From Agarophyton chilense (taxonomy: Eukaryota; Rhodophyta; Florideophyceae; Gracilariales; Gracilariaceae), in assembly GCA_030374765.1 (NCBI GenBank), contig JARGXX010000001.1, forward strand, positions 1,178,001 to 1,242,000: 64,000 nt of DNA. Reading direction: 5' to 3'. Position 1 is the first letter of the stretch. Each line of letters begins with the position of its first letter. The notes beneath the pieces were generated by a model, which searched no databases, was not told the DNA's origin, and saw nothing but the letters and a program-made list of their open reading frames with translations. Shown here piece after piece: positions 1-64,000 of this stretch. The translations under genes and the position numbers were made by a program.

Positions 1-750
1 GTGCATAGACAGAAGCTAAATGAAAAAAAATATTCAACTAACGAGAAGAAGTTCAATCTAGACAGTCCAGATAGTAAAGTTTGTTATTGGCAAAAAGTTG
101 GTTGAGAAACTAGAATATTTTCTGAAAGGAAAGCAAAGGGTAAAGGCGTTATTTTTTGTGTTTTTCCTTTTTTAGAGATCTGGCTTTAATTGAAGATACT
201 CTAAAATTTAAAGAGCATAAGAAGAGTAAAGAATAATATATTTTGCCATAGTCTGCAAAAAAACATGTTAAAATGCAAGATACAACGTCAAAACAGTTGT
301 GCCATACATGTTTTGCGCTAAAGTAAAGAGTGCTTTGCTGATTAAAATATGACTGTAATGGATAGGGTGAGTTACGTGATTTAAACCATATGGAACATCT
401 ATGATGTTTACTGACGAGAGCTGCATACCTCAATAGATGACAGTTTTCTGCAAAACATGATTTAAAAAAGAATATAGCAATAAAGTGGCATAAAGATTTT
501 AAAAGTGTTCTAAAAACTCTTTTAAGATATTGTAAAGCAGCGACATTTTTATGTTAGGTGTTAATCGCGCAAAATAGAACTGTTTGAAACGTTTATTTCA
601 AGGCAAGAGTAACTTTTCATTCACCTTTTTTACTCCTTTTTATCCTCTTCTCTCTTACTTTTGCCGCCCGAAGGAGGAAGGTTCTGATATTTCTGCTCGT
701 GATGAGCAGCGTCCGCGCCAAATGTAGACACAGCCGCCTAGAAAAATTGA
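1..750. other. AT-rich intergenic DNA, no gene seen
   Basis: The stretch is AT-rich with many short A and T runs. The only open frame of note (149-433, minus) is low in complexity and resembles no family I know. I see no RNA gene or repeat here. Confidence 0.6.
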
Positions 751-804
751 TACGCCACCTTACTCAAACTACGCCACGCGGTGGCGTATTAAGTAAGGTT
801 GCGC
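751..804. repeat. Imperfect inverted repeat (hairpin) next to the solo LTR
   Basis: The core is a perfect 8-base palindrome arm pair, TACGCCAC (770-777) and GTGGCGTA (781-788), around the loop GCG. The pairing extends outward, with gaps, to ACCTTACT (757-764) and AAGTAAGGT (791-799). It ends about 5 bases before the solo LTR. It may be a foldback remnant of a small element or a structured LTR target; the function is unknown. Confidence 0.55.
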
Positions 805-808
805 GCTA

Positions 809-1409
809 TTTCGTATAGTAGCGGAAAGGCTGACCTTTGAGGTTGTCAATATACTACAATGACCTTGTAGATGATGGATGCGAGGGATCATTGGCTATGT
901 AGCTCCGGGCGAGCTACCATTTAGGTGTTGTCAGCCCCGTGTAGTTTTGACATGTACCTTCTGGTTGAGTAATTGTAAGTACTTGTAATTGTAATTATAT
1001 TTATTTTAGTGAAGTGGCCACCTGGCACTGTAGCCAGTGCTGGCCAGGTCTCTGACACTAGACCAGAGACAGTGCCTTGCTGGCACCTCCCGGGCGATCT
1101 CGAGGGTTCAGTCTACTGCATATAGGGAACTGCACCTCCCCCATCCTAATCTGATAAAGACAGGCCCCACTTGGGTCACGACTATACCTTTTAGTTCATT
1201 GTTTCTCAACTACTACACAGGCTTTTCCGCTCGTCGACGCCTACCATCGTTCAGCTACACGGTATAGGCTAGTTGCTCCGTCGTTTGCCCCTGTGGTTTT
1301 TCACGGTGCCCTGTTACCATCGAGGTTTACTACGTCTACCTTCAAAGGTTGAGCGTCACCACGCTCCCGTGACAAGACAGTAGCATACCCCAGAGGTGAT
1401 TGTAAGACA
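809..1409 (+). repeat. Solo LTR of the element A gypsy family
   Basis: This roughly 601-base block aligns end to end with the LTRs of element A at 6440-7072 and 51225-51833, sharing the leader region, the GGCCACCTGGCACTG region, the central block and the terminal TGATTGTA-CGACA type end. It is more diverged from those two than they are from each other. No gag or pol lies on either side, so it is a solo LTR left by LTR-LTR recombination, or a truncated end. The terminal TG is changed to TT, and the flanking pentamers (CGCTA and CGTAT) do not match, so a target duplication is not demonstrated. A 76-codon frame inside it (1037-1267) recurs only because the LTRs are homologous and is not called as a gene. 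Confidence 0.85.
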
Positions 1410-1646
1410 CGTATGGAATCTGATATGTCGGAGACCATGTCATCCGATGTTATGAGTATTAATAGTTTTTAGAAATTTAGACGCCTAAGAGCATCTCTAC
1501 CGCGAATGGAAAGATAGAATCTATTCGCCTTTTTCGGGCGTTTTGCTTGGGCGCTCTATCCGATAGAGTGACATGTAAACCCCTTTTAATCATGCAGATT
1601 ATTTCAGCCCTACCGCGTCCCGTAATGAAAAGGGATCGAGCGCGAC

Positions 1647-3016
1647 ATGGCGGAGTCAGACGAGTCCAGCGAGGACGACACCCTGTCGTACCTTGCTGCT
1701 ACCGGTATACTTCCCGGGCTAGAGACAATACATTTACCCCGCCGCTCTGGGTCTCGAGCCGGCAAGAGTGCCAACGTCGCTCGTGACTTCGACACTGCAG
1801 TAGCTCGCCTTTTGAGCGACTACTTTGACGACGCGGCAAAGTATGGCGAAGACAAATTTATGCGGCGGTTCAGAATGCCACGAGACGTCTTCGACCGCTT
1901 CTACAAGCAACTGGATGGCAAAGGAATATTTGTGCGAAGGAAAGACGGACTGGACAAAAGAGGAATTCATCCACTGCAGCGTATCGTCGCAGCACTGCGC
2001 ATGCTTGCATATGGAGTCGCTGCAGATGCGCTGGATGAGTATCTTCAAATGTCAGAAGATTCTGTACTACTTTCTGTAAAGGCGTTCTGCCGTTTGATTG
2101 TCGAGCAGTTTGGTGCGGAGTGTATGCGCGAGCCGACCGAGCAGGACCTGAAACGTATCATGAAGATCAATGCTGCACGCGGGTTCCCCGGTTGCATTGG
2201 TAGTATAGACTGCCAGCACTGGGAATGGAAAAACTGTCCAGTCGCATGGGCTGGACAGTACAAGGGAAAAGAAAAAACGCCTACAGTCGTCCTTGAAGCT
2301 ATCTGTGATGCCGATCTATGGATATGTCATGCACATTTCGGTAGTCCCGGGTCGTGTAACGACTTAAACGTCTTGGATACATCAGCAACTATGCAGAAGA
2401 TACGCGAGGGAGAGTTCCCTCCTTCATTACCGTATAAGATAAACGGCACAACGCGTACAATGTTGTACTATCTCGCAAACGGCATCTACCCAAACTGGGC
2501 GATCTTTGCAAAAACAATCAAGGATGGAACCACCCCACAAAAATGTGCTTACTCAAGGGCTCAAGAAGCGTTCAGGAAGGATATAGAGCGCGCATTTGGC
2601 GTCCTTGTAGCCCGCTTCAACATTCTGCAGAGGCCGTGCAGAATGTGGAAGCGAAAGGACATGGCATTCGTTATGAAGGGGTGCATTATACTACACAATA
2701 TGGTCGTTGAGGCTCGTAGAGACTTGTACGACAGCTGCATGAACGGTCTTATGCACTATGGTGAGGCGGTCGCGATGTTCAGTAACGGTCAGTGCTTCAA
2801 ATGGATTCTTTGGATGTTACTCGAGAACTACTAGGCGACGCATTCGCGCGTCAGACTTGGTCTTCCATGGTCGCTTCACGTTGCTCCAGAATCGTCAGTA
2901 GCGTTGATCACTTCTCTCTGAAGCACGACCTCATCCAGCATATCTGGGCCCGTTCGAATGGACAGGAGGACCAGAGCATGGAAGGGGAAGTATTCAGAAC
3001 GCACTCACTGCAGTAA
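1647..3016 (+). pseudogene. PIF/Harbinger transposase (Plant_tran family), frameshifted
   Basis: Harbinger transposases cut and rejoin DNA with a DDE nuclease. The main frame runs 1647-2834 (395 codons) and has the family layout. An N-terminal block (KFMRRFRMPRDVFDRF) is followed by the first catalytic Asp in GSIDCQHW (D188), the GSPGSCNDLNVLD block, the YYLANGIYPNW block and the catalytic Glu in DIERAFGVL (E314), then CIILHNMVVE. In relatives the third block reads DGIYP; here the Asp is Asn (codon AAC at 2478-2480, N278), so one catalytic acid is missing. The frame then drifts into non-family sequence and stops at 2834, while the usual C-terminal end (LKHDLIQHIW) continues in another frame to about 3016, showing a frameshift near 2780-2830. 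The start at 1647 gives an acidic N-terminus and is the first ATG of the frame. Confidence 0.85.
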
Positions 3017-3156
3017 ATATTCATTTACTCAATAAGACAACGCCACAAAGCGCAGCAAACGAAAGGGGGTCCGGGGGTTCTCCCCCGGCGTGGTGGGCAC
3101 GAGCCCCCGAAGGAAATTTCGCAAACGAGACCGTACTTCTGCCCTCCCAACGCTCC

Positions 3157-3741
3157 TCACGACCTCTCGGCGGGGCCCCCTGGGGGTGCGGCTGACTCCT
3201 GTTTAGTACCCGTAGTCCGCGTTTCAGTCATCGTTTCTTGTGTAGGGCCTTGAGTGGCACCACTGACCTCGCTCTGGGCAAGACGAGCTCGTTTCTGGGC
3301 GTTCGCAAGATATGTTTTGCGCAGCGCATCGAAGAATGCTGCCGTTTCCGGCTTCCCCTGGCATCCAGGGAGCGAGAATATGGCTATGGCGTTCTTCTCC
3401 TCCAGTATTTCTGACTTGCGCTTCGCAGATGATTCCAAGGGTCGGACGGCCTGCGTGCGCAATTCCTCCTGCTTGATAATCTTTGCGCTGCGACTTCCTA
3501 TTCCGAAACGATCATCTGCTTTACGTTGAGGCTTCCTCGGTGTACTACGTGGTGACGGCTCTCTATAGCTATCGCCGTCATCTTGGACTTGGTCACCGCT
3601 CTGAAAGGATTCTGTGGATGGCGGAGCACACCACTTAGGGTGTTGGCGAAGCACCTTCCAAGCATCTACTATAGTGTACACTTGTAGTTCACTGTCTAGT
3701 TTATATTTAAGGGATGGCTTCACCCTCATCACTACCACCAA
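3157..3741 (-). CDS. Harbinger accessory protein (ORF1-like), probably 5' truncated
   Basis: This 194-residue frame converges on the transposase with a gap of about 140 bases. Near its N-terminus it has the sequence DAWKVLRQHPKW, followed by a Pro/Arg-rich linker, a GSRSAKIIKQEE segment and a helical, charged C-terminal part (residues about 85-160). This order (W..L..PKW, then a G-x-K/R-x-AK block, then coiled coil) is that of the C-terminal half of Myb/SANT plus NAM-like accessory proteins of PIF/Harbinger elements, which carry transposase to DNA. The expected N-terminal SANT domain is absent, so the gene is truncated or has an upstream exon I cannot place. Family assignment rests on these short motifs and on position. 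Confidence 0.5.
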   Translation of the reverse strand: MVVVMRVKPSLKYKLDSELQVYTIVDAWKVLRQHPKWCAPPSTESFQSGDQVQDDGDSYREPSPRSTPRKPQRKADDRFGIGSRSAKIIKQEELRTQAVRPLESSAKRKSEILEEKNAIAIFSLPGCQGKPETAAFFDALRKTYLANAQKRARLAQSEVSGATQGPTQETMTETRTTGTKQESAAPPGGPAERS

Positions 3742-4945
3742 TTAAATGGCTCTAGGTTATGCCTTTTACGCGAGTCTCCGCGTCTGAACGGGAGAAACCG
3801 CGACCAATTTGGCTAACCTATCCCCTCGGGAAGCTCAGGCGTCATTGTAACATTTTATTGTTCTGGGCACACCACTGCAGAGTGCTTGATGTTTTAGGAA
3901 ATTCAAAGATGTATCTCCCCGCAATGCTGGAGGGTGAACGCAATCTGTATTTAAGCAGTCATACCTGGCGATCAGGTTAGGTTTGAGTCTGGCTAGAGTG
4001 TTGCAAGCGACCATTAGATCGCTACCGATTACTACGAACTTTACATTATGGCTTGAATCAGTCGCAATACATATTATTCTAACGTTCTCAACGGTCTGTC
4101 TCATTTTCGAATGCAATTATACCGCATTGTCCATTATGCACGCTATGAAAGTGTTCAGAGACCTTAACGAATGAGTATGCATTGACGTTTTTCCAAACTA
4201 GAGAACACAGAGTGGAAGATGAAGTTAAAGACGCTTGGACATCTACGTGTATGTAAGCAAAGCGCGAAGCTTTTGCAACTGCAAAATCTGCGTTTAAAAA
4301 AATCAAAGATCATGGAATCGCGGCAACCGTTCCTCTCACTGCCTATGATAATCCAAATTCGGATAAATTGCAAATGAATATGTTGGGATTGGCTTTTGTA
4401 TTTCTTAAGGTACGTTTTCTTGTATCTTGCTATTGTGTGTCTGGTTTTAATGTACGTCGTTCGTTTTCCAGATTACTAGGTCAATTTTGGACCTCTGCAA
4501 TATTAAGTCTTGTGGAATGAATAGATATCGTTGTTCTTTGTGGGCAAAAGAGGTGTTGGAGTTTAATAAGCTGGTTACTGATGGTGATTCGAGGAATGTG
4601 GTTGGGTTGGAACACATTAGATCTTTTCCTACACGAAGCATTATAAGAGTAGTGAATGTCTTTACTGTGCTCAGTGATGCACAGATCAAAGCAATGGAAG
4701 CATTACGAATGGTATAACTAAGTTTTAGAGTGTTAAGGATAAAGAAAATGTATCATATGTCATTGTGATGCCCAATGCCGAAGTAAGACGTGCCCAATGA
4801 ACAATGCAGTGTAACGTGACTAGTGTCCATAACATAGATACGCTTCAGTGCTGCAGAGGTTTTGAGTGCCGAATGTTGGTGCGCCATGGTGCCTGTACAA
4901 TGAAGATGTAAGGTTACAACTGTATTACTCTGGCACGTTGACCCA
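3742..4945. other. Interval with no convincing gene
   Basis: Only short frames occur. One at 4487-4717 (plus, 76 codons) lies just upstream of the accessory ORF at 4946 on the same strand and could be a detached 5' part of it, but nothing in it is recognisable. The left end of the second Harbinger element should lie somewhere here; I could not find it. Confidence 0.5.
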
Positions 4946-5473
4946 GTGACGAGAAACAAACTGCTTATTCCTGATGATGACGCCAATCGTAATTTATTCG
5001 AGAAATTTGTTTCGCGTTCTCCAAGCTCATGTGAGATCATTGCAGACGGTAAGCGCGCTTTTATAATTATCACAGCATTGTGCTGTGATGAAGGAGACCC
5101 GGACGCTAAAACGTTAGTACAGATGTTTACTTTGAAGCTTGCTTCACCTGATATTGGTTATGATGAAGGCTCCGGTTTGTCTGGGACAGCGATGAGGACA
5201 CCGAGAGGACGTAAGCGGGCGGCATCGGTCGGGAACGAACAGCTACACAGTATTATGACAAGTATAGCCGCTTTATTGGGAGGGTTTGTAAAGGACGGAT
5301 CCGCTGAAATGGCAAGCGCACTACGATCGTTTTTTCGACAGATGAAAGAGGCTGGCTCAGCTGACGAAATGGCAATTGAAAGACGCGAGTCTTTATTGAA
5401 AAGGATCACACGTGTTTGCAAGGACACGAATACCATTCAGAATGAAGCACCAGACGTTCGACGACTGTTTTAG
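4946..5473 (+). CDS. Hypothetical protein, possible accessory ORF of Harbinger element 2
   Basis: This is a 175-codon frame whose first codon is GTG, so the true start is upstream or the gene is 5' truncated. The C-terminal half is hydrophilic and helical, with an RGRKRAA basic patch near residue 90 and an AIERRESLLKRI segment near residue 145, like the coiled-coil ends of Myb/SANT-type transposon accessory proteins. It points at the Harbinger transposase remnant at 5784-6434 in the same tail-to-tail arrangement as 1647-3741. That architecture is the main reason for the call; I do not recognise the family from sequence. Confidence 0.35.
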   Translation: MTRNKLLIPDDDANRNLFEKFVSRSPSSCEIIADGKRAFIIITALCCDEGDPDAKTLVQMFTLKLASPDIGYDEGSGLSGTAMRTPRGRKRAASVGNEQLHSIMTSIAALLGGFVKDGSAEMASALRSFFRQMKEAGSADEMAIERRESLLKRITRVCKDTNTIQNEAPDVRRLF

Positions 5474-5783
5474 TGCCACAGACACGCCATTGTGAGAAAA
5501 AAGGAAAAGATCAACACCATCGATATACCGGACGCTTAGAAATGGTCCTTTGCTAGTGCAGATGATATCATGGCGGGCGTCGCTGTGGCGGTTTTGTGAC
5601 GAAGCCCAATGGCCAGTGATAGTTCCATGGGAAGCAGGTTGAAGCTCCCTCACATAGGTTCTAAAAGGTCGGCAAAAGCCTTTTTGCCCAATTGTAGCAG
5701 TGAGAGCGTCTTAAAGCTCCGAAACTTCCAGTTCTCTCGTCCTCCCTTGCTCTGTTTCGTCCCTGAGTTTTAAAAGCAGCCTC

Positions 5784-6434
5784 TCACGAACTTATAAAAG
5801 CTTTCCCACAAACAGCGACCTCCTCAACTGGCAGGGCCCGTTTGATGCACGGGTAATTGTGGTTTATACAGAAGTTTTGAAGGTGCGTTCTCGCTCCAAG
5901 TACCCGAGGCACTTCTGGGAGGAAATATCGCATAGGCCTCCACCGAACACAAAAGCATGCCGTTAAAATTCTAAACGCTTGTTCGACCACCGTCGGCAAA
6001 GAGGAATGTGGAAAATTGAAACCGTCTCGGGCTACTGCCAGCTGTTCATGTTGAAGTTGCGACTCTTAAAACGGCTTTATGATACCATTTCTATACTAGA
6101 ATGCTGGTTCACAGGCTATCCAGTATCCTTTCATAAGCTGTTCGGCACGGAGGGCTTTTGCGAAGTCAGATATGGTAACCGTGATATATTCACGTGTAGA
6201 ACCAATGGCTCTGGCGGACATTTATTAAAAGCCGTAAGCAGAATTTGCGATTGCCTGTACAGGGATTGCAGAAAATCGTTCACGGCAGTAGTAGCTTCTC
6301 AGATTGTGACAGAGCAAGGGCTTCAATATTTTAATATAAATACCTTCGAGTGCTCCAACACAGCCCCATAACAAGCGCATGGCTGGCCGGGAGTTTTTAA
6401 AGGCTTGCCATTTCATGTAGCTGGTTTGCATCAC
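5784..6434 (-). pseudogene. PIF/Harbinger (DDE_Tnp_4 type) transposase remnant, element 2
   Basis: Read in one minus-strand frame from 6434 to 5784, interrupted only by stop codons, the sequence shows the family blocks in order: GCVGALEGIYIKI (first catalytic Asp of GALDG changed to Glu), RSYYCRERFSAIPVQAI, IGSTREYITV, GYWIACEPAF, IIKPF, ARDGFNFPHSSL, then TVVEQAFRILTACF and a LHNF-like end (LQNFCIN). Stops follow the AYGF segment (two TAA in tandem, near 6222-6227) and fall after EPAF and IIKPF. The 5' part is cut off at 6434-6439 by the left LTR of gypsy element A; its continuation is expected beyond 51838. The gene is dead. Confidence 0.8.
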
Positions 6435-6439
6435 CTAGT

Positions 6440-7072
6440 TGTCGTAAAGGGGCAAAAGGTTTGACCCTTGAGGTTGTCCAAATACTACTCTGACCTCGTA
6501 GGTGATGGATGAGAGGTATCATCGGACACGCAGCTCCGGGCGAGCTACCATCTAGGTGTTGTCAGCCACGTGTAGAATTGACATGTACCTTCTGGTTGAG
6601 TAATTGTTAGTGATAGTAATTGTAATTATGTGTATTTTAGTACAGTAGTTGAGTGGCCACCTGGCACTGCAGCCAGTGTTGGCCAGGTCTCTGACACTAG
6701 GTCAGCGACCGTGCCTTGCTGGCACCTCCCGGGTGATCTGGAGAGTGCAGTCCACTGCATATAGGGAACTGCACCTTCCCCATCCTAATCTGATAAAGAA
6801 AGGCACCACTTGGGTCACGACTATACCTTTTGGTTCATTGTTTCTCAACTACAACACAGGCTTTCCCGCGCGTCGACGCCTACCATCGTTCAGCTACACG
6901 GTATAGGCTAGTCGCCCCGCCGTTGCCCCTGTGGGTTTTCAAGATGCCCTGTTACCATCGAGGTTTACTACATCTACCTTCTAAGGTTGAGCGTCAACAC
7001 GCTCCCTACGGTTGAGCGTCACTACGCTCCCGAGACAATACAGTAGCATACCCTAGAGGTGATTGTACGACA
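6440..7072 (+). repeat. 5' LTR of element A
   Basis: The 633-base LTR starts TGTCGTA and ends TACGACA, a perfect 7-base terminal inverted repeat. It is followed by the 3-base spacer TTT and the primer binding site. It is 24 bases longer than the 3' LTR because the GGTTGAGCGTCA-type unit with its GAGCGT/ACGCTC hairpin (about 6983-7033) is duplicated here. Confidence 0.92.
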
Positions 7073-7075
7073 TTT

Positions 7076-7093
7076 TGGTCTCCCGACTTAGAA
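7076..7093 (+). other. Primer binding site of element A
   Basis: TGGTCTCCCGACTTAGAA lies 3 bases after the LTR. The same 18 bases follow the 5' LTR of B2 (38938-38955) and, inverted, of B1 (37147-37164). TGG pairs with the tRNA CCA end. The rest does not match the common gypsy initiator-Met type site or the tRNA-Ser at 63339-63419; the primer tRNA is not identified. Confidence 0.85.
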
Positions 7094-7219
7094 AGTATTT
7101 TTAGGTTTCGTCGTACCTTCACAGTTCACACGAGATTCCGAGAAGGATTGGACGCTCGCACACCTATTTGGTTTCAGGAAATCCCGCAAAGCAATACAGG
7201 ATACCACTATTGGTCACAA

Positions 7220-9480
7220 ATGGAACGACCTAAAAGGAATACGCGTGGTGCGAGCGCCCCGGCAAGCCATAAAGGTCTTAAAGGAGCCCCATCGGCTCAA
7301 TCGATTCTGGAAACCCCGAGGATTTGCTCCGGCACCCTCGAGACAAAACCGGAAAGTTACATGGTCAGCCGCCTATGGCAACGGAACCTCAAAGGGAGTT
7401 ACCCATTGGGGTTGCAGCGGAGGAGCTATGGCCTCAGCTCGAAGAGCGAGCGAAAGCGCTCGTCAACCTCGCGGTAGAGGATGCATTAACCTTAAAGGAG
7501 AAGTCGGATACCCGGATGGTTCCGCCCTCAATGGACGTCGATGCATTTACCCGTGTTGTGGTTGACCGAGCAGCTCAAGAGCTATCGGAAAGGATACCTG
7601 AAATGTTGAAACAGTATCTCTTTACAGATGCTAGGGAGCATGTTTACCGCGCTGTGCAGGACCTTTGGGTTTCCGAGGGATTCGCAGAATCCCGACCTAC
7701 ACAGGTGAAAATCGCAAAGCGCATACCACAAGGGTTCCAAATAGGTCAATATACCCATTCCAAACACTTACCTACTGATAGTGAGTTCCTACAAGGTCCA
7801 AGACAGAGTCAAAAGGTCCCGGGGAATGTAGATCCTCAAGACATTTACCTGCCACCAATTACAGGTTTCGTTCAAAAGGATACCCATGGAGGTGGTCCCA
7901 AGGACGATTCGTCTGACTCGTTGGATGAGCGACGAAGAAACCGAAAAGGAAAGAAGCGGAGGACGAAGAGGGGAAAGAATCGAGAGGATGATTCAGACCC
8001 GGACTCGTCAGACTCCAGTTCCGATACGAGTTCATCGTCGGATGATGACCGTACAGGTAAGAAAAAGAAGAAACCGAACAGGTCGACGAAGAAGTCGTCG
8101 AAAAAGAACCGAAATTGTAAAAAGCGATACAATCAGTCGCCCGAATCTGGGTCGGACACTGAAATGGACCTGGAGGTGCACCAACCGTTGAACGATGTGT
8201 TCACCAAAGCGGTTGATTACAGGACTTATCGGTTAATCAACAAGTCTTCTGAATACAACCAAGAGGTTGCTCAGAAGATTACTAGGCACCACAAAAAGCT
8301 CAGCTTCTAAATGGGTGACACAACCTTCACAGGTACGGATCCTATTGCGGTAATTGAGTTTCTACAGAAGTTCAAGCTTGCATGTGACCAAAATGGGTTT
8401 TCCGAGGGCGCTGCTATGTGGCTATTTCAGTTTTACCTGAAAGGGCAAGCATACTACTTGCTGCAGGATAGGCTCCGCGGCAACACCTTAGCGATGGATG
8501 AGGATGGCACAGAGATGTTGGAGTCATACCCAGAAGTGGTCAATTTCCTTTTGGAAACAAACGCCATCGATGAGGTTATCCAAGAGGCTTATTAGGAAGT
8601 CCTCGCTTACCATCAAAGATCTCGGCAAACCGAATCGTATTTTACGCTCGCGCTTTGGAATCTGGCAACCCCTTGTAGTAATGTGTTCACTACCTCTAGG
8701 TTAAAGTCGCGTTTTTCCGACAATGTCGACAAAGCGATCCGTTCCCAGGTATGCAATTACCTGGCCACTAACCGAAAGGTAGACTACAATGGGCTGGCCC
8801 GATACTCCCAGGGCCTTGGAGATACCCTTCGGCTGGGAAAGAGACCAGCCATGCCTCCAACCTCGAAGGATAAACCGAAAAGGTCGGTCTTGGAAATTGA
8901 AGATACCACAACCTTAGAGGGTAGCTTGCACCTCGAAGTACATACAGGGACCGCTATCCACTTGGTAGCGACCCAGGGGCAGTTCTCGAAACCTTCGACG
9001 GTAGGAAATTGGTCGTCAACGCGTACACCAAACTCGGGACAATCGCCGCCAAGTTCGGTGAGCTCGCATAGGATGCCAGGAGCGAGCTCCCATAACTCGC
9101 CACCCATATCCTACGTCACTTCTTCTACCAACCAGGTTTCGAAGCCCCCCTCAATGGTACCGCGAGACCCTCAAACTGGAGGCCTCGTTTGCTGGTTTTG
9201 CCTCGCGACAGACCATTTGGCAAAAAATTGCGCTAACTTACCTCCAGGGATGAGAGACCAGTTGATTCAGGCTCGCATGCAGAATCACCAACGTCTCTAT
9301 GGGTCTTCACCGCAAGCACCAAATAGGTTCCAACTCCGTACACAGGTACAGGTCAATACCATCGAGGAAACACCAAACTTGGACTCAACCGCTCCCGTAC
9401 AGGAGGAAAACACCGAACGGTTGGCGTTATGGCCGAACCCAACCTGCAATCGGAAGGCCAATCGATACCCAGAACCTTGA
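7220..9480 (+). pseudogene. gag: gag of element A, frameshifted and interrupted
   Basis: Gag makes the particle that packages element RNA. A start at 7220 (MERPKRNTRGASAP) resembles the MSSKDRPRTRSQ start of B1 gag. Frame changes move the reading to the 7324-8310 frame, which holds a helical N-terminal part and a long Ser/Asp/Lys-rich low-complexity stretch (7900-8150), as in B1 and B2. A TAA at 8308-8310 splits it from the Retrotrans_gag-like part (TGTDPIAVIEFLQKF). A further break near 8590-8700 leads to the C-terminal part with a CCHC zinc knuckle, CWFCLATDHLAKNC (CX2CX4HX4C, near 9190-9230). At least two frameshifts and one or more stops make it a pseudogene. Confidence 0.8.
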
Positions 9481-10440
9481 AGGTGGAAGAGAAGTACAAC
9501 AACTATAAAGTACGTGCTTCAATGTGTTTCTCCGATTGCCTTGCAGTTCCTGTCACCTGCGTGTTGGAAACGGGGGCCGGCCTAAACGTCCTGAACTCCC
9601 GCATCATACCTGAGGCAGTACTTCGGAACTTGAGCCGACCTCCAGACAACAACCCGCTGCCAGCGGGTTGTTGTCGGGAGGTCCGTTTACCAAAAGACTG
9701 CCTACTAGGCACGAACTTCATTGACAGACATGTCAAAGCAATCCTTCCTAGTTCCCATACCATCGCCCTGCGTCACGGGTGACGAATCGAAATTTTAGGT
9801 AATACGGAAACCAAACGGGGATGGTTCGTCAAACCGAAGAAGTGGATATCCACCGAAACGGTCTCTAACAAAGTGCGTATTACCAAATAGGTTGTTATCC
9901 CGCCAATGCAACAAATATTGGTAGCGGTGTCGTGTGCGACGCCCGGGCTGGTCATACTACAAAACCGTCTGAGGTTAGCACATCGACACCCAACCTTGAT
10001 GGCCAACTGGATTGTCGACAACATCCCAAATTAACCCTTTAAGGTGTGTCTCAGCAACTTCAGCAGTCATGGCGTGAAGTTGCTGAAAAATACCAATGTT
10101 GGCATCGCACTACCGGCACCACAAGGGGTCTTCACCGTAGCTCACACTGATCTCGGAGAGGTCGCCTTCGATAAGGAAGGGGGGGCGCAAATGCGTCCAC
10201 AACCACAAAGGTATCGATAAATACCAACTTGGAATCAAAGCTAGCCGATAAGGCATCGGTAGACAAAGAAGAGGAACCTGACCCTGAGAGGCAATGGCAA
10301 GATACAGTCCAGATCGGTGAAGAAAACGGCCAACTTCGGGGCCGCATTATCGACCTTCTGGAGTAGTTCAGAACCATGTCGTCAGGCCGTCTGGGCCAAA
10401 TTAAGGCCACTCAGCATCGCATCGAGCTCTTCCCTGACTC
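9429..10440 (+). pseudogene. pol: Protease and linker region of element A pol, decayed
   Basis: The frame 9429-9782 contains the retropepsin active-site region as VLETGAG. The catalytic Asp of DTG is replaced by Glu (GAA at 9567-9569). The flap and LGTNFID segment match the LGCDF-D region of B2. A 22-base near-perfect palindrome at about 9638-9682 lies in the middle and is not found in B1 or B2. From 9783 on, the region homologous to the B2 protease C-terminal domain survives only in scattered frames (VIPPMQQILVAVSCATPGL, then LKNTNVGIALP). No functional protease is possible as read. Confidence 0.75.
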
Positions 10441-12886
10441 GAAGTCGATTAACTAGCAACCATACCAAGCAGGTCCGAAGGCGAGAGAGATAGAACTCAA
10501 AGAAGTGGAGCGAATGCTCCAAGAAGGGGTAATTGAACCAGCCAACTCAGACTGGGCTAGTCCCGTGGTTCTGGTTCAGAAGAAAGCGGATAACCGTATG
10601 AGGTTTTGTGTGGACTACAGAAGGCTTAATGGCCTGACTACCAGGGATTCGTACCCGATACCTAGAATGGATGAGTGCATGGACTCCTTGGGAGATGCGC
10701 AGATATTTAACCACGTTGGATGCCAATTGTGGTTATTGGCAGGTACCCGTAGGTGAGGAAGATCGAGACAAAACGACTTCACGTGCCATGCAGGTTTGTT
10801 TCGCTTCACGCGGATGCCATTCAGGTTGCGCAGTGCTCCAGCCACCTTTCAAAGGGCGCTGGACATCATCCTTTCGAAGGTTAAGTGGACAACCGCCTTG
10901 GTATACATCGATGATGTAATCATCTACTCCAGATTGGTAGAAGAGTAATTTGCTCACGTGCGCAGCATACTAACCCTCCTAGCTGAGGCGGGGGTGACGC
11001 TGAAGCTACGCAAATGCGTCTTCTGTACCAGAAGAGTTGAGTACCTGGACCACATCATAGGCCCTAATACCCTAGAAGTTACGCCGAGCAACATCAGAGC
11101 CGTACAGAAGGTAAAGATGCCACGATCCCAGACAGACGTACGATCCTTTATAGGTTTATGTAACGTCTATCGTCGCTTCGTGAAGGGATTCGCAAAAATA
11201 GCCTCTCCCCTCAACAAGAAGCTCCAGAAAGGTGAACCTGAACGGTTTGAGAATCTATCAAACGAAGAAATGGACACCTTGGAGGAAATGAAACGAGCGC
11301 TGTTGTCGCCGCCAATCTTAGCGTTACCGAAAACAGGTCTACCATACACGCTGGATACAGATGCATCCCATGCCCAAATTGGTTTTGGTCTCATGCAGCA
11401 GCAGCACAACGGAGACAAATTACTTATAGGATACTGGAGGCGCGCTATGAATGAGGCGGAGCAGAACTACACGGTAACCGAGAAGGAATGTCAAGCAGTA
11501 GAGTGGAGCATGTTTATGCTCCGTCCATACCTTTATGGGGAGCGCTTTACGTTAAGCACGGACCACGACGCCTTAGGGTGGATCCTCAGACTCGCAGATG
11601 CGTCTGGTAGACTTGCCCGTTGGAGGTTTAGACTGTCGGAGTTTGAATGCGACGTACAGTACCGTCCAGGTATCAAGCACAACATAGCTGACGCTATGTC
11701 ACGCTTAAACACCTCAGGGTTGGAGACAGAACCGGTGGAAGATGATATCCCTTGCTTTTTGGTGTCATCAAACCAAAATGGTACCGGCGCACACCTAGAA
11801 GGATGTTGGGACTTCCCTGAAGAAGGTGCCTTGCGGAACACCGACATGGCCACGCAGATACTGACCTTAGAGGAAACGAACGCCATGCTCGTAACCCGAG
11901 AGGAATTTCTACGAGAACAGGCCCAGGGGGCGTACCGCAGAACCCTGGCTGACCAAATTGGTTTCAAAGGATCACTATTCGATGTGGACTACAATGGGTA
12001 CATCGTGAGAAGGTCAACGTTGGACGATAGCCTTCAAAAGGTGGTTCCGAAGGCGCTGTGCCAGAGAGTCTCGTATCTTGCGCACTACCCGCGACTATCG
12101 GGACACGCTGGCGCCACCAGGATGTATTACACCTTGAGGCAACAGTTCAATTGGCCTCATATGGCCCATGATGTCTATTCCTTTGTAGGTCAATGCGAGT
12201 ATTGTATTCGTACCTGCGGTGGTATTCGAAAGCATCGAAAGTACCTCAAGCTGTTTCCAGCAGCGGGTCCACTGGAGTTTGTTGCGAAAGACCTTCTAGG
12301 ACCACTTCCCAAAACCAAGAATGGGTATCAGCACATTCTAGTAATCACCGACAGGTTCTCGAAGCTCACGAGAGCGATACCTTTAGAGGAGAAGAAGTCA
12401 ACCACGCTGGCGATCGCGTTCCTCAACAATTGGGTCTACCCGTATGGTGCACCACTGTACCTACTTACCGATAATGGTTCAAACATGGCATCTAAGTTCT
12501 TCGAAGCGGTCTGTAACCTCTTGGGTATCAAGCACTATTTTACTACTGCCTACCACCCGCAGACGAACGGAGAGGTCGAGTGCTTTAACCACACATTGGA
12601 ATCAAGGCTACGACACTATACGGAAGAGCACCAAACTGGGTGGGATGAGCTGGGGCAACCGCTCACCTACCTCTATAACCTTCAGGTACACCGTTCAACG
12701 CAGACCACTCCCTTTGATTTGGTTCTTTCGCGACACCCCCCAGGTATTGTAGTGCAGGGAGATCATACCACCAGCACTGCAGCTGGCACACTGACCCCTG
12801 CCCAAGTCAAGCGAAATACTCTTGTGAGTTTGAGGAGGGCTCTCAAACATACAGAGAGCCGCCTCACTACAGCCCAGAAGCGGTAA
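10441..12886 (+). pseudogene. pol: RT, RNase H and integrase of element A, frameshifted in RT
   Basis: The RT starts near 10441 (QAGPKAREIELKE) and reads RFCVDYRRLNGL and SYPIPRMDECMDSLG, then changes frame near 10700 and again near 10790 and 10920. The catalytic box reads VYIDDVIIYS (about 10902-10930). From 10958 a single 642-codon frame holds the RT end (VEYLDHIIGP), RNase H (LDTDASHAQIGFG, TVTEKECQAVEW, STDHDALGW, NIADAMSRL) and integrase with its HHCC zinc region (HYPRLSGH; CEYCIRTC) and DDE core (VAKDLLGPL, LLTDNGSNM, NGEVECFN). RNase H and integrase catalytic residues look intact; the RT frameshifts break the polyprotein. The domain order RT-RNase H-integrase defines Ty3/gypsy. Confidence 0.88.
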
Positions 12887-13609
12887 AAGGCCGACTGCGA
12901 CCGTAGGATAACCAAAGTGGTCTCCTTATCTTCGGGACAATACATCTACATAGACAACCCACCTTCAGGGGAAAGACCACGATCGGATGATGAAGCGGAC
13001 GATGAAGCTATTGATAGATATATCAATTCGAAGCTTTTACCCAAATCAGTGGGACCTTATAAGGTATTGAAGGCATCAGACCACACCGTTACGGTTGAAC
13101 AAAATGGAATACCGAATACGATATCAATCGACCGTATTACGGTAGCACCTGAAACGGTTCAACATCGCATGGAGGCGGACACCTCAGCTCGAGAGCCCAG
13201 AGCTGTAGCCCTGCGTACTCGACCCTCGGAGAACCCCACCTCAATTGAGGTGAACAATGACCTACCAAGGGATGATCCGGATTACAACCTTCTAACAGGG
13301 ACAGAAATACAACCTCAAACGGTAACAGCGGGAGCTCCCGACCCGGCTCCCACACGCGAAGCTCCAAACTCGCAGCATATGAACCCTCGAGGTGGCGTTC
13401 CCCCGAAAGATCAGGACCAAACCTCAGAGGAATTTCCCGTTGACCGTCTTGTGGGCCACACGCGAACCTACAATAGTCTGAAGTACACCTTCAAGTGGTA
13501 CGGCTGGGGCCCAGAAAGGGACACCCTCGAACCCCCAGCCGCAATACCCCCACACTTCCGTATCAGGTATTGGCGCCGTCGCAACGAGCCGATGACTGCA
13601 GACGGCTAA
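12887..13609 (+). pseudogene. pol: Integrase C-terminal tail with chromodomain, element A
   Basis: After the stop at 12884-12886 the reading continues (12917-13609) with a linker, an SVGPYKVLKASDHTVTV segment like the integrase C-terminal region, a Pro-rich stretch and a terminal chromodomain-like motif: VDRLVGHTRT, then LKYTFKWYGWGPERDTLEP. Chromodomains at the integrase end mark chromoviruses and direct integration to marked chromatin. B1 and B2 end with the same domain. The break from the main pol frame is a lesion. Confidence 0.75.
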
Positions 13610-13768
13610 CCTTAGACCTTCGTGGTACTCAGGCCTAAGGAAGGGGGAGAAAAGACGTCGTTCCCCGTAAAAGGTGGACGCATATGCGTGTCAGATTACC
13701 TACAAGGGAGGACACGAAAAAAAACCGAATGTAACAGTAGAGGAGACATGAAGAGACAACAATTTACT

Positions 13769-14764
13769 TTAAGAAGGACCTGTCGGTTTAGTAGCAATGG
13801 AAGCAGGAGGACCCGTGTTATTGACTACCCACGGAGGAAAACCTGCAGAAATGCTAGGAGCCATCGACCTAAGATGTATCGAAGGAGCGGTAGCCCCGCC
13901 ACTGGGGAGAGGAGTCGAAACCAAAAGAAAATGAACGAACGGACCCGCCGGAGCAGGTTGCAAAACCGCAGGGTTCAAGTTTGCACCTAGAAGGGGATCC
14001 GTCAAAGGATCAGATGGCGCAGCAGCAGAGACGCTTGCCAGGTTGGCAACCTGACGGGTGGCCAGTTGGTACATTTCCACCTGGAACTGATTCCAGAACT
14101 CACCAAGTTGGTTCAGCGCCTTCATTTATTGCGCATGGCGCGGCAGGAAACCTTTAAAGAGCGTTAATGCAGCAACCACGGAGATAGGCCCAGCCCTCTG
14201 ACAGTTGGTGACGCAAGACTGGCGAATTCGAGCCAGCAAACCGACCACGGCCGGAGAATCCGTCATATGTTGAGGCGGAGGCCGAGCAATACCCGGCAAC
14301 AGAGGTCGAACCAGACCAGCAACCCGCGAGGAGCTCCGTTGAGTAGGAGTCACACCCATAGAGATAGGCGACTTACGACCTTGAGGTAACGGCTCGGACG
14401 GGAAAGGACCAGCATAACGACCAACTGGTGTCACCACAGTACCGTGATAAGGTTCTGGGCTCGCGGGAGCTCCATAGACAGGAGGCTCTCCGGGATAGTA
14501 TTGGGCGTGGCGAGGCACAATCTCCCAAGTTGCGGGATCGAAGGATTCCCAACCTTGATGGGAATCCCAATGGTAATTCTTGCTCTGCTCGAGATACGAG
14601 TCCAAATCCTTCACGGTATAATCTGTCCCCTTCACGATGTTCTCGTAACCAAATCGGAAAATATCCTGGGCAACCCTCGGAGGTATGAAGAAGATGCGAC
14701 CTACAGGTTGAACACCATCTCGGTATATGTCAGAATCGGAATTGCCCCAGTGAACAGTGGTTTG
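13769..14764 (-). pseudogene. Antisense gene (aORF) of element A, C-terminal third
   Basis: This is the last part of a long gene on the strand opposite gag-pol, ending about 160 bases from the chromodomain end. Two blocks in one frame (14635-14126 and 14125-13769) are separated by a single stop (14126-14128), and the frame runs upstream to 14764. It reads VHWGNSDSDIYRDG, RIFFIPPRVAQDIF, then a Pro-rich tail. It aligns with the B1/B2 aORF region that follows their EWAVRAA motif (WFLPFRLR in B2). At the point where B1 and B2 have a stop (FDR* / FNP*), A reads FDPATWEIV without a stop. The 5' continuation is at 25340, across the DNA transposon. The protein is not recognisable. Confidence 0.7.
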
Positions 14765-14780
14765 GGACAGAATATGGCCG
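14765..14780 (+). repeat. Left terminal inverted repeat of the DNA transposon
   Basis: The 16-base end matches the inverted right end (25324-25339) except at one base (G/A at position 6). It is followed by dispersed GGCC motifs up to about 15000. Confidence 0.75.
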
Positions 14781-15203
14781 ATAATGGGACTTGATTAAAT
14801 CCATATTTTATTTTGCATGTCTAGAAGTGGCCGGCACAGGGCCGCCAAACAAGTGGCATTATCATAAAAAAATATTGATGCGTCGTAAAGTGGCCAAAAG
14901 CAGGCCAGCAGTTGACGGCCGTCCGAGAAATGGACGCAATGTAGCCCAATGGAGATGCCTCCGGCCCTATTTCGGCAATTTATACTTTGAAAATCCATTT
15001 GCGGCAGTCTCGTGCCATTCAACATCAGGAGGCCGCTTTGCTTTGCTGCATCGTAAAACACAAAAAAGAGTCGTGCTCCAAATTTCACGCTGTCATATTT
15101 CAGACATCCACCTCAAAACCGTGGCCATCCGAGCCTTCAATTCCCGCTCTCAGGAATTCGTGGTTAAGCCACGGAGAGTTCTGTTGCATTCGCCTCAAAA
15201 TCC

Positions 15204-18200
15204 ATGGACTTGGCTGAGCCCAAAAACGATTTGCTTTGGAGGTTCATTGGGCGTTCTCTGTATCTCGGTCTGATAACGTTTGGAGTCACGGCTTTCGTCG
15301 CATTCCTGCTTGACTATTGTCGCCGTTACATTATCAATTATGGACCGCGAAATCTTCATCGCTCCCTTCGTCGCTTGCCAAAACTACAAGGCTTTTTCAT
15401 GAAATACCGTGGTGGGAATTTACACTTGTTTTTTTTTCTTGAAGTTATCAGATTCGCCCTTAACTTGCTGGTATGTGTTGTGTACGTACATGGCACATAC
15501 TTGCAGAATGTCAGTACGTACATGAAAGTTGTGTACGGAATGTCTTCGAGGCTACTTGTTATCGATGCTGTACTGCGTTTACTATCAACTGAGTCAGCTT
15601 TCTCATCCGTTTTATCCCTACAAATTCTGGTTGATTCCTTCTCATACCCATCGATGTGGATTGCTGATGGTCCGAATGCATATCTGAACTTAGCTTTCCT
15701 TCGCGCGGTTTCGCTATATCTTTCCTATTTGATCTTGGAAAGACTACTTTTTATTCGAATGATGAGCTCCAGAAGGCTTCTTTTAAAGCTACTTGTTCAG
15801 AATCTAGTGCTGTTTTACACGCTTGCTGGTGCCATCCAGCTTCTCGAAATTCCAGGTGATCTTCTCCCTACAGCTTTTCGCGAAAGGTGGTTCAATTTTG
15901 GATAATGGACGTTTTTGAATTCATGCTACTTCATTATTGTCACTTTGTCGACCGTAGGATATGGCGATTTCTCTCCCTCGACTTTGCAAGGACGCATCTT
16001 CACTTTGTTCATCATTATCAAAGGTATTGTTATATTTGCTTCCATCGTTTCGGAGCTCGTGACGCATGCCCGTCGTCGTCTTGGGAGCGGATGGTTCGTT
16101 AAGAACAAGAACACTCGCCACGTCATTATAACCGGATCTCCAAACCGTACGGACCTCATCCAATTCATTTCAGAGGTTTTTTCAGACCCCCGCGGTTCAA
16201 ACAAGAATGCCAGGATTGTTGTAATCGTAGGCGAAGTACAATGGTCTGACTCTGATTGGTATCAGTATATTGCGAAGAATTACTTCTTGCAGAACAGGGT
16301 GCAGTACATGCATGGTTCTGTTGGGAACTCCTTAGATCTCAGTCGTGCCGGGATTGAGACTGCTGATGCTGTGTTTATTTTGAGCTCGTTTAGGAACGGT
16401 GAAGAACCGTCAATCCAAGACACCGAAACCGTTATGAGCGCCTTGGCGATCAGAAACATTCGGACAGATATTCCCATTTACGCTCAGACTATCCTAGAAA
16501 ATTCTAATCTACAGACATACACTGCTCTCATCACACCATCTACTTTTTCGAAAGAGGAGACATATTTCAGAGGAAAGGAAATGAGTAGAAACGCAGCATA
16601 TACCGGATTATATTTTAAAGCCCTAGAGCTCGAATACGAAACTATTCCAGAGCTACAACGCAAAGGCAGTGTTCTGAGGAGATTTGAAGAACATGTGCAT
16701 AGATACCTCAACACTCAAGAGGATACTAGAAGAAATTATGAAACAGGTCGTGGGAAAGATGATCTTGCTCGTTCACAACTCGTTTGTCTTCAAGAAATTC
16801 AAATGGCGTTGATATCTGGAAATGTAAGAGCGAATGGGGTAGGTACTTTACTGTCACCTTGACGTGCAAACTCCAGAATTCTCAGAAAACGAGCCACCGT
16901 GGCTATCGGAATACCATATGGGCGCATCGTGCGAGCTCGCTTATGCAATTGTTCCGAAAGAGCTCGACGGCGTTGCGATAAAGGATTTAGCAACAGAGCT
17001 GTGTCAACTAGGGCATATCATCGTGGCTATCAGTGATGTCAGTAATCCTGTTCCAAGACTTGTCCTTAACACCGATGCATTGCTTTCCCGTGGTGATTTA
17101 GTGATGGTGTTGACGTATCATGAACTGGGAGCAGTTGCTGCCGTTCTAAACATTGTAGCACTGCGCTATGCAAAGCTACGTCGAGAAAAATTGGTTTCAA
17201 CCACTCATCCGCCTCTGGAGTCAATGGGACAGTCGCAAACGGCGAGAGAGAATGCCCCACCCAATGTTCATGAGCTGGAGGCAAGTCAGATTCTAGAACT
17301 GGGTGAAATATCTCCATCATTCTGTGCTCTTTTACAAAATCGCCGAAACCAGTCAGGGGATGATCTTGACGCGCTCTTTGATGAGGAAGATTCGGAGAGA
17401 ATTGCACAGCAAGCAGAGAGGACAGAATGGCTTCTCACAAAAGCCAAAGCTCATCGCGTCCCAGAAGACTTGAAAGACCACGTCATCATTGCGCCCAAGG
17501 GTGAGGGGGCGTTGGACACACTTACGTTGCTGCTTGCGAACCTGTGGAAAAAAGATGTACGTATGTCAGTCAGAGGAACACACAAGGCAAAGGTTGTCGT
17601 CGTTCATCCCTGCATATCGTCGGAATTTAGCGGCTGGTTGTCTCGCGTTGTTGGACAATCCCTCTTCTTTGTAGAAGGACCTTCTACATCGAGGGCCACA
17701 TGGAGAAAGGCTAGGATAGACCATGCAAAGGCAGTAGTAACCACAGCTGACTACAGGCAAAAAGGAAATGGCAATGACGCTCAAACCTTACTCACTCTTC
17801 TCGCTTTGGATGTCATTACCAAAGATGATCAGAATCTTTTTATTTGTTCAGAGCTTGTAGAAGAACGGTCATTAGAATACTTGCGAGAACCATTGCATCC
17901 ACGTAGAAAGGTTGCAGATCTCGGTGACGAAGTTAGTCAGGGCCCTTTAGCTGCTGAAAATCGCAATACATGTTCCACTGAAGGAGCTTCAAATGCAGCA
18001 TCTGTAGTCAAACCCCAGGCGCCATCACGGGAACGCACTGTCGTCGGCCAAGGTAACGAGATTCGTCAGGAGTCAACACGTCACAACGTGTCAAATGCTC
18101 TCCACGGAAGACTTTCGCAACAACCCTTAGGAAACTTGAGGGGTATCATTCCGGACAGCCCCGCTAATATCGTTCCAGAGTTTCGAGAGTGATCCCGCGG

Positions 18201-19201
18201 CTAAGCCTGGTGCTGTTAGAGCTCGCCGAAGCGTGTTATTTTCAAGAAGCAGATATGAGTCAGGAGAGCTGCTTGTACAATCTGATGCCATCACTTTACT
18301 GGCGCGGGAGTACATTGAACCAGGTTTTATTAATTTGCTCACCAATATTCTTGGTACTAACTCGCAGAGTTTTGGAATGAAGATCCGCCTTATCAGGATT
18401 CCGCCTTCCATGTTTGATTCCCGCAATACAGCTGGAAGAGGTGATCTTGAGCTAGTACGATACGAGAAAATTTTCAACGCCCTCATCAGATTAGGCGTAA
18501 CTCCGCTTGGAATTTACCGTTCTGGTACTGCACCTGCGCTGTTGCCCACCAAATCCCGAAAGAAGAGGGGAGCAGCCGTGTTGCGCTACTTGGGACAGCT
18601 GACAAACGAGTCTTTATCTGGCGAAGAAGGAAATGAAATCGAGGGATCATCTGTCTTCATTCGCGTGAGGCGACTTCTCCGAAGAGTCTTTGGCACTTTC
18701 CGAGAAGTGCTTTCCAGTCATGTTCAAGAACAGGAAGGAAGGAATGAAGTCCATGGACGATTGAATGGTGAGGCTCACAATGATGAAATGGCTGTTGCAT
18801 CCGATGAAGATACGTCAAGCACGATTGATGTGAACGACGCATCCGACGCAGACTTTACAACAGATGCCCAAAATCAATTATCAGGCTTTGCGGGAACTAA
18901 CGAGAAGAAATATACTGCTCCAGCGGACAAAGAAGGCCACGGTGCGACAGGTGCGGCTTCAAGGATACATACAGTCACTTCTGTCCTTGGGCAACTGAAA
19001 CACACGGAGAAAGCGGTGATAGATAATTTGCTACCCTACGTCTATACACATCCCGAGCTTAACACATTATGCGCTAAAACAGATGGCGTCTTCGTCCTTT
19101 GCGATCCATGCTTCGAGAACGAAAGAACGTCGTCCACTATACCCGCACGGCAAGGGCGCCCGGAATTTGGAGGTCACCGCGGCTTATTCTCTTGTTTCTA
19201 A
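15204..19201 (+). pseudogene. Slo/BK-type potassium channel with tandem RCK domains, interrupted
   Basis: Slo channels are membrane K+ channels gated by ligands on two cytosolic RCK domains. The first frame (15204-15902) has the S1-S5 segments, with the Slo-like S3-S4 block LVDSFSYPSMW and LAFLRAVSL. A TAA at 15903-15905 is followed in the same frame by the pore helix and selectivity filter TVGYGD (15951-15968), S6 and RCK1 (RHVIITG, YMHGSVGNSLDLSRA, ADAVFILSS, DIPIYAQTILE). Near 16840-16890 the reading changes frame to 16864-18192, which holds the RCK1 end, a linker and the start of RCK2 (DHVIIAPKGEG). Near 18120-18190 it changes again to 18233-19201 (RCK2 end, acidic Ser-rich tail). The two frame changes could be very short introns, but the stop before the filter would still end translation. 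The gene is cargo of the DNA transposon. Confidence 0.8.
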
Positions 19202-22200
19202 CCTTGTCAACAAAATATCGCCTTCCAGATATGTCAAGTACTCCGACAAGGCGTTGAATACATTCACTTGTCTCAATGGAAACCTCTGAACGCCTTCTAT
19301 CCCTCGTGTACACAAGATCTAGTTGTTCCTCATGCACACACCCATACTGCCACTTGATCTGAAAAAGAGCTAACATGAGCACTCGCTTCCCATCTTGTCT
19401 ATTAATTTCGATGCAGGCCTCGAATATCCGTCGTACCTTACCATAGTACAGATCTCTCGTCTTTCGAAGTGATGTCGTATGGGATACTCCAGAATGAGAA
19501 TCAGCATCGATCTGTGCTTCGTCAACCCTCAAAAACTCTCCCGCGATGCAATGCTTTTGACGCGCTCCACGTGTGGACTTGCATCGTTTCGTGTAGCACT
19601 CCTTGGTTTCAATGGAAAATTGTTGACTACTCTTGAAGATTGTGGCCCACTGGTACTGTTTGAGAGAAGTGATTCTATAGCTTTGGAAGCCATTGGAGAC
19701 GTTCTGCCTCATGAACCTTGATATAGAACTTCTTTTTTCTCCGCATACCTCGCTCTCGATTCCAGTTCCATGACACTCGACGCCTGTACTGGTATAACGT
19801 GTACTTTTCCCTTCGCCTGATGATTCAGAGTCCTGATCCCTTGTTTCGCTCGTGAGCCTCAAAGTTTTCTCTTCGACGACTCGCGGAGCAAGTCCATTGT
19901 TCATAATCCGAAGGGCGAATAGTCTATGGTTCTTATGGAACAAGGGAGAGTATACATTTGTCTTGGAGGTCATTCGCCTTCCCATGTCTCCAAGAAGTCG
20001 CTCGATAAGAAACTGAGATGTCGTTGGAAGAGGACCACACTGTTTCAAAAGGTCTGGAAGGTGCAATACTGCATGAGTTGTAGGTGTGAAGCAGTACGCA
20101 TCTGAAGATTTTCTGTAGAACAAATCGACGAAACTTGCGTACAGCTCCTCCACAACATGCTTTAACTCTTCAACTTCACCATCCACGCACTGATATTGGA
20201 AGCATATTGATATCAGCCTCGACGTCAGCCTACATATAGTTAATATTTTCCCCTCAACTCCTTCACGATGCAGAAATGGAACGAGGTACATTTCTAACTG
20301 ACGTTTGAAGTCCTCGGCCTTATATCTTTCTATGTCACGGAGAGCCAACGGTGGCCTCCCCCATGAAACAGGAATTCCTCCTGAACATCGATCCATGTTA
20401 CTATCTATCTTGTGGAGTGTGTTCCTTGGTATACAGTAGCTCGGAGTCGTTTCCATCTTCTCATGGCGAGCGTGAAATCCGCAGAGAAGCTTCAGCAAAT
20501 GTTTACTCCAGCCCAAGAGTACCAGATGCATCACGTCGTATGGAAAAGAGTACTTGAAGTCCATCGAAAGCTTTCGAAAACAAGAATCGCGTTTGATGCC
20601 GGTTTTTCGTGCAATTTCCTTCATTCCAACAGCAGCATCATCGCCGAGTCGTTTGAGCTTGCCCCACGTGGAAATGATATCGCGTTCGTGGCGAGCCGAG
20701 CCGCATTCGATGTTGATAAAGTCCCCAACTTTGTAGACAATGTTACGCCCTCTCCTCTTTTCGAACACAGCTTTCACAAGGCCAGATGAAATATGAGGAA
20801 CAACGTAAGAGCTGTTACACTCGGGTATGTACGTCTTTTGCTTGAGGCAGAATCTACAAAACACTGTACCGGTGTGTTCAACGTACCCCAGCAGTTTTGA
20901 AGCTGCAGGCCAGTCAGCCGTGAAGAAAAGTACGTGTGCTCGGACAAGTCGGATACGCTTATCATGGCAGACAACCTGGACACCTTTCTGTAGCTGGCGA
21001 AAGACTTTCACAATTTCAGACATGAATGTGTCAAAGTACTGGGATACATGAGAGCCAGGTACAACGGCGAGGATGAGGGTGTTATTTGCTCTCGATGGTT
21101 CCTCTACGCTGAAGGTCAATACTGTGCAAACGAGGGGCCAAGAAGATATTGGTTGCCCCTTTCTGTTCTTTGCGCACTCAAAACCATCTGTGGAGAATGT
21201 GAGAAGCACATGCAGCACATCTGATTCTTCATCCCATTGCTGTATGCAACTGGAGATTTTCTTTGAAACATATTACCATGATGGAAATCTTGGTCCTTGG
21301 CAACATTTATTGATTCCATGCAAGCATCTTTGGCTCGCTTGCATCCTTCAATAAGTTCTTGGAACGAGTCACGAACTCGGCATAGTGCCTTGATTGTAAC
21401 TGTCGGTCTCAAGTACCAGAACTTTGCACTTCCAATTCCTTTGATAGTATTTTCACAGGCAGGACATTTAACTGTGTTTCTCAGCCTGCCGGCGGAGGCA
21501 GTATGACCCTCCATGCACATCTGCACATATGATTCCGTCGCGAGGGAGTTGCGAACAGCGAACGAAAGCATTGTACGGTATGAAACCATGGCGTTGATTG
21601 GGGCAACAGTGAGAAGCTTTTCTAATGTTCTCTGAGATATACCTGACAGTTCAGCAGTATAGAGAAAGGCTCCAAGCCTTCTGAACTCATCAGCGCTTTG
21701 TACACCTGTATTCCTCGTTTCAAAACCAACAATGGCATCTGAGGAAAGGGAAAGTTGGGAAGCCTGTTGAGGGTCAGAATCTTCGGCACTTCTGGACATT
21801 TGGCCATCATCGGATTCATAGAAGCAAGAGCTCTGTCTGTCTATATCGAAAGCATACGCATCCAAAGGACTGATAGCGCCAGGTTGCAACAACGAAAGTT
21901 GCGCATCCTCATTTTTCGCATCCACGGGAAGATTATGGAAACTGTTTTGAGGATTCACGATGGGCACATGAAGGGGTGAATCCTCCTCTCTACCAAGATC
22001 AAATCCCCTCACATCGGAGCTCTCCTCCATTTCGCTCAAATCTTTCTGCGTTTGAAGTGGAGAAATAGATTGCTCATCATTCAGCAATTTCTGCTCGGGC
22101 TCGAGCTCCCATCTGCACCTTCTTTTTCTGCAAGGGGCTTGCTCGGGAAGCCTCTTATATTGTTCGGAGCTTTCTTGAGAGACGGGTGCTGGGGGTTCCC

Positions 22201-22270
22201 ATCGTTTGCCACGCATTTGCCATCTGTCCTTATGCTTTCTAGATTGAAAGAAGGACGTGGACATGTTCAT
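19137..22270 (-). pseudogene. Tnp2/DUF4218-like transposase, one frameshift
   Basis: This is the presumed transposase of the 14765-25339 element. The N-terminal frame (22270-21116) has an acidic Ser-rich region and a zinc-finger-like KCPACENTIKG. The second frame (from about 21240 to 19137) has the Tnp2 signatures: LLTFSTDGFECAKN, ILAVVPGSHVSQYFDTF, ADWPAASKLLGYVEHTG with FCRFCLK, PYDVMHLVLLGWSKHLLKL, and HAVLHLPDLLKQCGPL with QFLIERLLGDMGRR. The two frames join near 21240 (QQWDEESD), offset by one base, so it is a frameshifted copy. The 3' end overlaps the channel gene tail to tail by 65 bases. The C-terminal part beyond DMGRR is Ser/Arg-rich and not conserved as far as I can tell. Confidence 0.75.
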
Positions 22271-22908
22271 TCTGGAGCTGCAGAGAAGGATATTGTGAGA
22301 AGGAGGAACTCAGTATTGAACGATGATGCTAAAACGAGGTAGCCGCGTTATCATGGAGTTCAGAATTTGAATATTGATGGCTAACGCAGATCCGGCGTAT
22401 AATCCTAGCTCCCTCTACCTCTCCGGGCAGGTTCAAGAGTCAAAGTTTATCAAATTTGTGGCCGAATGTAGAAAAGGCATTTTGTGACCAACTTTTTGGC
22501 AAATGGAGAAGGTTCACCCGAAAGCTTGCTGGCGCTTTCGTTTGAAGTCCGCTTGTTTTCTTTCGATGCGACTTCCATATAAGTTTTCCCTCAAACATTT
22601 CTTCGAGCTTCACCTCCCGTGTCTTCCCCTGCCAGGCTCCATTTCATCCCTTCTGTCTCTTTCCCGTCGCTCCGGTCCACATCCAATTCCCCATCTCGTT
22701 CATTTCCGTTCCCGTGCACCGCGTACCGTATTCGTTCTTTCGACTTCCTCGAACGAAAGCGACGGCAGCGTACCAACGTACGGTTAACGCATTGTAAGTA
22801 CTGCCTAGTTCACGTTTACATTGATGAGAGTGCTTCATCTTCTGCTAGCTTTCATGCATATATTTCGTTTGCTCTGCGTTTTCAATGACTTAGGGTTGTT
22901 CATGCATC
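22271..22908. promoter_or_regulatory. Divergent promoter interval inside the DNA transposon
   Basis: The 638 bases separate the start of the transposase (minus) from the accessory ORF (plus). A pyrimidine-rich tract with many TTCC/CCTC runs (about 22590-22760) lies upstream of the accessory ORF. No convincing gene is present. A bidirectional promoter is inferred from gene orientation only. Confidence 0.35.
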
Positions 22909-24275
22909 ATGGGGTCTCGAGTTATTAACCCAGTCACTGCAGATTACAATCAGTCGTCGATGCAGCAGGAAAGCATCATCGACAGCCGGTCGGGGGGTCA
23001 TATAGTTCTCCCAAACACTATCGGCATTCCAACAGCGGCCTATAAACGGAGAATGAAGGAATCAGATAGGCCTGGCGTTCCCACCGGCACCGTTCTTTCA
23101 GCGCGCTTAGTTTTTAACCCTCTGTACCGGGAGCAGATGGGAACTTCGGCTCCATCGAATGAAAACTATCCTGTGTATGCAGAGATGGCAAACGCAGTCA
23201 AGGACCTCATCAGGCAGTTTCTGTATCAGAGGATGTCATTAAGGCGCGGAGAAAGGACATTCACTTCTGTGAAAATCGAGTATGCCACTCAACTGACGCA
23301 TCTCAAGCGGAAGATTGTGGATGCATTTCCAGTTCTCGGAGCGGCTCAGAACTTCTGGCTGGCGACGGAGTTTATCAAGGAATCCATGCAACGCGATAAG
23401 AAGGCTTTGATCGAAGCTTGGAAAAGGCAGACAGGAGACGTTTATTGTCCACTGATCTTGGCGGAATCCAGAACGACTTGAGTGCACATGCACCTGAGCA
23501 GAACGGCCCCAATCCCGTTGTGTCTCCCGTTCTCTCTATGCATGTCCGGTCAGGGGAGCATGTGCAAGGTGGTGCGATGCGAATGATTGGCAGGTCTGAC
23601 GGTGGGAGATGCCGCCCTAGCCAAACTCAACGACGAAACCAGAATCAACGTTCGCGTAAGCGCACTGCAAGTGGCAATGACAGGTCTGCACAAGTTGGAC
23701 CTCTTCCATATGACGATCAAGTACTTCAACGCCACGGCCACTCCGCACTGCATTCAATTAGTAACGCCGGTTCGTCTGCTAGGTGCTTTTCAAGAGACAT
23801 TAGTGGCCATCCTCCGCAACCCGATCAACATAGTATTCACAATCAGAGCGGTGAGCCCTATCGCAACGAGCAGAACAGTAACCAGTTGCAGGCTGCTGTG
23901 ACCGAGAGGGCCTCGAACAAGCGCCCCTTCAACCAAATTTCCACGTTGTCCAACAATTCGGGTGAATTCGATGATGACAAAAAAGACCAACATGATGAGT
24001 ATCGCTCTCAAGCGCCACAAAAACAGCAGCGGCAGCGTAAGACAACACGGAAAGGAGTGAAGGGAAGGGCATGCAGAAAAGGCATCTCCAACTCCAGGAC
24101 CATGCAGAGGCTACATGAAAGCAAAACATCTGAAGATGAGTCTGACTCAACTGTGCTTCACGGGGCAGAGGAAACTTGGGTTGCACGCCACAGAGAAGCA
24201 CGTCAGAGCTCTCGTATTAGAAATTCGAAGGCAGCTGTTTCTCGATTCCGCGCCCCTCGCTCCATGAAGCCGTGA
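22909..24275 (+). pseudogene. Transposon accessory ORF, frameshifted, function unknown
   Basis: Two overlapping frames (22909-23481, 190 codons; 23418-24275, 285 codons) look like one gene with a frame change at about 23420-23480, through a lesion or a missed intron. The first part has a predicted helical region (VYAEMANAVKDLIRQFL; SMQRDKKALIEAWKRQ). The second is Gln/Ser/Arg-rich with strongly basic clusters (QKQQRQRKTTRKGVKGR; SSRIRNSKAA), as in nuclear or DNA-binding proteins. By position it could be a TnpA-like DNA-binding helper. I do not recognise the family. Confidence 0.4.
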
Positions 24276-25323
24276 GAGACTTTGTGATAGTCCTGTCGTG
24301 TTGCTAATGACATGTTTCCTATTGTAAGTACATTCGCCTTCATTGATTTATGCGGGCTCTGCTGGCTAACACCTCTAACTGCTCCAGGTCCCTAACCTTT
24401 CGCAAACAATATCATGTTCAAAATTACTCTATTGCGAAGCATATTCAACATAACGTTTATGGTGCTATCGCCAACCACGGAGTACGTACAGTGAGTTCCT
24501 CCCGTTTGCAACCATGATTAAAACCTCATATGCCTCACCAGACTAACCAACTATCGTTCTTTTGATTTCAATGTGTCAGGACTCCCGATTAACTTTGTGT
24601 TACCATGAAGTTCGTATGTATCACCATAGATTGGGCGAACGGTACGATTTGAAATCTGGATGAGGCGGTTCTTGGTGTACGAAATGGTTGTAGTTGTTCA
24701 TTGCTTGACTTGCATCAAGTTTGAGTTCTAGATGCGATACAGTTTTGATCATACAAAGTAGTTTTTTCGTCTAAGTAAGTCTAAGTGAGGGAAATTCCAT
24801 CTTTGTATGGGAGAGCTTGGAGACTATCATCTTCATAAGAAGTGGGACTGGAGAAGGCCCCTTTCGGTGGATTTTACGAGTAAACTATGTCCAGAACTAG
24901 AACCTAAATGGTGTGAAATATGTGTTGTATTGGAGAGTTAATGGACCTGATAAGGTCACAATTCGGTGTTCTATCTGTCCGAAACTGAAAGAAACAAGCG
25001 TCCATATCCAACAATCATTTGTCTTGATTGTGGAGAAGGGTTCTTATTTCGAACCAGATCGGAACTGAAAATGGACTTGGTTCGCCCAATTTTCCAGCAG
25101 TGTTCCGGCTCAATTTAGTCCTATTACGCCCTTTTTGCGTATGATCTCGGACTCATGAGGTACGCTGACGTATTCTACTTCTCGGCCATAGTTGGTGCAG
25201 TGTTCGTTCTACAATAGTTGGCCATATTTTGGCATACGTTAAAAGGCATATTTCAGGCCATTTTTTGGCCTGTTTTTAGCCGGAAATTTTAAATAAAAAT
25301 AAGGTCTAAGTACGGCCATATTA
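24276..25323. other. Right subterminal region of the DNA transposon, no gene
   Basis: The interval is AT-rich and has no frame worth calling. Copies of GGCCATATT and TTTGGCC accumulate towards the end (25210-25339), mirroring the left subterminal region. Confidence 0.55.
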
Positions 25324-25339
25324 CGGCCATATTTTGTCC
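25324..25339 (-). repeat. Right terminal inverted repeat of the DNA transposon
   Basis: CGGCCATATTTTGTCC is the inverted partner of 14765-14780 with one mismatch. A second, internal copy of the CGGCCATATT core starts at 25313. Confidence 0.75.
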
Positions 25340-26927
25340 ACTCATGCTGCGCACTGGGTTGCGACAATCCCAATCGATACCGTAACGGGCGGCCTTCAAA
25401 ACCAGAATGGCAACGAATACGGTCCACTCCGAAAGGACAATGGACCAAATGAGGTAATACCGCTCTAAGTTCCGGGACATCTGACTCCCGAAGTACGCCA
25501 AGACCGGCGGAGTGGGCATGCTCAGTGATAAAGGAACCTCATAGGACTCTCACCACTCTGGTCGAAGCACGTACCAATCGGGTCTATCCTTCGTAGGTTG
25601 TGAGAAGTACTCGACGTTATGAAACATATGCATACCGCGAGTGTACGAGTTGCGAGTGCGAACGCGATTCTCCGTCGCTGCATCCTCGCCCCACCTACTA
25701 CGGTCAGCCCAATTGATAGTGGTGAAAGGCCGATTCAGGGAAACCAACTCAGGTGAAACTGCAAGGTAAGTCTCCGGAATAGACGGGTACTGGCACACTT
25801 GCACCACCAATCGACGGTATTAATCCAGCTCCGGTTCGATGCGCACATACGGTCAGTCGCTCGGATATATCGGCGAGATGAAATACCTCAAAGGTGTATG
25901 ACGCTGCCGACTCTGGAAACATTCCAGTCGACCCTGACGAGGTTGAGACTCTTGGTCCCGTTTCTTCAAGAGCAAGGGAATGGAGCGAAGGCGCTCGCAG
26001 TCCGAACCAGACAAACCCAAGTAGGGATCCAATTGTGGTCTGGTAAGAGCTGCCGGCAACGACGAATTCCCTACTGCCACAGGCAAATTGTGCTTCAACA
26101 GGTCATTGTTCGTCACCTGGTCGAATGTAATACCAAAATGTCCATACAGACTCGTCGTCCGCTTCGCCGCACCAAACTCTAGATTGTGAGCCCAATTGGT
26201 TTGGGTCGTCGAAGGAAGTCCACCACTGCGTTGGCACGGGTCAGCCGGAGTCCCAGGGGAGAACTCAGTCGCAGGGACAGGCATACTGCGAAACCCAATG
26301 TTGGTAGGCGTTCGCGAAGTCGAGCGAGTTACCCTCTTGGTAATACCACCGCGTCCACGGCCACAAGATGGGCCGCTAACTGACATGGATTGGAAGGCCG
26401 TAGCTCGACCCGACGAACGAGGTGATGAATCGACCTCCACGGCCGCGGTGAACACCAGCAGGTATTCATTCTTTTGAAGTAGAGCCTCCTCGGTCCGTTC
26501 TGAGGAGACGGCCAACAGATCCAACCTTTCCGGTAGTACCGACAATGACCTTTCGGGAACAACAGTGGCCGGCGTGCGGTCGCGAGCGGGTCCAGACCTT
26601 TGAGGTATCGTGGAACGGGACCAATCCGACCTTAAAGGCATAACGGCAGGGGTATCAATCCCCTCGGAATCGCCAACTTCTTCAACCCCAATGGTAACAG
26701 GCATCTCACGTCTCTCGAGCGCTGGTGCTGCTAGTGGGGACGACCCACCCCTTCGAGGTATCGGTGACGAAACCACGATGCGGTGCAAGGTGCACCGACG
26801 TGGTACCGAATGGGTTCGAACGCGTGCGCAGAGGTGGCGCGATCTTGTCATTACGCCGAGGGTAAACCGGAATGCAAAACCGGAAAAAGGTCGCGTAATT
26901 ACCAACGGGGCCGCTCAACACCAATAA
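25340..26927 (-). pseudogene. Antisense gene (aORF) of element A, middle part
   Basis: Three blocks belong together: 26905-25853 (350 codons), 25810-25550 and 25519-25340. The last reads PPVLAYFGS and LIWSIVLSEWTVFVAI, which aligns with B1 PPVVSYLGS and GLWSVVLTEWAVRAA. The first block is Pro/Ser/Arg-rich, then TQTNWAHNLEFG. Frame changes near 25830 and 25540 and a stop after RPEW break it. It is continuous with 49694 (5' side, before B1 inserted) and 14764 (3' side, before the DNA transposon inserted). Confidence 0.65.
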
Positions 26928-26932
26928 GGTCT

Positions 26933-27819
26933 TCTAGCACAAGGCTCGCAGCGGAGACACCACGAAGATGTTCGGGATCTTCCTCTCTTGATAGACACTC
27001 CTCAGGCGGGGGAGACGCGTTCCAGCGGAGCACAGAAACAGAGCCACTCTGGAAAGGCACGACGAAGTCGGGTGTAAGACCGAGGCTAATCCGGCGGGAT
27101 ATACCTAGAGTGTTTAGGTGAGCACGGCACAGTCCGGGGTGTGACCAATCCTAGGCGGAGCGGTACCACGGCGATTGTCGGAAAAAGAGCGAGGAAACAC
27201 TCGTATGAGGTGGACGAGCGGGGTGAGTGGGGCGGCCACTCACGAGAGCCAGAAAGGAGAAGAAGAGGAAACGGGGGCGAAACCCTATACAGGGGCGAGA
27301 CTACGACAAGTGTCGGCGATTAAATATGAACCCACGGTGGTGGTAGCACTCTGGTCGACAGAGGGATGGATGAACGAACGTGCGACGGGCGCTCACGCAG
27401 TATGCGGTGAAGACGCGCCGAAGGCGAAGAGTTCAGAGCCAAGACTCCCTCCTTGGGATCTCCCAAGAGGGTGTTTACTGGAAAGCAGTGCTCAACCTCC
27501 TAAGTAGTGTGGCGCGCGGCCCCTGACAGTTGGCGCGCGCCCGAAAAATAGACACTAAATAGCGATAGCGTAGCTAAATAAATACTGAAATATACTAAGT
27601 AATACTAACCATTAGGTAGAATCCGGGCCACGTGTGGCACGCCTCGCACTCGAGCGTCGGCATCCGTGCAGTCCACGTGTTCCACCAGTGTGCAGTTCCG
27701 GTCCTAACTGGCCGTCAGCACGCAATAGCGGTATAGCTTGTCATAGCCCAAGCTAGTCCTCAACCGAGCGAACTCTCTAAATCCGGCGAAGAAACCCCCT
27801 TGAAGGGCATTGCCCTTCA
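26933..27819 (-). repeat. 3' LTR of B1
   Basis: It aligns without gaps at its left edge with the 5' LTR edge at 37168 (TCTAGCACAAGG against TGAAGACCAAGG) and ends GCCCTTCA like the split 5' LTR. On the minus strand the polypurine tract TAAGGAGGGGGATATGAAGA (27839-27820) lies directly before it, as required for plus-strand priming. Confidence 0.88.
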
Positions 27820-28064
27820 TCTTCATATCCCCCTCCTTAGGTGATGAACACGCCGTCGACATGGCGGGGAGGCAACGGTCCAACCGGCATAAGAGCGAGC
27901 CGCGTAACGCGTCCAGCGACCACTCGACTGTCGAAGGCAGAGCTGCACAACCGAACGAAAAACGCACCGACGTGGTAACCACTCCTCGAACTTCGAGCGC
28001 TCTTTCACATCGTACGCCAACTTCCCGCGACCACATCAAGATACCTTGGCGACCAGTACTCCCG

Positions 28065-29722
28065 ATGAACGGTGGTAACAATCCCTGCTGGGGTTACTTC
28101 TCCGGTTTCCATTCGGCTCCCCTTCCGCGGGGGAGTGCCTCGTCAACCGCGCCGCGCCGATCCCGGGGTCCCGTTGAAGCTTCAAGCCACATCACTCCTG
28201 CGGAGGACACCTGGCCCAGTTACGACGAACTCGTCGGGCTAAACCCGCGTCAACATGCCGCGATTCTCCAGAGAGCTCAGTGGTTCCATCCGACAGCGGT
28301 CTTCGACGAAGAACTCGTGGCGTCGTATTCTGATGGCAATGCGCGTCTCCCGGGGGAGCTGCAAGCTTTGATCACCACGTCGTGTGATTGGCGACGCCGT
28401 ATGGCGGTTCCCGTTCACGCGATTCTGCGGCGAAGGCGCGAGTCGGTGGAGGAGGCGCATTGCATGTTTGTCAGCATCGGCTATTCACGGATCAACCGGG
28501 CGAACTTTCAATACCCCATCCCCGAGGAATTCGGCTTCGACCTACGGATGTACCGGACTCAGGGTGAGATCGGCTACGCCTTGCGGCGTTGAAAACTTAC
28601 GCATGGCGCGGTCAACCGCGAGCGAGTCAAGAAGCGATCTGGTGGGTCCGTCCGATCATTCGTGCCGAGTTCCGTCACCTTCGTCGTGAGTCCCGATATC
28701 GGTGGTTACAGAACTTCATCCGCGAGGAGCGTCGGGGCAGATCCCGCTTTGGGTTCCTTGTCCCTTATCAGAACACGGAGATAAACCGGATTAGTCCCTT
28801 CTATCAGTTCGGGCGATACGTTCCCCTGCCTGGGTGGTGGTCCTCCGTCGAGGTGTGCCGGGGATGTTACGTGGAGTTGCCTCCAGTCGTCTCCTATCTG
28901 GGCTCGTACCTCATCGAGGATCCGCACTCCGGCTTATGGTCCGTGGTCCTAACCGAATGGGCAGTCCGCGCCGCGGCGTACATCTTGTGGGAAGCCTACG
29001 ACCAGTATCGACTGTAATATCTTCCTCCGCGTTTGCGTGGTTACATCCGGCAGCTGGACCTTCAACTCCCTCTTGGAGGTGTAAATAATGCTGATGAAGC
29101 TCAGGAGCTCATCGACATCATTGGGCGTGTCGACTGGGCTGTCGTGGCTGTCCGGCAGAGCGGCCGTGGTCAAGAAGCCGGTGGGGCTGATCGGTCTCCG
29201 GGGCGTCGCACGCCGTTGGCGGGAGATTTCATCTTATTTAACCCGTAGGAGCAGCAAGAGATCTCCGAGGCGGAGGCGTCGGCACTCCGGATGGCTCCGC
29301 GAGGCATACCATACGGGCACCCCGTGGGGTTTGTCAACTCGGATGACTTCTACTACGCCTATGGCGGTGATGATCTCCCGCAGGAGGAGGGCGAATACCG
29401 TGGGGACGAGGTCATGGAAGACGCGGGAGACCCCGATGGTGTCGATATTACTGCGCAGCCGGCGCAAGGAGCGACTCACGCATGTGTAGTGGTCGATCCA
29501 GTGGCGGCGGCGGTGCCGGACGAACCGGAAGTTATCAAGGTTCCCATACGCCCAGAGGCGGCCGTGATCTCCCAGTTCCTTCGGGGTGTTGGACTGAATG
29601 CGCAAGCGGCGAGCGGCGACATCGGTACGATGAGAGACGCCCTCGTGGCACGCCTGGCCGGCGGGAGTAACTCCGCTAGCGATTTGGCTGGCGCGCACGG
29701 TAATCCGGGTTCTTCCAACTGA
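28065..29722 (+). pseudogene. Antisense gene (aORF) of B1
   Basis: The gene lies between the 3' LTR and the chromodomain and runs against gag-pol. It starts ATG at 28065 (MNGGNNPCWGYFSGF, like MSNQNNQPN...GYFSGF in B2). Shared blocks follow: WPSYDELVG, AQWFHPTAV, YRTQGEIGY, WVRPIIRAEF, FGFLVPYQN, CRGCYVELPPV, LWSVVLTEWAVRAAA, GHPVGFVNSDDFYYAY, AAVISQFLRGVG. The frame changes near 28570-28590, and stops lie at 29015-29017 and 29246-29248. The last stop is at the same codon position as one in B2. About 550 codons in total. No domain is recognised. Conservation of protein blocks between elements on this strand argues that it was a real gene. Confidence 0.75.
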
Positions 29723-29934
29723 TCCCTTGGGATCTTGGTTAGTATATCCCGCTGTGCTGTAGTGTGTGCAGCAACTTCGAAAATAGTAAACTACTTCCGT
29801 CTATGACGTATTTGTTTTCTTTCTTCTCTTCCACTTCTTCTGAGTGTCCTTCTTCAGGTCTTCTGTGCATCTTCTCCTTTTTCCAAGGGTCCTTATCCAG
29901 ATCTTCTGTTCCTTTATCCCCATCGGGTGTCTTC

Positions 29935-31515
29935 TTATCCCACTTGGGCTCGGGCTATGGTAGCCAGCAAAGCCGTTACAGTACGACGATGATACTGTAC
30001 CACCTTTGACCGAGGTAGGTGCTCTATCGGTTCGCCTGAATCCCATTCGGGGCCGTACCCGTACCAACGGACCAAGTATTGGATATACCTTTTTGGGTGG
30101 TAGGAGTGCTCCAAAATGCGCCCGCCCACGAACTCTTGTCGGTACACTTCCCGGCCATCCCGTATGACGGTGTCACTATTTCCGGGTGGTACCCTTCCTG
30201 AGCCCGGGGGTACCGAAGTGATCACGCGTTGGGCGGCTTCGCTCCGGTCGGACCGTGTAGCGCGCAAGGCAGTCCCCGGCTGAGTGGAATGTCGACCCGA
30301 CTTCGGCGGTTCATCTTCCCCAGGTGCCTGATCTACTTCGGCGTTTCCCACTCCGGTTGGAGGGCCCACACCGGCGGGTAACCCGGGTGGTCGTTCCGCT
30401 AATCGGCGTGGTGAAGCTCGCTTCGGCGGAGAGATTCGCTGGGGCGGTGGCGCATTGTCGCACCTCTCTGTCCCGCGGCGAGGTTCCGTTTAGTCACGTG
30501 AAGCTTCCAATGGCTGGCTGTCCGGAGTCGGCGCCGTGGATGTATCCGCCTCCCTGTGCGTGGTACTTGGCGGTGCGTCGTCCACTCGTACTGTATCAGG
30601 CTGCGGTGCGTCGAGCGCATTTGCATTCCATGTTGCACGTGTGGTGACACCTCGGCGAGTGTTTGTGGCGTTATCCGCAGGTGCGTTCTGAGGCTTGGAT
30701 AGCGACTGCGTCGAGTCGTGCAGGACGTCGGTATCAGGCACCTCTGATGGGCGAAGAATGACACGCGACGGTGCGGCGTTTCCAGCGACGGTATCGACCG
30801 GATTACGACAGCTGTCGGGCGCCTCCCCCTCCTTAGACGATGCACCGAAGTTGGTGTCCGTCGGGTGGACTGGGCAGGAGCGACGGATGTGTGACACGAT
30901 TCCTTGCGGGTTGGGCGCCGCGGGTAGCGGAAGGTCAGACAAACCCCGAAATGAGTTTGGTAACGCGTAGGGATGCGGGTGGACCTGGGGTGGGGGGGTC
31001 GATGCATCCGTTTCAACGGGAGCAGTCACACCAGTAGGTTGGGTTGTTAACGATGGGGGAGCCGATACCACGCGATCGCGGGAGATGCGTTCGTGATTAC
31101 CAGCGAGGTCAACAACGACAGTGTCGGAAGCCACCGAAATAACTCGAAAGGGGCCGTCGGCAACGGGTGACAGCTTGTGGCGTTTCTCCTTCTCTGGGTT
31201 CCAATACTCCTTGCGGATGAATACATAACCGTCGGGGGCGAGACGTGGTGGCGAGCGAGGGGATTTGGTATCAAAGTCACGCTTGTAAGTGGCCTGGGCT
31301 CGGCCCATTGAACGCCGTGCGGCGGGAACGAGCTTAGTGAGCCAAGTTTTCCAGGTTTCGCGGTAAGCAGTCGGTGACGGAAAGGTATCCAGAGTGGGCT
31401 GAGGTTCCAGCGCTACGGGCTGTAGGGTACGGGACAGTACCAACTCGACGGGTGTTAATCCTTTTTTCCTGTGCACCTGCGTATTGTACGCAAAGGTGAG
31501 CGCATCAGTGAACAA
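29935..31515 (-). pseudogene. pol: B1 integrase C-terminal region and chromodomain
   Basis: The 31515-30490 frame continues the integrase tail (FIRKEYWNPEKEKRHKL, DGPFRVISV, RISRDRVV) into a Pro/Thr-rich linker. The 30369-29935 frame holds the chromodomain (EFVGGRILEHSYH, YIQYLVRWYGYGPEWDSG) and ends AQVG. The tryptophan of GPEWDSG that is lost in B2 is present here. The two frames differ, so at least one frameshift lies between 30369 and 30490. Confidence 0.8.
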
Positions 31516-34500
31516 GTCCCAATCTTTGGGGTGGTCTGAAACGTATGAACGGAGTGTCGCAAGTAATGTCCAGTTGAACCATTGGGCCTGCCCATTAGTT
31601 TGGGGTGGAAAGTGGTCGTGAACAGTTTCTTAATGTCCAAGATGCGACCCACATCCTCGAATAAACGAGAGGCGAACTGTCTCCCGTTATTGGAGAGGAG
31701 GTTGACCGGTGGAACGTAGACGAAGATCCAGTGTAGGACGAATTCTTGAGCCGCGCTCATAGCGGAGATCTTCCGTAACGGTACGGACCGGACCAGCTTT
31801 GAGAAGCGATTCGTAATTACAAGTAAGAACTTGTAATTCCGCTTAGTGGTTAGGAAGGGACCGAGTATATTGATGGCCACTAACTCCAATGGAGCGCGAG
31901 CTGGAAACAGCTTCAACTTCGTCGCATAACGGCGGAGCTTGACACGGTTCCGAGCGCAATCGGTACAAAACCGCGCCGTTGCGTAGCAGTCCACTGCCAT
32001 GGCAGGCCAGTAGAAGTTACGGCGTAGGGTGAGGTATCTTTTCCGTCCACGACGTGGCCACTCAGTTTGGAGTAGTGCGACAACCGTAAGACTCTCGAAT
32101 GGAGGTTATGTTGTACCACGATTTGTGGGTGCGATGTGACAGTCCGTACAAGGTATCCGGCGTCATTCACCTGAAAGGGGAGAGTACCTCCTCCATTGAG
32201 TTCAGCGCGGACCTTCGCGCAGAACGGGTCAGCGAATTGCTCCCGTATCATCTCCTCTGGAGTAATAGGCACGAAGTTCCCTGGTAAGGGTTTCTCGGAA
32301 TCTTCCGAGAGAAGAAAGTCGTCTAATTCGGAACCGGAATCTGAAGTGTCCGTGTCTCGTTCCTCGTCCTCGATGGTAGCGTCGTCGCCATTCACTGCAA
32401 AGCAGGGTATTTCATAGTCTTTGACGGGTAGTGTTTCGCCAGTAGTGACCAGGCGGGAGAGAGCATCTGCTTGGGTGTTGCACGATCCTTTTTGGTACTG
32501 CACGTCAAAGTCAAACTCTGCTAGACGGAGACGCCAACGCATCAAGCGGCCTGAAGGCTCCGAGGTGGAGAGTAGGCATCGAAGTAATGCGTGGTCCGTA
32601 AAAACGGTGAAATGATTACCCATGAGATAGGGGCGCAACGTTTGTAATGCCCACACTACTGCAAGGCATTCGTTCTCCGAGACGGACTAATTTTTCTAGT
32701 GGACGTTTAGCGATCGGGACCAGTACCCTACGGGGCGTCTTTCCCCATTAAGTGCAGTTTGAAACAGTGCACAACCTACTTGGTAGTCGCTGGCGTCCGT
32801 ATCTACGGTGAAGCATTCCAGGCTTGGGCAACAAGACGATCGGGGGCGGAGACGACAGAATCCTTAAGAGAGTTGAAAGATTCCGTTTGATCGGGGGTTA
32901 AGGGGTCCAGTTTTGGTGGTTGGCCTTTCCGCAAAAGCGCGTTTAACGGTGCAGCTTTGTCCGAAAAGTGCGGGATGAATCGTCGGTAGACGTTTGCGAG
33001 TCCCAGAAAGGAACGAAGCTCGGTTTGCGTCCGCGGTTCTTTAGCCTCTTTGAGTGACTTAACACGACTCTCCTCGATTGTAACACGTCCTGGACGGATA
33101 ACATGGCCGAGATACTTCACGGTGTCCGTGAAGAAGTCACATTTCTTCAACTTAAGAGTGACACCCGCATCTCGAAGCGTGGTCATGATATCCCTCACAT
33201 GAGTGAGGTGTTTGTCCAGATTATCTGTGAAGATGATTATGTCATCCACGTCGACCAGGCAGGGACGCCATTTAAAGCGGGCCAATAGGATGTCGATGGC
33301 TTGCTGGAACGTAGCGGGGGCGTTGGTAAGACCAAAAGGCATCCCTTTGAAACGGTAGACACCGGAGTGACACGGGAAAGCGGTTTTTATCCTGTTCTTG
33401 CTTCCTTACCGGAACTTGTCAGTATCCCCAATTGGCTTCCAGGGTTGTAAAGACGGTGGCGGTGCCCAGCGAGGCAATGTACTCGTCCATTATTGGGATT
33501 TGATGCACGTCCATGACGGTGACGGCATTCAACCGACGGTAGTCGACGCAAACCCTGCAGGAACCATCCTTCTTTGGAGCCAGTACTACTGGAGAAGCCC
33601 ACGGCGACTGAGCCGGTTCAATGACTCCTGCTCGAAGATTTTAATCCACATTTTCCTTTTCCTCCGCGCGTGCGGCGGGTCCGGCACGGTATGGGTGCTG
33701 AGAGATGGGTCGGGTGTCCGGTAGCAAATCAATCCGGTGTTACGTAGTGGCCATCTCACCAAGGGAGCCGTCCCACATAGTGGTGAAGTCCCTTAAAAGT
33801 TCTCGCAATCGATGGCGGTATGACTCCGAGACGTGGCTGAGATCCAGTTCCTCGAGTTCTTAGAATGGATCGGGGCGGTCACCACTCGTTGAAACGGGCT
33901 GCGCCCCTGATGTTACACGTTGAACCCCGGGTACCGGCGATGAAACGGGTTCCGGGCTGTCCCCCTCCTTAGAGTGAACGAGTCCGAGAACGTCAGCTGC
34001 GGTCAGCTTTGTCGGCACCATAGCGATGGGGTGCGGCATGACCGACCCTATCACTTGGTTCTTCACCAGATACTGGGGTATAGTCCCTAGATTGGCGATC
34101 AGCACGTGAAACGGCTGGTTTGGCTTTACATGGACGATTCCATTCCGAATTGCGAGGCTGTGCCTGTCATACAGTGACGACAATGGTTGCAAGACCCGGA
34201 GTCCGTGTTGACGGGAGGTTACTTTCACCATCATTTGGGACTCAGGTGGGACGCACAACGACGCTGCGACGCGGAGCTTATTAGATTCACGGTTATCCGG
34301 TCCAGGTTCCTGTGCTGCCGCTAGCGGGACATGCTTCTTCGTGGCACGCCTAAGCGGACGACGAACGATCGGAGTGGACCATCCATCCTCCATCTTGACA
34401 CGCCGTTGGCGGGGGAAGATCGCTTCGACGAAGCGATCGCCAAAGTCGCAACCCAAGATGACTGGGGCGGCTAATTTCCGACATACGACGAAGTCGAGTT

Positions 34501-34747
34501 TCACCACGCGAGCGCCAACGCAGACTACCAGTTCTATGAACCTCACCGTATCCAACGGTTTGTTGTTCGCGTCAGCGACCTCTGGGACGTGGTCGCGGCG
34601 GATTCTAGACTGCAATGCAGGCAGTAACACTTCCTCCACGACAAAGTTCGGACCGGCAACGGTGTCTAAGACGGTAAGGTGTCGCACCATAAACTGGGGT
34701 GAAAGGCCAAGGTCAGCATAGACCTTGTAATTTCTTTTCGCCATCAC
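31455..34747 (-). pseudogene. pol: B1 protease, RT, RNase H and integrase core
   Basis: The protease frame (34747-33860) starts MMAKRNYKVYADLG and has DTVAG in place of DTGAG, then a stop after DRPDPF. RT is degraded at its N-terminus (33840-33343) and readable at 33342-32803, where the catalytic box is DVDD instead of YLDD. RNase H lies at 32656 and below (FTDHALLRCLL, NTQADALSRL). The integrase core (32000-31455) has VAINILGPF and LLSNNGRQF, so both catalytic Asp residues are Asn. A further frame change follows in FHPKLMGRPNG. Domain order and similarity to B2 are clear; no activity is expected. Confidence 0.85.
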
Positions 34748-34941
34748 CAGAATTCTATCCGGGAACCGGTTATGGGAAACACGTTTTCACGGACGACGCA
34801 GAACACTAAAGTGTTCCGAGTTCATGTCATTGACGGCCTCTTTCCTTGAAAGTACTTTGACCGGGGAGCGAGGCTTGAACGCCTCGGGCGCCGTCGACCT
34901 CGACTCTGAGGGCGCCCCTCCTTGAGAGGAGACTCCCACAT

Positions 34942-37002
34942 TTAATTTTTCTGGGCCTGCACCGCCGGAGGCGGCTGCTCAGGACGTTGAGCAGGCAACG
35001 CCGGGACATCAGGTCCAGAAGGTACTGCAGAAGCGGTGGGGTAACCGACCACGTCGGTGACACGGGATTCCGGTGCAGGTACGACGAGAGCTCGGGGAAG
35101 CGACACATGACGTGGAACATCCGTTCGAGCACGGATATACGATGCAATAGGGACAGCTGCTTTGTCCTCCGGGGATAGGGCCTCGTAATTGACTACGACT
35201 TATGCCCATTCTCGGACAGACAACACACATTGTGGAGAAGTATGGCCTGGTTTGTAGCAGAGATGACAAATGAGACCAGAAGCCGGCGTTGGGTGGCGAG
35301 GCTCGGCGAACTTCACCACGGGGCGTGTATCTCTCCAACCAGGACGCGAAAAGGAGACATTACCACTCTCGTGTGGGACGCGTGGCGCACGAGCGCGACC
35401 ATTATCCGCATAGAGTAGCGTGTCATCCTCAATCACGTATTGTTACTCGTCCAAGGTTGAGGGTAACTCCGTTGACGCGATGGAATGAACGTTTCTATGG
35501 GCTAGCTGCACGTTATCATAATCCCTTCGAGAGGCCTGTTCGTCGATCATCGAAGCTGACGGGCTACCCGGTTGTAACATCAACGCTTTGGTGGACCTAG
35601 ACCTGGATCCAGGAGTGCGTGCGCGCAGGGCTTCACCTTCTGCGCGAGCGAACTGCACTAGTTCCAAATACGTGGCTTTAGGTCTATCTTCTCGACGTCG
35701 AGCAACAAGAGTCCGGATCGCCGGGTCCAAACCATCGACAAACATGGTGCAACGCTCTTCAGTGGGGTTAAAATTGCCACAGCGGTGGAAAGCCTTGTTA
35801 AGGTGCGACGAATAATCTGTTTCCGACTCGCCTAGACGTTGGTGAGTATCCTGCAGGGCTATTATAGCATGCTGAATGGCGGAGTTGGTAGCATGCGACC
35901 TCAGGAGGTATTGCACGGCTTCAGGCCAGCATGTGACCCCTCCTTCGCAGGCGCGTTATAAACCTCTGACAGAGTGATACCGGTCTTCTGCAAGCCCACG
36001 TAAGAAGTACGGTAAGGCAATGTAGGCCTGTCCCTCGTTCATTCCAAGGATGTCAGCTTCCGCGACAAAGCGTGCCAAGAAATCCAACACCAATATTGGG
36101 TCTTATCCAGAATACAACTGGTTGCGAAGTGAGAGATGCATTCGCTTAATGCAGTCCTTCACTCTTCCTGTACCACGGGGTGTACGATCCAAAGAGGAGT
36201 CCTCCAAACGGTAGTATCGGTATGATAAGAGCTTCTTAAAGAGCGAATTGGTCGGTTTCAGCTCCTTCAAACCTGTGTGCTTCCTTCCCTTCGTGCGGGC
36301 GCGGATCACACCATGGGTGGCTGTCGACCGCTTAGAGCGTGAGGAACGCTCACGGCGAGCTACTTCCACCGATGAATCAGAAGAGTCGGACTCCGAGGGT
36401 GAGGAGTCTGACGGTTCGGGATCCGTGTTTCTTCGCTTCCTTCGAGCCTGGCGGTTCTCTTCCTTATTTCCCTTGTGTGATACTGCAACCGGCTCGGCCG
36501 GATCATCCACCGACATCAGGGTTTGTTCCAATGTCTCAAGACGGCTTCTGACGCGCGAAAACTTGTCCGCGACGTCCTTGACAAAGGCTGAGGGTCCACC
36601 AAGGGACTCTAGAATCGAGTTCACATCCGCACGGAGGACACGGACGTCCTCAGAAAAATCCTGCGTAGCAGTGTCATTTACCTTTTGGCGAAGGGAATCG
36701 AACTCCTTTGCAAGGATGACTTGAGCTTCCCGCATAGAGCGGAGTTGCTCTTCCACAGCTGCAAAGCTGGGATGGAGAGTGATATCCCTAGCAGCAGAGA
36801 GCATCTGGGCGGCGGCTGACGCCGGTCCTGCTCCACTTGCTGGGGGTGTGGAATCAGAGACAGGAGGTCTCGATGTCCTTCCACCTGGCACGCCAGTCGA
36901 TCCACCGGTATGAGACCGTGAACGGACCGGGATACGAGATGGTTGCGATGGTTCCGCTGCACAGGTTTGACTCCGCGTCCTCGGACGGTCTTTGGACGAC
37001 AT
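34942..37002 (-). pseudogene. gag: gag of B1
   Basis: The start at 37002 (MSSKDRPRTRSQ) opens a 299-codon frame with a coiled-coil-like region (RSMREAQVILAKEFDSLRQ), an Asp/Ser-rich low-complexity stretch, then YRYYRLEDSSLDRTPRGTGR. It stops after RNQLYSG, where B2 continues with DPILVLDFLARF. Later pieces (35916-35443; 35436-35200) give YLLRSHATNSAIQ, MFVDGLDPAIRTLVAR and the zinc knuckle CHLCYKPGHTSPQC. The gene ends at a TAA (34942-34944) after QAQKN, matching the end of B2 gag (TQKN). There are several stops and frame changes. Confidence 0.82.
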
Positions 37003-37146
37003 GAGATCAGAATCCGTTACACGTGAGTACCCAAACCAGATCGGCTACTGGGGCTTAGAAACTTCCTCAAAGAGGGTAACTGATATCAACCTCAAATTGT
37101 GAGTCCTCTTTCCGATTAATCGTGAATGAGTGTGCCCGACTCAAAG

Positions 37147-37164
37147 TTCTAAGTCGGGAGACCA
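37147..37164 (-). other. Primer binding site of B1
   Basis: The complement reads TGGTCTCCCGACTTAGAA, identical to those of A and B2, and is separated from the LTR by 3 bases (37165-37167). Confidence 0.85.
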
Positions 37165-37167
37165 GTT

Positions 37168-38011
37168 TGAAGACCAAGGCTTGGAGCGGAGACACCACGA
37201 AGATGTTTGGGATCTTCCTCTCTTCAGAGACACTCCTCAGGCGGGGGAGACGCGTTCCAGCGAAGCACAGAAACAGAGCCACTCTGGAAAGGCACGACGA
37301 AGTCGGGTGTGAGACCGAGGCCGATCCGGCGGGATATACCTAGAGTGTTTAGGTGAGCACGGCACAGTCCGGGGTGTGACCAATCCTAGGCGGAGCGGTA
37401 CCACGGCGATTGTCAGAAAAGGAGCGAGGAAACACTCGTATGAGGTGGACGAGCGGGGTGAGTGGGGCGGCCACTCACGAGAGCCAGAAAGGAGAAGAAG
37501 AGGAAACGGGGGCGAAACCCTATACAGGAGCGAGACTACGACAAGTGTCGGCGATTAAATATGAACCCACGGTGGTGGTAGCACTCTGGTCGACAGAGGG
37601 ATGGATGAACGAACGTGCGACGGGCGCTCACGCAGTATGCGGTGAAGACGCGCCGAAGGCGAAGAGTTCAGAGCCAAGACTCCCTCCTTGAGATCTCCCA
37701 AGAGGGTGTTTACTGGAAAGCAGTGCTCAACCTCCTAAGTAGTGTGGCGCGCGGCCCCTGACAGTTGGCGCGCGCCCGAAAAATAGACACTAAATAGCAA
37801 TAACGTAGCCAAATAAATATTTAAAAAATCCAAAATAATACTAACCATTAAGTAGAATCCGGGCCACATGTGGCACGCCTCGCACTCGTGCCTCGGCATC
37901 CGTGCAGTCCACGTGTTCCACCAGTGCGCACCTCCGGTCCTAACCAGCCGTTGGCAAGCAATAGCGGTATAGCTTGTTATAGACCAAGCTAGTCCTCAAG
38001 CGAGCGAAACC
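37168..38011 (-). repeat. 5' LTR of B1, larger part
   Basis: 844 bases that align with 26933-27780; the remaining 44 bases lie at 49645-49688 on the far side of B2. The B2 target duplication AAACC is at 38007-38011 and 49640-49644. Confidence 0.88.
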
Positions 38012-38934
38012 TGAAGTGCAACCCTCGTGAGGGCCGTTTTCCAGGACTTGGTTGTTTTCCCGCCTCGGGCGATACTTGTGAGATCTATGAGTAATACCGC
38101 TACTAGCGGGCTGGCGTAGCCAGGTGTATACGCGTTGTACGCGAAGTGCATCGGCGGCCGTGCGCCGTGGCCCCGATTCGGGTGTGACTTACCCACGTGT
38201 ACCACGGGTGGCCCAGGACAGGTTGGCACAGCATAGCTGGATATTTCTCTATTTATTTAGCTTTATTACACTAGGTTAGGGAGCTCTTTACAGTATTCTA
38301 CACTATATAGTGCCAGGCCGATCTCTCCCTGACACTCAGTAAACCTCCCCAACCAGGGTTCTAGGCTCTAAGTCTTTTTCCGCTTTCGCGAGTCTTCCAT
38401 ACTCTACGAAGTTGAAGCCGCGTTACTAACGGTAGACTTATCCACCCTGCGTCAACAGGAGTCTCACCGCTGTTAGCGTGTATATCTTTCATACCACTGC
38501 CGTGTTCTCGCCTCAGTATTGGGTTTGCTACATATTTCTTTTGGCTCTCGTGGCCCATGCCCCCGATCGCCTCCACTGGGTGGTCCCCCCCTTTATCGCT
38601 TACCCTCTTTCGTGGTAGCTCCCCCTTTCGCTTTTTGGTTGGTTATTCGTGCCGCTCGCGCGTGTGCCGCGTTCCGGCTTACCGGGTTTACCGCCACTCC
38701 TGTGGTTGCATTACTCGATCTCGAGACTTGCCCACTTCCGTGGAATACAGCTCATACCTGGTCTGCTCCCTTCTAGCATCCCGCACTCTCCCCGCTTGGC
38801 GTGCCGGTGAACCTCGGCCTTACACCCCGACTTAGTCGTGTTCACTCCGGAGAGGCTCCGTCGCCGTGCTACCCTCCTTGGAGGAAGACTCGGACATCTT
38901 CGTGTGTTTCCGCCGCCCTTGGCGTTGCACTACA
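38012..38934 (+). repeat. 5' LTR of B2
   Basis: Starts TGAAGTGCAAC and ends GTTGCACTACA, giving inverted ends with a one-base offset. It is followed by the spacer AAC and the primer binding site. Small frames inside (38519-38835) recur in the 3' LTR by homology and are not genes. Confidence 0.92.
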
Positions 38935-38937
38935 AAC

Positions 38938-38955
38938 TGGTCTCCCGACTTAGAA
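38938..38955 (+). other. Primer binding site of B2
   Basis: TGGTCTCCCGACTTAGAA, 3 bases after the LTR, identical to the sites in A and B1. Confidence 0.88.
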
Positions 38956-39094
38956 GGCTAGGGGAACCTGGTTTGGTTGTTTTTCACATTTCTGTGCTGT
39001 CTTCTCTCGTCGAGATCTGCTTTCCAATTTCTTGGTTTGGACCCACTTGGTGGAAGCTTTTGTTGTCCCATTCTTAGCGGTCAACGCTACAACC

Positions 39095-41223
39095 ATGTCA
39101 CGACTACCGTCGGAAGCGAAACCCGCGATCACGCGGAGCCGTTCCGTCAATGACGTGGTGCCTGCGGACCCTGGAAGGGTTCCCCCGCCGTTACCTTAAG
39201 CCGCTCCGAAAGGCAAGAGTAAGGGGTCGAACTCCTCCAAGAACAACAAGCTACCGCCTAAGGCGTCGAAGAATGGACCCAATTCTGGTGCTGGACCGGC
39301 CCCTGCCGTGGATGACCCGGCTCCTGCCGACGAAAAGGCTCAGAAAAACGAGTTCCACATCGACACCAACTCAAGTGTGAGGCAGCAGATCCGCGTAATG
39401 CGGGAAGCGCACAATGCCTTCGTGGAAGAGTTCGAAGCGCTGCGTTCCAGGTGTGATGGCTCTTCTATGAAGGAAGTGTTTGACGACCTCCGCTTGTTGC
39501 GGGCGGACGTCAACACCCTGTTGAAATGTTTTGGTGGTCCCGTCGCTTACGTGGAAGGTGTCGAGACCCGATTCAATCGTGTTAGCGCCCGTCTCCAGAC
39601 GTTAAAGCAAACCATCTTGATGGAAGACGTCCCGGAGAAGGCGGTTGCTGTGTCGCACCAAGCGAAACACGAGAGGAAAAGGGACGATACCCGCCGTCGG
39701 CGTGGAAAGCGTGACAGCGATGACTCGGACTCGTCGAACTCCTCACGGTCGTCGCGTGGCACTCACCATTCAAATGGGTCGGACTCGTCAGATTTGTCTT
39801 CTGACGATGGCCATCACAGGCGTTCATCCCGTTCTAAACGGTCGTCTGCCACCCAAGGTGTGATCCGCGCCCGCGAGAAGGGAAGGAAACACTCCGGGTT
39901 GAAGGATCTGAAATGCACCAACCCCCTGTACAAGAAGTTGGTTTCTTACCGATACTATCGGCTAGAGAACTCCTCTTTGGATCACACGCCCCGTGGCACG
40001 GGTAGAGTGAAGGATTGCATAAAGCGTATGCAACTGTCCCTCAGGAACCAGAGCTTTTCTGGAGAAGACCCCATTTTGGTGTTGGATTTCCTTGCGAGGT
40101 TCGTCGCCGAAGCGGATATTCTCGGTATGACCGAAGGACAGGCGTTTATTGCACTCCCTTACTTTATGAAAGGCCTCGCCGAGGATCAATACAACTCTGT
40201 AAGAGGTTCGTCTAGAGCCTCCGAAGGAGGGGTAACCTGCTGGCCAGAAGCAGTACAATACCTCTTTAGGTCCTACGCCACTAATCACGCGATTCAGTCG
40301 GCCATTCTCGCTCTTCGCGATACGCGCCAGAAGTCTGGAGAAACGGAAACCGAATTCTCGGTGCGCCTGAACAAGGCTTTCCACCGTAGTGGGAACGTAC
40401 ACTCCGCCGGAGAGCGCTGCACCATGTTCATCGATGGACTGGACCCCGCTATCGAACACTCGTGGCCCGTTACCGGGAAGACCGAAGGAAGACCACGTAT
40501 CTGGAGTTGGTCCAACACGCGCAAGCGGAAGGTGACGCTTTAAGAGCTCGTGCCCCAGGACACAGGTCGCGAACCGCCAAGGCGTTCGTGATGGAAACGA
40601 AGTCGCCATCCCTATCGCTGGTTGCGATTGAGCGCCCCCAACAGGAGTACGACAACGTACACTTCGCCCGAAGCGATATCCATTCGGTCCCGACAACCGA
40701 ACTACCGTCTACGACGGACGACTCATATGACACGGCCCAGGATGGACCCCTGCTGTACGCAGACTCTCCCCGTGTTCACGGACCTCGCATCCCGTATTCA
40801 AACGGTGCGCTCCGACAGAGTCGCCCTGGATGGCAGGATACCCGCCAAGCGGTGAAGTTCACGGATGCTCGCTCCGGTTTGCAGCCCTCACGCCCGGGAC
40901 TCATATGCCACATATGCTACGAACACGCTCACATTTCACCGGACTGTATCCTCACCATGAGGGAAGTAGCCCGAGTAATCGGTAATTATGAGGCGTTGAC
41001 CCCAGTGGAAAAGCGGATTGTTCCGATGACGTCGTATCTTCGAGCGAAGATTGATTTTCGACGGAGTATTCCGGAGGCGAAACCGCGCAATGCGTTGCTT
41101 TACCCTGCCGAGCAGGCTCCCGACCACTGCCCCGTTCCTTCAAACCCCGCCGCTGGCGCCTCATTGCTAGTGGTTCAGGATTCTGAGGCCCCGCCCCAGG
41201 CGGATGGGACTCAGAAAAACTGA
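39095..41223 (+). pseudogene. gag: gag of B2
   Basis: The ATG at 39095 (MSRLPSEAKPAITRSRS) opens a frame with a TAA at 39197-39199; the same frame continues from there to 40543. It holds a coiled-coil-like part (VRQQIRVMREAHNAFVEEF), an Arg/Ser/Asp-rich region, YRYYRLENSSLDHTPRGTG, the Retrotrans_gag-like core (DPILVLDFLARFVAEADIL, ALPYFMKGLAEDQY) and FIDGLDPAI. Near 40452 one base appears lost compared with B1, and reading resumes in the 40462-41223 frame (LVARYREDRRKTTYLELV), ending with the zinc knuckle CHICYEHAHISPDC and the end TQKN. A stop plus a 1-base deletion make it a pseudogene. Confidence 0.88.
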
Positions 41224-41420
41224 TTTCGGGAGTCTCCCCTTCGGGAGAGGCTTCCCCAACAGTGAGGTTGATGACGCCCGAGGCGTCTCCGCCTCGCTCC
41301 CCGGTCACAATCCTCACGAGGAAACAGGCCGTCTCAGACGTGGGCTCTGAACACTTTGGTGTTCTACGTCGACCGTGAACACGTGTTCTTAACCGCCGGT
41401 TCCCGGATAGAGTCTTAGTA

Positions 41421-44400
41421 ATGGCCAAGCGCAATTACAAGGTGTATGCCGACCTTGGCCTTTTTACCCAGTTTATGGTTCGATTCCTTACTGTTTTGGA
41501 CACAGGTGCTGGTCCGAATTTCATCGTGGAGTCGCTGCTGCCCCCGCCCTTGCGGTCTCAGATCCGCCTTGGCGTGGCGCCCGACGTCGAGGACGCGAAT
41601 AACAACCCGTTGTCAACGGTTGGAACCGTCGCTCTCGTCGTTCGCTTGGGCTCCTTCGTGGTGAAACTCGACTTTATTGTATGCCGGAAATTGGCTGCCC
41701 CCATCATCTTGGGATGTGACTTCTGTGACAGATTCGTTGATGCCATAAGGCCCCGCTTAAAGCGTGTTGAGATGGAAGACGGCTCGTCGGTCCCGATTGT
41801 CTGTCGTCCGCTGCGGCGTGCCTCCAAGAAGCACGTACCGCTCCCTGCCGCGCAGGAACCTCCACCCGCTTCTCGGGAGTCTACCAAGCTCCGCGTGGCT
41901 GCGTCTGTCCGAATCTCGCCAGAGTCCCAAGTATGGGTGCGTGTCACTTCCCGTCAACACGGTTTACGAGCCATTCAGCCTCTCTCATCTCTGTATGATG
42001 GATATCAACTCGCCGTGGCGAATGGAGTCGCGCAGATTGTCTCAGACAAGCCGTTCACCGTGCTCGTTGCCAATCTGGGCTCTACCCCCCAGTCACTGGT
42101 GAAAAACCAAGTTATTGGATCGGTAATGCCTCACCCCACCGCGATGGTCTCCACTAGGCTGACCGCTGCCGAAGTCCTCGGTCTCGTTCACTCTAAAGAG
42201 GGGGAGGAAGCTGCCGTCCAATCACCGAATGATTCGGAATCGCAACCTGCCGAAACAGAAAAGAAGCCCGTTCCGACGAGTTACGACCGGGTAGACCCTG
42301 TGAAAGAACTCGAGGAACTCGACCTCGGTCATGTACCGGAGTCACACCGTGAAAATCTGCGTGAGATGTAACGGGTGTTTACCACAATGTGGGATGGCTC
42401 TCTTGGTGAGATAAATACAACGGAACACCGGATAGATTTATTGCCGAACACCCGACCGGTGGCTCAACACCCTTACAGGGCAGGCCCCAAGGCTCGAGAA
42501 GAGGAACAGTTCCAAGTGGACAAAATGCTCCGAGCTGGAGTGATCGAACCGGCTCAGTCGTCGTGGGCATTTCCAGTGGTACTGGCTCCGAAACCCGATG
42601 GGTCCTGGCGCTTTTGCATCGACTACCGTCGCTTGAATGATGTTACCGTCAAGGACGTGTATCCGATCCCACGAATGGATGATTACATCGACTCTCTCGG
42701 CACTGCTACCGTGTTCACGGCTTTGGACGCCAATTGGGGATATTGGCAGGTTCCCGTTAGGGAGGAGGACCAAGATAAGACTGCGTTTGTCTGTCACTCG
42801 GGACTCTACCGTTTCAAACGGATGCCTTTTGGTCTAACCAATGCTCCCGCTACCTTTCAGCGTGCTATCGACATTTTGTTGGCCCGCTTTAAGTGGCGTA
42901 CTTGCCTCGTCTATTTGGACGATATCATTGTATTCTCAGACAATCTGGATGACCATCTCACGCATGTCAGGGACATAATGACCACGCTACGTAATGCTGG
43001 AATAACCCTCAAACTGAGGAAATGTGAGTTCTTTACCGATACCGTGAAGTATCTCGGGCACATTATCCGTCCGGGACGTGTAATGATCGAGAAAGCTCGA
43101 GTGAGGACCCTTCGCAAGGCGAAAGAACCCGCTACCCAGACGGAACTGCGCTCCTTTCTAGGATTTGTCAACGTCTACCGACGGTTTATCCCTAACTTCG
43201 CTGACATCGCGGCCCCCTTGAACGTGCTTCTGCGGAAAGGTCAACCACCTAAACTGGACCCCTTTACGTCCGCCCAGACGGATGCTTTCAACTCCCTTAG
43301 GGAGGCTGTCACATCAGCACCGATTCTATCGTTACCGAAACCCGGACTACCGTTTTCCGTGGACACGGACTCTAGCGACTACCAGGTAGGCTGTGCGCTC
43401 TTTCAAACTACTCCCGAAGGAGAACGCAAACCCATTGGGTACTGGTCACGCTCGCTCAATGTCCACGAGCGGAACTACTCCGTGTCGGAGAAGAAGTGCG
43501 TCGCAGTTGTGTGGGCCCTCTCTACACTCCGCCCCTACCTCATGGGTGTGCACTTTACCGTTCACACGGATCACTCGTCCCTACGATGGCTCATGACCAT
43601 CTTGGAGCCGTCAGGCCGCTTAATGCGATGGAGACTGCGCCTCGCGGAATATGTCTTTGAAGTGATCTACAAGAAGGGCACTCAGAACGCGCAAGCGGAC
43701 GCGCTCTCCCGTTTACCCACGAATGGGGAAGCTCTAGCCGTCGATGACGAGGATATACCTTGCTTCGTCGTAGACGACGGAACACCGGGGGACCCAGATT
43801 GGTTACACGATAAATGGAACGAAAGCCCGGAATCGGATGATGATATTGACGCATTGCTCGTCTCGGACGATTCAGAGAAACCCCCGCCGGGTAATTTTGT
43901 GCCGATACCCCCGGAGGAGATGGTCATAGAACAGCAGGGTGACCCCTTCTGTACGAAGATTCGCGCCTGGCTTAATGGCGGTGCACAACTCCCTTTCAAG
44001 GTGAACGATCTTGGATACCTCGTCAGGACGGTTCAGTCATCCCCACAAGTCGTGGTGCCGCATACTCTACAGTCTAGAGTTTTGCATCTATCGCACCATG
44101 CGAAACTTGGTGGACACGCCGGTGGACGGAAGCTCTACCTCATTTTGCGAAGGAATTTCTACTGGCCCGCCATGGCGGTGGATTGCTACGCAACGGTGCG
44201 ATTTTGTACCGAATGTGCTAAGAATCGGGTGAAACATCGCAAGTACTCAACGAAGTTGAAACTATTCCCGGCACGGGCTCCTCTCGAGTTTGTCGCCATT
44301 GACATCCTTGGTAAGCTCCTGACCACACGACGTGGACATAAGTTTTTACTCGTTATCACGGATCGTTTCTCAAAACTGGTTCGGACCGTACCTCTACGGA

Positions 44401-46565
44401 AGATATCCGCTTTCACGGTTTCACAAGCATTTGTAACCCATTGGGTATTCGTCTACGGCCCGCCGGTTAATCTTCTATCCGATAACGGAAAACAGTTCGC
44501 ATCGCGATTCTTCGAGGACGTGTGCAGGATTCTTGACATCAAGAACCTGTTCACAACGACCTATCACCCCCAGTGTAATGGGCGAGTGGAGCGGTTTAAC
44601 CGAAAGCTATTAGCGTCTCTCCGTTCTTACGGGACCGACCACCCAAAGACATGGGATTTATATACCGACGCCTTGACGTTCGCGTACAATACGCAGGTAC
44701 ACCGTACTACGGGCTTGACTCCATTCGAACTGGTCTTGTCCCGCCCTCCGCCCGCTGTCGCGTTAGAACCCCAGCCCACGCTGGATTCGGTCCCTTTCGT
44801 GAAGGATTATCGCCACAGGTGGAAAGAGTGGCTTACAAAGCTGATCCCGGTCGCCCGAAGCTCGATGGCTCGTGCCCAAGCCGCTTACAAGCGTGATTTC
44901 GACTCTCGCGTACGCGGTTAGGCCCCGACAATCAAAGCCGGTGACTTCGTCTTCGTCCGTAAGGAGTACTGGAACCCTGGAAAGGAAAAGAAGCACAAGG
45001 TCATTTCGGTGAAAGACGACACCATCGTGGTGGAAATTGTCGACGCTCGTGAGCGGATCTCCCGCGACCGCGTTGTACTCGCCCCGCCACCGACTTTGGA
45101 AGTAACCGAAATGGGTCAACAATCCCTCTCTGAGGATGATGGTGCTCGGGACACAACAATGACTCAGCCCACTGCCGGGGTTTCCAGACCTTCTGCGTTA
45201 CCACACCCTATCCGGGGACTCTCTGACTTGCCGATCTTATCGGACAAAGGCCAGAATGGCCTCTCTTCTCTCACGCCACGGCGCGGTGTCTACCCCCGCC
45301 CGTTGGGCGTTTCAACCACTCCCCATGCCGCTCCGTCTCAGGAGGGGGAGGAGGCTCATAACTCTCGTCAAGAGACGGAAACCGCTTCGTCGCGTCATGA
45401 CAACCGTGCTGCACGGACTCCTGGACACACCAGCAAGAACAACGGTGATCCGGACGTCCCGTCTACCGACGTGCCATCTCCGCATTTGCGCGCTACAACC
45501 GTTGCTGAACCCTCTATGGGAAGCGCCACCGCATCTGCGTCTGATCGCACTCTCCACGGGGACTCTACTCGACATGACGCACCACGTAGTGGAAACCCTC
45601 TCGCCGAAGCGAAACCGAAATCGTCGCAGGATGTTGTTCGCCCTAGCGATATTGGACCGGCTATGCCGTCGAGCGTTGACCCGCAGCCCGTGGGTCACGG
45701 TTCGTCGACACCAGCTACGCTGGAAAACTTAGAGCACGCCCGTCGCGGTACTTTGTCGCCCAAGCGAGCAGACATACCGGCAGCGCCGTTGCACACGCCC
45801 TCACGTGAGGAGGCGGAACGCAGCAAGGCGCGGAGTACTCCCAGCCATCAGCCGGACGTGTCACGTGACCAAACGACACCCGGCTCGAGAGATACGCCAA
45901 TCAACGCCCAAGGCGGCTCACCCGGCAAGGCACGACGCCCCGTGATGAAACCGCCTCCCGCGTCAAGTCCAGCACCGTCGCGACGGATTTCACCCCGACG
46001 ACTCGCGGAACGCGACCGCGAAACCCAGCCTTGGGATGAGTCCGCGCTCCCCCGAAGGGTGGCCTCTGCACGAGAACTCTCGGAAAGTACTCCGACCCAA
46101 AAACTGGGAGAATTGCCCCACGGGAAGGCCTCCGGCCGAAGCCGTCGAACTGACGCTCTTCGTCATGACGCCTTGGCGGAAGCAACCCGCCAAGCGGCCA
46201 AGGCAACCCGAAACCCGGTTCGTTCCCCTACCCAGGGCATGGAAAGGCAACGCCAACCCATGGACTCCTCGGGGGTAGAGCACAGTAGCCCACACGCACC
46301 TGCGGACGTACACCGGTTTGGTCCTGTGACGCGTACACCGCAAGGGCGGGAAGTCTACGAGAAGGAGTTCGTGGTCGACCACATAGTGGAGCACTCATAC
46401 CATCCGGATGGTTATATTCAATACCTCGTCCGTTGGTACGGTTTAGGGCCCGAATGAGATTCGGATGAGCCGATGGAACATCTCCCACGTTCGAAGGTGG
46501 TGTCATTTCACCGCAGAACGCGGACGGGAATCCCGGCATCGGTTTTTAAAGCCCAGGTGGGATAA
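41421..46565 (+). pseudogene. pol: pol of B2: protease, RT, RNase H, integrase, chromodomain
   Basis: All parts are in one frame, separated only by stops. The protease (41421-42368) has an intact DTGAG at 41499-41513. A TAA at 42369-42371 replaces a Leu codon seen in B1. RT (42375 on) has RFCIDYRRLND and YLDD at 42912-42923. RNase H reads DTDSSDYQVG, SEKKCVAVVW (catalytic Glu changed to Lys), HTDHSSLRWL and QADALSRL. Integrase has the zinc region (HHAKLGGH; CTECAKN) and an intact DDE core (VAIDILGKL, LLSDNGKQF, NGRVERFN). A stop at 44919-44921 precedes APTIKAGDFVFVRKEYW. About 10 residues present in B1 (LSPVADGPFR) are missing after KEKKHK. The chromodomain (FVVDHIVEHSYH, LVRWYGLGPE) is cut by a TGA at 46455-46457 where B1 has Trp; the frame then runs to AQVG and TAA at 46563-46565. 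Confidence 0.9.
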
Positions 46566-46744
46566 CACCCACCTCGGTGGAAGAGAAAAGAGAAGTGGGT
46601 TTGCTTGAGAACAGGCTGGTGAAGGAGGGTTTTGGGTTACACAAGTCACTTGGTTTTTATTCGAAGCTATCGATGGAATACCGAGCACTCGGGATACTAC
46701 TCTAAGTCACAAGGGAAAACTCCCCATCGGGATCGCGTGCCCCG

Positions 46745-48448
46745 TCATGGGTTCGGCTCACCGCCCCCGGGTTGGTTACCTCCCTGGAGGCGGGTGATCA
46801 AGGCCTCGCGCATCGCGGCAACATCGCCACTCGCTGCGTTGGTCCCCAGCCCCACCTGTCACAGGAACTGAGAGATCACGGCCGCTTGACCCGCCGGAGC
46901 GGAGCTCGCATCGCCTGGGGCGGACGCCCCACCACTTGGGAGATTCACCGGTGGAACCGGAGGTAGTCCAGCTACCGCGTACTCCGACCCAGCCCCCGCG
47001 GGGTTATCCAAATCCACGTAAGGCGTGGCTGGAGTCCCCGAGTTATAGGGACCTTCCGCTTCGGATCCCTCGACCTCCGCCTCGGCGTACGCTTCCCGGT
47101 CGTCGGGTTCGTTGTCCACCATTGGATCGTCGCCGTCGTAGACGTGGTAATATTCATCCGCGTCCACGAAACCGATCGGATGCCCCTCGGGGATATGGCG
47201 TGGGGCAAACCGGAGTTCTATCGCTTCCTCCGCGGAGATTTCGTGCCCTTCTTAACGGTCAAAGTATACGAAATCACCTCCCAAGGGAGTAGGCCTTCCT
47301 GGTGACAGGTCCTGACCCTGGCTACCCACGGTGCGCCCGCTTTATTCAATCCGAACGGTGGTCCAGTCCAACTGGTCGATGTAATCGAGAAGACCCGCCA
47401 CTTCTTCGGCGTTGGCTACTCCACCAAGTGAGATGCTCAGGTCCAGGCTGCGAATCGCGGACCTCAACCGGAACGGGAGGAACCACAGTCTGTACTGGTC
47501 ATACACCTCCCAGAGGATGAACACCGCCGCGCGGACTGCCCATTCGGTAATCACCACGGACCACAGTCCGGACTCGGGATCCTCGATGAGGTACAAACCG
47601 TAATACGTGATGACTGGTGGCAGCTCGATGTAACAGCCCCGGCAGGCCTCGAGGTTCGACCACCACGGTGGAATGAAGACATAGCGACCCCGTCTTTCGG
47701 CCACGCGAAGGCGTTCGATCTCCACGTTCTGATACGGGACCAAATACCCGAATCGGGATCGTGCTCGACGCTCGAAGCGGATCAGGGCGAGGAAGTTCGC
47801 CCGCGCAAGTCGACGCATGTAGCAGAATTCTGCCCGGATAATCGGTCGCGTCCAGCACATGGCCTCTTGCCGTGCTATCGGGATGCCCCTCTACGACAGT
47901 GTTTCCAAACCTGCCAGGCGGTCGACGTAACCAATCTCACCTTGAGTGCGGTAAAGCCGAATGTCGGTGCCGAGACCATCGGGGATGGGATATTCGAAAG
48001 GAGCCCGGCGAAGCCGTTGATGGCCAAGAAGGACGAAGGCCGCATGAGCGGAAGCCGAGGTTTCACTACCCCGGCGCGCCACAGCGTGGACCGGAACCGC
48101 TACGCGGCGTCGCCAATCCAACAAAGTTGTCGCCACGGCCGGAATTTCACCCGGAAGCATCCCGTTTCCATCGGTGTACATCGCTATGAGCGCTTCGTTT
48201 AACACCGCAATCGGGTGGAACCACGGCGCAAGCCGGAGAACGGACGCATGATGCCCAGGATGGCGCCCGACAAGCATGTCGTATGGCGGCCACCCTCTCG
48301 GGGGGAACATTCCGTACGGAGCAGCAGCCGCGTTCGCGATAGGAATCTGCGGCGCAGCCGATGACGCGCTTTGCGGAAGCGGAGCGGACCGGAAGCCGGA
48401 GAAGTACCCCGCAGGGAGACAGTTGGGTTGATTGTTTTGGTTGCTCAT
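46745..48448 (-). pseudogene. Antisense gene (aORF) of B2
   Basis: One minus-strand frame runs from ATG at 48448 (MSNQNNQPN) to TGA at 46745-46747, broken by four stops at 47891, 47342, 47252 and 46859. The blocks match B1: GYFSGFRSAPLP, WPPYDMLVG, APWFHPIAV, YRTQGEIGY, WTRPIIRAEF, FGYLVPYQN, CRGCYIELPPV, LWSVVITEWAVRAAV, QYRLWFLPFRLR, GHPIGFVDADEYYHVY, AAVISQFL. The rest is acidic. About 567 codons. It ends 179 bases from the end of the chromodomain, tail to tail. No family is recognised. Three of the four stops are private to B2, so the frame was open until recently; the one at 47252-47254 is shared with B1. Confidence 0.78.
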
Positions 48449-48701
48449 CGGTGAGCCAAGAGGCCGGATGACCGGAAGAGAAGACCGGCGAAGCGAAAGA
48501 CGATGCCGAGGAATCGGAGGCCTGGCACGCAAGGATGCGGATTCGGTTGAGATGGAACGTTGAGAACGGTTGTTGCCAGGAGACTGGAGTTTTGCCGCAC
48601 TGCGTTTGTTGGCATCGGATTAAGTGGATCCCAGCGAGCTGGTTGCACTCTTATGCGTGCTTCTCGGCGCGTCGCCCACCATCGCGGATGTCGTACTCTC
48701 G

Positions 48702-48717
48702 CTTCAGGAGGGGGATA
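48702..48717 (+). other. Polypurine tract of B2
   Basis: CTTCAGGAGGGGGATA lies immediately before the 3' LTR. It matches the tract of B1 (minus strand, 27839-27820), which is the plus-strand DNA primer site of the element. Confidence 0.8.
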
Positions 48718-49639
48718 TGAAGTGCAACCCTCGTGAGGGCCGTTTTCCAGGACTTGGTTGTTTTTCCGCCTCGGGCGATACTTGTGAGATCTATGAGTAA
48801 TACCGCTACTAGCGGGCTGGCGTAGCCAGGTGTATACGCGTTGTACGCGAAGTGCATCGGCGGCCGTGCGCCGTGGCCCCGATTCGGGTGTGACTTACCC
48901 ACGTGTACCACGGGTGGCCCAGGACAGGTTGGCACAGCATAGCTGGATATTTATCTATTTATTTAGCTTTATCACACTAGGTTAGGGTGCTCTTTACAGT
49001 ATTCTACACTATAAAGTGCCAGGGCGATCTCGCCCTGACACTCAGTAAACCTCCCCAACCAGGGTTCTTGGCTCTAAGTCTTTTTCCGCTTTCGCGAGTC
49101 TTCCACACTCTACGGAGGTAAAGCCGCGTTACTAACGGTAGAGTTATCCACCCTGCGTCAACAGGAGACTCACCGCTGTTAGCGTGTATATCTTTCATAC
49201 CACTGCCGTTTTCTCGCCCCAGTGTTGGGTTTGCTACATACTTCTTTTGGCTCTCGTGGCCCATGCCCCCGATCGCCCCCACTGGGTGGTCCCCTCTTTA
49301 TCGCTTACCCACTCTCGTGGTAACTCCCCCTTTTGCTTTGTGGTTGGTTATTCGTGCCGCTCGCGCGTGTGCCCCGCGCCGGCTTACCGGGTTTACCGCC
49401 ACTCCTGTGGGTGCATTACTCGATCTCGAGACTTGCCCACTCCCGTGGAATACAGCTCATACCTGGTCTGCTCCCTTCTAGCATCCCGCACTCTCCCCGC
49501 TTGGCGTGCCGGTGAACCTCGGCCTTACACCCCGACTTAGTCGTGTTCACTCCGGAGAGGCTCCGTCGCCGTGCTACCCTCCTTGGAGGAAGACTCGGAC
49601 ATCTTCGTGTGTTTCCGCCGCCCTTGGCGTTGCACTACA
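48718..49639 (+). repeat. 3' LTR of B2
   Basis: Near-identical to 38012-38934, with the same TGAAGTGC start and CACTACA end, followed by the AAACC target duplication and the rest of the B1 5' LTR. Confidence 0.92.
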
Positions 49640-49644
49640 AAACC

Positions 49645-49688
49645 TCTAAGTCATTTGAAGAAACCCCCTTGAAGGGCATTGCCCTTCA
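49645..49688 (-). repeat. 5' LTR of B1, smaller part
   Basis: These 44 bases, ending GGGCATTGCCCTTCA, match the end of the B1 3' LTR at 27776-27819 and complete the LTR interrupted by B2. Confidence 0.82.
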
Positions 49689-49693
49689 GGTCT

Positions 49694-51210
49694 CCCAACC
49701 GGAAGCTCCCACCACGGACCCAGGCCAACTCTTCAATGGTTGTATAGACTCAGACTCAGGCCCTACCGGCGCCACGAGTCAATCCTTACAAGGTAGACGA
49801 AACCTGGAAGGTCGAGAAGCCCGGAAACCTTCAGGGAAAAGCCGGACAGTACGGTTACGGTCGCGACGCCGCCAATTAAGGGCAGTACTACATGAATGGT
49901 GGTCGAGCCGTGGGAACGACCAGGCGGGACGGCGCTGCGCAGGGACATAGGAGTGGAAGAAAGTTGTAGTAACAGGAAAGGATGCAATACCAACTTGGTT
50001 AAGCAGTGGGCGATGCGGAAGCAGAATCGCAAGCAAGAAGGGCCACTACCGCAAAGGTGTCCGCGAGCGCGTTAGCTACCTTGAATCGCCCTCATAGCAG
50101 TCCCTACCTGAATGGTTGTGTGGAGCAAAACCCGGCGACGGGAAGTGCTCTCAAGGTGTTCGAAGCCTTGCTCCCTGGGGGGAGGCAGACTCAGAAACAG
50201 AGCCCTCCGTTCCACCCGTAGTGTGGGGTGTAACTCCCACGGGGGATTCCGGCAGTACCGACGGAGGTGAGGGGTAGAAACCGTTGGATCGGGAATGGGT
50301 ATGGGTATCCCAAAGAATGGGGGAAAATCCGGCGAAGAGGAAAAACGGGGCGAGGGTCGGGCACTAACAGGCACCGGACCCGAGAACCAGAAAAGGGGCG
50401 AAACAACAAAAGAAACACAATAAAGGGGCGAAAACCTGTCCTCGAAAGGAAACACAAGAAGCACGCAACAAGTAAGCAGAACCCCCACGGGGTATCGTGC
50501 ACGCAGGTCGTCTGAGCGGTCCCAAGGGGGTGGTTGCACGGAACCCAAACGTGGGCACTCTCCAAGTGGAGTCGTGTCCCTACGCAGGCGTTGCTAACCA
50601 GAGCACGTTCCGGGTTGTAAGGCCGAAACGATGGCGACGAAGAACCTCTAAAGGTATCGAAGACCAACCTTGGTTGTCATTTACTCTGAGCTCGGACTGT
50701 CAGATCTCGCCTCCCTAAGTAGGGCCCACTAACTAAACTATACAGTAGTGCACACCTGCTCAGGGCCATACACGTGGAGATCCCACTGCCAGGGCCCAAA
50801 AGTCCAACGTTCTACAAATATCCGAAAATCGGTGCCAAATTAAGCCACGTGTATCACGGGGCCAATCCAACCATGGGCCATCCGAATTTTCCCTTATAGG
50901 CGAAATATAACCGGAAAACAGTACCACCTCAGCACACCTTAGAGGGGATCATAATCATAACCCTCGAAGGGTTCAATCCTCATTCTATGAGTTGCATCTT
51001 CAAGTATCCCCTGACTGGGCGTTTCTCTACAGGTTGTCGCTCAAATTGGGCGCAGACGTCGTCGCGTGCCCTCCCCAACCGATACTGGCGCCAAGTTCTG
51101 AACCTCAAGGGATCGCGTTTAGTTTACAGACACCACTTTGATGCCTGCGCCGCTGTTGCTCGCTACAACTCTATGGTGTGATCAAGGGAGACACCTAGCG
51201 TGTCTCACGG
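49694..51210 (-). pseudogene. 5' part and upstream region of element A aORF, heavily decayed
   Basis: This is the element A segment between the B1 insertion site and the A polypurine tract. By alignment with B1 and B2 it should hold the start of the antisense gene. Minus-strand frames at 50667-50191, 50548-50072 and 50032-49763 are open but Pro/Phe/Arg-rich, and I cannot match them to the B aORF N-terminus with confidence. From 50720 to 51210 I see no coding signal. The call rests on position. Confidence 0.4.
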
Positions 51211-51224
51211 GTAAAAAGGGGTTC
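51211..51224 (+). other. Polypurine tract of element A
   Basis: GTAAAAAGGGGTTC directly precedes the TG of the 3' LTR; the AAAAAGGGG core is the likely plus-strand primer. Confidence 0.65.
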
Positions 51225-51833
51225 TGTAGTATAGTGGCAGAAGGTTGGACCCTTGCGGTTGTCAATATACTACTCTGACCTCGTAGGTGATGGATGCGAG
51301 GTATCATCGGACACGCAGCTCCGGGCGAGCTACCATCTAGGTGTTGCCAGCCACGTGTAGTGTTGACATGTTTCTTTTGGTTCAGTAATTGTTAGTGATA
51401 GTAATTGTAATTATGTGTAGTTTAGTACAGTAGTTTAGTGGCCACCTGGCACTGCAGCCAGTGCTGTCCAGGTCTCTGACACTAGGTTAGCGACCGTGCC
51501 TTGCTGGCACCTCCCGGGTGATCTGGAGAGTGCAGTCCACTGCATATAGGGAACTGCACCTTCCCCATCCTAATCTGATAAAGAAAGGCACCACTTGGGT
51601 CACGACTATACCTTTTGGTTCATTGTTTCTCAACTACAACACAGGCTTTCCCGCGCGTCGACGCCTACCATCGTTCAGCTACACGGTATAGGCTAGTCGC
51701 CCCGCCGTTTGCCCCTGTGGTTTTTCATGGTGCCCTGTTACCATCGAGGTTTACTACGTCTATTTTCTAAGGTTGAGCGTCACCACGCTCCCGTTACAAG
51801 ACAGTAGCATACCCCAGAGGTGATTGTACGGCA
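51225..51833 (+). repeat. 3' LTR of element A
   Basis: The 609-base partner of 6440-7072 starts TGTAGTA and ends TACGGCA. The following CTAGT matches the pentamer before the 5' LTR. Confidence 0.92.
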
Positions 51834-51838
51834 CTAGT

Positions 51839-51990
51839 GGCATTTGAGGTAGTCGAAGCTATGAGAAAATGGTGTGGATAGTAGCATCGAGTAAGTTGTA
51901 TGCATTGAAGTGTTTTGAACGAAAAAACTCATTATAAAAGCATGGTTTAACACTCCGGACACCATTTGAATTTTTATATTAAGCCGAACT
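51839..51990 (-). pseudogene. Possible upstream part of Harbinger element 2 transposase
   Basis: If element A was inserted at CTAGT, the minus strand here should continue the transposase remnant of 5784-6434. One frame reads SKHFNAYNLLDATIHTI, then LRLPQMP after a stop, which recalls the ISRHFN..LDA..I block that lies N-terminal of GALDG in DDE_Tnp_4 proteins. The match is short and in a shifted frame, so this is tentative. Confidence 0.3.
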
Positions 51991-53977
51991 GCTGAATCCA
52001 CACGTTTTGCGATAGATTATGTTGCCATAGAAGCGCCCTGCTCCAGCCGCAGGCCAATAATTACGAAGAGCTGATTGAATGATTCTGTCGTGAGTCGAAA
52101 GGCTCTTTGTGCTTTTTATCTTACAAGTAGACATGACAGTCGCAGAAAGATGCTCTTGTCGTTTGATTGCTTGTGATTCTCGTTTTTCGTCTATTTTGAT
52201 CACTCTGAGAGTCATCAGTAGTGCCGAGATTCACGAAAAAGTTACTACTGTAGCGACAAAAAATGGAAAATTTATTGAGCATGCAACTGCAGCAGGAATC
52301 TTGGCGTGTGCTTTGGGGCGTTATTTGTCGTCTTGCGGGTGCCAAGTATCAAGTTGGTCTGCATCGGATGCATATCTGTCCACCATCGCGCTAGAAGGGT
52401 GCTGTACCGAGAAAGATGGTACGAAATGCAGTCTAAAGAGCTGTCGCTGTGGTATGCGCTGCCGTTTGCACCCACACTTTTCAGCATGATCAAGTACGAA
52501 GGTGCGAACATGGTCTGCAATATTCACGTGTACAGACCTTGCACTCATTCTTAGTGGAAGTATTTGTTTTAACCCCCGCAACAGATACAGATTCAGAAGA
52601 ATCGACGCTGTATAGACCAGCCCTTAAGTTGCGAGCATGTCGCGGTGGCGCCAGCGGCGACAGATGTACTGTACGAGCGGAGGGCGCCGCTGGCACGCGC
52701 GCAGCGCAGAATGGCTGCGCCTACGTAGAAACTTTCCAAGTGTATGTATAGGATGGCTCCAACGAAACAGACTGTCGCTATGGTCGTCGCTCGTTGCTGC
52801 ACGGTGGTGGTAAACTAATCAGCGACGGTACTTCTTGTTGGTGTCGATGTTGTACACTCCGTAACTTTGCTAACCGCGCGCCCGAATTTCAATGACTGCC
52901 GCCGGGGTGTGTGTTTCTCGCAAGCGCGCGATGTCGCGCACCCCAGCAACGTCATCGCCGTCATGCGCTCTTCCGCGTCGCTCGTCGAGTTGAGAGTCCG
53001 CGCGACGTGTCCAAATCATTGCTCGTGTGATGGCGCTGTTATCGCACGTTGCCGGCTTACGCCACTGTTACCTCTCCATACCCTCCCGACTAGGCGCCGC
53101 GCCCAATCACAGCCGCGTATCTTAAAGTGCCACCACCCCTGTGCCGTCCGTCTACGTGGCCGTTTTTCTTCCTTGCGTCATCGTCTTTATCCATTGGCAC
53201 TGAGCGCTTCTTCGCTCTCGCTGTTCGCCGCTCACCGCTTGCTCGCCCAACCTCCCCCACCTTCTCCGCGCTGTCCAGTTTTAGGGGCCGCGCTCCCCCC
53301 CTTTGTCCTCAACTTGTTCCTCGCACGCTTTAAAAGGAAAAACGAAGCCGTTACAGCATTCTTTCCACGTCGCCGACATGATCCCCCCGACTCCCGACTT
53401 CCAACGTACCACCTCCCTCACCTTCCGTGCACTCCCCGACCTGCTCAACTAACTTCACACATTCAGCGCTGACCAAAATACAGGGCTTCGTCCTCTGTAC
53501 TCGTCCTCTGCGTAGTCCTCTCATACACCTTTTTTTGTTTTTGCGTCAGCCTGGTCAGTTCCGGAGCGTACCGTACCTCTTTTCCAGGCCACCCTAACCC
53601 TTGTACCCGCGTATAATATATTTGATTCGCATTATCTCGCTCTCATCGTCTGCCCTCACCTCGCCAACATTCACTCAACGCCAGTTGCGTGCGCTTTTTC
53701 TCCCCGTTTCTGTCTCCGCCGCCCCGATCCCTGGGGTGCGCCAAGATCACTTTTACCCGCCCCGACCCATCCCGACGCAACCCATCAGCCTTGGCCCGTT
53801 CCTGCCATTCTCACCGAGTCATCATATTCATCAATATTCCCCCTCCCCCTCCCCCCACCAAACTGTCCGTTTCATTGCTGTCACTCCTACTTGGTCTAGT
53901 TTCCTGTCGCGCCTATCATCCCAGCCCAACTTTCTCAACCGTCAATCAAGTCGCTGCTCCCGCACCGCCCCGCCACC
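51991..53977. other. Interval with no convincing gene; pyrimidine-rich leader before the exchanger
   Basis: Short frames occur on both strands without recognisable domains. From about 53000 to 53960 the plus strand is rich in C and T (CCTCCCC, CTCGCC, TTCCCC runs), and long Pro/Ser/Arg-rich frames there (such as 52867-53472) are explained by composition. It is probably the promoter and 5' leader of the gene at 53978. Confidence 0.5.
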
Positions 53978-55630
53978 ATGTCGCTCATCACTGTTCGCCA
54001 CCGTCGGCGTTACCGTCTTCATGCCAGGTCTCGAAAGGATGCCACGCCTATTGCCTCCCTTCTTTTCCTAGCAGTTATTGCCTTCTCAGCGCTTTACTTC
54101 CGCCCTCAGTCTGATTCCTCATTCCACACCTCCAGCCGCCTACTGAGAAAAGGTACCACAGCGTTTTCGGAAACTGTGGCCAACCCCAACACGTCGTTTG
54201 AGAATCTTGTCACCACCAGAAGTTCAGCTGACTACGGAGACCTGTGCAGCAGCGACAACGTTTTCTCCAGCAAGGCATCCTTGGCTTTTCTCATCCCTGG
54301 CATCATTCTTCTTTTCGTTGGCCTTGCCATTGTCACGGATGACTACTTCATTTCCGCCTTGGAGCAAATTTGCGAGCGTCTCAATCTCAGTGAAGATGTG
54401 GCCGGTGCCACGTTTATGGCCGCTGGTTCCAGTACCCCAGAGTTCTTCGCCTCTCTGCTTGGCGTGTTTATCACCGAGGATGAAGTTGGTATCGGCACAA
54501 TCGTCGGAAGTGCCGTGTTTAATATTCTCGTCATCATCGGATTGAGCGCCGCGCTAGCCGGTGCCGTCATCAAACTGGACTGGCGTCCACTTCTCCGTGA
54601 TTCCGTGTTTTACATTTCCAGTATAATTTTGTTGCTATTGTTCGTTCTTCCAATCTCAAAGGGTCAAATTGTGTGGTGGGAAGGTTTGATTCTTGTGTGC
54701 TTTTATGTTGTCTACGTCCTGTTCATGGCTTTCTTGAACAAGCCGTTTATGAACTGGACCCGAGCCATTACCTCAGAGAAGCGAAACCCTGATCTCGAGA
54801 CCGGAGCATCCGGCGCTGGCTACCCCAATGAGGATGGTGATGTCGTGGAAGTGGAGCAGGCTACATGGAGTGCAGAAACATCTCCCACCAACTCACCTCA
54901 ACCCTCGCTGACGAACAAATATTCAGAAGTTTCGCTCAAGTCCAAATTCCGCTCACTGCAGTATGCAGTGATTGCTGCAAACAGAATACGCGCATCGACA
55001 GATCAGGTTGAACGAAAAAAACAACTGCTTGGCATCGATCTACCAACGACAACTGTGGGTTGGATATTCTTTCCTGCAACATTCTTTTGGCAATTTCTTT
55101 TCCGGTTTACGATTGTTGATTGCTCCAGTGACAAGCGTGCTCACCTTTGGTGGATGACCTTCTTTCTATCCATCGTATGGATTAGTGGAATCAGTTACGT
55201 CATGGTTGAAGCTGCCAGAATAGTTGGTTGTTTGATCGGAATCCCATCTCCAGTCATGGGTCTCACAGTTCTCGCGGCGGGAACAAGCGTACCAGACGCT
55301 CTTGCATCTATATCGGTAGCCAAAGGTGGTGCCGGAGATATGGCAGTAAGTAATGCAATTGGCAGCAACGTGTTCGACATTCTCCTGGGGCTTGGATTTC
55401 CGTGGTTCTTGGGTCACTTGATTAAAGGAGCACCCATTTCTATCACTGTGTCCCCGATTACAACTGTGGTGATTCCGATCATAATTCTGTTTTTTATCAT
55501 GGTTGTGCTCATCATTATCCTAATAGTGCTGAAATGGAAGTTGAGACCTTTGTTGGGATACATTCTGTTCGGGTTGTACGGAGCATTCGTTACGTACGCA
55601 TTGCTCGACGTTTACGTAATAAGCTCGTGA
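53978..55630 (+). CDS. K+-dependent Na+/Ca2+ exchanger (NCKX/SLC24 family)
   Basis: The 550-residue protein exports Ca2+ in exchange for Na+, with K+ co-transport in characterised NCKX members. The ATG is in a strong context (CCGCCACCATG). An N-terminal hydrophobic segment (residues about 26-42) is followed by a lumenal loop and two clusters of membrane helices separated by an acidic, Ser-rich cytosolic loop (about 255-345). The alpha-1 repeat reads GATFMAAGSSTPEFFASL (residues 143-160, ion-binding Glu155). The alpha-2 repeat reads GLTVLAAGTSVPDALASI, then DMAVSNAIGSNVFDILLG. The C-terminus has three or four more helices. No intron is needed. Which ions are used and in which membrane it sits cannot be told from sequence. 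Confidence 0.9.
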   Translation: MSLITVRHRRRYRLHARSRKDATPIASLLFLAVIAFSALYFRPQSDSSFHTSSRLLRKGTTAFSETVANPNTSFENLVTTRSSADYGDLCSSDNVFSSKASLAFLIPGIILLFVGLAIVTDDYFISALEQICERLNLSEDVAGATFMAAGSSTPEFFASLLGVFITEDEVGIGTIVGSAVFNILVIIGLSAALAGAVIKLDWRPLLRDSVFYISSIILLLLFVLPISKGQIVWWEGLILVCFYVVYVLFMAFLNKPFMNWTRAITSEKRNPDLETGASGAGYPNEDGDVVEVEQATWSAETSPTNSPQPSLTNKYSEVSLKSKFRSLQYAVIAANRIRASTDQVERKKQLLGIDLPTTTVGWIFFPATFFWQFLFRFTIVDCSSDKRAHLWWMTFFLSIVWISGISYVMVEAARIVGCLIGIPSPVMGLTVLAAGTSVPDALASISVAKGGAGDMAVSNAIGSNVFDILLGLGFPWFLGHLIKGAPISITVSPITTVVIPIIILFFIMVVLIIILIVLKWKLRPLLGYILFGLYGAFVTYALLDVYVISS

Positions 55631-56769
55631 TGTTGTCAAAAAGAAATGGCCTTCCGATGAGATATGGAAATGTAATGCACCAATACTGCTCTTACTGATA
55701 AGCGCACTGGGCGCAGCCGTGACCTTCACGCACAGCTTTGTCTACAATATTCTAACTATGTACAGAGTATAGATGGTATGCTTTTGCTGAGAGTCAAATT
55801 GTTTCGGAAAGTAAATGCCCACTAACTATTTTGTGTTTCTACTTCAAATCATTTCTATCATGATGTTCCTTTGAGGTACTTCGCTATATTCTTCATTGTC
55901 ATACCCAGAGTTACCAAATGTCTTTATGATGGCGCAAAACTAGCTCAGGCCTTTAATTCTTCACCTGTGTCACGTTCCATTATCTCCACGCTAGTTGGAA
56001 TCATTTGACAACACATGTGGCGATGTAAGGATTATCTGCCTTGAGATATCCACGTTATCTGCTGATTCAAGTTTCTGTATTTAACTTTCAAGCACTCATC
56101 TTGCGGGTATCTATTTGTTCGTCGCAGAACTGTTCATGAGGTTCAGCAGCTAAAAAAAAGGTGTTGTTAGGATTTCCTATTCTCAATGCATCAACCGACT
56201 GCCCACTTGACGTTCAAGAGGCATCGTGATTATGCCGCGTCAGAGCTAGTAAAGTACAAAGTGTAGAAATTTTGCTAGCTAGCTCCACATAGTAGCAAAC
56301 CTCTTTCCCCTCAAATCCCATGTGAAAGTTATTTCGATGGTACGGTAGGTAACATCATCGCTTTGACCGGATAGAAAAGTCAGCTCGTGGGCTTGGAATC
56401 CTTCAAAGCTATCCCAGAACTTGGCGTACCATTTGTGGTACACTGATTGGCAAGTAGCCCCAATCAAGAATTGTTCTCCAGAATTTTGGCCAATAGGCGC
56501 GCACGATTAAGAGTAACCCAGCGGACCATTCAAGACGGCCTTACACTAAACAGCTGCAGTTGATCATGGTGTTTACCAGAAGGGCAAGCATTCGCAACCC
56601 AAATACCCGGCTCCGTGAGAACTTGACCGCTTGTTCTTGTCTCACGCAGGCTATGTTAATTCATCGGCGAAGATAGTTCCGGAGAGTAGTTTGATACGAC
56701 ACACTGCTTATACTGGCTTATTTCTTCAGAGTATCTCTGCGTGAACTATAAGACAACGAGCCGTTCAAT
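55631..56769. other. Intergenic region, no gene seen
   Basis: No frame above 62 codons. The sequence is of average composition and probably holds the 3' end of the exchanger transcript and the promoter of the next gene. Confidence 0.55.
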
Positions 56770-58911
56770 ATGGCTCGTGTCCATTTCTGTGGATTTCTAT
56801 GCTCCCTTGTGATCTGCTTGAGCCTAAGTTTCAACTCTCTTGCCTTTCAAGACAAATTGCCTGTTAAACTTCCGCTTCGATCACGTCGACTCGTCTTCCA
56901 TCGCGACTTTTGGAAAACCGTTCCGGAATTGAACTCCGTTGTCCGCGATGAGTCTTCACCCGTGGATCCTTTTATTCAATATGAAGGAAATGGAAACAAC
57001 GAGGGCAACGAAATGCAGGAAGCGTCTGACACTGTAGCATCTGACCCCGAGGTGAAGGTCGATACGGAGGCGGAGGACACTCAGGAACAGCCGAAAGAAG
57101 AGGAAGAAGCAGATGCTTTTGATACAAATGATTCGGACGATTCGGACGATCAAGCCCAAGTGGTAGACCCGGCTGATTCCACTAACGCTAATGAAACCGA
57201 CACGGCACCGGAAAGCGGAGTCTCCGAAAGTGGAGTTTCGGAGGGCGCTAACGAAGATAGTGTATCTGAGGTAGAGTCAAGAGATGGGAGCGAACCTGTT
57301 GCACCAGATTCGGGCATTTCTTCTTTGAGCGCAGACAATTCATCTAATACCGAAGAGAGCAGTGATCAATCTGTCTCGCAGCCATCCAATGCAACTGAAA
57401 GTGCAGCAGACGAAGACTCTTCTACACTCTTGTCCAATACAACTGGAGGAAACAACGATACGAATGCATTTATGGCCTTTAAGTTGCGCCATATGGTGGA
57501 AACCGATTCGACTGCAGATGAGGCCTTTCACCTCGTTACCATCTTCGAAGAAGGAAAATTCAGTGGTCCTTTTTCTGACAGTCCATCTTCGACCAATATT
57601 GATGCAGTTTCTTCCTCCGAAACGGAGAAATGGTACATGGAAAGTGCATACGCAGATAGAATATCTTTCCGCCTTGATTACACTCCAGACTCTTCTGACT
57701 ACAAGATTTCAGAGCCCGTCATTGCCGTGTCGTCTGAAACTGGAATACAGCCTGTGCTCCAGGACTTTCAAAACGATCCTGAGAACGGAGAGGGCTCATT
57801 TTCTGTCCTGTATCGATGTTTATCGGAAGGACCCGAAGAGTCTTATATATCTCTTCACATGCAAGTGACAGGATCCCATAGTTTTGATACGGCATGGAAG
57901 AAAGTATGCGGTCGTGGGCGTCACGAGCACATGGAATTCGGCTTCACATCTCATGATCTAGGGACCGTACTGTTTAACAAAGACGGTACATATGGGAAAG
58001 ATGAACAAAGAATTCTGGAGATTGGCCCCATGGATACAAGTACGGAACTAACTATGAAGCTTACCCCACCTGCATATACCCTTGATTTCAAAGATCCGTT
58101 TATCATTTCGAACTCAGACTACGTCTCGGTTGCATTACGTGGTACAGTTGCTGGGGGAACCGTGACTAGTGATGGGCTGACCAAGTTTTCTGTTCTTTAT
58201 GAATGCCAAGCGACCGCAATTGCAAACATTGCATTTTCGGTAGCGATCCCCCCATGGGATAACATGACAGCGGTCTGGCGTAAAGATTGTGGTGGAAAGT
58301 CCTCCCAATCTCTGCTTATTGGCACTACTGGCCCAGGTTCGTACGAGGTTGTACACGAAGGGGAAGTCAATTTGCAATACAACATTACTGAAAATACATA
58401 CATTGGTGATGTGCAAGATGTTGCGGAAGTAATTCCCGGGAACACTGACTACAAGAAGTTCTACATAACAAACAGCGACGATACGTCAGACATTCATGTG
58501 CAAACTCTTTCGATGACCATGTCAGACCCATCTGTCGTTTCTCCTACTATACAAACATCTTTGGTCGCTAGTTCCTCCTATCTCTCAACAAGTGGGGGAG
58601 TGATCGGGCGAAAGGAAACAAAGTCACTATACCTGCATTTTATATGCAAAAAAGAAGGGAAGTCGCTTATTTTAGTGACTCTCCCAATACTGAGGTACAG
58701 GAACATCGAATTTGGTTTCCTAAAAGAATGCTTTGAACCCAAAATACATCGACATTCAGGTTTTCTGCAGACCGCTGGCTCAATCATGGAAGCTACTCTT
58801 CTATTGGCCATAGTTGGGTGCGGGGCAGGATGGGTATACTATAGACGACGAAGTCGAAATGTGGGCAAGAAATATGCAGCTGTTCCGACGAGCGAACGCG
58901 GCCTACCCTAG
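56770..58911 (+). CDS. Type I membrane protein with three Cys-containing repeats, function unknown
   Basis: The 713 residues begin with a signal peptide (FLCSLVICLSLSF, cleavage near residue 25). A strongly acidic Ser/Asp/Glu/Asn-rich segment follows (about 65-230). A lumenal or extracellular region (about 235-665) has a pattern that recurs three times: an F/L-x-V/L-x-Y/F-x-C strand and, about 30 residues later, W/F-x-K-x-C. The three pairs are FSVLYRC with WKKVCG, FSVLYEC with WRKDCGG, and LYLHFIC with FLKECFE. One transmembrane helix (about 669-689) and a short basic tail (YYRRRSRN, end TSERGLP) close it. The paired Cys probably form one disulfide per repeat. I do not recognise the family; a cell-surface, wall-contact or ER role would fit equally well. 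Confidence 0.8.
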   Translation: MARVHFCGFLCSLVICLSLSFNSLAFQDKLPVKLPLRSRRLVFHRDFWKTVPELNSVVRDESSPVDPFIQYEGNGNNEGNEMQEASDTVASDPEVKVDTEAEDTQEQPKEEEEADAFDTNDSDDSDDQAQVVDPADSTNANETDTAPESGVSESGVSEGANEDSVSEVESRDGSEPVAPDSGISSLSADNSSNTEESSDQSVSQPSNATESAADEDSSTLLSNTTGGNNDTNAFMAFKLRHMVETDSTADEAFHLVTIFEEGKFSGPFSDSPSSTNIDAVSSSETEKWYMESAYADRISFRLDYTPDSSDYKISEPVIAVSSETGIQPVLQDFQNDPENGEGSFSVLYRCLSEGPEESYISLHMQVTGSHSFDTAWKKVCGRGRHEHMEFGFTSHDLGTVLFNKDGTYGKDEQRILEIGPMDTSTELTMKLTPPAYTLDFKDPFIISNSDYVSVALRGTVAGGTVTSDGLTKFSVLYECQATAIANIAFSVAIPPWDNMTAVWRKDCGGKSSQSLLIGTTGPGSYEVVHEGEVNLQYNITENTYIGDVQDVAEVIPGNTDYKKFYITNSDDTSDIHVQTLSMTMSDPSVVSPTIQTSLVASSSYLSTSGGVIGRKETKSLYLHFICKKEGKSLILVTLPILRYRNIEFGFLKECFEPKIHRHSGFLQTAGSIMEATLLLAIVGCGAGWVYYRRRSRNVGKKYAAVPTSERGLP

Positions 58912-59051
58912 ATAGTGATTGAGACCATGGCGTGTCGTTCATTTTTGTTCGCCAGCTGGAAGCAGCTTCACTTTGGCCCTAAAACCACTGCGTGGGATGC
59001 TTAATAACAATTGTATATGTAGAAATTTGAATACGATGGTAAACTTTGATC

Positions 59052-60110
59052 TTAATTGAGTTCAGATTTCGGTAAGAAATCTGCTATGCTATTGACGTAA
59101 AAGTCGGGTTTGATGGTGTTACAGGGGGAAAGGAGCTTCTCCTCGGTTGTTACACCTGACAGAGTTAGGACGCTGGATAGCCCGTTGTCCTTACCAAATA
59201 AAATGTCCGTGTCAAGCCGGTCCCCAACCATACATATTTCATTGCGAGATATCCCGTATTTCGAGACAATGTAATCTATCATGAGCGATGACGGCTTCCC
59301 GACCAAGATTGGTTCCTTGCCAGTACAGCCTTTGATGGCACCGACCATGGACCCATTTCCGGCCCATTCCTGGGCATCTGTTAAATGCGTAACGGCATCG
59401 AGGTTTGTAGCGATGAACTTGCACCCTGGGTTCTCGTTAATACAAAGCTGGGCATATTGGATTTTATAGTAGTTGATGTAACGATCGAATCCAACGATGA
59501 CTGCACCGACATCATGGTCATGCTCCAGTCGCCCTCCAGCAGCCATGTTCGGTTGCTTCTCGGCATGAGCGGGACCACCGATGTACGGCACTCCAATCAG
59601 GTCCAGTTCCTCTGGAATACCCACCTCACCAATAACATACACCTTTTTTCCGGTGGCCTTAAAATCTGTCTGCTCGAGATATGCGGCCGCTGCGAAGCTT
59701 GACGAGAATATCTCTTCCGATTGGGCATCTAGGCCAAGTTTCGTAAACTTCTTAAGATATCCTGCACGGCTCTTCGTGGAGTTGTTCGTGACGAAAACCA
59801 CTTGCTTGCCAAGTGACCGCACATAGTCCAGTACTTCTGGAACTCTATCAATAACAGAGTCGCCACGCCAGACAACGCCGTCGCAATCGAAGATAAAAAT
59901 ACTTGTTTTGGAGAGCAGTTCGGAGGGGCTTGTGAGCTTCTGGACCTGTTGAACGGAAGTCATATCCGGAGCAATGGTCATGCGGGGTTGGCCACGAATC
60001 ACGCTTCGATCAGCTTGCTTCGCGGGTTGGTAAATATGATGCTTTGTTGAGACGACCTTCTGCGTGGGAACAAACGAGAAACTATTAGAAAAAACTGGCA
60101 CAAAAGCCAT
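59052..60110 (-). CDS. PGLP1: Phosphoglycolate phosphatase, plastid-targeted
   Basis: It removes phosphate from 2-phosphoglycolate, the first step of photorespiration, in the plastid. The 352 residues begin with a transit peptide of about 55 residues (MAFVPVFSNSFSF, rich in Ser/Val/Lys, no acid), with the Phe near the start typical of red plastids. The HAD core has motif I FDCDGVVW (nucleophile and acid/base Asp), motif II VFVTNNSTKSR, the C2A cap region with VGAVIVGFDRYINYYKI, ATNLDAVTHL, the Lys motif VGKPSS and motif IV MVGDRLDTDILFG. This is the HAD-IIA layout of plant and algal PGP. The gene is intact and without introns. A 4-nitrophenyl phosphatase-type relative is the alternative, but the transit peptide favours PGP. 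Confidence 0.9.
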   Translation of the reverse strand: MAFVPVFSNSFSFVPTQKVVSTKHHIYQPAKQADRSVIRGQPRMTIAPDMTSVQQVQKLTSPSELLSKTSIFIFDCDGVVWRGDSVIDRVPEVLDYVRSLGKQVVFVTNNSTKSRAGYLKKFTKLGLDAQSEEIFSSSFAAAAYLEQTDFKATGKKVYVIGEVGIPEELDLIGVPYIGGPAHAEKQPNMAAGGRLEHDHDVGAVIVGFDRYINYYKIQYAQLCINENPGCKFIATNLDAVTHLTDAQEWAGNGSMVGAIKGCTGKEPILVGKPSSLMIDYIVSKYGISRNEICMVGDRLDTDILFGKDNGLSSVLTLSGVTTEEKLLSPCNTIKPDFYVNSIADFLPKSELN

Positions 60111-61855
60111 AATGGAACAAAATTATACTGGGTGAGGAAATTTAAGAGTTGAAAGCTTCTGGGCACGGCTTCGTTGTCACACACCGAAACAAGAGCTAAG
60201 CACCAGGCTCGAACTGCCGATGATATTTGACCAAAGGGGGCGACAAAGCGCCTGACTTGCAGAGTAGAAGGAATATGACGTACCGGTCACTAAAGAAGAG
60301 CAATGAAGGCATTGTGAAATGGATGGTGCTAAGCCTCTGACTGACATGCTGGGCGATGCTTCGTTGACGGACAAAAATTAATGGAGTAGAACGCATGAGC
60401 GATGGAGGAATAAGAATTCGTCCAACTACAAGCCTTTCTCCTCACACGTGGAAATATGTAAGCCACATAAAAGGGTCCGTTGTCCTGCAATTTGCAGAGG
60501 TGGCGGATGAAACTCCGCTGTCAGTTTGCACAGGGTCGTTGGCATAAACCGGAATTGTCAACCGAATGCGACTCTGGCAGTCTTCAAGTTTGTCTGTCTA
60601 TTCTACTGGGAGGTGACAGGCGTGGGTTGCTATCGACTTCAGTGGGCAATCCATTGTAACCAAGTACAAGGGTAAGGGCTACCGCAATCATCGAGCAGAT
60701 GTTGCTTGAAAAAGTGCAATAGCAAGCAAAGATTGCATTTAAAAAATTATACAACGATGAGCAAATTCTTACAAGACTCATCTTTCACTTTCTCCTGGTA
60801 AGAGTTTATTTCCTCAAAATCACGATTAGTGTCACCTTTTGTGTCGTCGAGAAAAACTTCGAACTATCCAGAGGTAACGGAAATTTGCATCTCAACAAAG
60901 AGTTCTAACTCCGGGATGCACGCAGTTACCTTTTGAATTATTCTTGATGTTTTGTGTGAACGAAATATTCACGCTTGGACATAGAAAAATCATAGCAGTT
61001 TATTACCATCATACTGAGCCCCTTCTCTTCCATCACTGTGTAACACAAAAGCCACAGAAGTCATTAGGTCAAAAAAACACAAAAGACTTAGTTCAGTTAA
61101 TGAACTAACTTATGTGTTTGATGCTGTTCGGCACGTGACGCATTTCAAGGAGTCTTCAGGCATCAGATTTACCTGGCTTGCGAAATCAGACCTGTAGATC
61201 CACATAGAAAATCAAGGTGGAGCAGAACAAGACTTCCCGAGCGTTAGGGTCAACCGCCAAAAGGTACATAAACAACTCATAATGGAAGCACTAAAAAAAA
61301 CCTCGTCTTGCTGAGAAGCGGGACTATCTATAGGATAAGGATAAGTCTTTACCGTGTTAGGAATTAGAACACAACGTCCATTATGGTGAAGACTCCTCCT
61401 CCTTCGCATGCCACATATTAAATAACCCTTGCTATCTCGTTTAAAAACCAGAATCGAGCTAACTTTCTCGATAGAGAGGCATGACTGTAATAATCTTGAG
61501 CACTACCCTGACGTACGTAGTATATTTGCGGAGATGACGAGGTGTGAATGGGTTCTCCTGCTTTCGATGAATAGATGGTGAAGAGACATATGCAACCGGA
61601 ATAGGAACGCTGCTGCTTCGTCTTGCTAAAACAGGCGCCACTTTGGCGCTTGCTTCTGATGCTCCTGGTAAGAGATCAGCCGAATCTGATGCTCTCGGTA
61701 CAACATGCTGGCGAAATGACTTGCTTGTGACACCAAAAGCGGCCCGAATTGGATGGGATGCATTATACATCCTCAAAAAGAATAGCTAAGGGCTCGAATC
61801 GCCAGGGCCAAATCACTTTGTCGCCCGCCTCCTGCATGCACGAGGAAATTGTTGG
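60111..61855. other. Intergenic region, no gene seen
   Basis: Short frames on both strands (for example 60177-60396 and 61459-61776, minus) have no recognisable features. The region should include the promoter of the phosphatase (right of 60110) and of the sulfotransferase. Confidence 0.5.
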
Positions 61856-61927
61856 ATGAAATGGTGCATGGCTTCTCCAACATGTAACCTCTCCTTCGGA
61901 TTCTCTCCAAAGCAACCGGCTATCACG

Positions 61928-62938
61928 ATGACAAGCCGCTCTCCTAACCCGCCGTTTTGGCGCACCCGAAAGGCACTTTTGCGCCTGCCTATCCTCACAC
62001 AACTCTCCATGGCCGCCGTGGCGGGCGCTCTGGGATTGCTTCTCATTCAAAACATCGCCGCCGCCCTTGTAACCAATACCGCCAGAACCAGCTCTCCAGG
62101 CTTCGATTCGGGAATCAGGCCGAGGGTTCGGCTTCCACCACGTCCGTCACCTCTAGTTATTGCAGCAGCAGGCCTTCCGCGAACTGGGTCAACATGGGTT
62201 TACAACGTGCTTCGCATCCTTGCACGCATTCGAGATCCGAATTCCGTCGCAGGATGGTATGCTGATCTAATCAACATATGGAAGAATCACAAGACCAGAA
62301 GGTACGAGCATATGAAAGAGTCATGGTTGACGGCATACAGATCATTGAATACAAGTCTGGTTATTAAGATGCACGGCCCAGGCCCCTTCAAACTATTTTC
62401 ACATGGATCGCCGCTGGAAAAAGGAGCCGATCTTACAGTCATCACACATCGAGATTTGAGAACGGAAGTTCGATCATGGGTGTATCAAAATTGGAACTCA
62501 TCAATACATTCTGGTGACATCAATTCAACACCATTTAAAGACCCTAATCAGTGGGTTCGAGTTGCACATCACATCTTGGACGAACGCAAGAGCACTTTGA
62601 AATCAATCGGGAGCGGGCGCTTTCTAGATATCCGGTATGAAGAATGGAACAATCAACCGCTCGAGAAGCAGGTTGCCGTTATCAAACAAATCGCGGATGA
62701 ACTTGATTGGGATTATACGTCAGCGGAGCTTATGGCGACAGCGATTGAAGCGGCAAGATTAGAACCTCCCGCCAACGACGCTGTGTTAATGTACAACCCC
62801 GTGAACAAGCTGCATCCGGGACATACGAGGGTTGACGCAACAAATCCTGATTTCATTAAGGCATTGAAGAGCGGGTTTCGAGCCATCGAACAGGATACTG
62901 ACAGCAGTTTGTTTCTTAATCTCAAACACTATACATGA
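61928..62938 (+). CDS. Type II membrane sulfotransferase
   Basis: Sulfotransferases move sulfate from PAPS to sugars or other acceptors. I chose the ATG at 61928 (ACGATG context, 336 residues). An in-frame ATG at 61856 would add 24 residues ahead of a short cytosolic tail. A basic tail (WRTRK) precedes one membrane anchor (LSMAAVAGALGLLLIQNIAAAL), the Golgi type II layout. The PAPS 5'-phosphosulfate loop is AAGLPRTGSTWVYNVLR and the 3'-phosphate region is THRDLRTEVRSW. Later FLDIRYEEW matches the usual structural block. In a red alga, a role in sulfated galactan (carrageenan or agar-like) synthesis is plausible but inferred; the acceptor cannot be read from sequence. Confidence 0.82.
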   Translation: MTSRSPNPPFWRTRKALLRLPILTQLSMAAVAGALGLLLIQNIAAALVTNTARTSSPGFDSGIRPRVRLPPRPSPLVIAAAGLPRTGSTWVYNVLRILARIRDPNSVAGWYADLINIWKNHKTRRYEHMKESWLTAYRSLNTSLVIKMHGPGPFKLFSHGSPLEKGADLTVITHRDLRTEVRSWVYQNWNSSIHSGDINSTPFKDPNQWVRVAHHILDERKSTLKSIGSGRFLDIRYEEWNNQPLEKQVAVIKQIADELDWDYTSAELMATAIEAARLEPPANDAVLMYNPVNKLHPGHTRVDATNPDFIKALKSGFRAIEQDTDSSLFLNLKHYT

Positions 62939-63338
62939 TTCAAACGCAAGGGCTCGATACTAATGGGTACTTCGGGGATGCACCATTAAAAGTGACAGCG
63001 TATCTGAGCGTCATTAATTGTTCTCCTCCTGTCGCTTTCGAGACCTCAATGATCTGCATGAGGGAACATATTAGAGAGGAACGCTTCCAAGCAAAGGCCC
63101 AGGGACTGCTCGGAGAAAGACTTTGTTTTGACCGAGAATCATAATATTCACCGCCCGAAGATGGCTAAAAGGTCATTGGCTACGCAGAAATACATCCTGG
63201 TAGGTGTAGCCATGCATTCCATGAGGTCGTAGACGTCGGGTGTGTCTTTCGCAAAGGGTCAAGAACAACTGACCCATCCTTTTGGCAGACGGTGGGCGGC
63301 CGAGAACAGTTCCATGTCAATTTTCAAAAATCTTCATC
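62939..63338. other. Intergenic region, no gene seen
   Basis: A 69-codon frame (62935-63144) overlaps the sulfotransferase stop and has no family features. Nothing else is seen. Confidence 0.5.
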
Positions 63339-63419
63339 CGACAACGGAGAGATTCGAACTCTCGCCTCCGAGGAGATTGGATTAGCAGTCCAACGCCTTA
63401 ACCACTCGGCCACGTTGTC
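63339..63419 (-). tRNA. tRNA-Ser(GCT)
   Basis: On the minus strand the acceptor arms GACAACG and CGTTGTC pair perfectly. The D arm is GCCGAGTGGTTAAGGC, the anticodon arm TTGGA-CTGCTAA-TCCAA gives anticodon GCT, the long variable arm is TCTCCTCGGAGGC (class II, as in Ser), and the T arm is GAGAG-TTCGAAT-CTCTC. The discriminator is G, as in eukaryotic tRNA-Ser. The box A and box B consensus are within the gene. No intron. Confidence 0.95.
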
Positions 63420-64000
63420 ACCGATTGCTTGTTCTTCGGCATTTGTGCATTGTATCTATACCATAATTCCAAAGATAAGGTTCGAAGTTAAATTATAATA
63501 ATATCTAAAGGGTTTACGCTTTGTAGAAATGGCAATTTCATTGCGTTTGCTTAAGCAAATGACTACAATTCTCGCCAACATCCGAGGTACCGTCGTACGT
63601 AAACGACTAAAACCGACGCCTTGAACAGACATCAGCGCGAGCGTTCACCATCAAGTTTTATTTGTTATGCCAAATATTTCATGAAAAGGTTCGAACGGGG
63701 AGGAAACGGATGATCATGGGTAGCAAAATGCTGATGCATCTGAGAAATAACTCTGGCTACATACAGTATAACGCTTCCGTTCAAGGTGACCAAATGGCTC
63801 GGTGAACTCTATGCGCCGCGGAGGCAACGAAGGAACACGTTGGGTGCTGGGGCTCTGCCGCCTGTTTCCGGATGCAGGCCCTGCATTTTACTAGTTCTGA
63901 TACTCCATGCGGGTCAGCTTTCGCTGACCCCACTTTGTACTATCTTCATTCAACCAATTCTATGATCGTTCTCTTCGATATTCGAGATTGAGCATACTGC
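63420..64000. other. Intergenic end of window, no gene seen
   Basis: No frame or repeat of note is seen. A short inverted repeat, GGGTCAGC and GCTGACCC, lies at about 63912-63932. Confidence 0.5.

What the first reader, a model, noticed from the sequence alone, without database searches (positions are those of the whole stretch)
13769..48448. A long antisense gene conserved in three chromovirus elements
Elements A, B1 and B2 each carry a gene of about 550 codons between the chromodomain and the 3' LTR, on the strand opposite to gag-pol. B1 (28065-29722) and B2 (48448-46745) share many protein blocks (YRTQGEIGY, PIIRAEF, CRGCY-ELPPV, LWSVV-TEWAVRAA), and A has an alignable middle and C-terminal part (LIWSIVLSEWTV). 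The B elements and A have quite different LTRs, so the gene was kept over element divergence. Antisense ORFs at this position are known in some plant Tat-lineage elements, but I recognise no family for this protein, and here it is linked to chromodomain elements. It may be a regulator, particle or transport factor specific to red-algal gypsy elements.
Basis: partly seen in the sequence, partly recalled or inferred. Interest (0 to 1): 0.88.

Follow-up and report, generated by a model that had tools for sequence, protein, structure and literature searches.

The report
Antisense gene inside red-algal retrotransposons
Many copies of a group of red-algal jumping genes carry an extra protein-coding gene that runs backwards relative to their other genes; the protein matches no described family that was searched, yet evolution has preserved it, probably because it helps the element.

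Summary
The gene is real. B1 and B2 carry homologous antisense ORFs between the chromodomain-like tail and the 3' LTR (tblastn E down to 1e-108). All three window copies are broken, A's also by an EnSpm-like insertion, but open versions exist elsewhere in this 79.8-Mb genome: B 624-681 codons, A 839-876 (stop to stop). Of 70 close B2-type integrase copies, 67 have the gene downstream on the opposite strand; for A only 22 of 60 do within a capped list. Between B subfamilies dN/dS is 0.16-0.28 with saturated dS. A and B are homologous (hhalign E 1e-11). Relatives are hypothetical or unnamed proteins of Gracilariopsis chorda, Gracilaria domingensis and Agarophyton chilense, plus proteins of unnamed organisms. 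No Pfam or useful PDB match; structure prediction failed. Closest known kind: antisense additional ORFs of plant Grande/Retand elements and HTLV HBZ; Retand's Transposase_28 was not found in it. Best reading: an element-encoded accessory protein, probably a nuclear regulator, in B probably transcribed from the 3' LTR. A new protein family and a new variant of a known kind; function and expression are inferred.

The parts
27861..29722 (+). B1 antisense gene, broken copy (frame change between 28568 and 28592; stops at 29015-29017 and 29246-29248)
   Evidence: over the core 86-99% identical to the other matches listed
46757..48682 (-). B2 antisense gene, broken copy (five in-frame stops)
   Evidence: the other 81 close rows are 89-95% identical
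25356..26851 (-). A antisense gene, N-terminal and core part (LIWSIVLSEWTV block at 25672-25397), with three stops
13769..14745 (-). A antisense gene, C-terminal part, separated from the rest by the insertion 14746-25355; one internal stop
14746..25355 (.). EnSpm/CACTA-like DNA transposon inserted in A's antisense gene; Transposase_21 at 19137-21218 (-)
   Evidence: edges from alignment to uninterrupted copy L059; Pfam; ends resemble each other over 21 bases, E 0.003
26940..27772 (-). B1 3' LTR; probable site of the antisense promoter (inference)
   Evidence: 95.4% to 37175-38008
37175..38008 (-). B1 5' LTR
31264..33787 (-). B1 pol (RT, RNase H, integrase), broken
   Evidence: tblastn with B2 pol
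29938..30489 (-). B1 chromodomain-like C-terminal tail
   Evidence: PF00385 E 3.2e-5, 24.2 bits, cut-off 25.1
38012..38936 (+). B2 5' LTR
   Evidence: 96.6% to 48718-49641
42375..44921 (+). B2 pol (RT, RNase H, integrase)
   Evidence: Pfam
44922..46517 (+). B2 tail with chromodomain-like end
   Evidence: PF00385 E 0.0032, below cut-off
48718..49641 (+). B2 3' LTR; probable site of the antisense promoter (inference)
6440..7072 (+). A 5' LTR
   Evidence: 91.0% to 51225-51833
10367..12910 (+). A pol
   Evidence: 44% identical to B2 pol; Pfam
12887..13609 (+). A chromodomain-like tail
   Evidence: PF00385 14.0 bits, below cut-off; 32-36% to B tails over short stretches
51225..51833 (+). A 3' LTR, separated from A's antisense gene by the B1 and B2 insertions

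Best explanation
Shown: A and B families of Ty3/gypsy elements in this red alga carry homologous protein-coding genes on the strand opposite to gag-pol, between the chromodomain-like tail and the 3' LTR, and the B gene shows purifying selection on the antisense frame. Inferred: the gene was already in the common ancestor of A and B. It is transcribed from an antisense promoter, in B probably inside the 3' LTR because the first in-frame ATG lies only 35-88 nt from it, in A from the LTR or the roughly 0.7-kb spacer. The protein acts in trans in the nucleus as a regulator of the element's own transcription or chromatin state, in the way known for HTLV HBZ and proposed for Grande gene23. Its conserved core would do the binding, with flexible arms, in B basic at the N-terminus and acidic at the C-terminus. 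Gene reality about 0.97; nuclear regulator about 0.5.
For: Position and strand: 67 of 70 close B2-type integrase copies have the antisense core downstream on the opposite strand, 63 of them in one 100-base distance bin; 7 of 8 in a second subfamily. For A, 22 of the 23 copies with a partner in the list have it on the opposite strand. Selection: dN/dS 0.16-0.28 in 13 of 13 between-subfamily B pairs, third codon positions most variable in all 13, and 8-45 stops per pair in each of the other five frames. Stop-bearing rows are about as frequent in the antisense core (20 of 82, counted by eye) as in integrase (18 of 70, by eye). A-B homology. Other species. Architecture in 10 B-type proteins, several of them close copies, with borders set by my own motifs: core 311-320 residues, C-terminal part with net charge -17 to -24; N-terminal part +3 to +17 in the nine that have one. 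No clear membrane segment in 11 relatives. Precedent for nuclear localisation and antisense promoters: passages of PMC7264820.
Against: No RNA data. No known DNA-binding or nuclear domain; a crude NLS pattern is absent in 9 of 11 relatives. A-type proteins lack the acidic tail. Both structure models failed (mean pLDDT 35). No TATA-like motif within 700 nt upstream in the two window B copies or within 1351 nt in A copy L059; one in B copy L014 at -714. A second Met about 200-235 nt further in aligns in several relatives (by eye) and could be the true start, which would weaken the LTR-promoter argument. For A, 37 of 60 integrase copies have no antisense partner in the capped list. dS is saturated (1.5-3.1), and the copies were chosen because their frame is open. 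Within families dN/dS is only 0.53-0.76.
Confidence: 0.5

Rival explanations
1. The protein is an anti-silencing factor: it binds element DNA or chromatin and removes host repression, rather than tuning LTR transcription in the HBZ way.
For: Element-encoded accessory proteins that act on the element's own chromatin are known (recalled for VANDAL VANC; a passage of PMC12477816, mentions algal transposon proteins with a DNA-methyltransferase domain that may modify their own element). Conservation and high copy number fit.
Against: No DNA-binding or chromatin domain found. The prediction overlaps with the best explanation and cannot be separated from it by sequence.
Confidence: 0.2
2. The protein helps nuclear entry of the pre-integration complex or integration-site choice.
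For: Nuclear entry is discussed for antisense ORFs in PMC7264820 (passages). The basic N-terminus in B could act as an import signal.
Against: A crude NLS pattern is absent in 9 of 11 relatives, some of which are fragments. Integrase already carries a chromodomain-like tail.
Confidence: 0.15
3. The protein is structural or envelope-like (particle, cell-to-cell transport).
For: The position between pol and the 3' LTR is that of env.
Against: It is antisense, and no 19-residue hydrophobic mean exceeds 1.56 in 11 relatives. PMC11963269 and PMC7264820 describe env-like ORFs as sense ORFs (passages).
Confidence: 0.05
4. Antisense transcription matters only as RNA (dsRNA, silencing); the frame is incidental.
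For: An antisense transcript would overlap the 3' end of genomic RNA; such roles are discussed in PMC7264820 (passages).
Against: Frame-specific conservation over nearly 600 codons and protein relatives at 35-60% identity.
Confidence: 0.03
5. Artefact: chance open frames.
For: The three window copies are broken.
Against: 41 of 82 B2-type genomic copies are open for at least 600 codons; relatives in other genera.
Confidence: 0.02

Closest known systems
Retand-lineage antisense ORFs with Transposase_28 (PF04195) in angiosperm gypsy elements (PMC11963269, abstract and passages seen)
   Different: Retand is non-chromovirus and found only in flowering plants in that survey; the algal protein shows no PF04195 match, and the algal elements have a chromodomain-like tail.
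Maize Grande gene23, rice RIRE2 and PvRetro13 aORF-3R (PMC7264820, passages seen)
   Same: Antisense position; no clear similarity to other proteins; Grande's protein is nuclear and its gene is transcribed from a promoter upstream of it.
   Different: No sequence comparison was made here; different hosts; expression of the algal gene not shown.
HTLV-1 HBZ (passages in PMC7264820 and PMC11963269, otherwise recalled)
   Same: Antisense gene with promoter in the 3' LTR, as the B layout suggests.
   Different: HBZ is a short bZIP factor (recalled); the algal protein has no bZIP match in Pfam and is much longer.

Membership tests
Antisense additional ORF of LTR retrotransposons (aORF-3R) | ORF between pol and 3' LTR on the strand opposite to gag-pol | tested here: met
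   67 of 70 B2-type copies; 22 of the 23 A-type copies with a listed partner
Antisense additional ORF of LTR retrotransposons (aORF-3R) | present in most copies of the family | tested here: inconclusive
Antisense additional ORF of LTR retrotransposons (aORF-3R) | conserved as protein | tested here: met
Antisense additional ORF of LTR retrotransposons (aORF-3R) | antisense transcript | not testable with these tools
   no RNA data
Retand / Transposase_28 | PF04195 domain in the antisense protein | tested here: not met
   no match in five aORF proteins or five relatives; whole genome one sub-threshold match, E 0.05, C115:1611170-1611286
Chromovirus | chromodomain at integrase C-terminus | tested here: inconclusive
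   PF00385 below cut-off: B1 24.2, B2 17.8, A 14.0 bits against 25.1
Chromovirus | RT in the chromovirus clade | not tested
   no reference RT set used; a passage of PMC12477816 reports Ectocarpus chromodomain gypsy lineages outside chromoviruses
Envelope-like ORF | sense orientation and transmembrane segment | tested here: not met
   antisense; no clear hydrophobic segment in 11 relatives

The most novel reading that the evidence does not exclude
An ancient antisense regulatory protein family of chromodomain-bearing algal gypsy elements, unrelated to Transposase_28, arose independently of the plant and retroviral cases and is expressed from the 3' LTR. It extends beyond Gracilariaceae, as the divergent proteins P0008 and P0011 (organisms not named) suggest, so that retroelements would have evolved an antisense accessory gene at this site at least three times.
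Probability: 0.35. Interest if true: 0.75.

Novelty: new variant of a known kind. Interest (0 to 1): 0.6.

Why it matters
Antisense accessory genes between pol and the 3' LTR have been described in angiosperm gypsy elements and HTLV-type retroviruses, and their function in retrotransposons is still unknown (PMC7264820, PMC11963269, passages). A further protein family at the same place in red-algal elements, without the Retand domain, would point to a convergent need for an antisense factor. The family is abundant, has open copies and divergent subfamilies, and has relatives in other genera, so it can be studied comparatively. The named relatives are recorded as hypothetical or unnamed proteins and are candidates for re-annotation as transposon genes.

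Tried and rejected
Pfam at permissive E found nothing for the antisense proteins, and PDB sequence search gave only weak matches (best E 0.093). Two structure predictions failed (mean pLDDT 35.1 and 34.8), so no fold search was made. No relatives were found in viral contigs, prokaryote genomes or plasmids. A TATA-like motif was not found near the gene. P0011 was a sub-significant hit (E 0.15); it is kept as a distant relative because its scores against the B and A profiles (49.5, 55.6) exceed 30 shuffles each (maxima 22.8, 23.5) and its reversed sequence (21.3, 22.2). P0008 matches B strongly but A no better than shuffles do (22.6). The profile search did not return P0003, although it was in the query alignment. 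Envelope, RNA-only and chance readings are disfavoured for the reasons given under the rivals. Paper searches for a published red-algal antisense ORF; I saw listings and starts of abstracts, and no listed title or abstract start names one; most subscription papers are absent from that library.

Full report
Where it is. The window lies in a 79.8-Mb genome of 135 contigs (G000:C1:1178001-1242000). The host is inferred to be a Gracilariaceae red alga near Agarophyton: two A. chilense proteins match copies here at 91-92%, while a third, P0003, matches at 73-76%. The window contains three nested Ty3/gypsy elements. A (+) has LTRs at 6440-7072 and 51225-51833. B1 (-) and B2 (+) sit inside A, with LTRs at 37175-38008 and 26940-27772, and at 38012-38936 and 48718-49641. 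All three have pol domains and a C-terminal tail with a sub-threshold chromodomain match. All three share a primer-binding-site-like stretch behind the 5' LTR.

The observation. B1 and B2 carry antisense frames between the tail and the 3' LTR that are clearly homologous: 44-53% identity, E 2e-54 and 1e-108 for the two B1 pieces. Both copies are broken: B1 by a frame change and two stops, B2 by five stops in one frame. The A stretch at 13769-14794 does not match B significantly (best E 0.24). The matching block lies at 25672-25397 (E 4e-7). An uninterrupted A copy, L059, aligns to the window in pieces that leave out 14746-25355, which holds a Transposase_21 transposase. So A's gene was split by an EnSpm-like insertion; it also has four internal stops. 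In L059 the gene is one frame of 842 codons (821 from ATG) on the strand opposite to pol.

Copies in the genome. Searches with the B1 core, the A C-terminal part, the A N-terminal part and the B2 core gave 150, 150, 117 and 150 matches; three lists are capped and the B lists overlap. B subfamilies stand at about 89-95, 65-68 and 62-64% identity to the B2 core. Of 150 B2-integrase matches I used the first 70 (at least 90% identity) and the next 8; 72 were dropped because the list of their antisense partners is cut by the cap. Of the 70, 67 have the antisense core downstream on the opposite strand, 63 of them in one 100-base bin (about 2.8 kb), 1 has it on the same strand, and 2 have none in the list. 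Of the 8, 7 have it. For antisense positions I used 89 of 150 rows. Of the 82 close B2-type rows, 41 are open for at least 600 codons. Counted by eye, stops inside the core occur in 20 of 82 antisense rows and 18 of 70 integrase rows. For A, I used the first 60 of 150 integrase matches and all 150 antisense rows: 22 have the antisense part downstream on the opposite strand (16 in one 100-base bin at about 1.2 kb), 1 on the same strand, and 37 have none in the list. The list holds 150 of 471 candidates, so I cannot tell whether those 37 lack the gene, carry a divergent one, or fell to the cap.

Selection. Six open B copies of four subfamilies were compared. In 13 of 13 between-subfamily pairs dN/dS is 0.16-0.28, with saturated dS (1.5-3.1). 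Third codon positions vary most in all 13, and the other five frames contain 8-45 stops per pair. The copies were chosen because they are open, so the lack of stops in the gene's own frame is not evidence by itself. pN/pS is 0.46-0.52 in the gene's frame; one reverse frame also shows low values (0.57-0.67), as expected because its third positions coincide with the gene's, but holds 31-45 stops. Within families dN/dS is 0.53-0.65 (10 A pairs) and 0.54-0.76 (four B pairs), which I take as a mixture of constraint and decay after insertion.

Relatives. B finds Gracilariopsis chorda BWQ96_03215 (P0002) and P0001. A finds an Agarophyton chilense protein, P0003. A profile of 11 sequences finds 10 proteins at E up to 10: P0001, P0002, P0004 (Gracilaria domingensis), P0005 and P0006 (G. 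chorda), P0007 and P0010 (A. chilense), P0008 and P0009 (organism not named), and the weak P0011 (E 0.15, organism not named). In each of these searches only about 8000 candidates were scored. A and B profiles align over 220 columns, E 1.2e-11; in my own run the score is 90.4 against at most 23.0 for 20 column shuffles. P0011 aligns with both profiles in the same order, above 30 shuffles each. P0008 matches B (E 1e-46) but not A. The genomic context of these relatives was not seen. No relatives were found in viral, prokaryotic or plasmid collections.

What the protein is like. No Pfam match, no PDB match of note. Both AlphaFold models are unusable (mean pLDDT 35). In 11 relatives the strongest 19-residue hydrophobic mean is 1.56, which gives no clear membrane segment. 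In 10 B-type proteins, several of them close copies, the core is 311-320 residues and the C-terminal part has net charge -17 to -24; in the nine with an N-terminal part that part is Ser/Pro-rich with net charge +3 to +17; I set the borders by motifs. A-type proteins do not show the acidic tail.

How it may work. The first in-frame ATG is 88 nt from the 3' LTR in B1 and 35 nt in B2. If that ATG is used, transcription of the B gene should start within the 3' LTR, as for HTLV HBZ. A second Met about 200-235 nt further in aligns in several relatives (by eye) and could be the start instead. In A (L059) about 0.7 kb lie between LTR and ATG. An antisense mRNA would be complementary to the 3' part of the genomic RNA. 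Frame-specific conservation says that the protein matters. That it is nuclear and regulatory is inferred from its architecture and from plant and retroviral precedents (PMC7264820, passages; PMC11963269, abstract and passages). An anti-silencing role or help with nuclear entry is not excluded.

Comparison. The kind is known: antisense additional ORFs between pol and 3' LTR. No Transposase_28 match was found in it, so by that marker it is not a Retand-type gene. Eight paper searches listed no red-algal case by title or abstract start. I therefore call it a new variant of a known kind, with a new protein family.

Noticed in passing
14746-25355: EnSpm-like transposon with a Transposase_21 ORF and, on the other strand, ORFs 15204-19201 that include a potassium-channel RCK domain (PF22614, E 4e-6): possibly a captured channel gene.
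   Followed up: partly
813-1423: A third A-type LTR (85-88% identical to the other two), solo or belonging to an element outside the window.
   Followed up: no
7050-7120, 37130-37185, 38920-38990: A, B1 and B2 share the stretch TGGTCTCCCGACTTAGAA behind the 5' LTR, a common primer-binding site; the primer tRNA was not identified.
   Followed up: no
50119-51032: About 0.9 kb in the A remnant that is absent from copy L059.
   Followed up: no
G000:C22:1511036, 1518178, 1528395; C13/C109/C110: Matches with identical scores at several places suggest recent segmental duplication or assembly repeats.
   Followed up: no
P0011: A 1072-aa protein of unnamed source, weakly related to both A and B, with a stretch that looks coiled-coil and a basic tail (by eye).
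   Followed up: partly
53978-62938: Probable host genes: sodium/calcium exchanger (53978-55630), HAD phosphatase (59052-60110, -), sulfotransferase-like (61856-62938).
   Followed up: no
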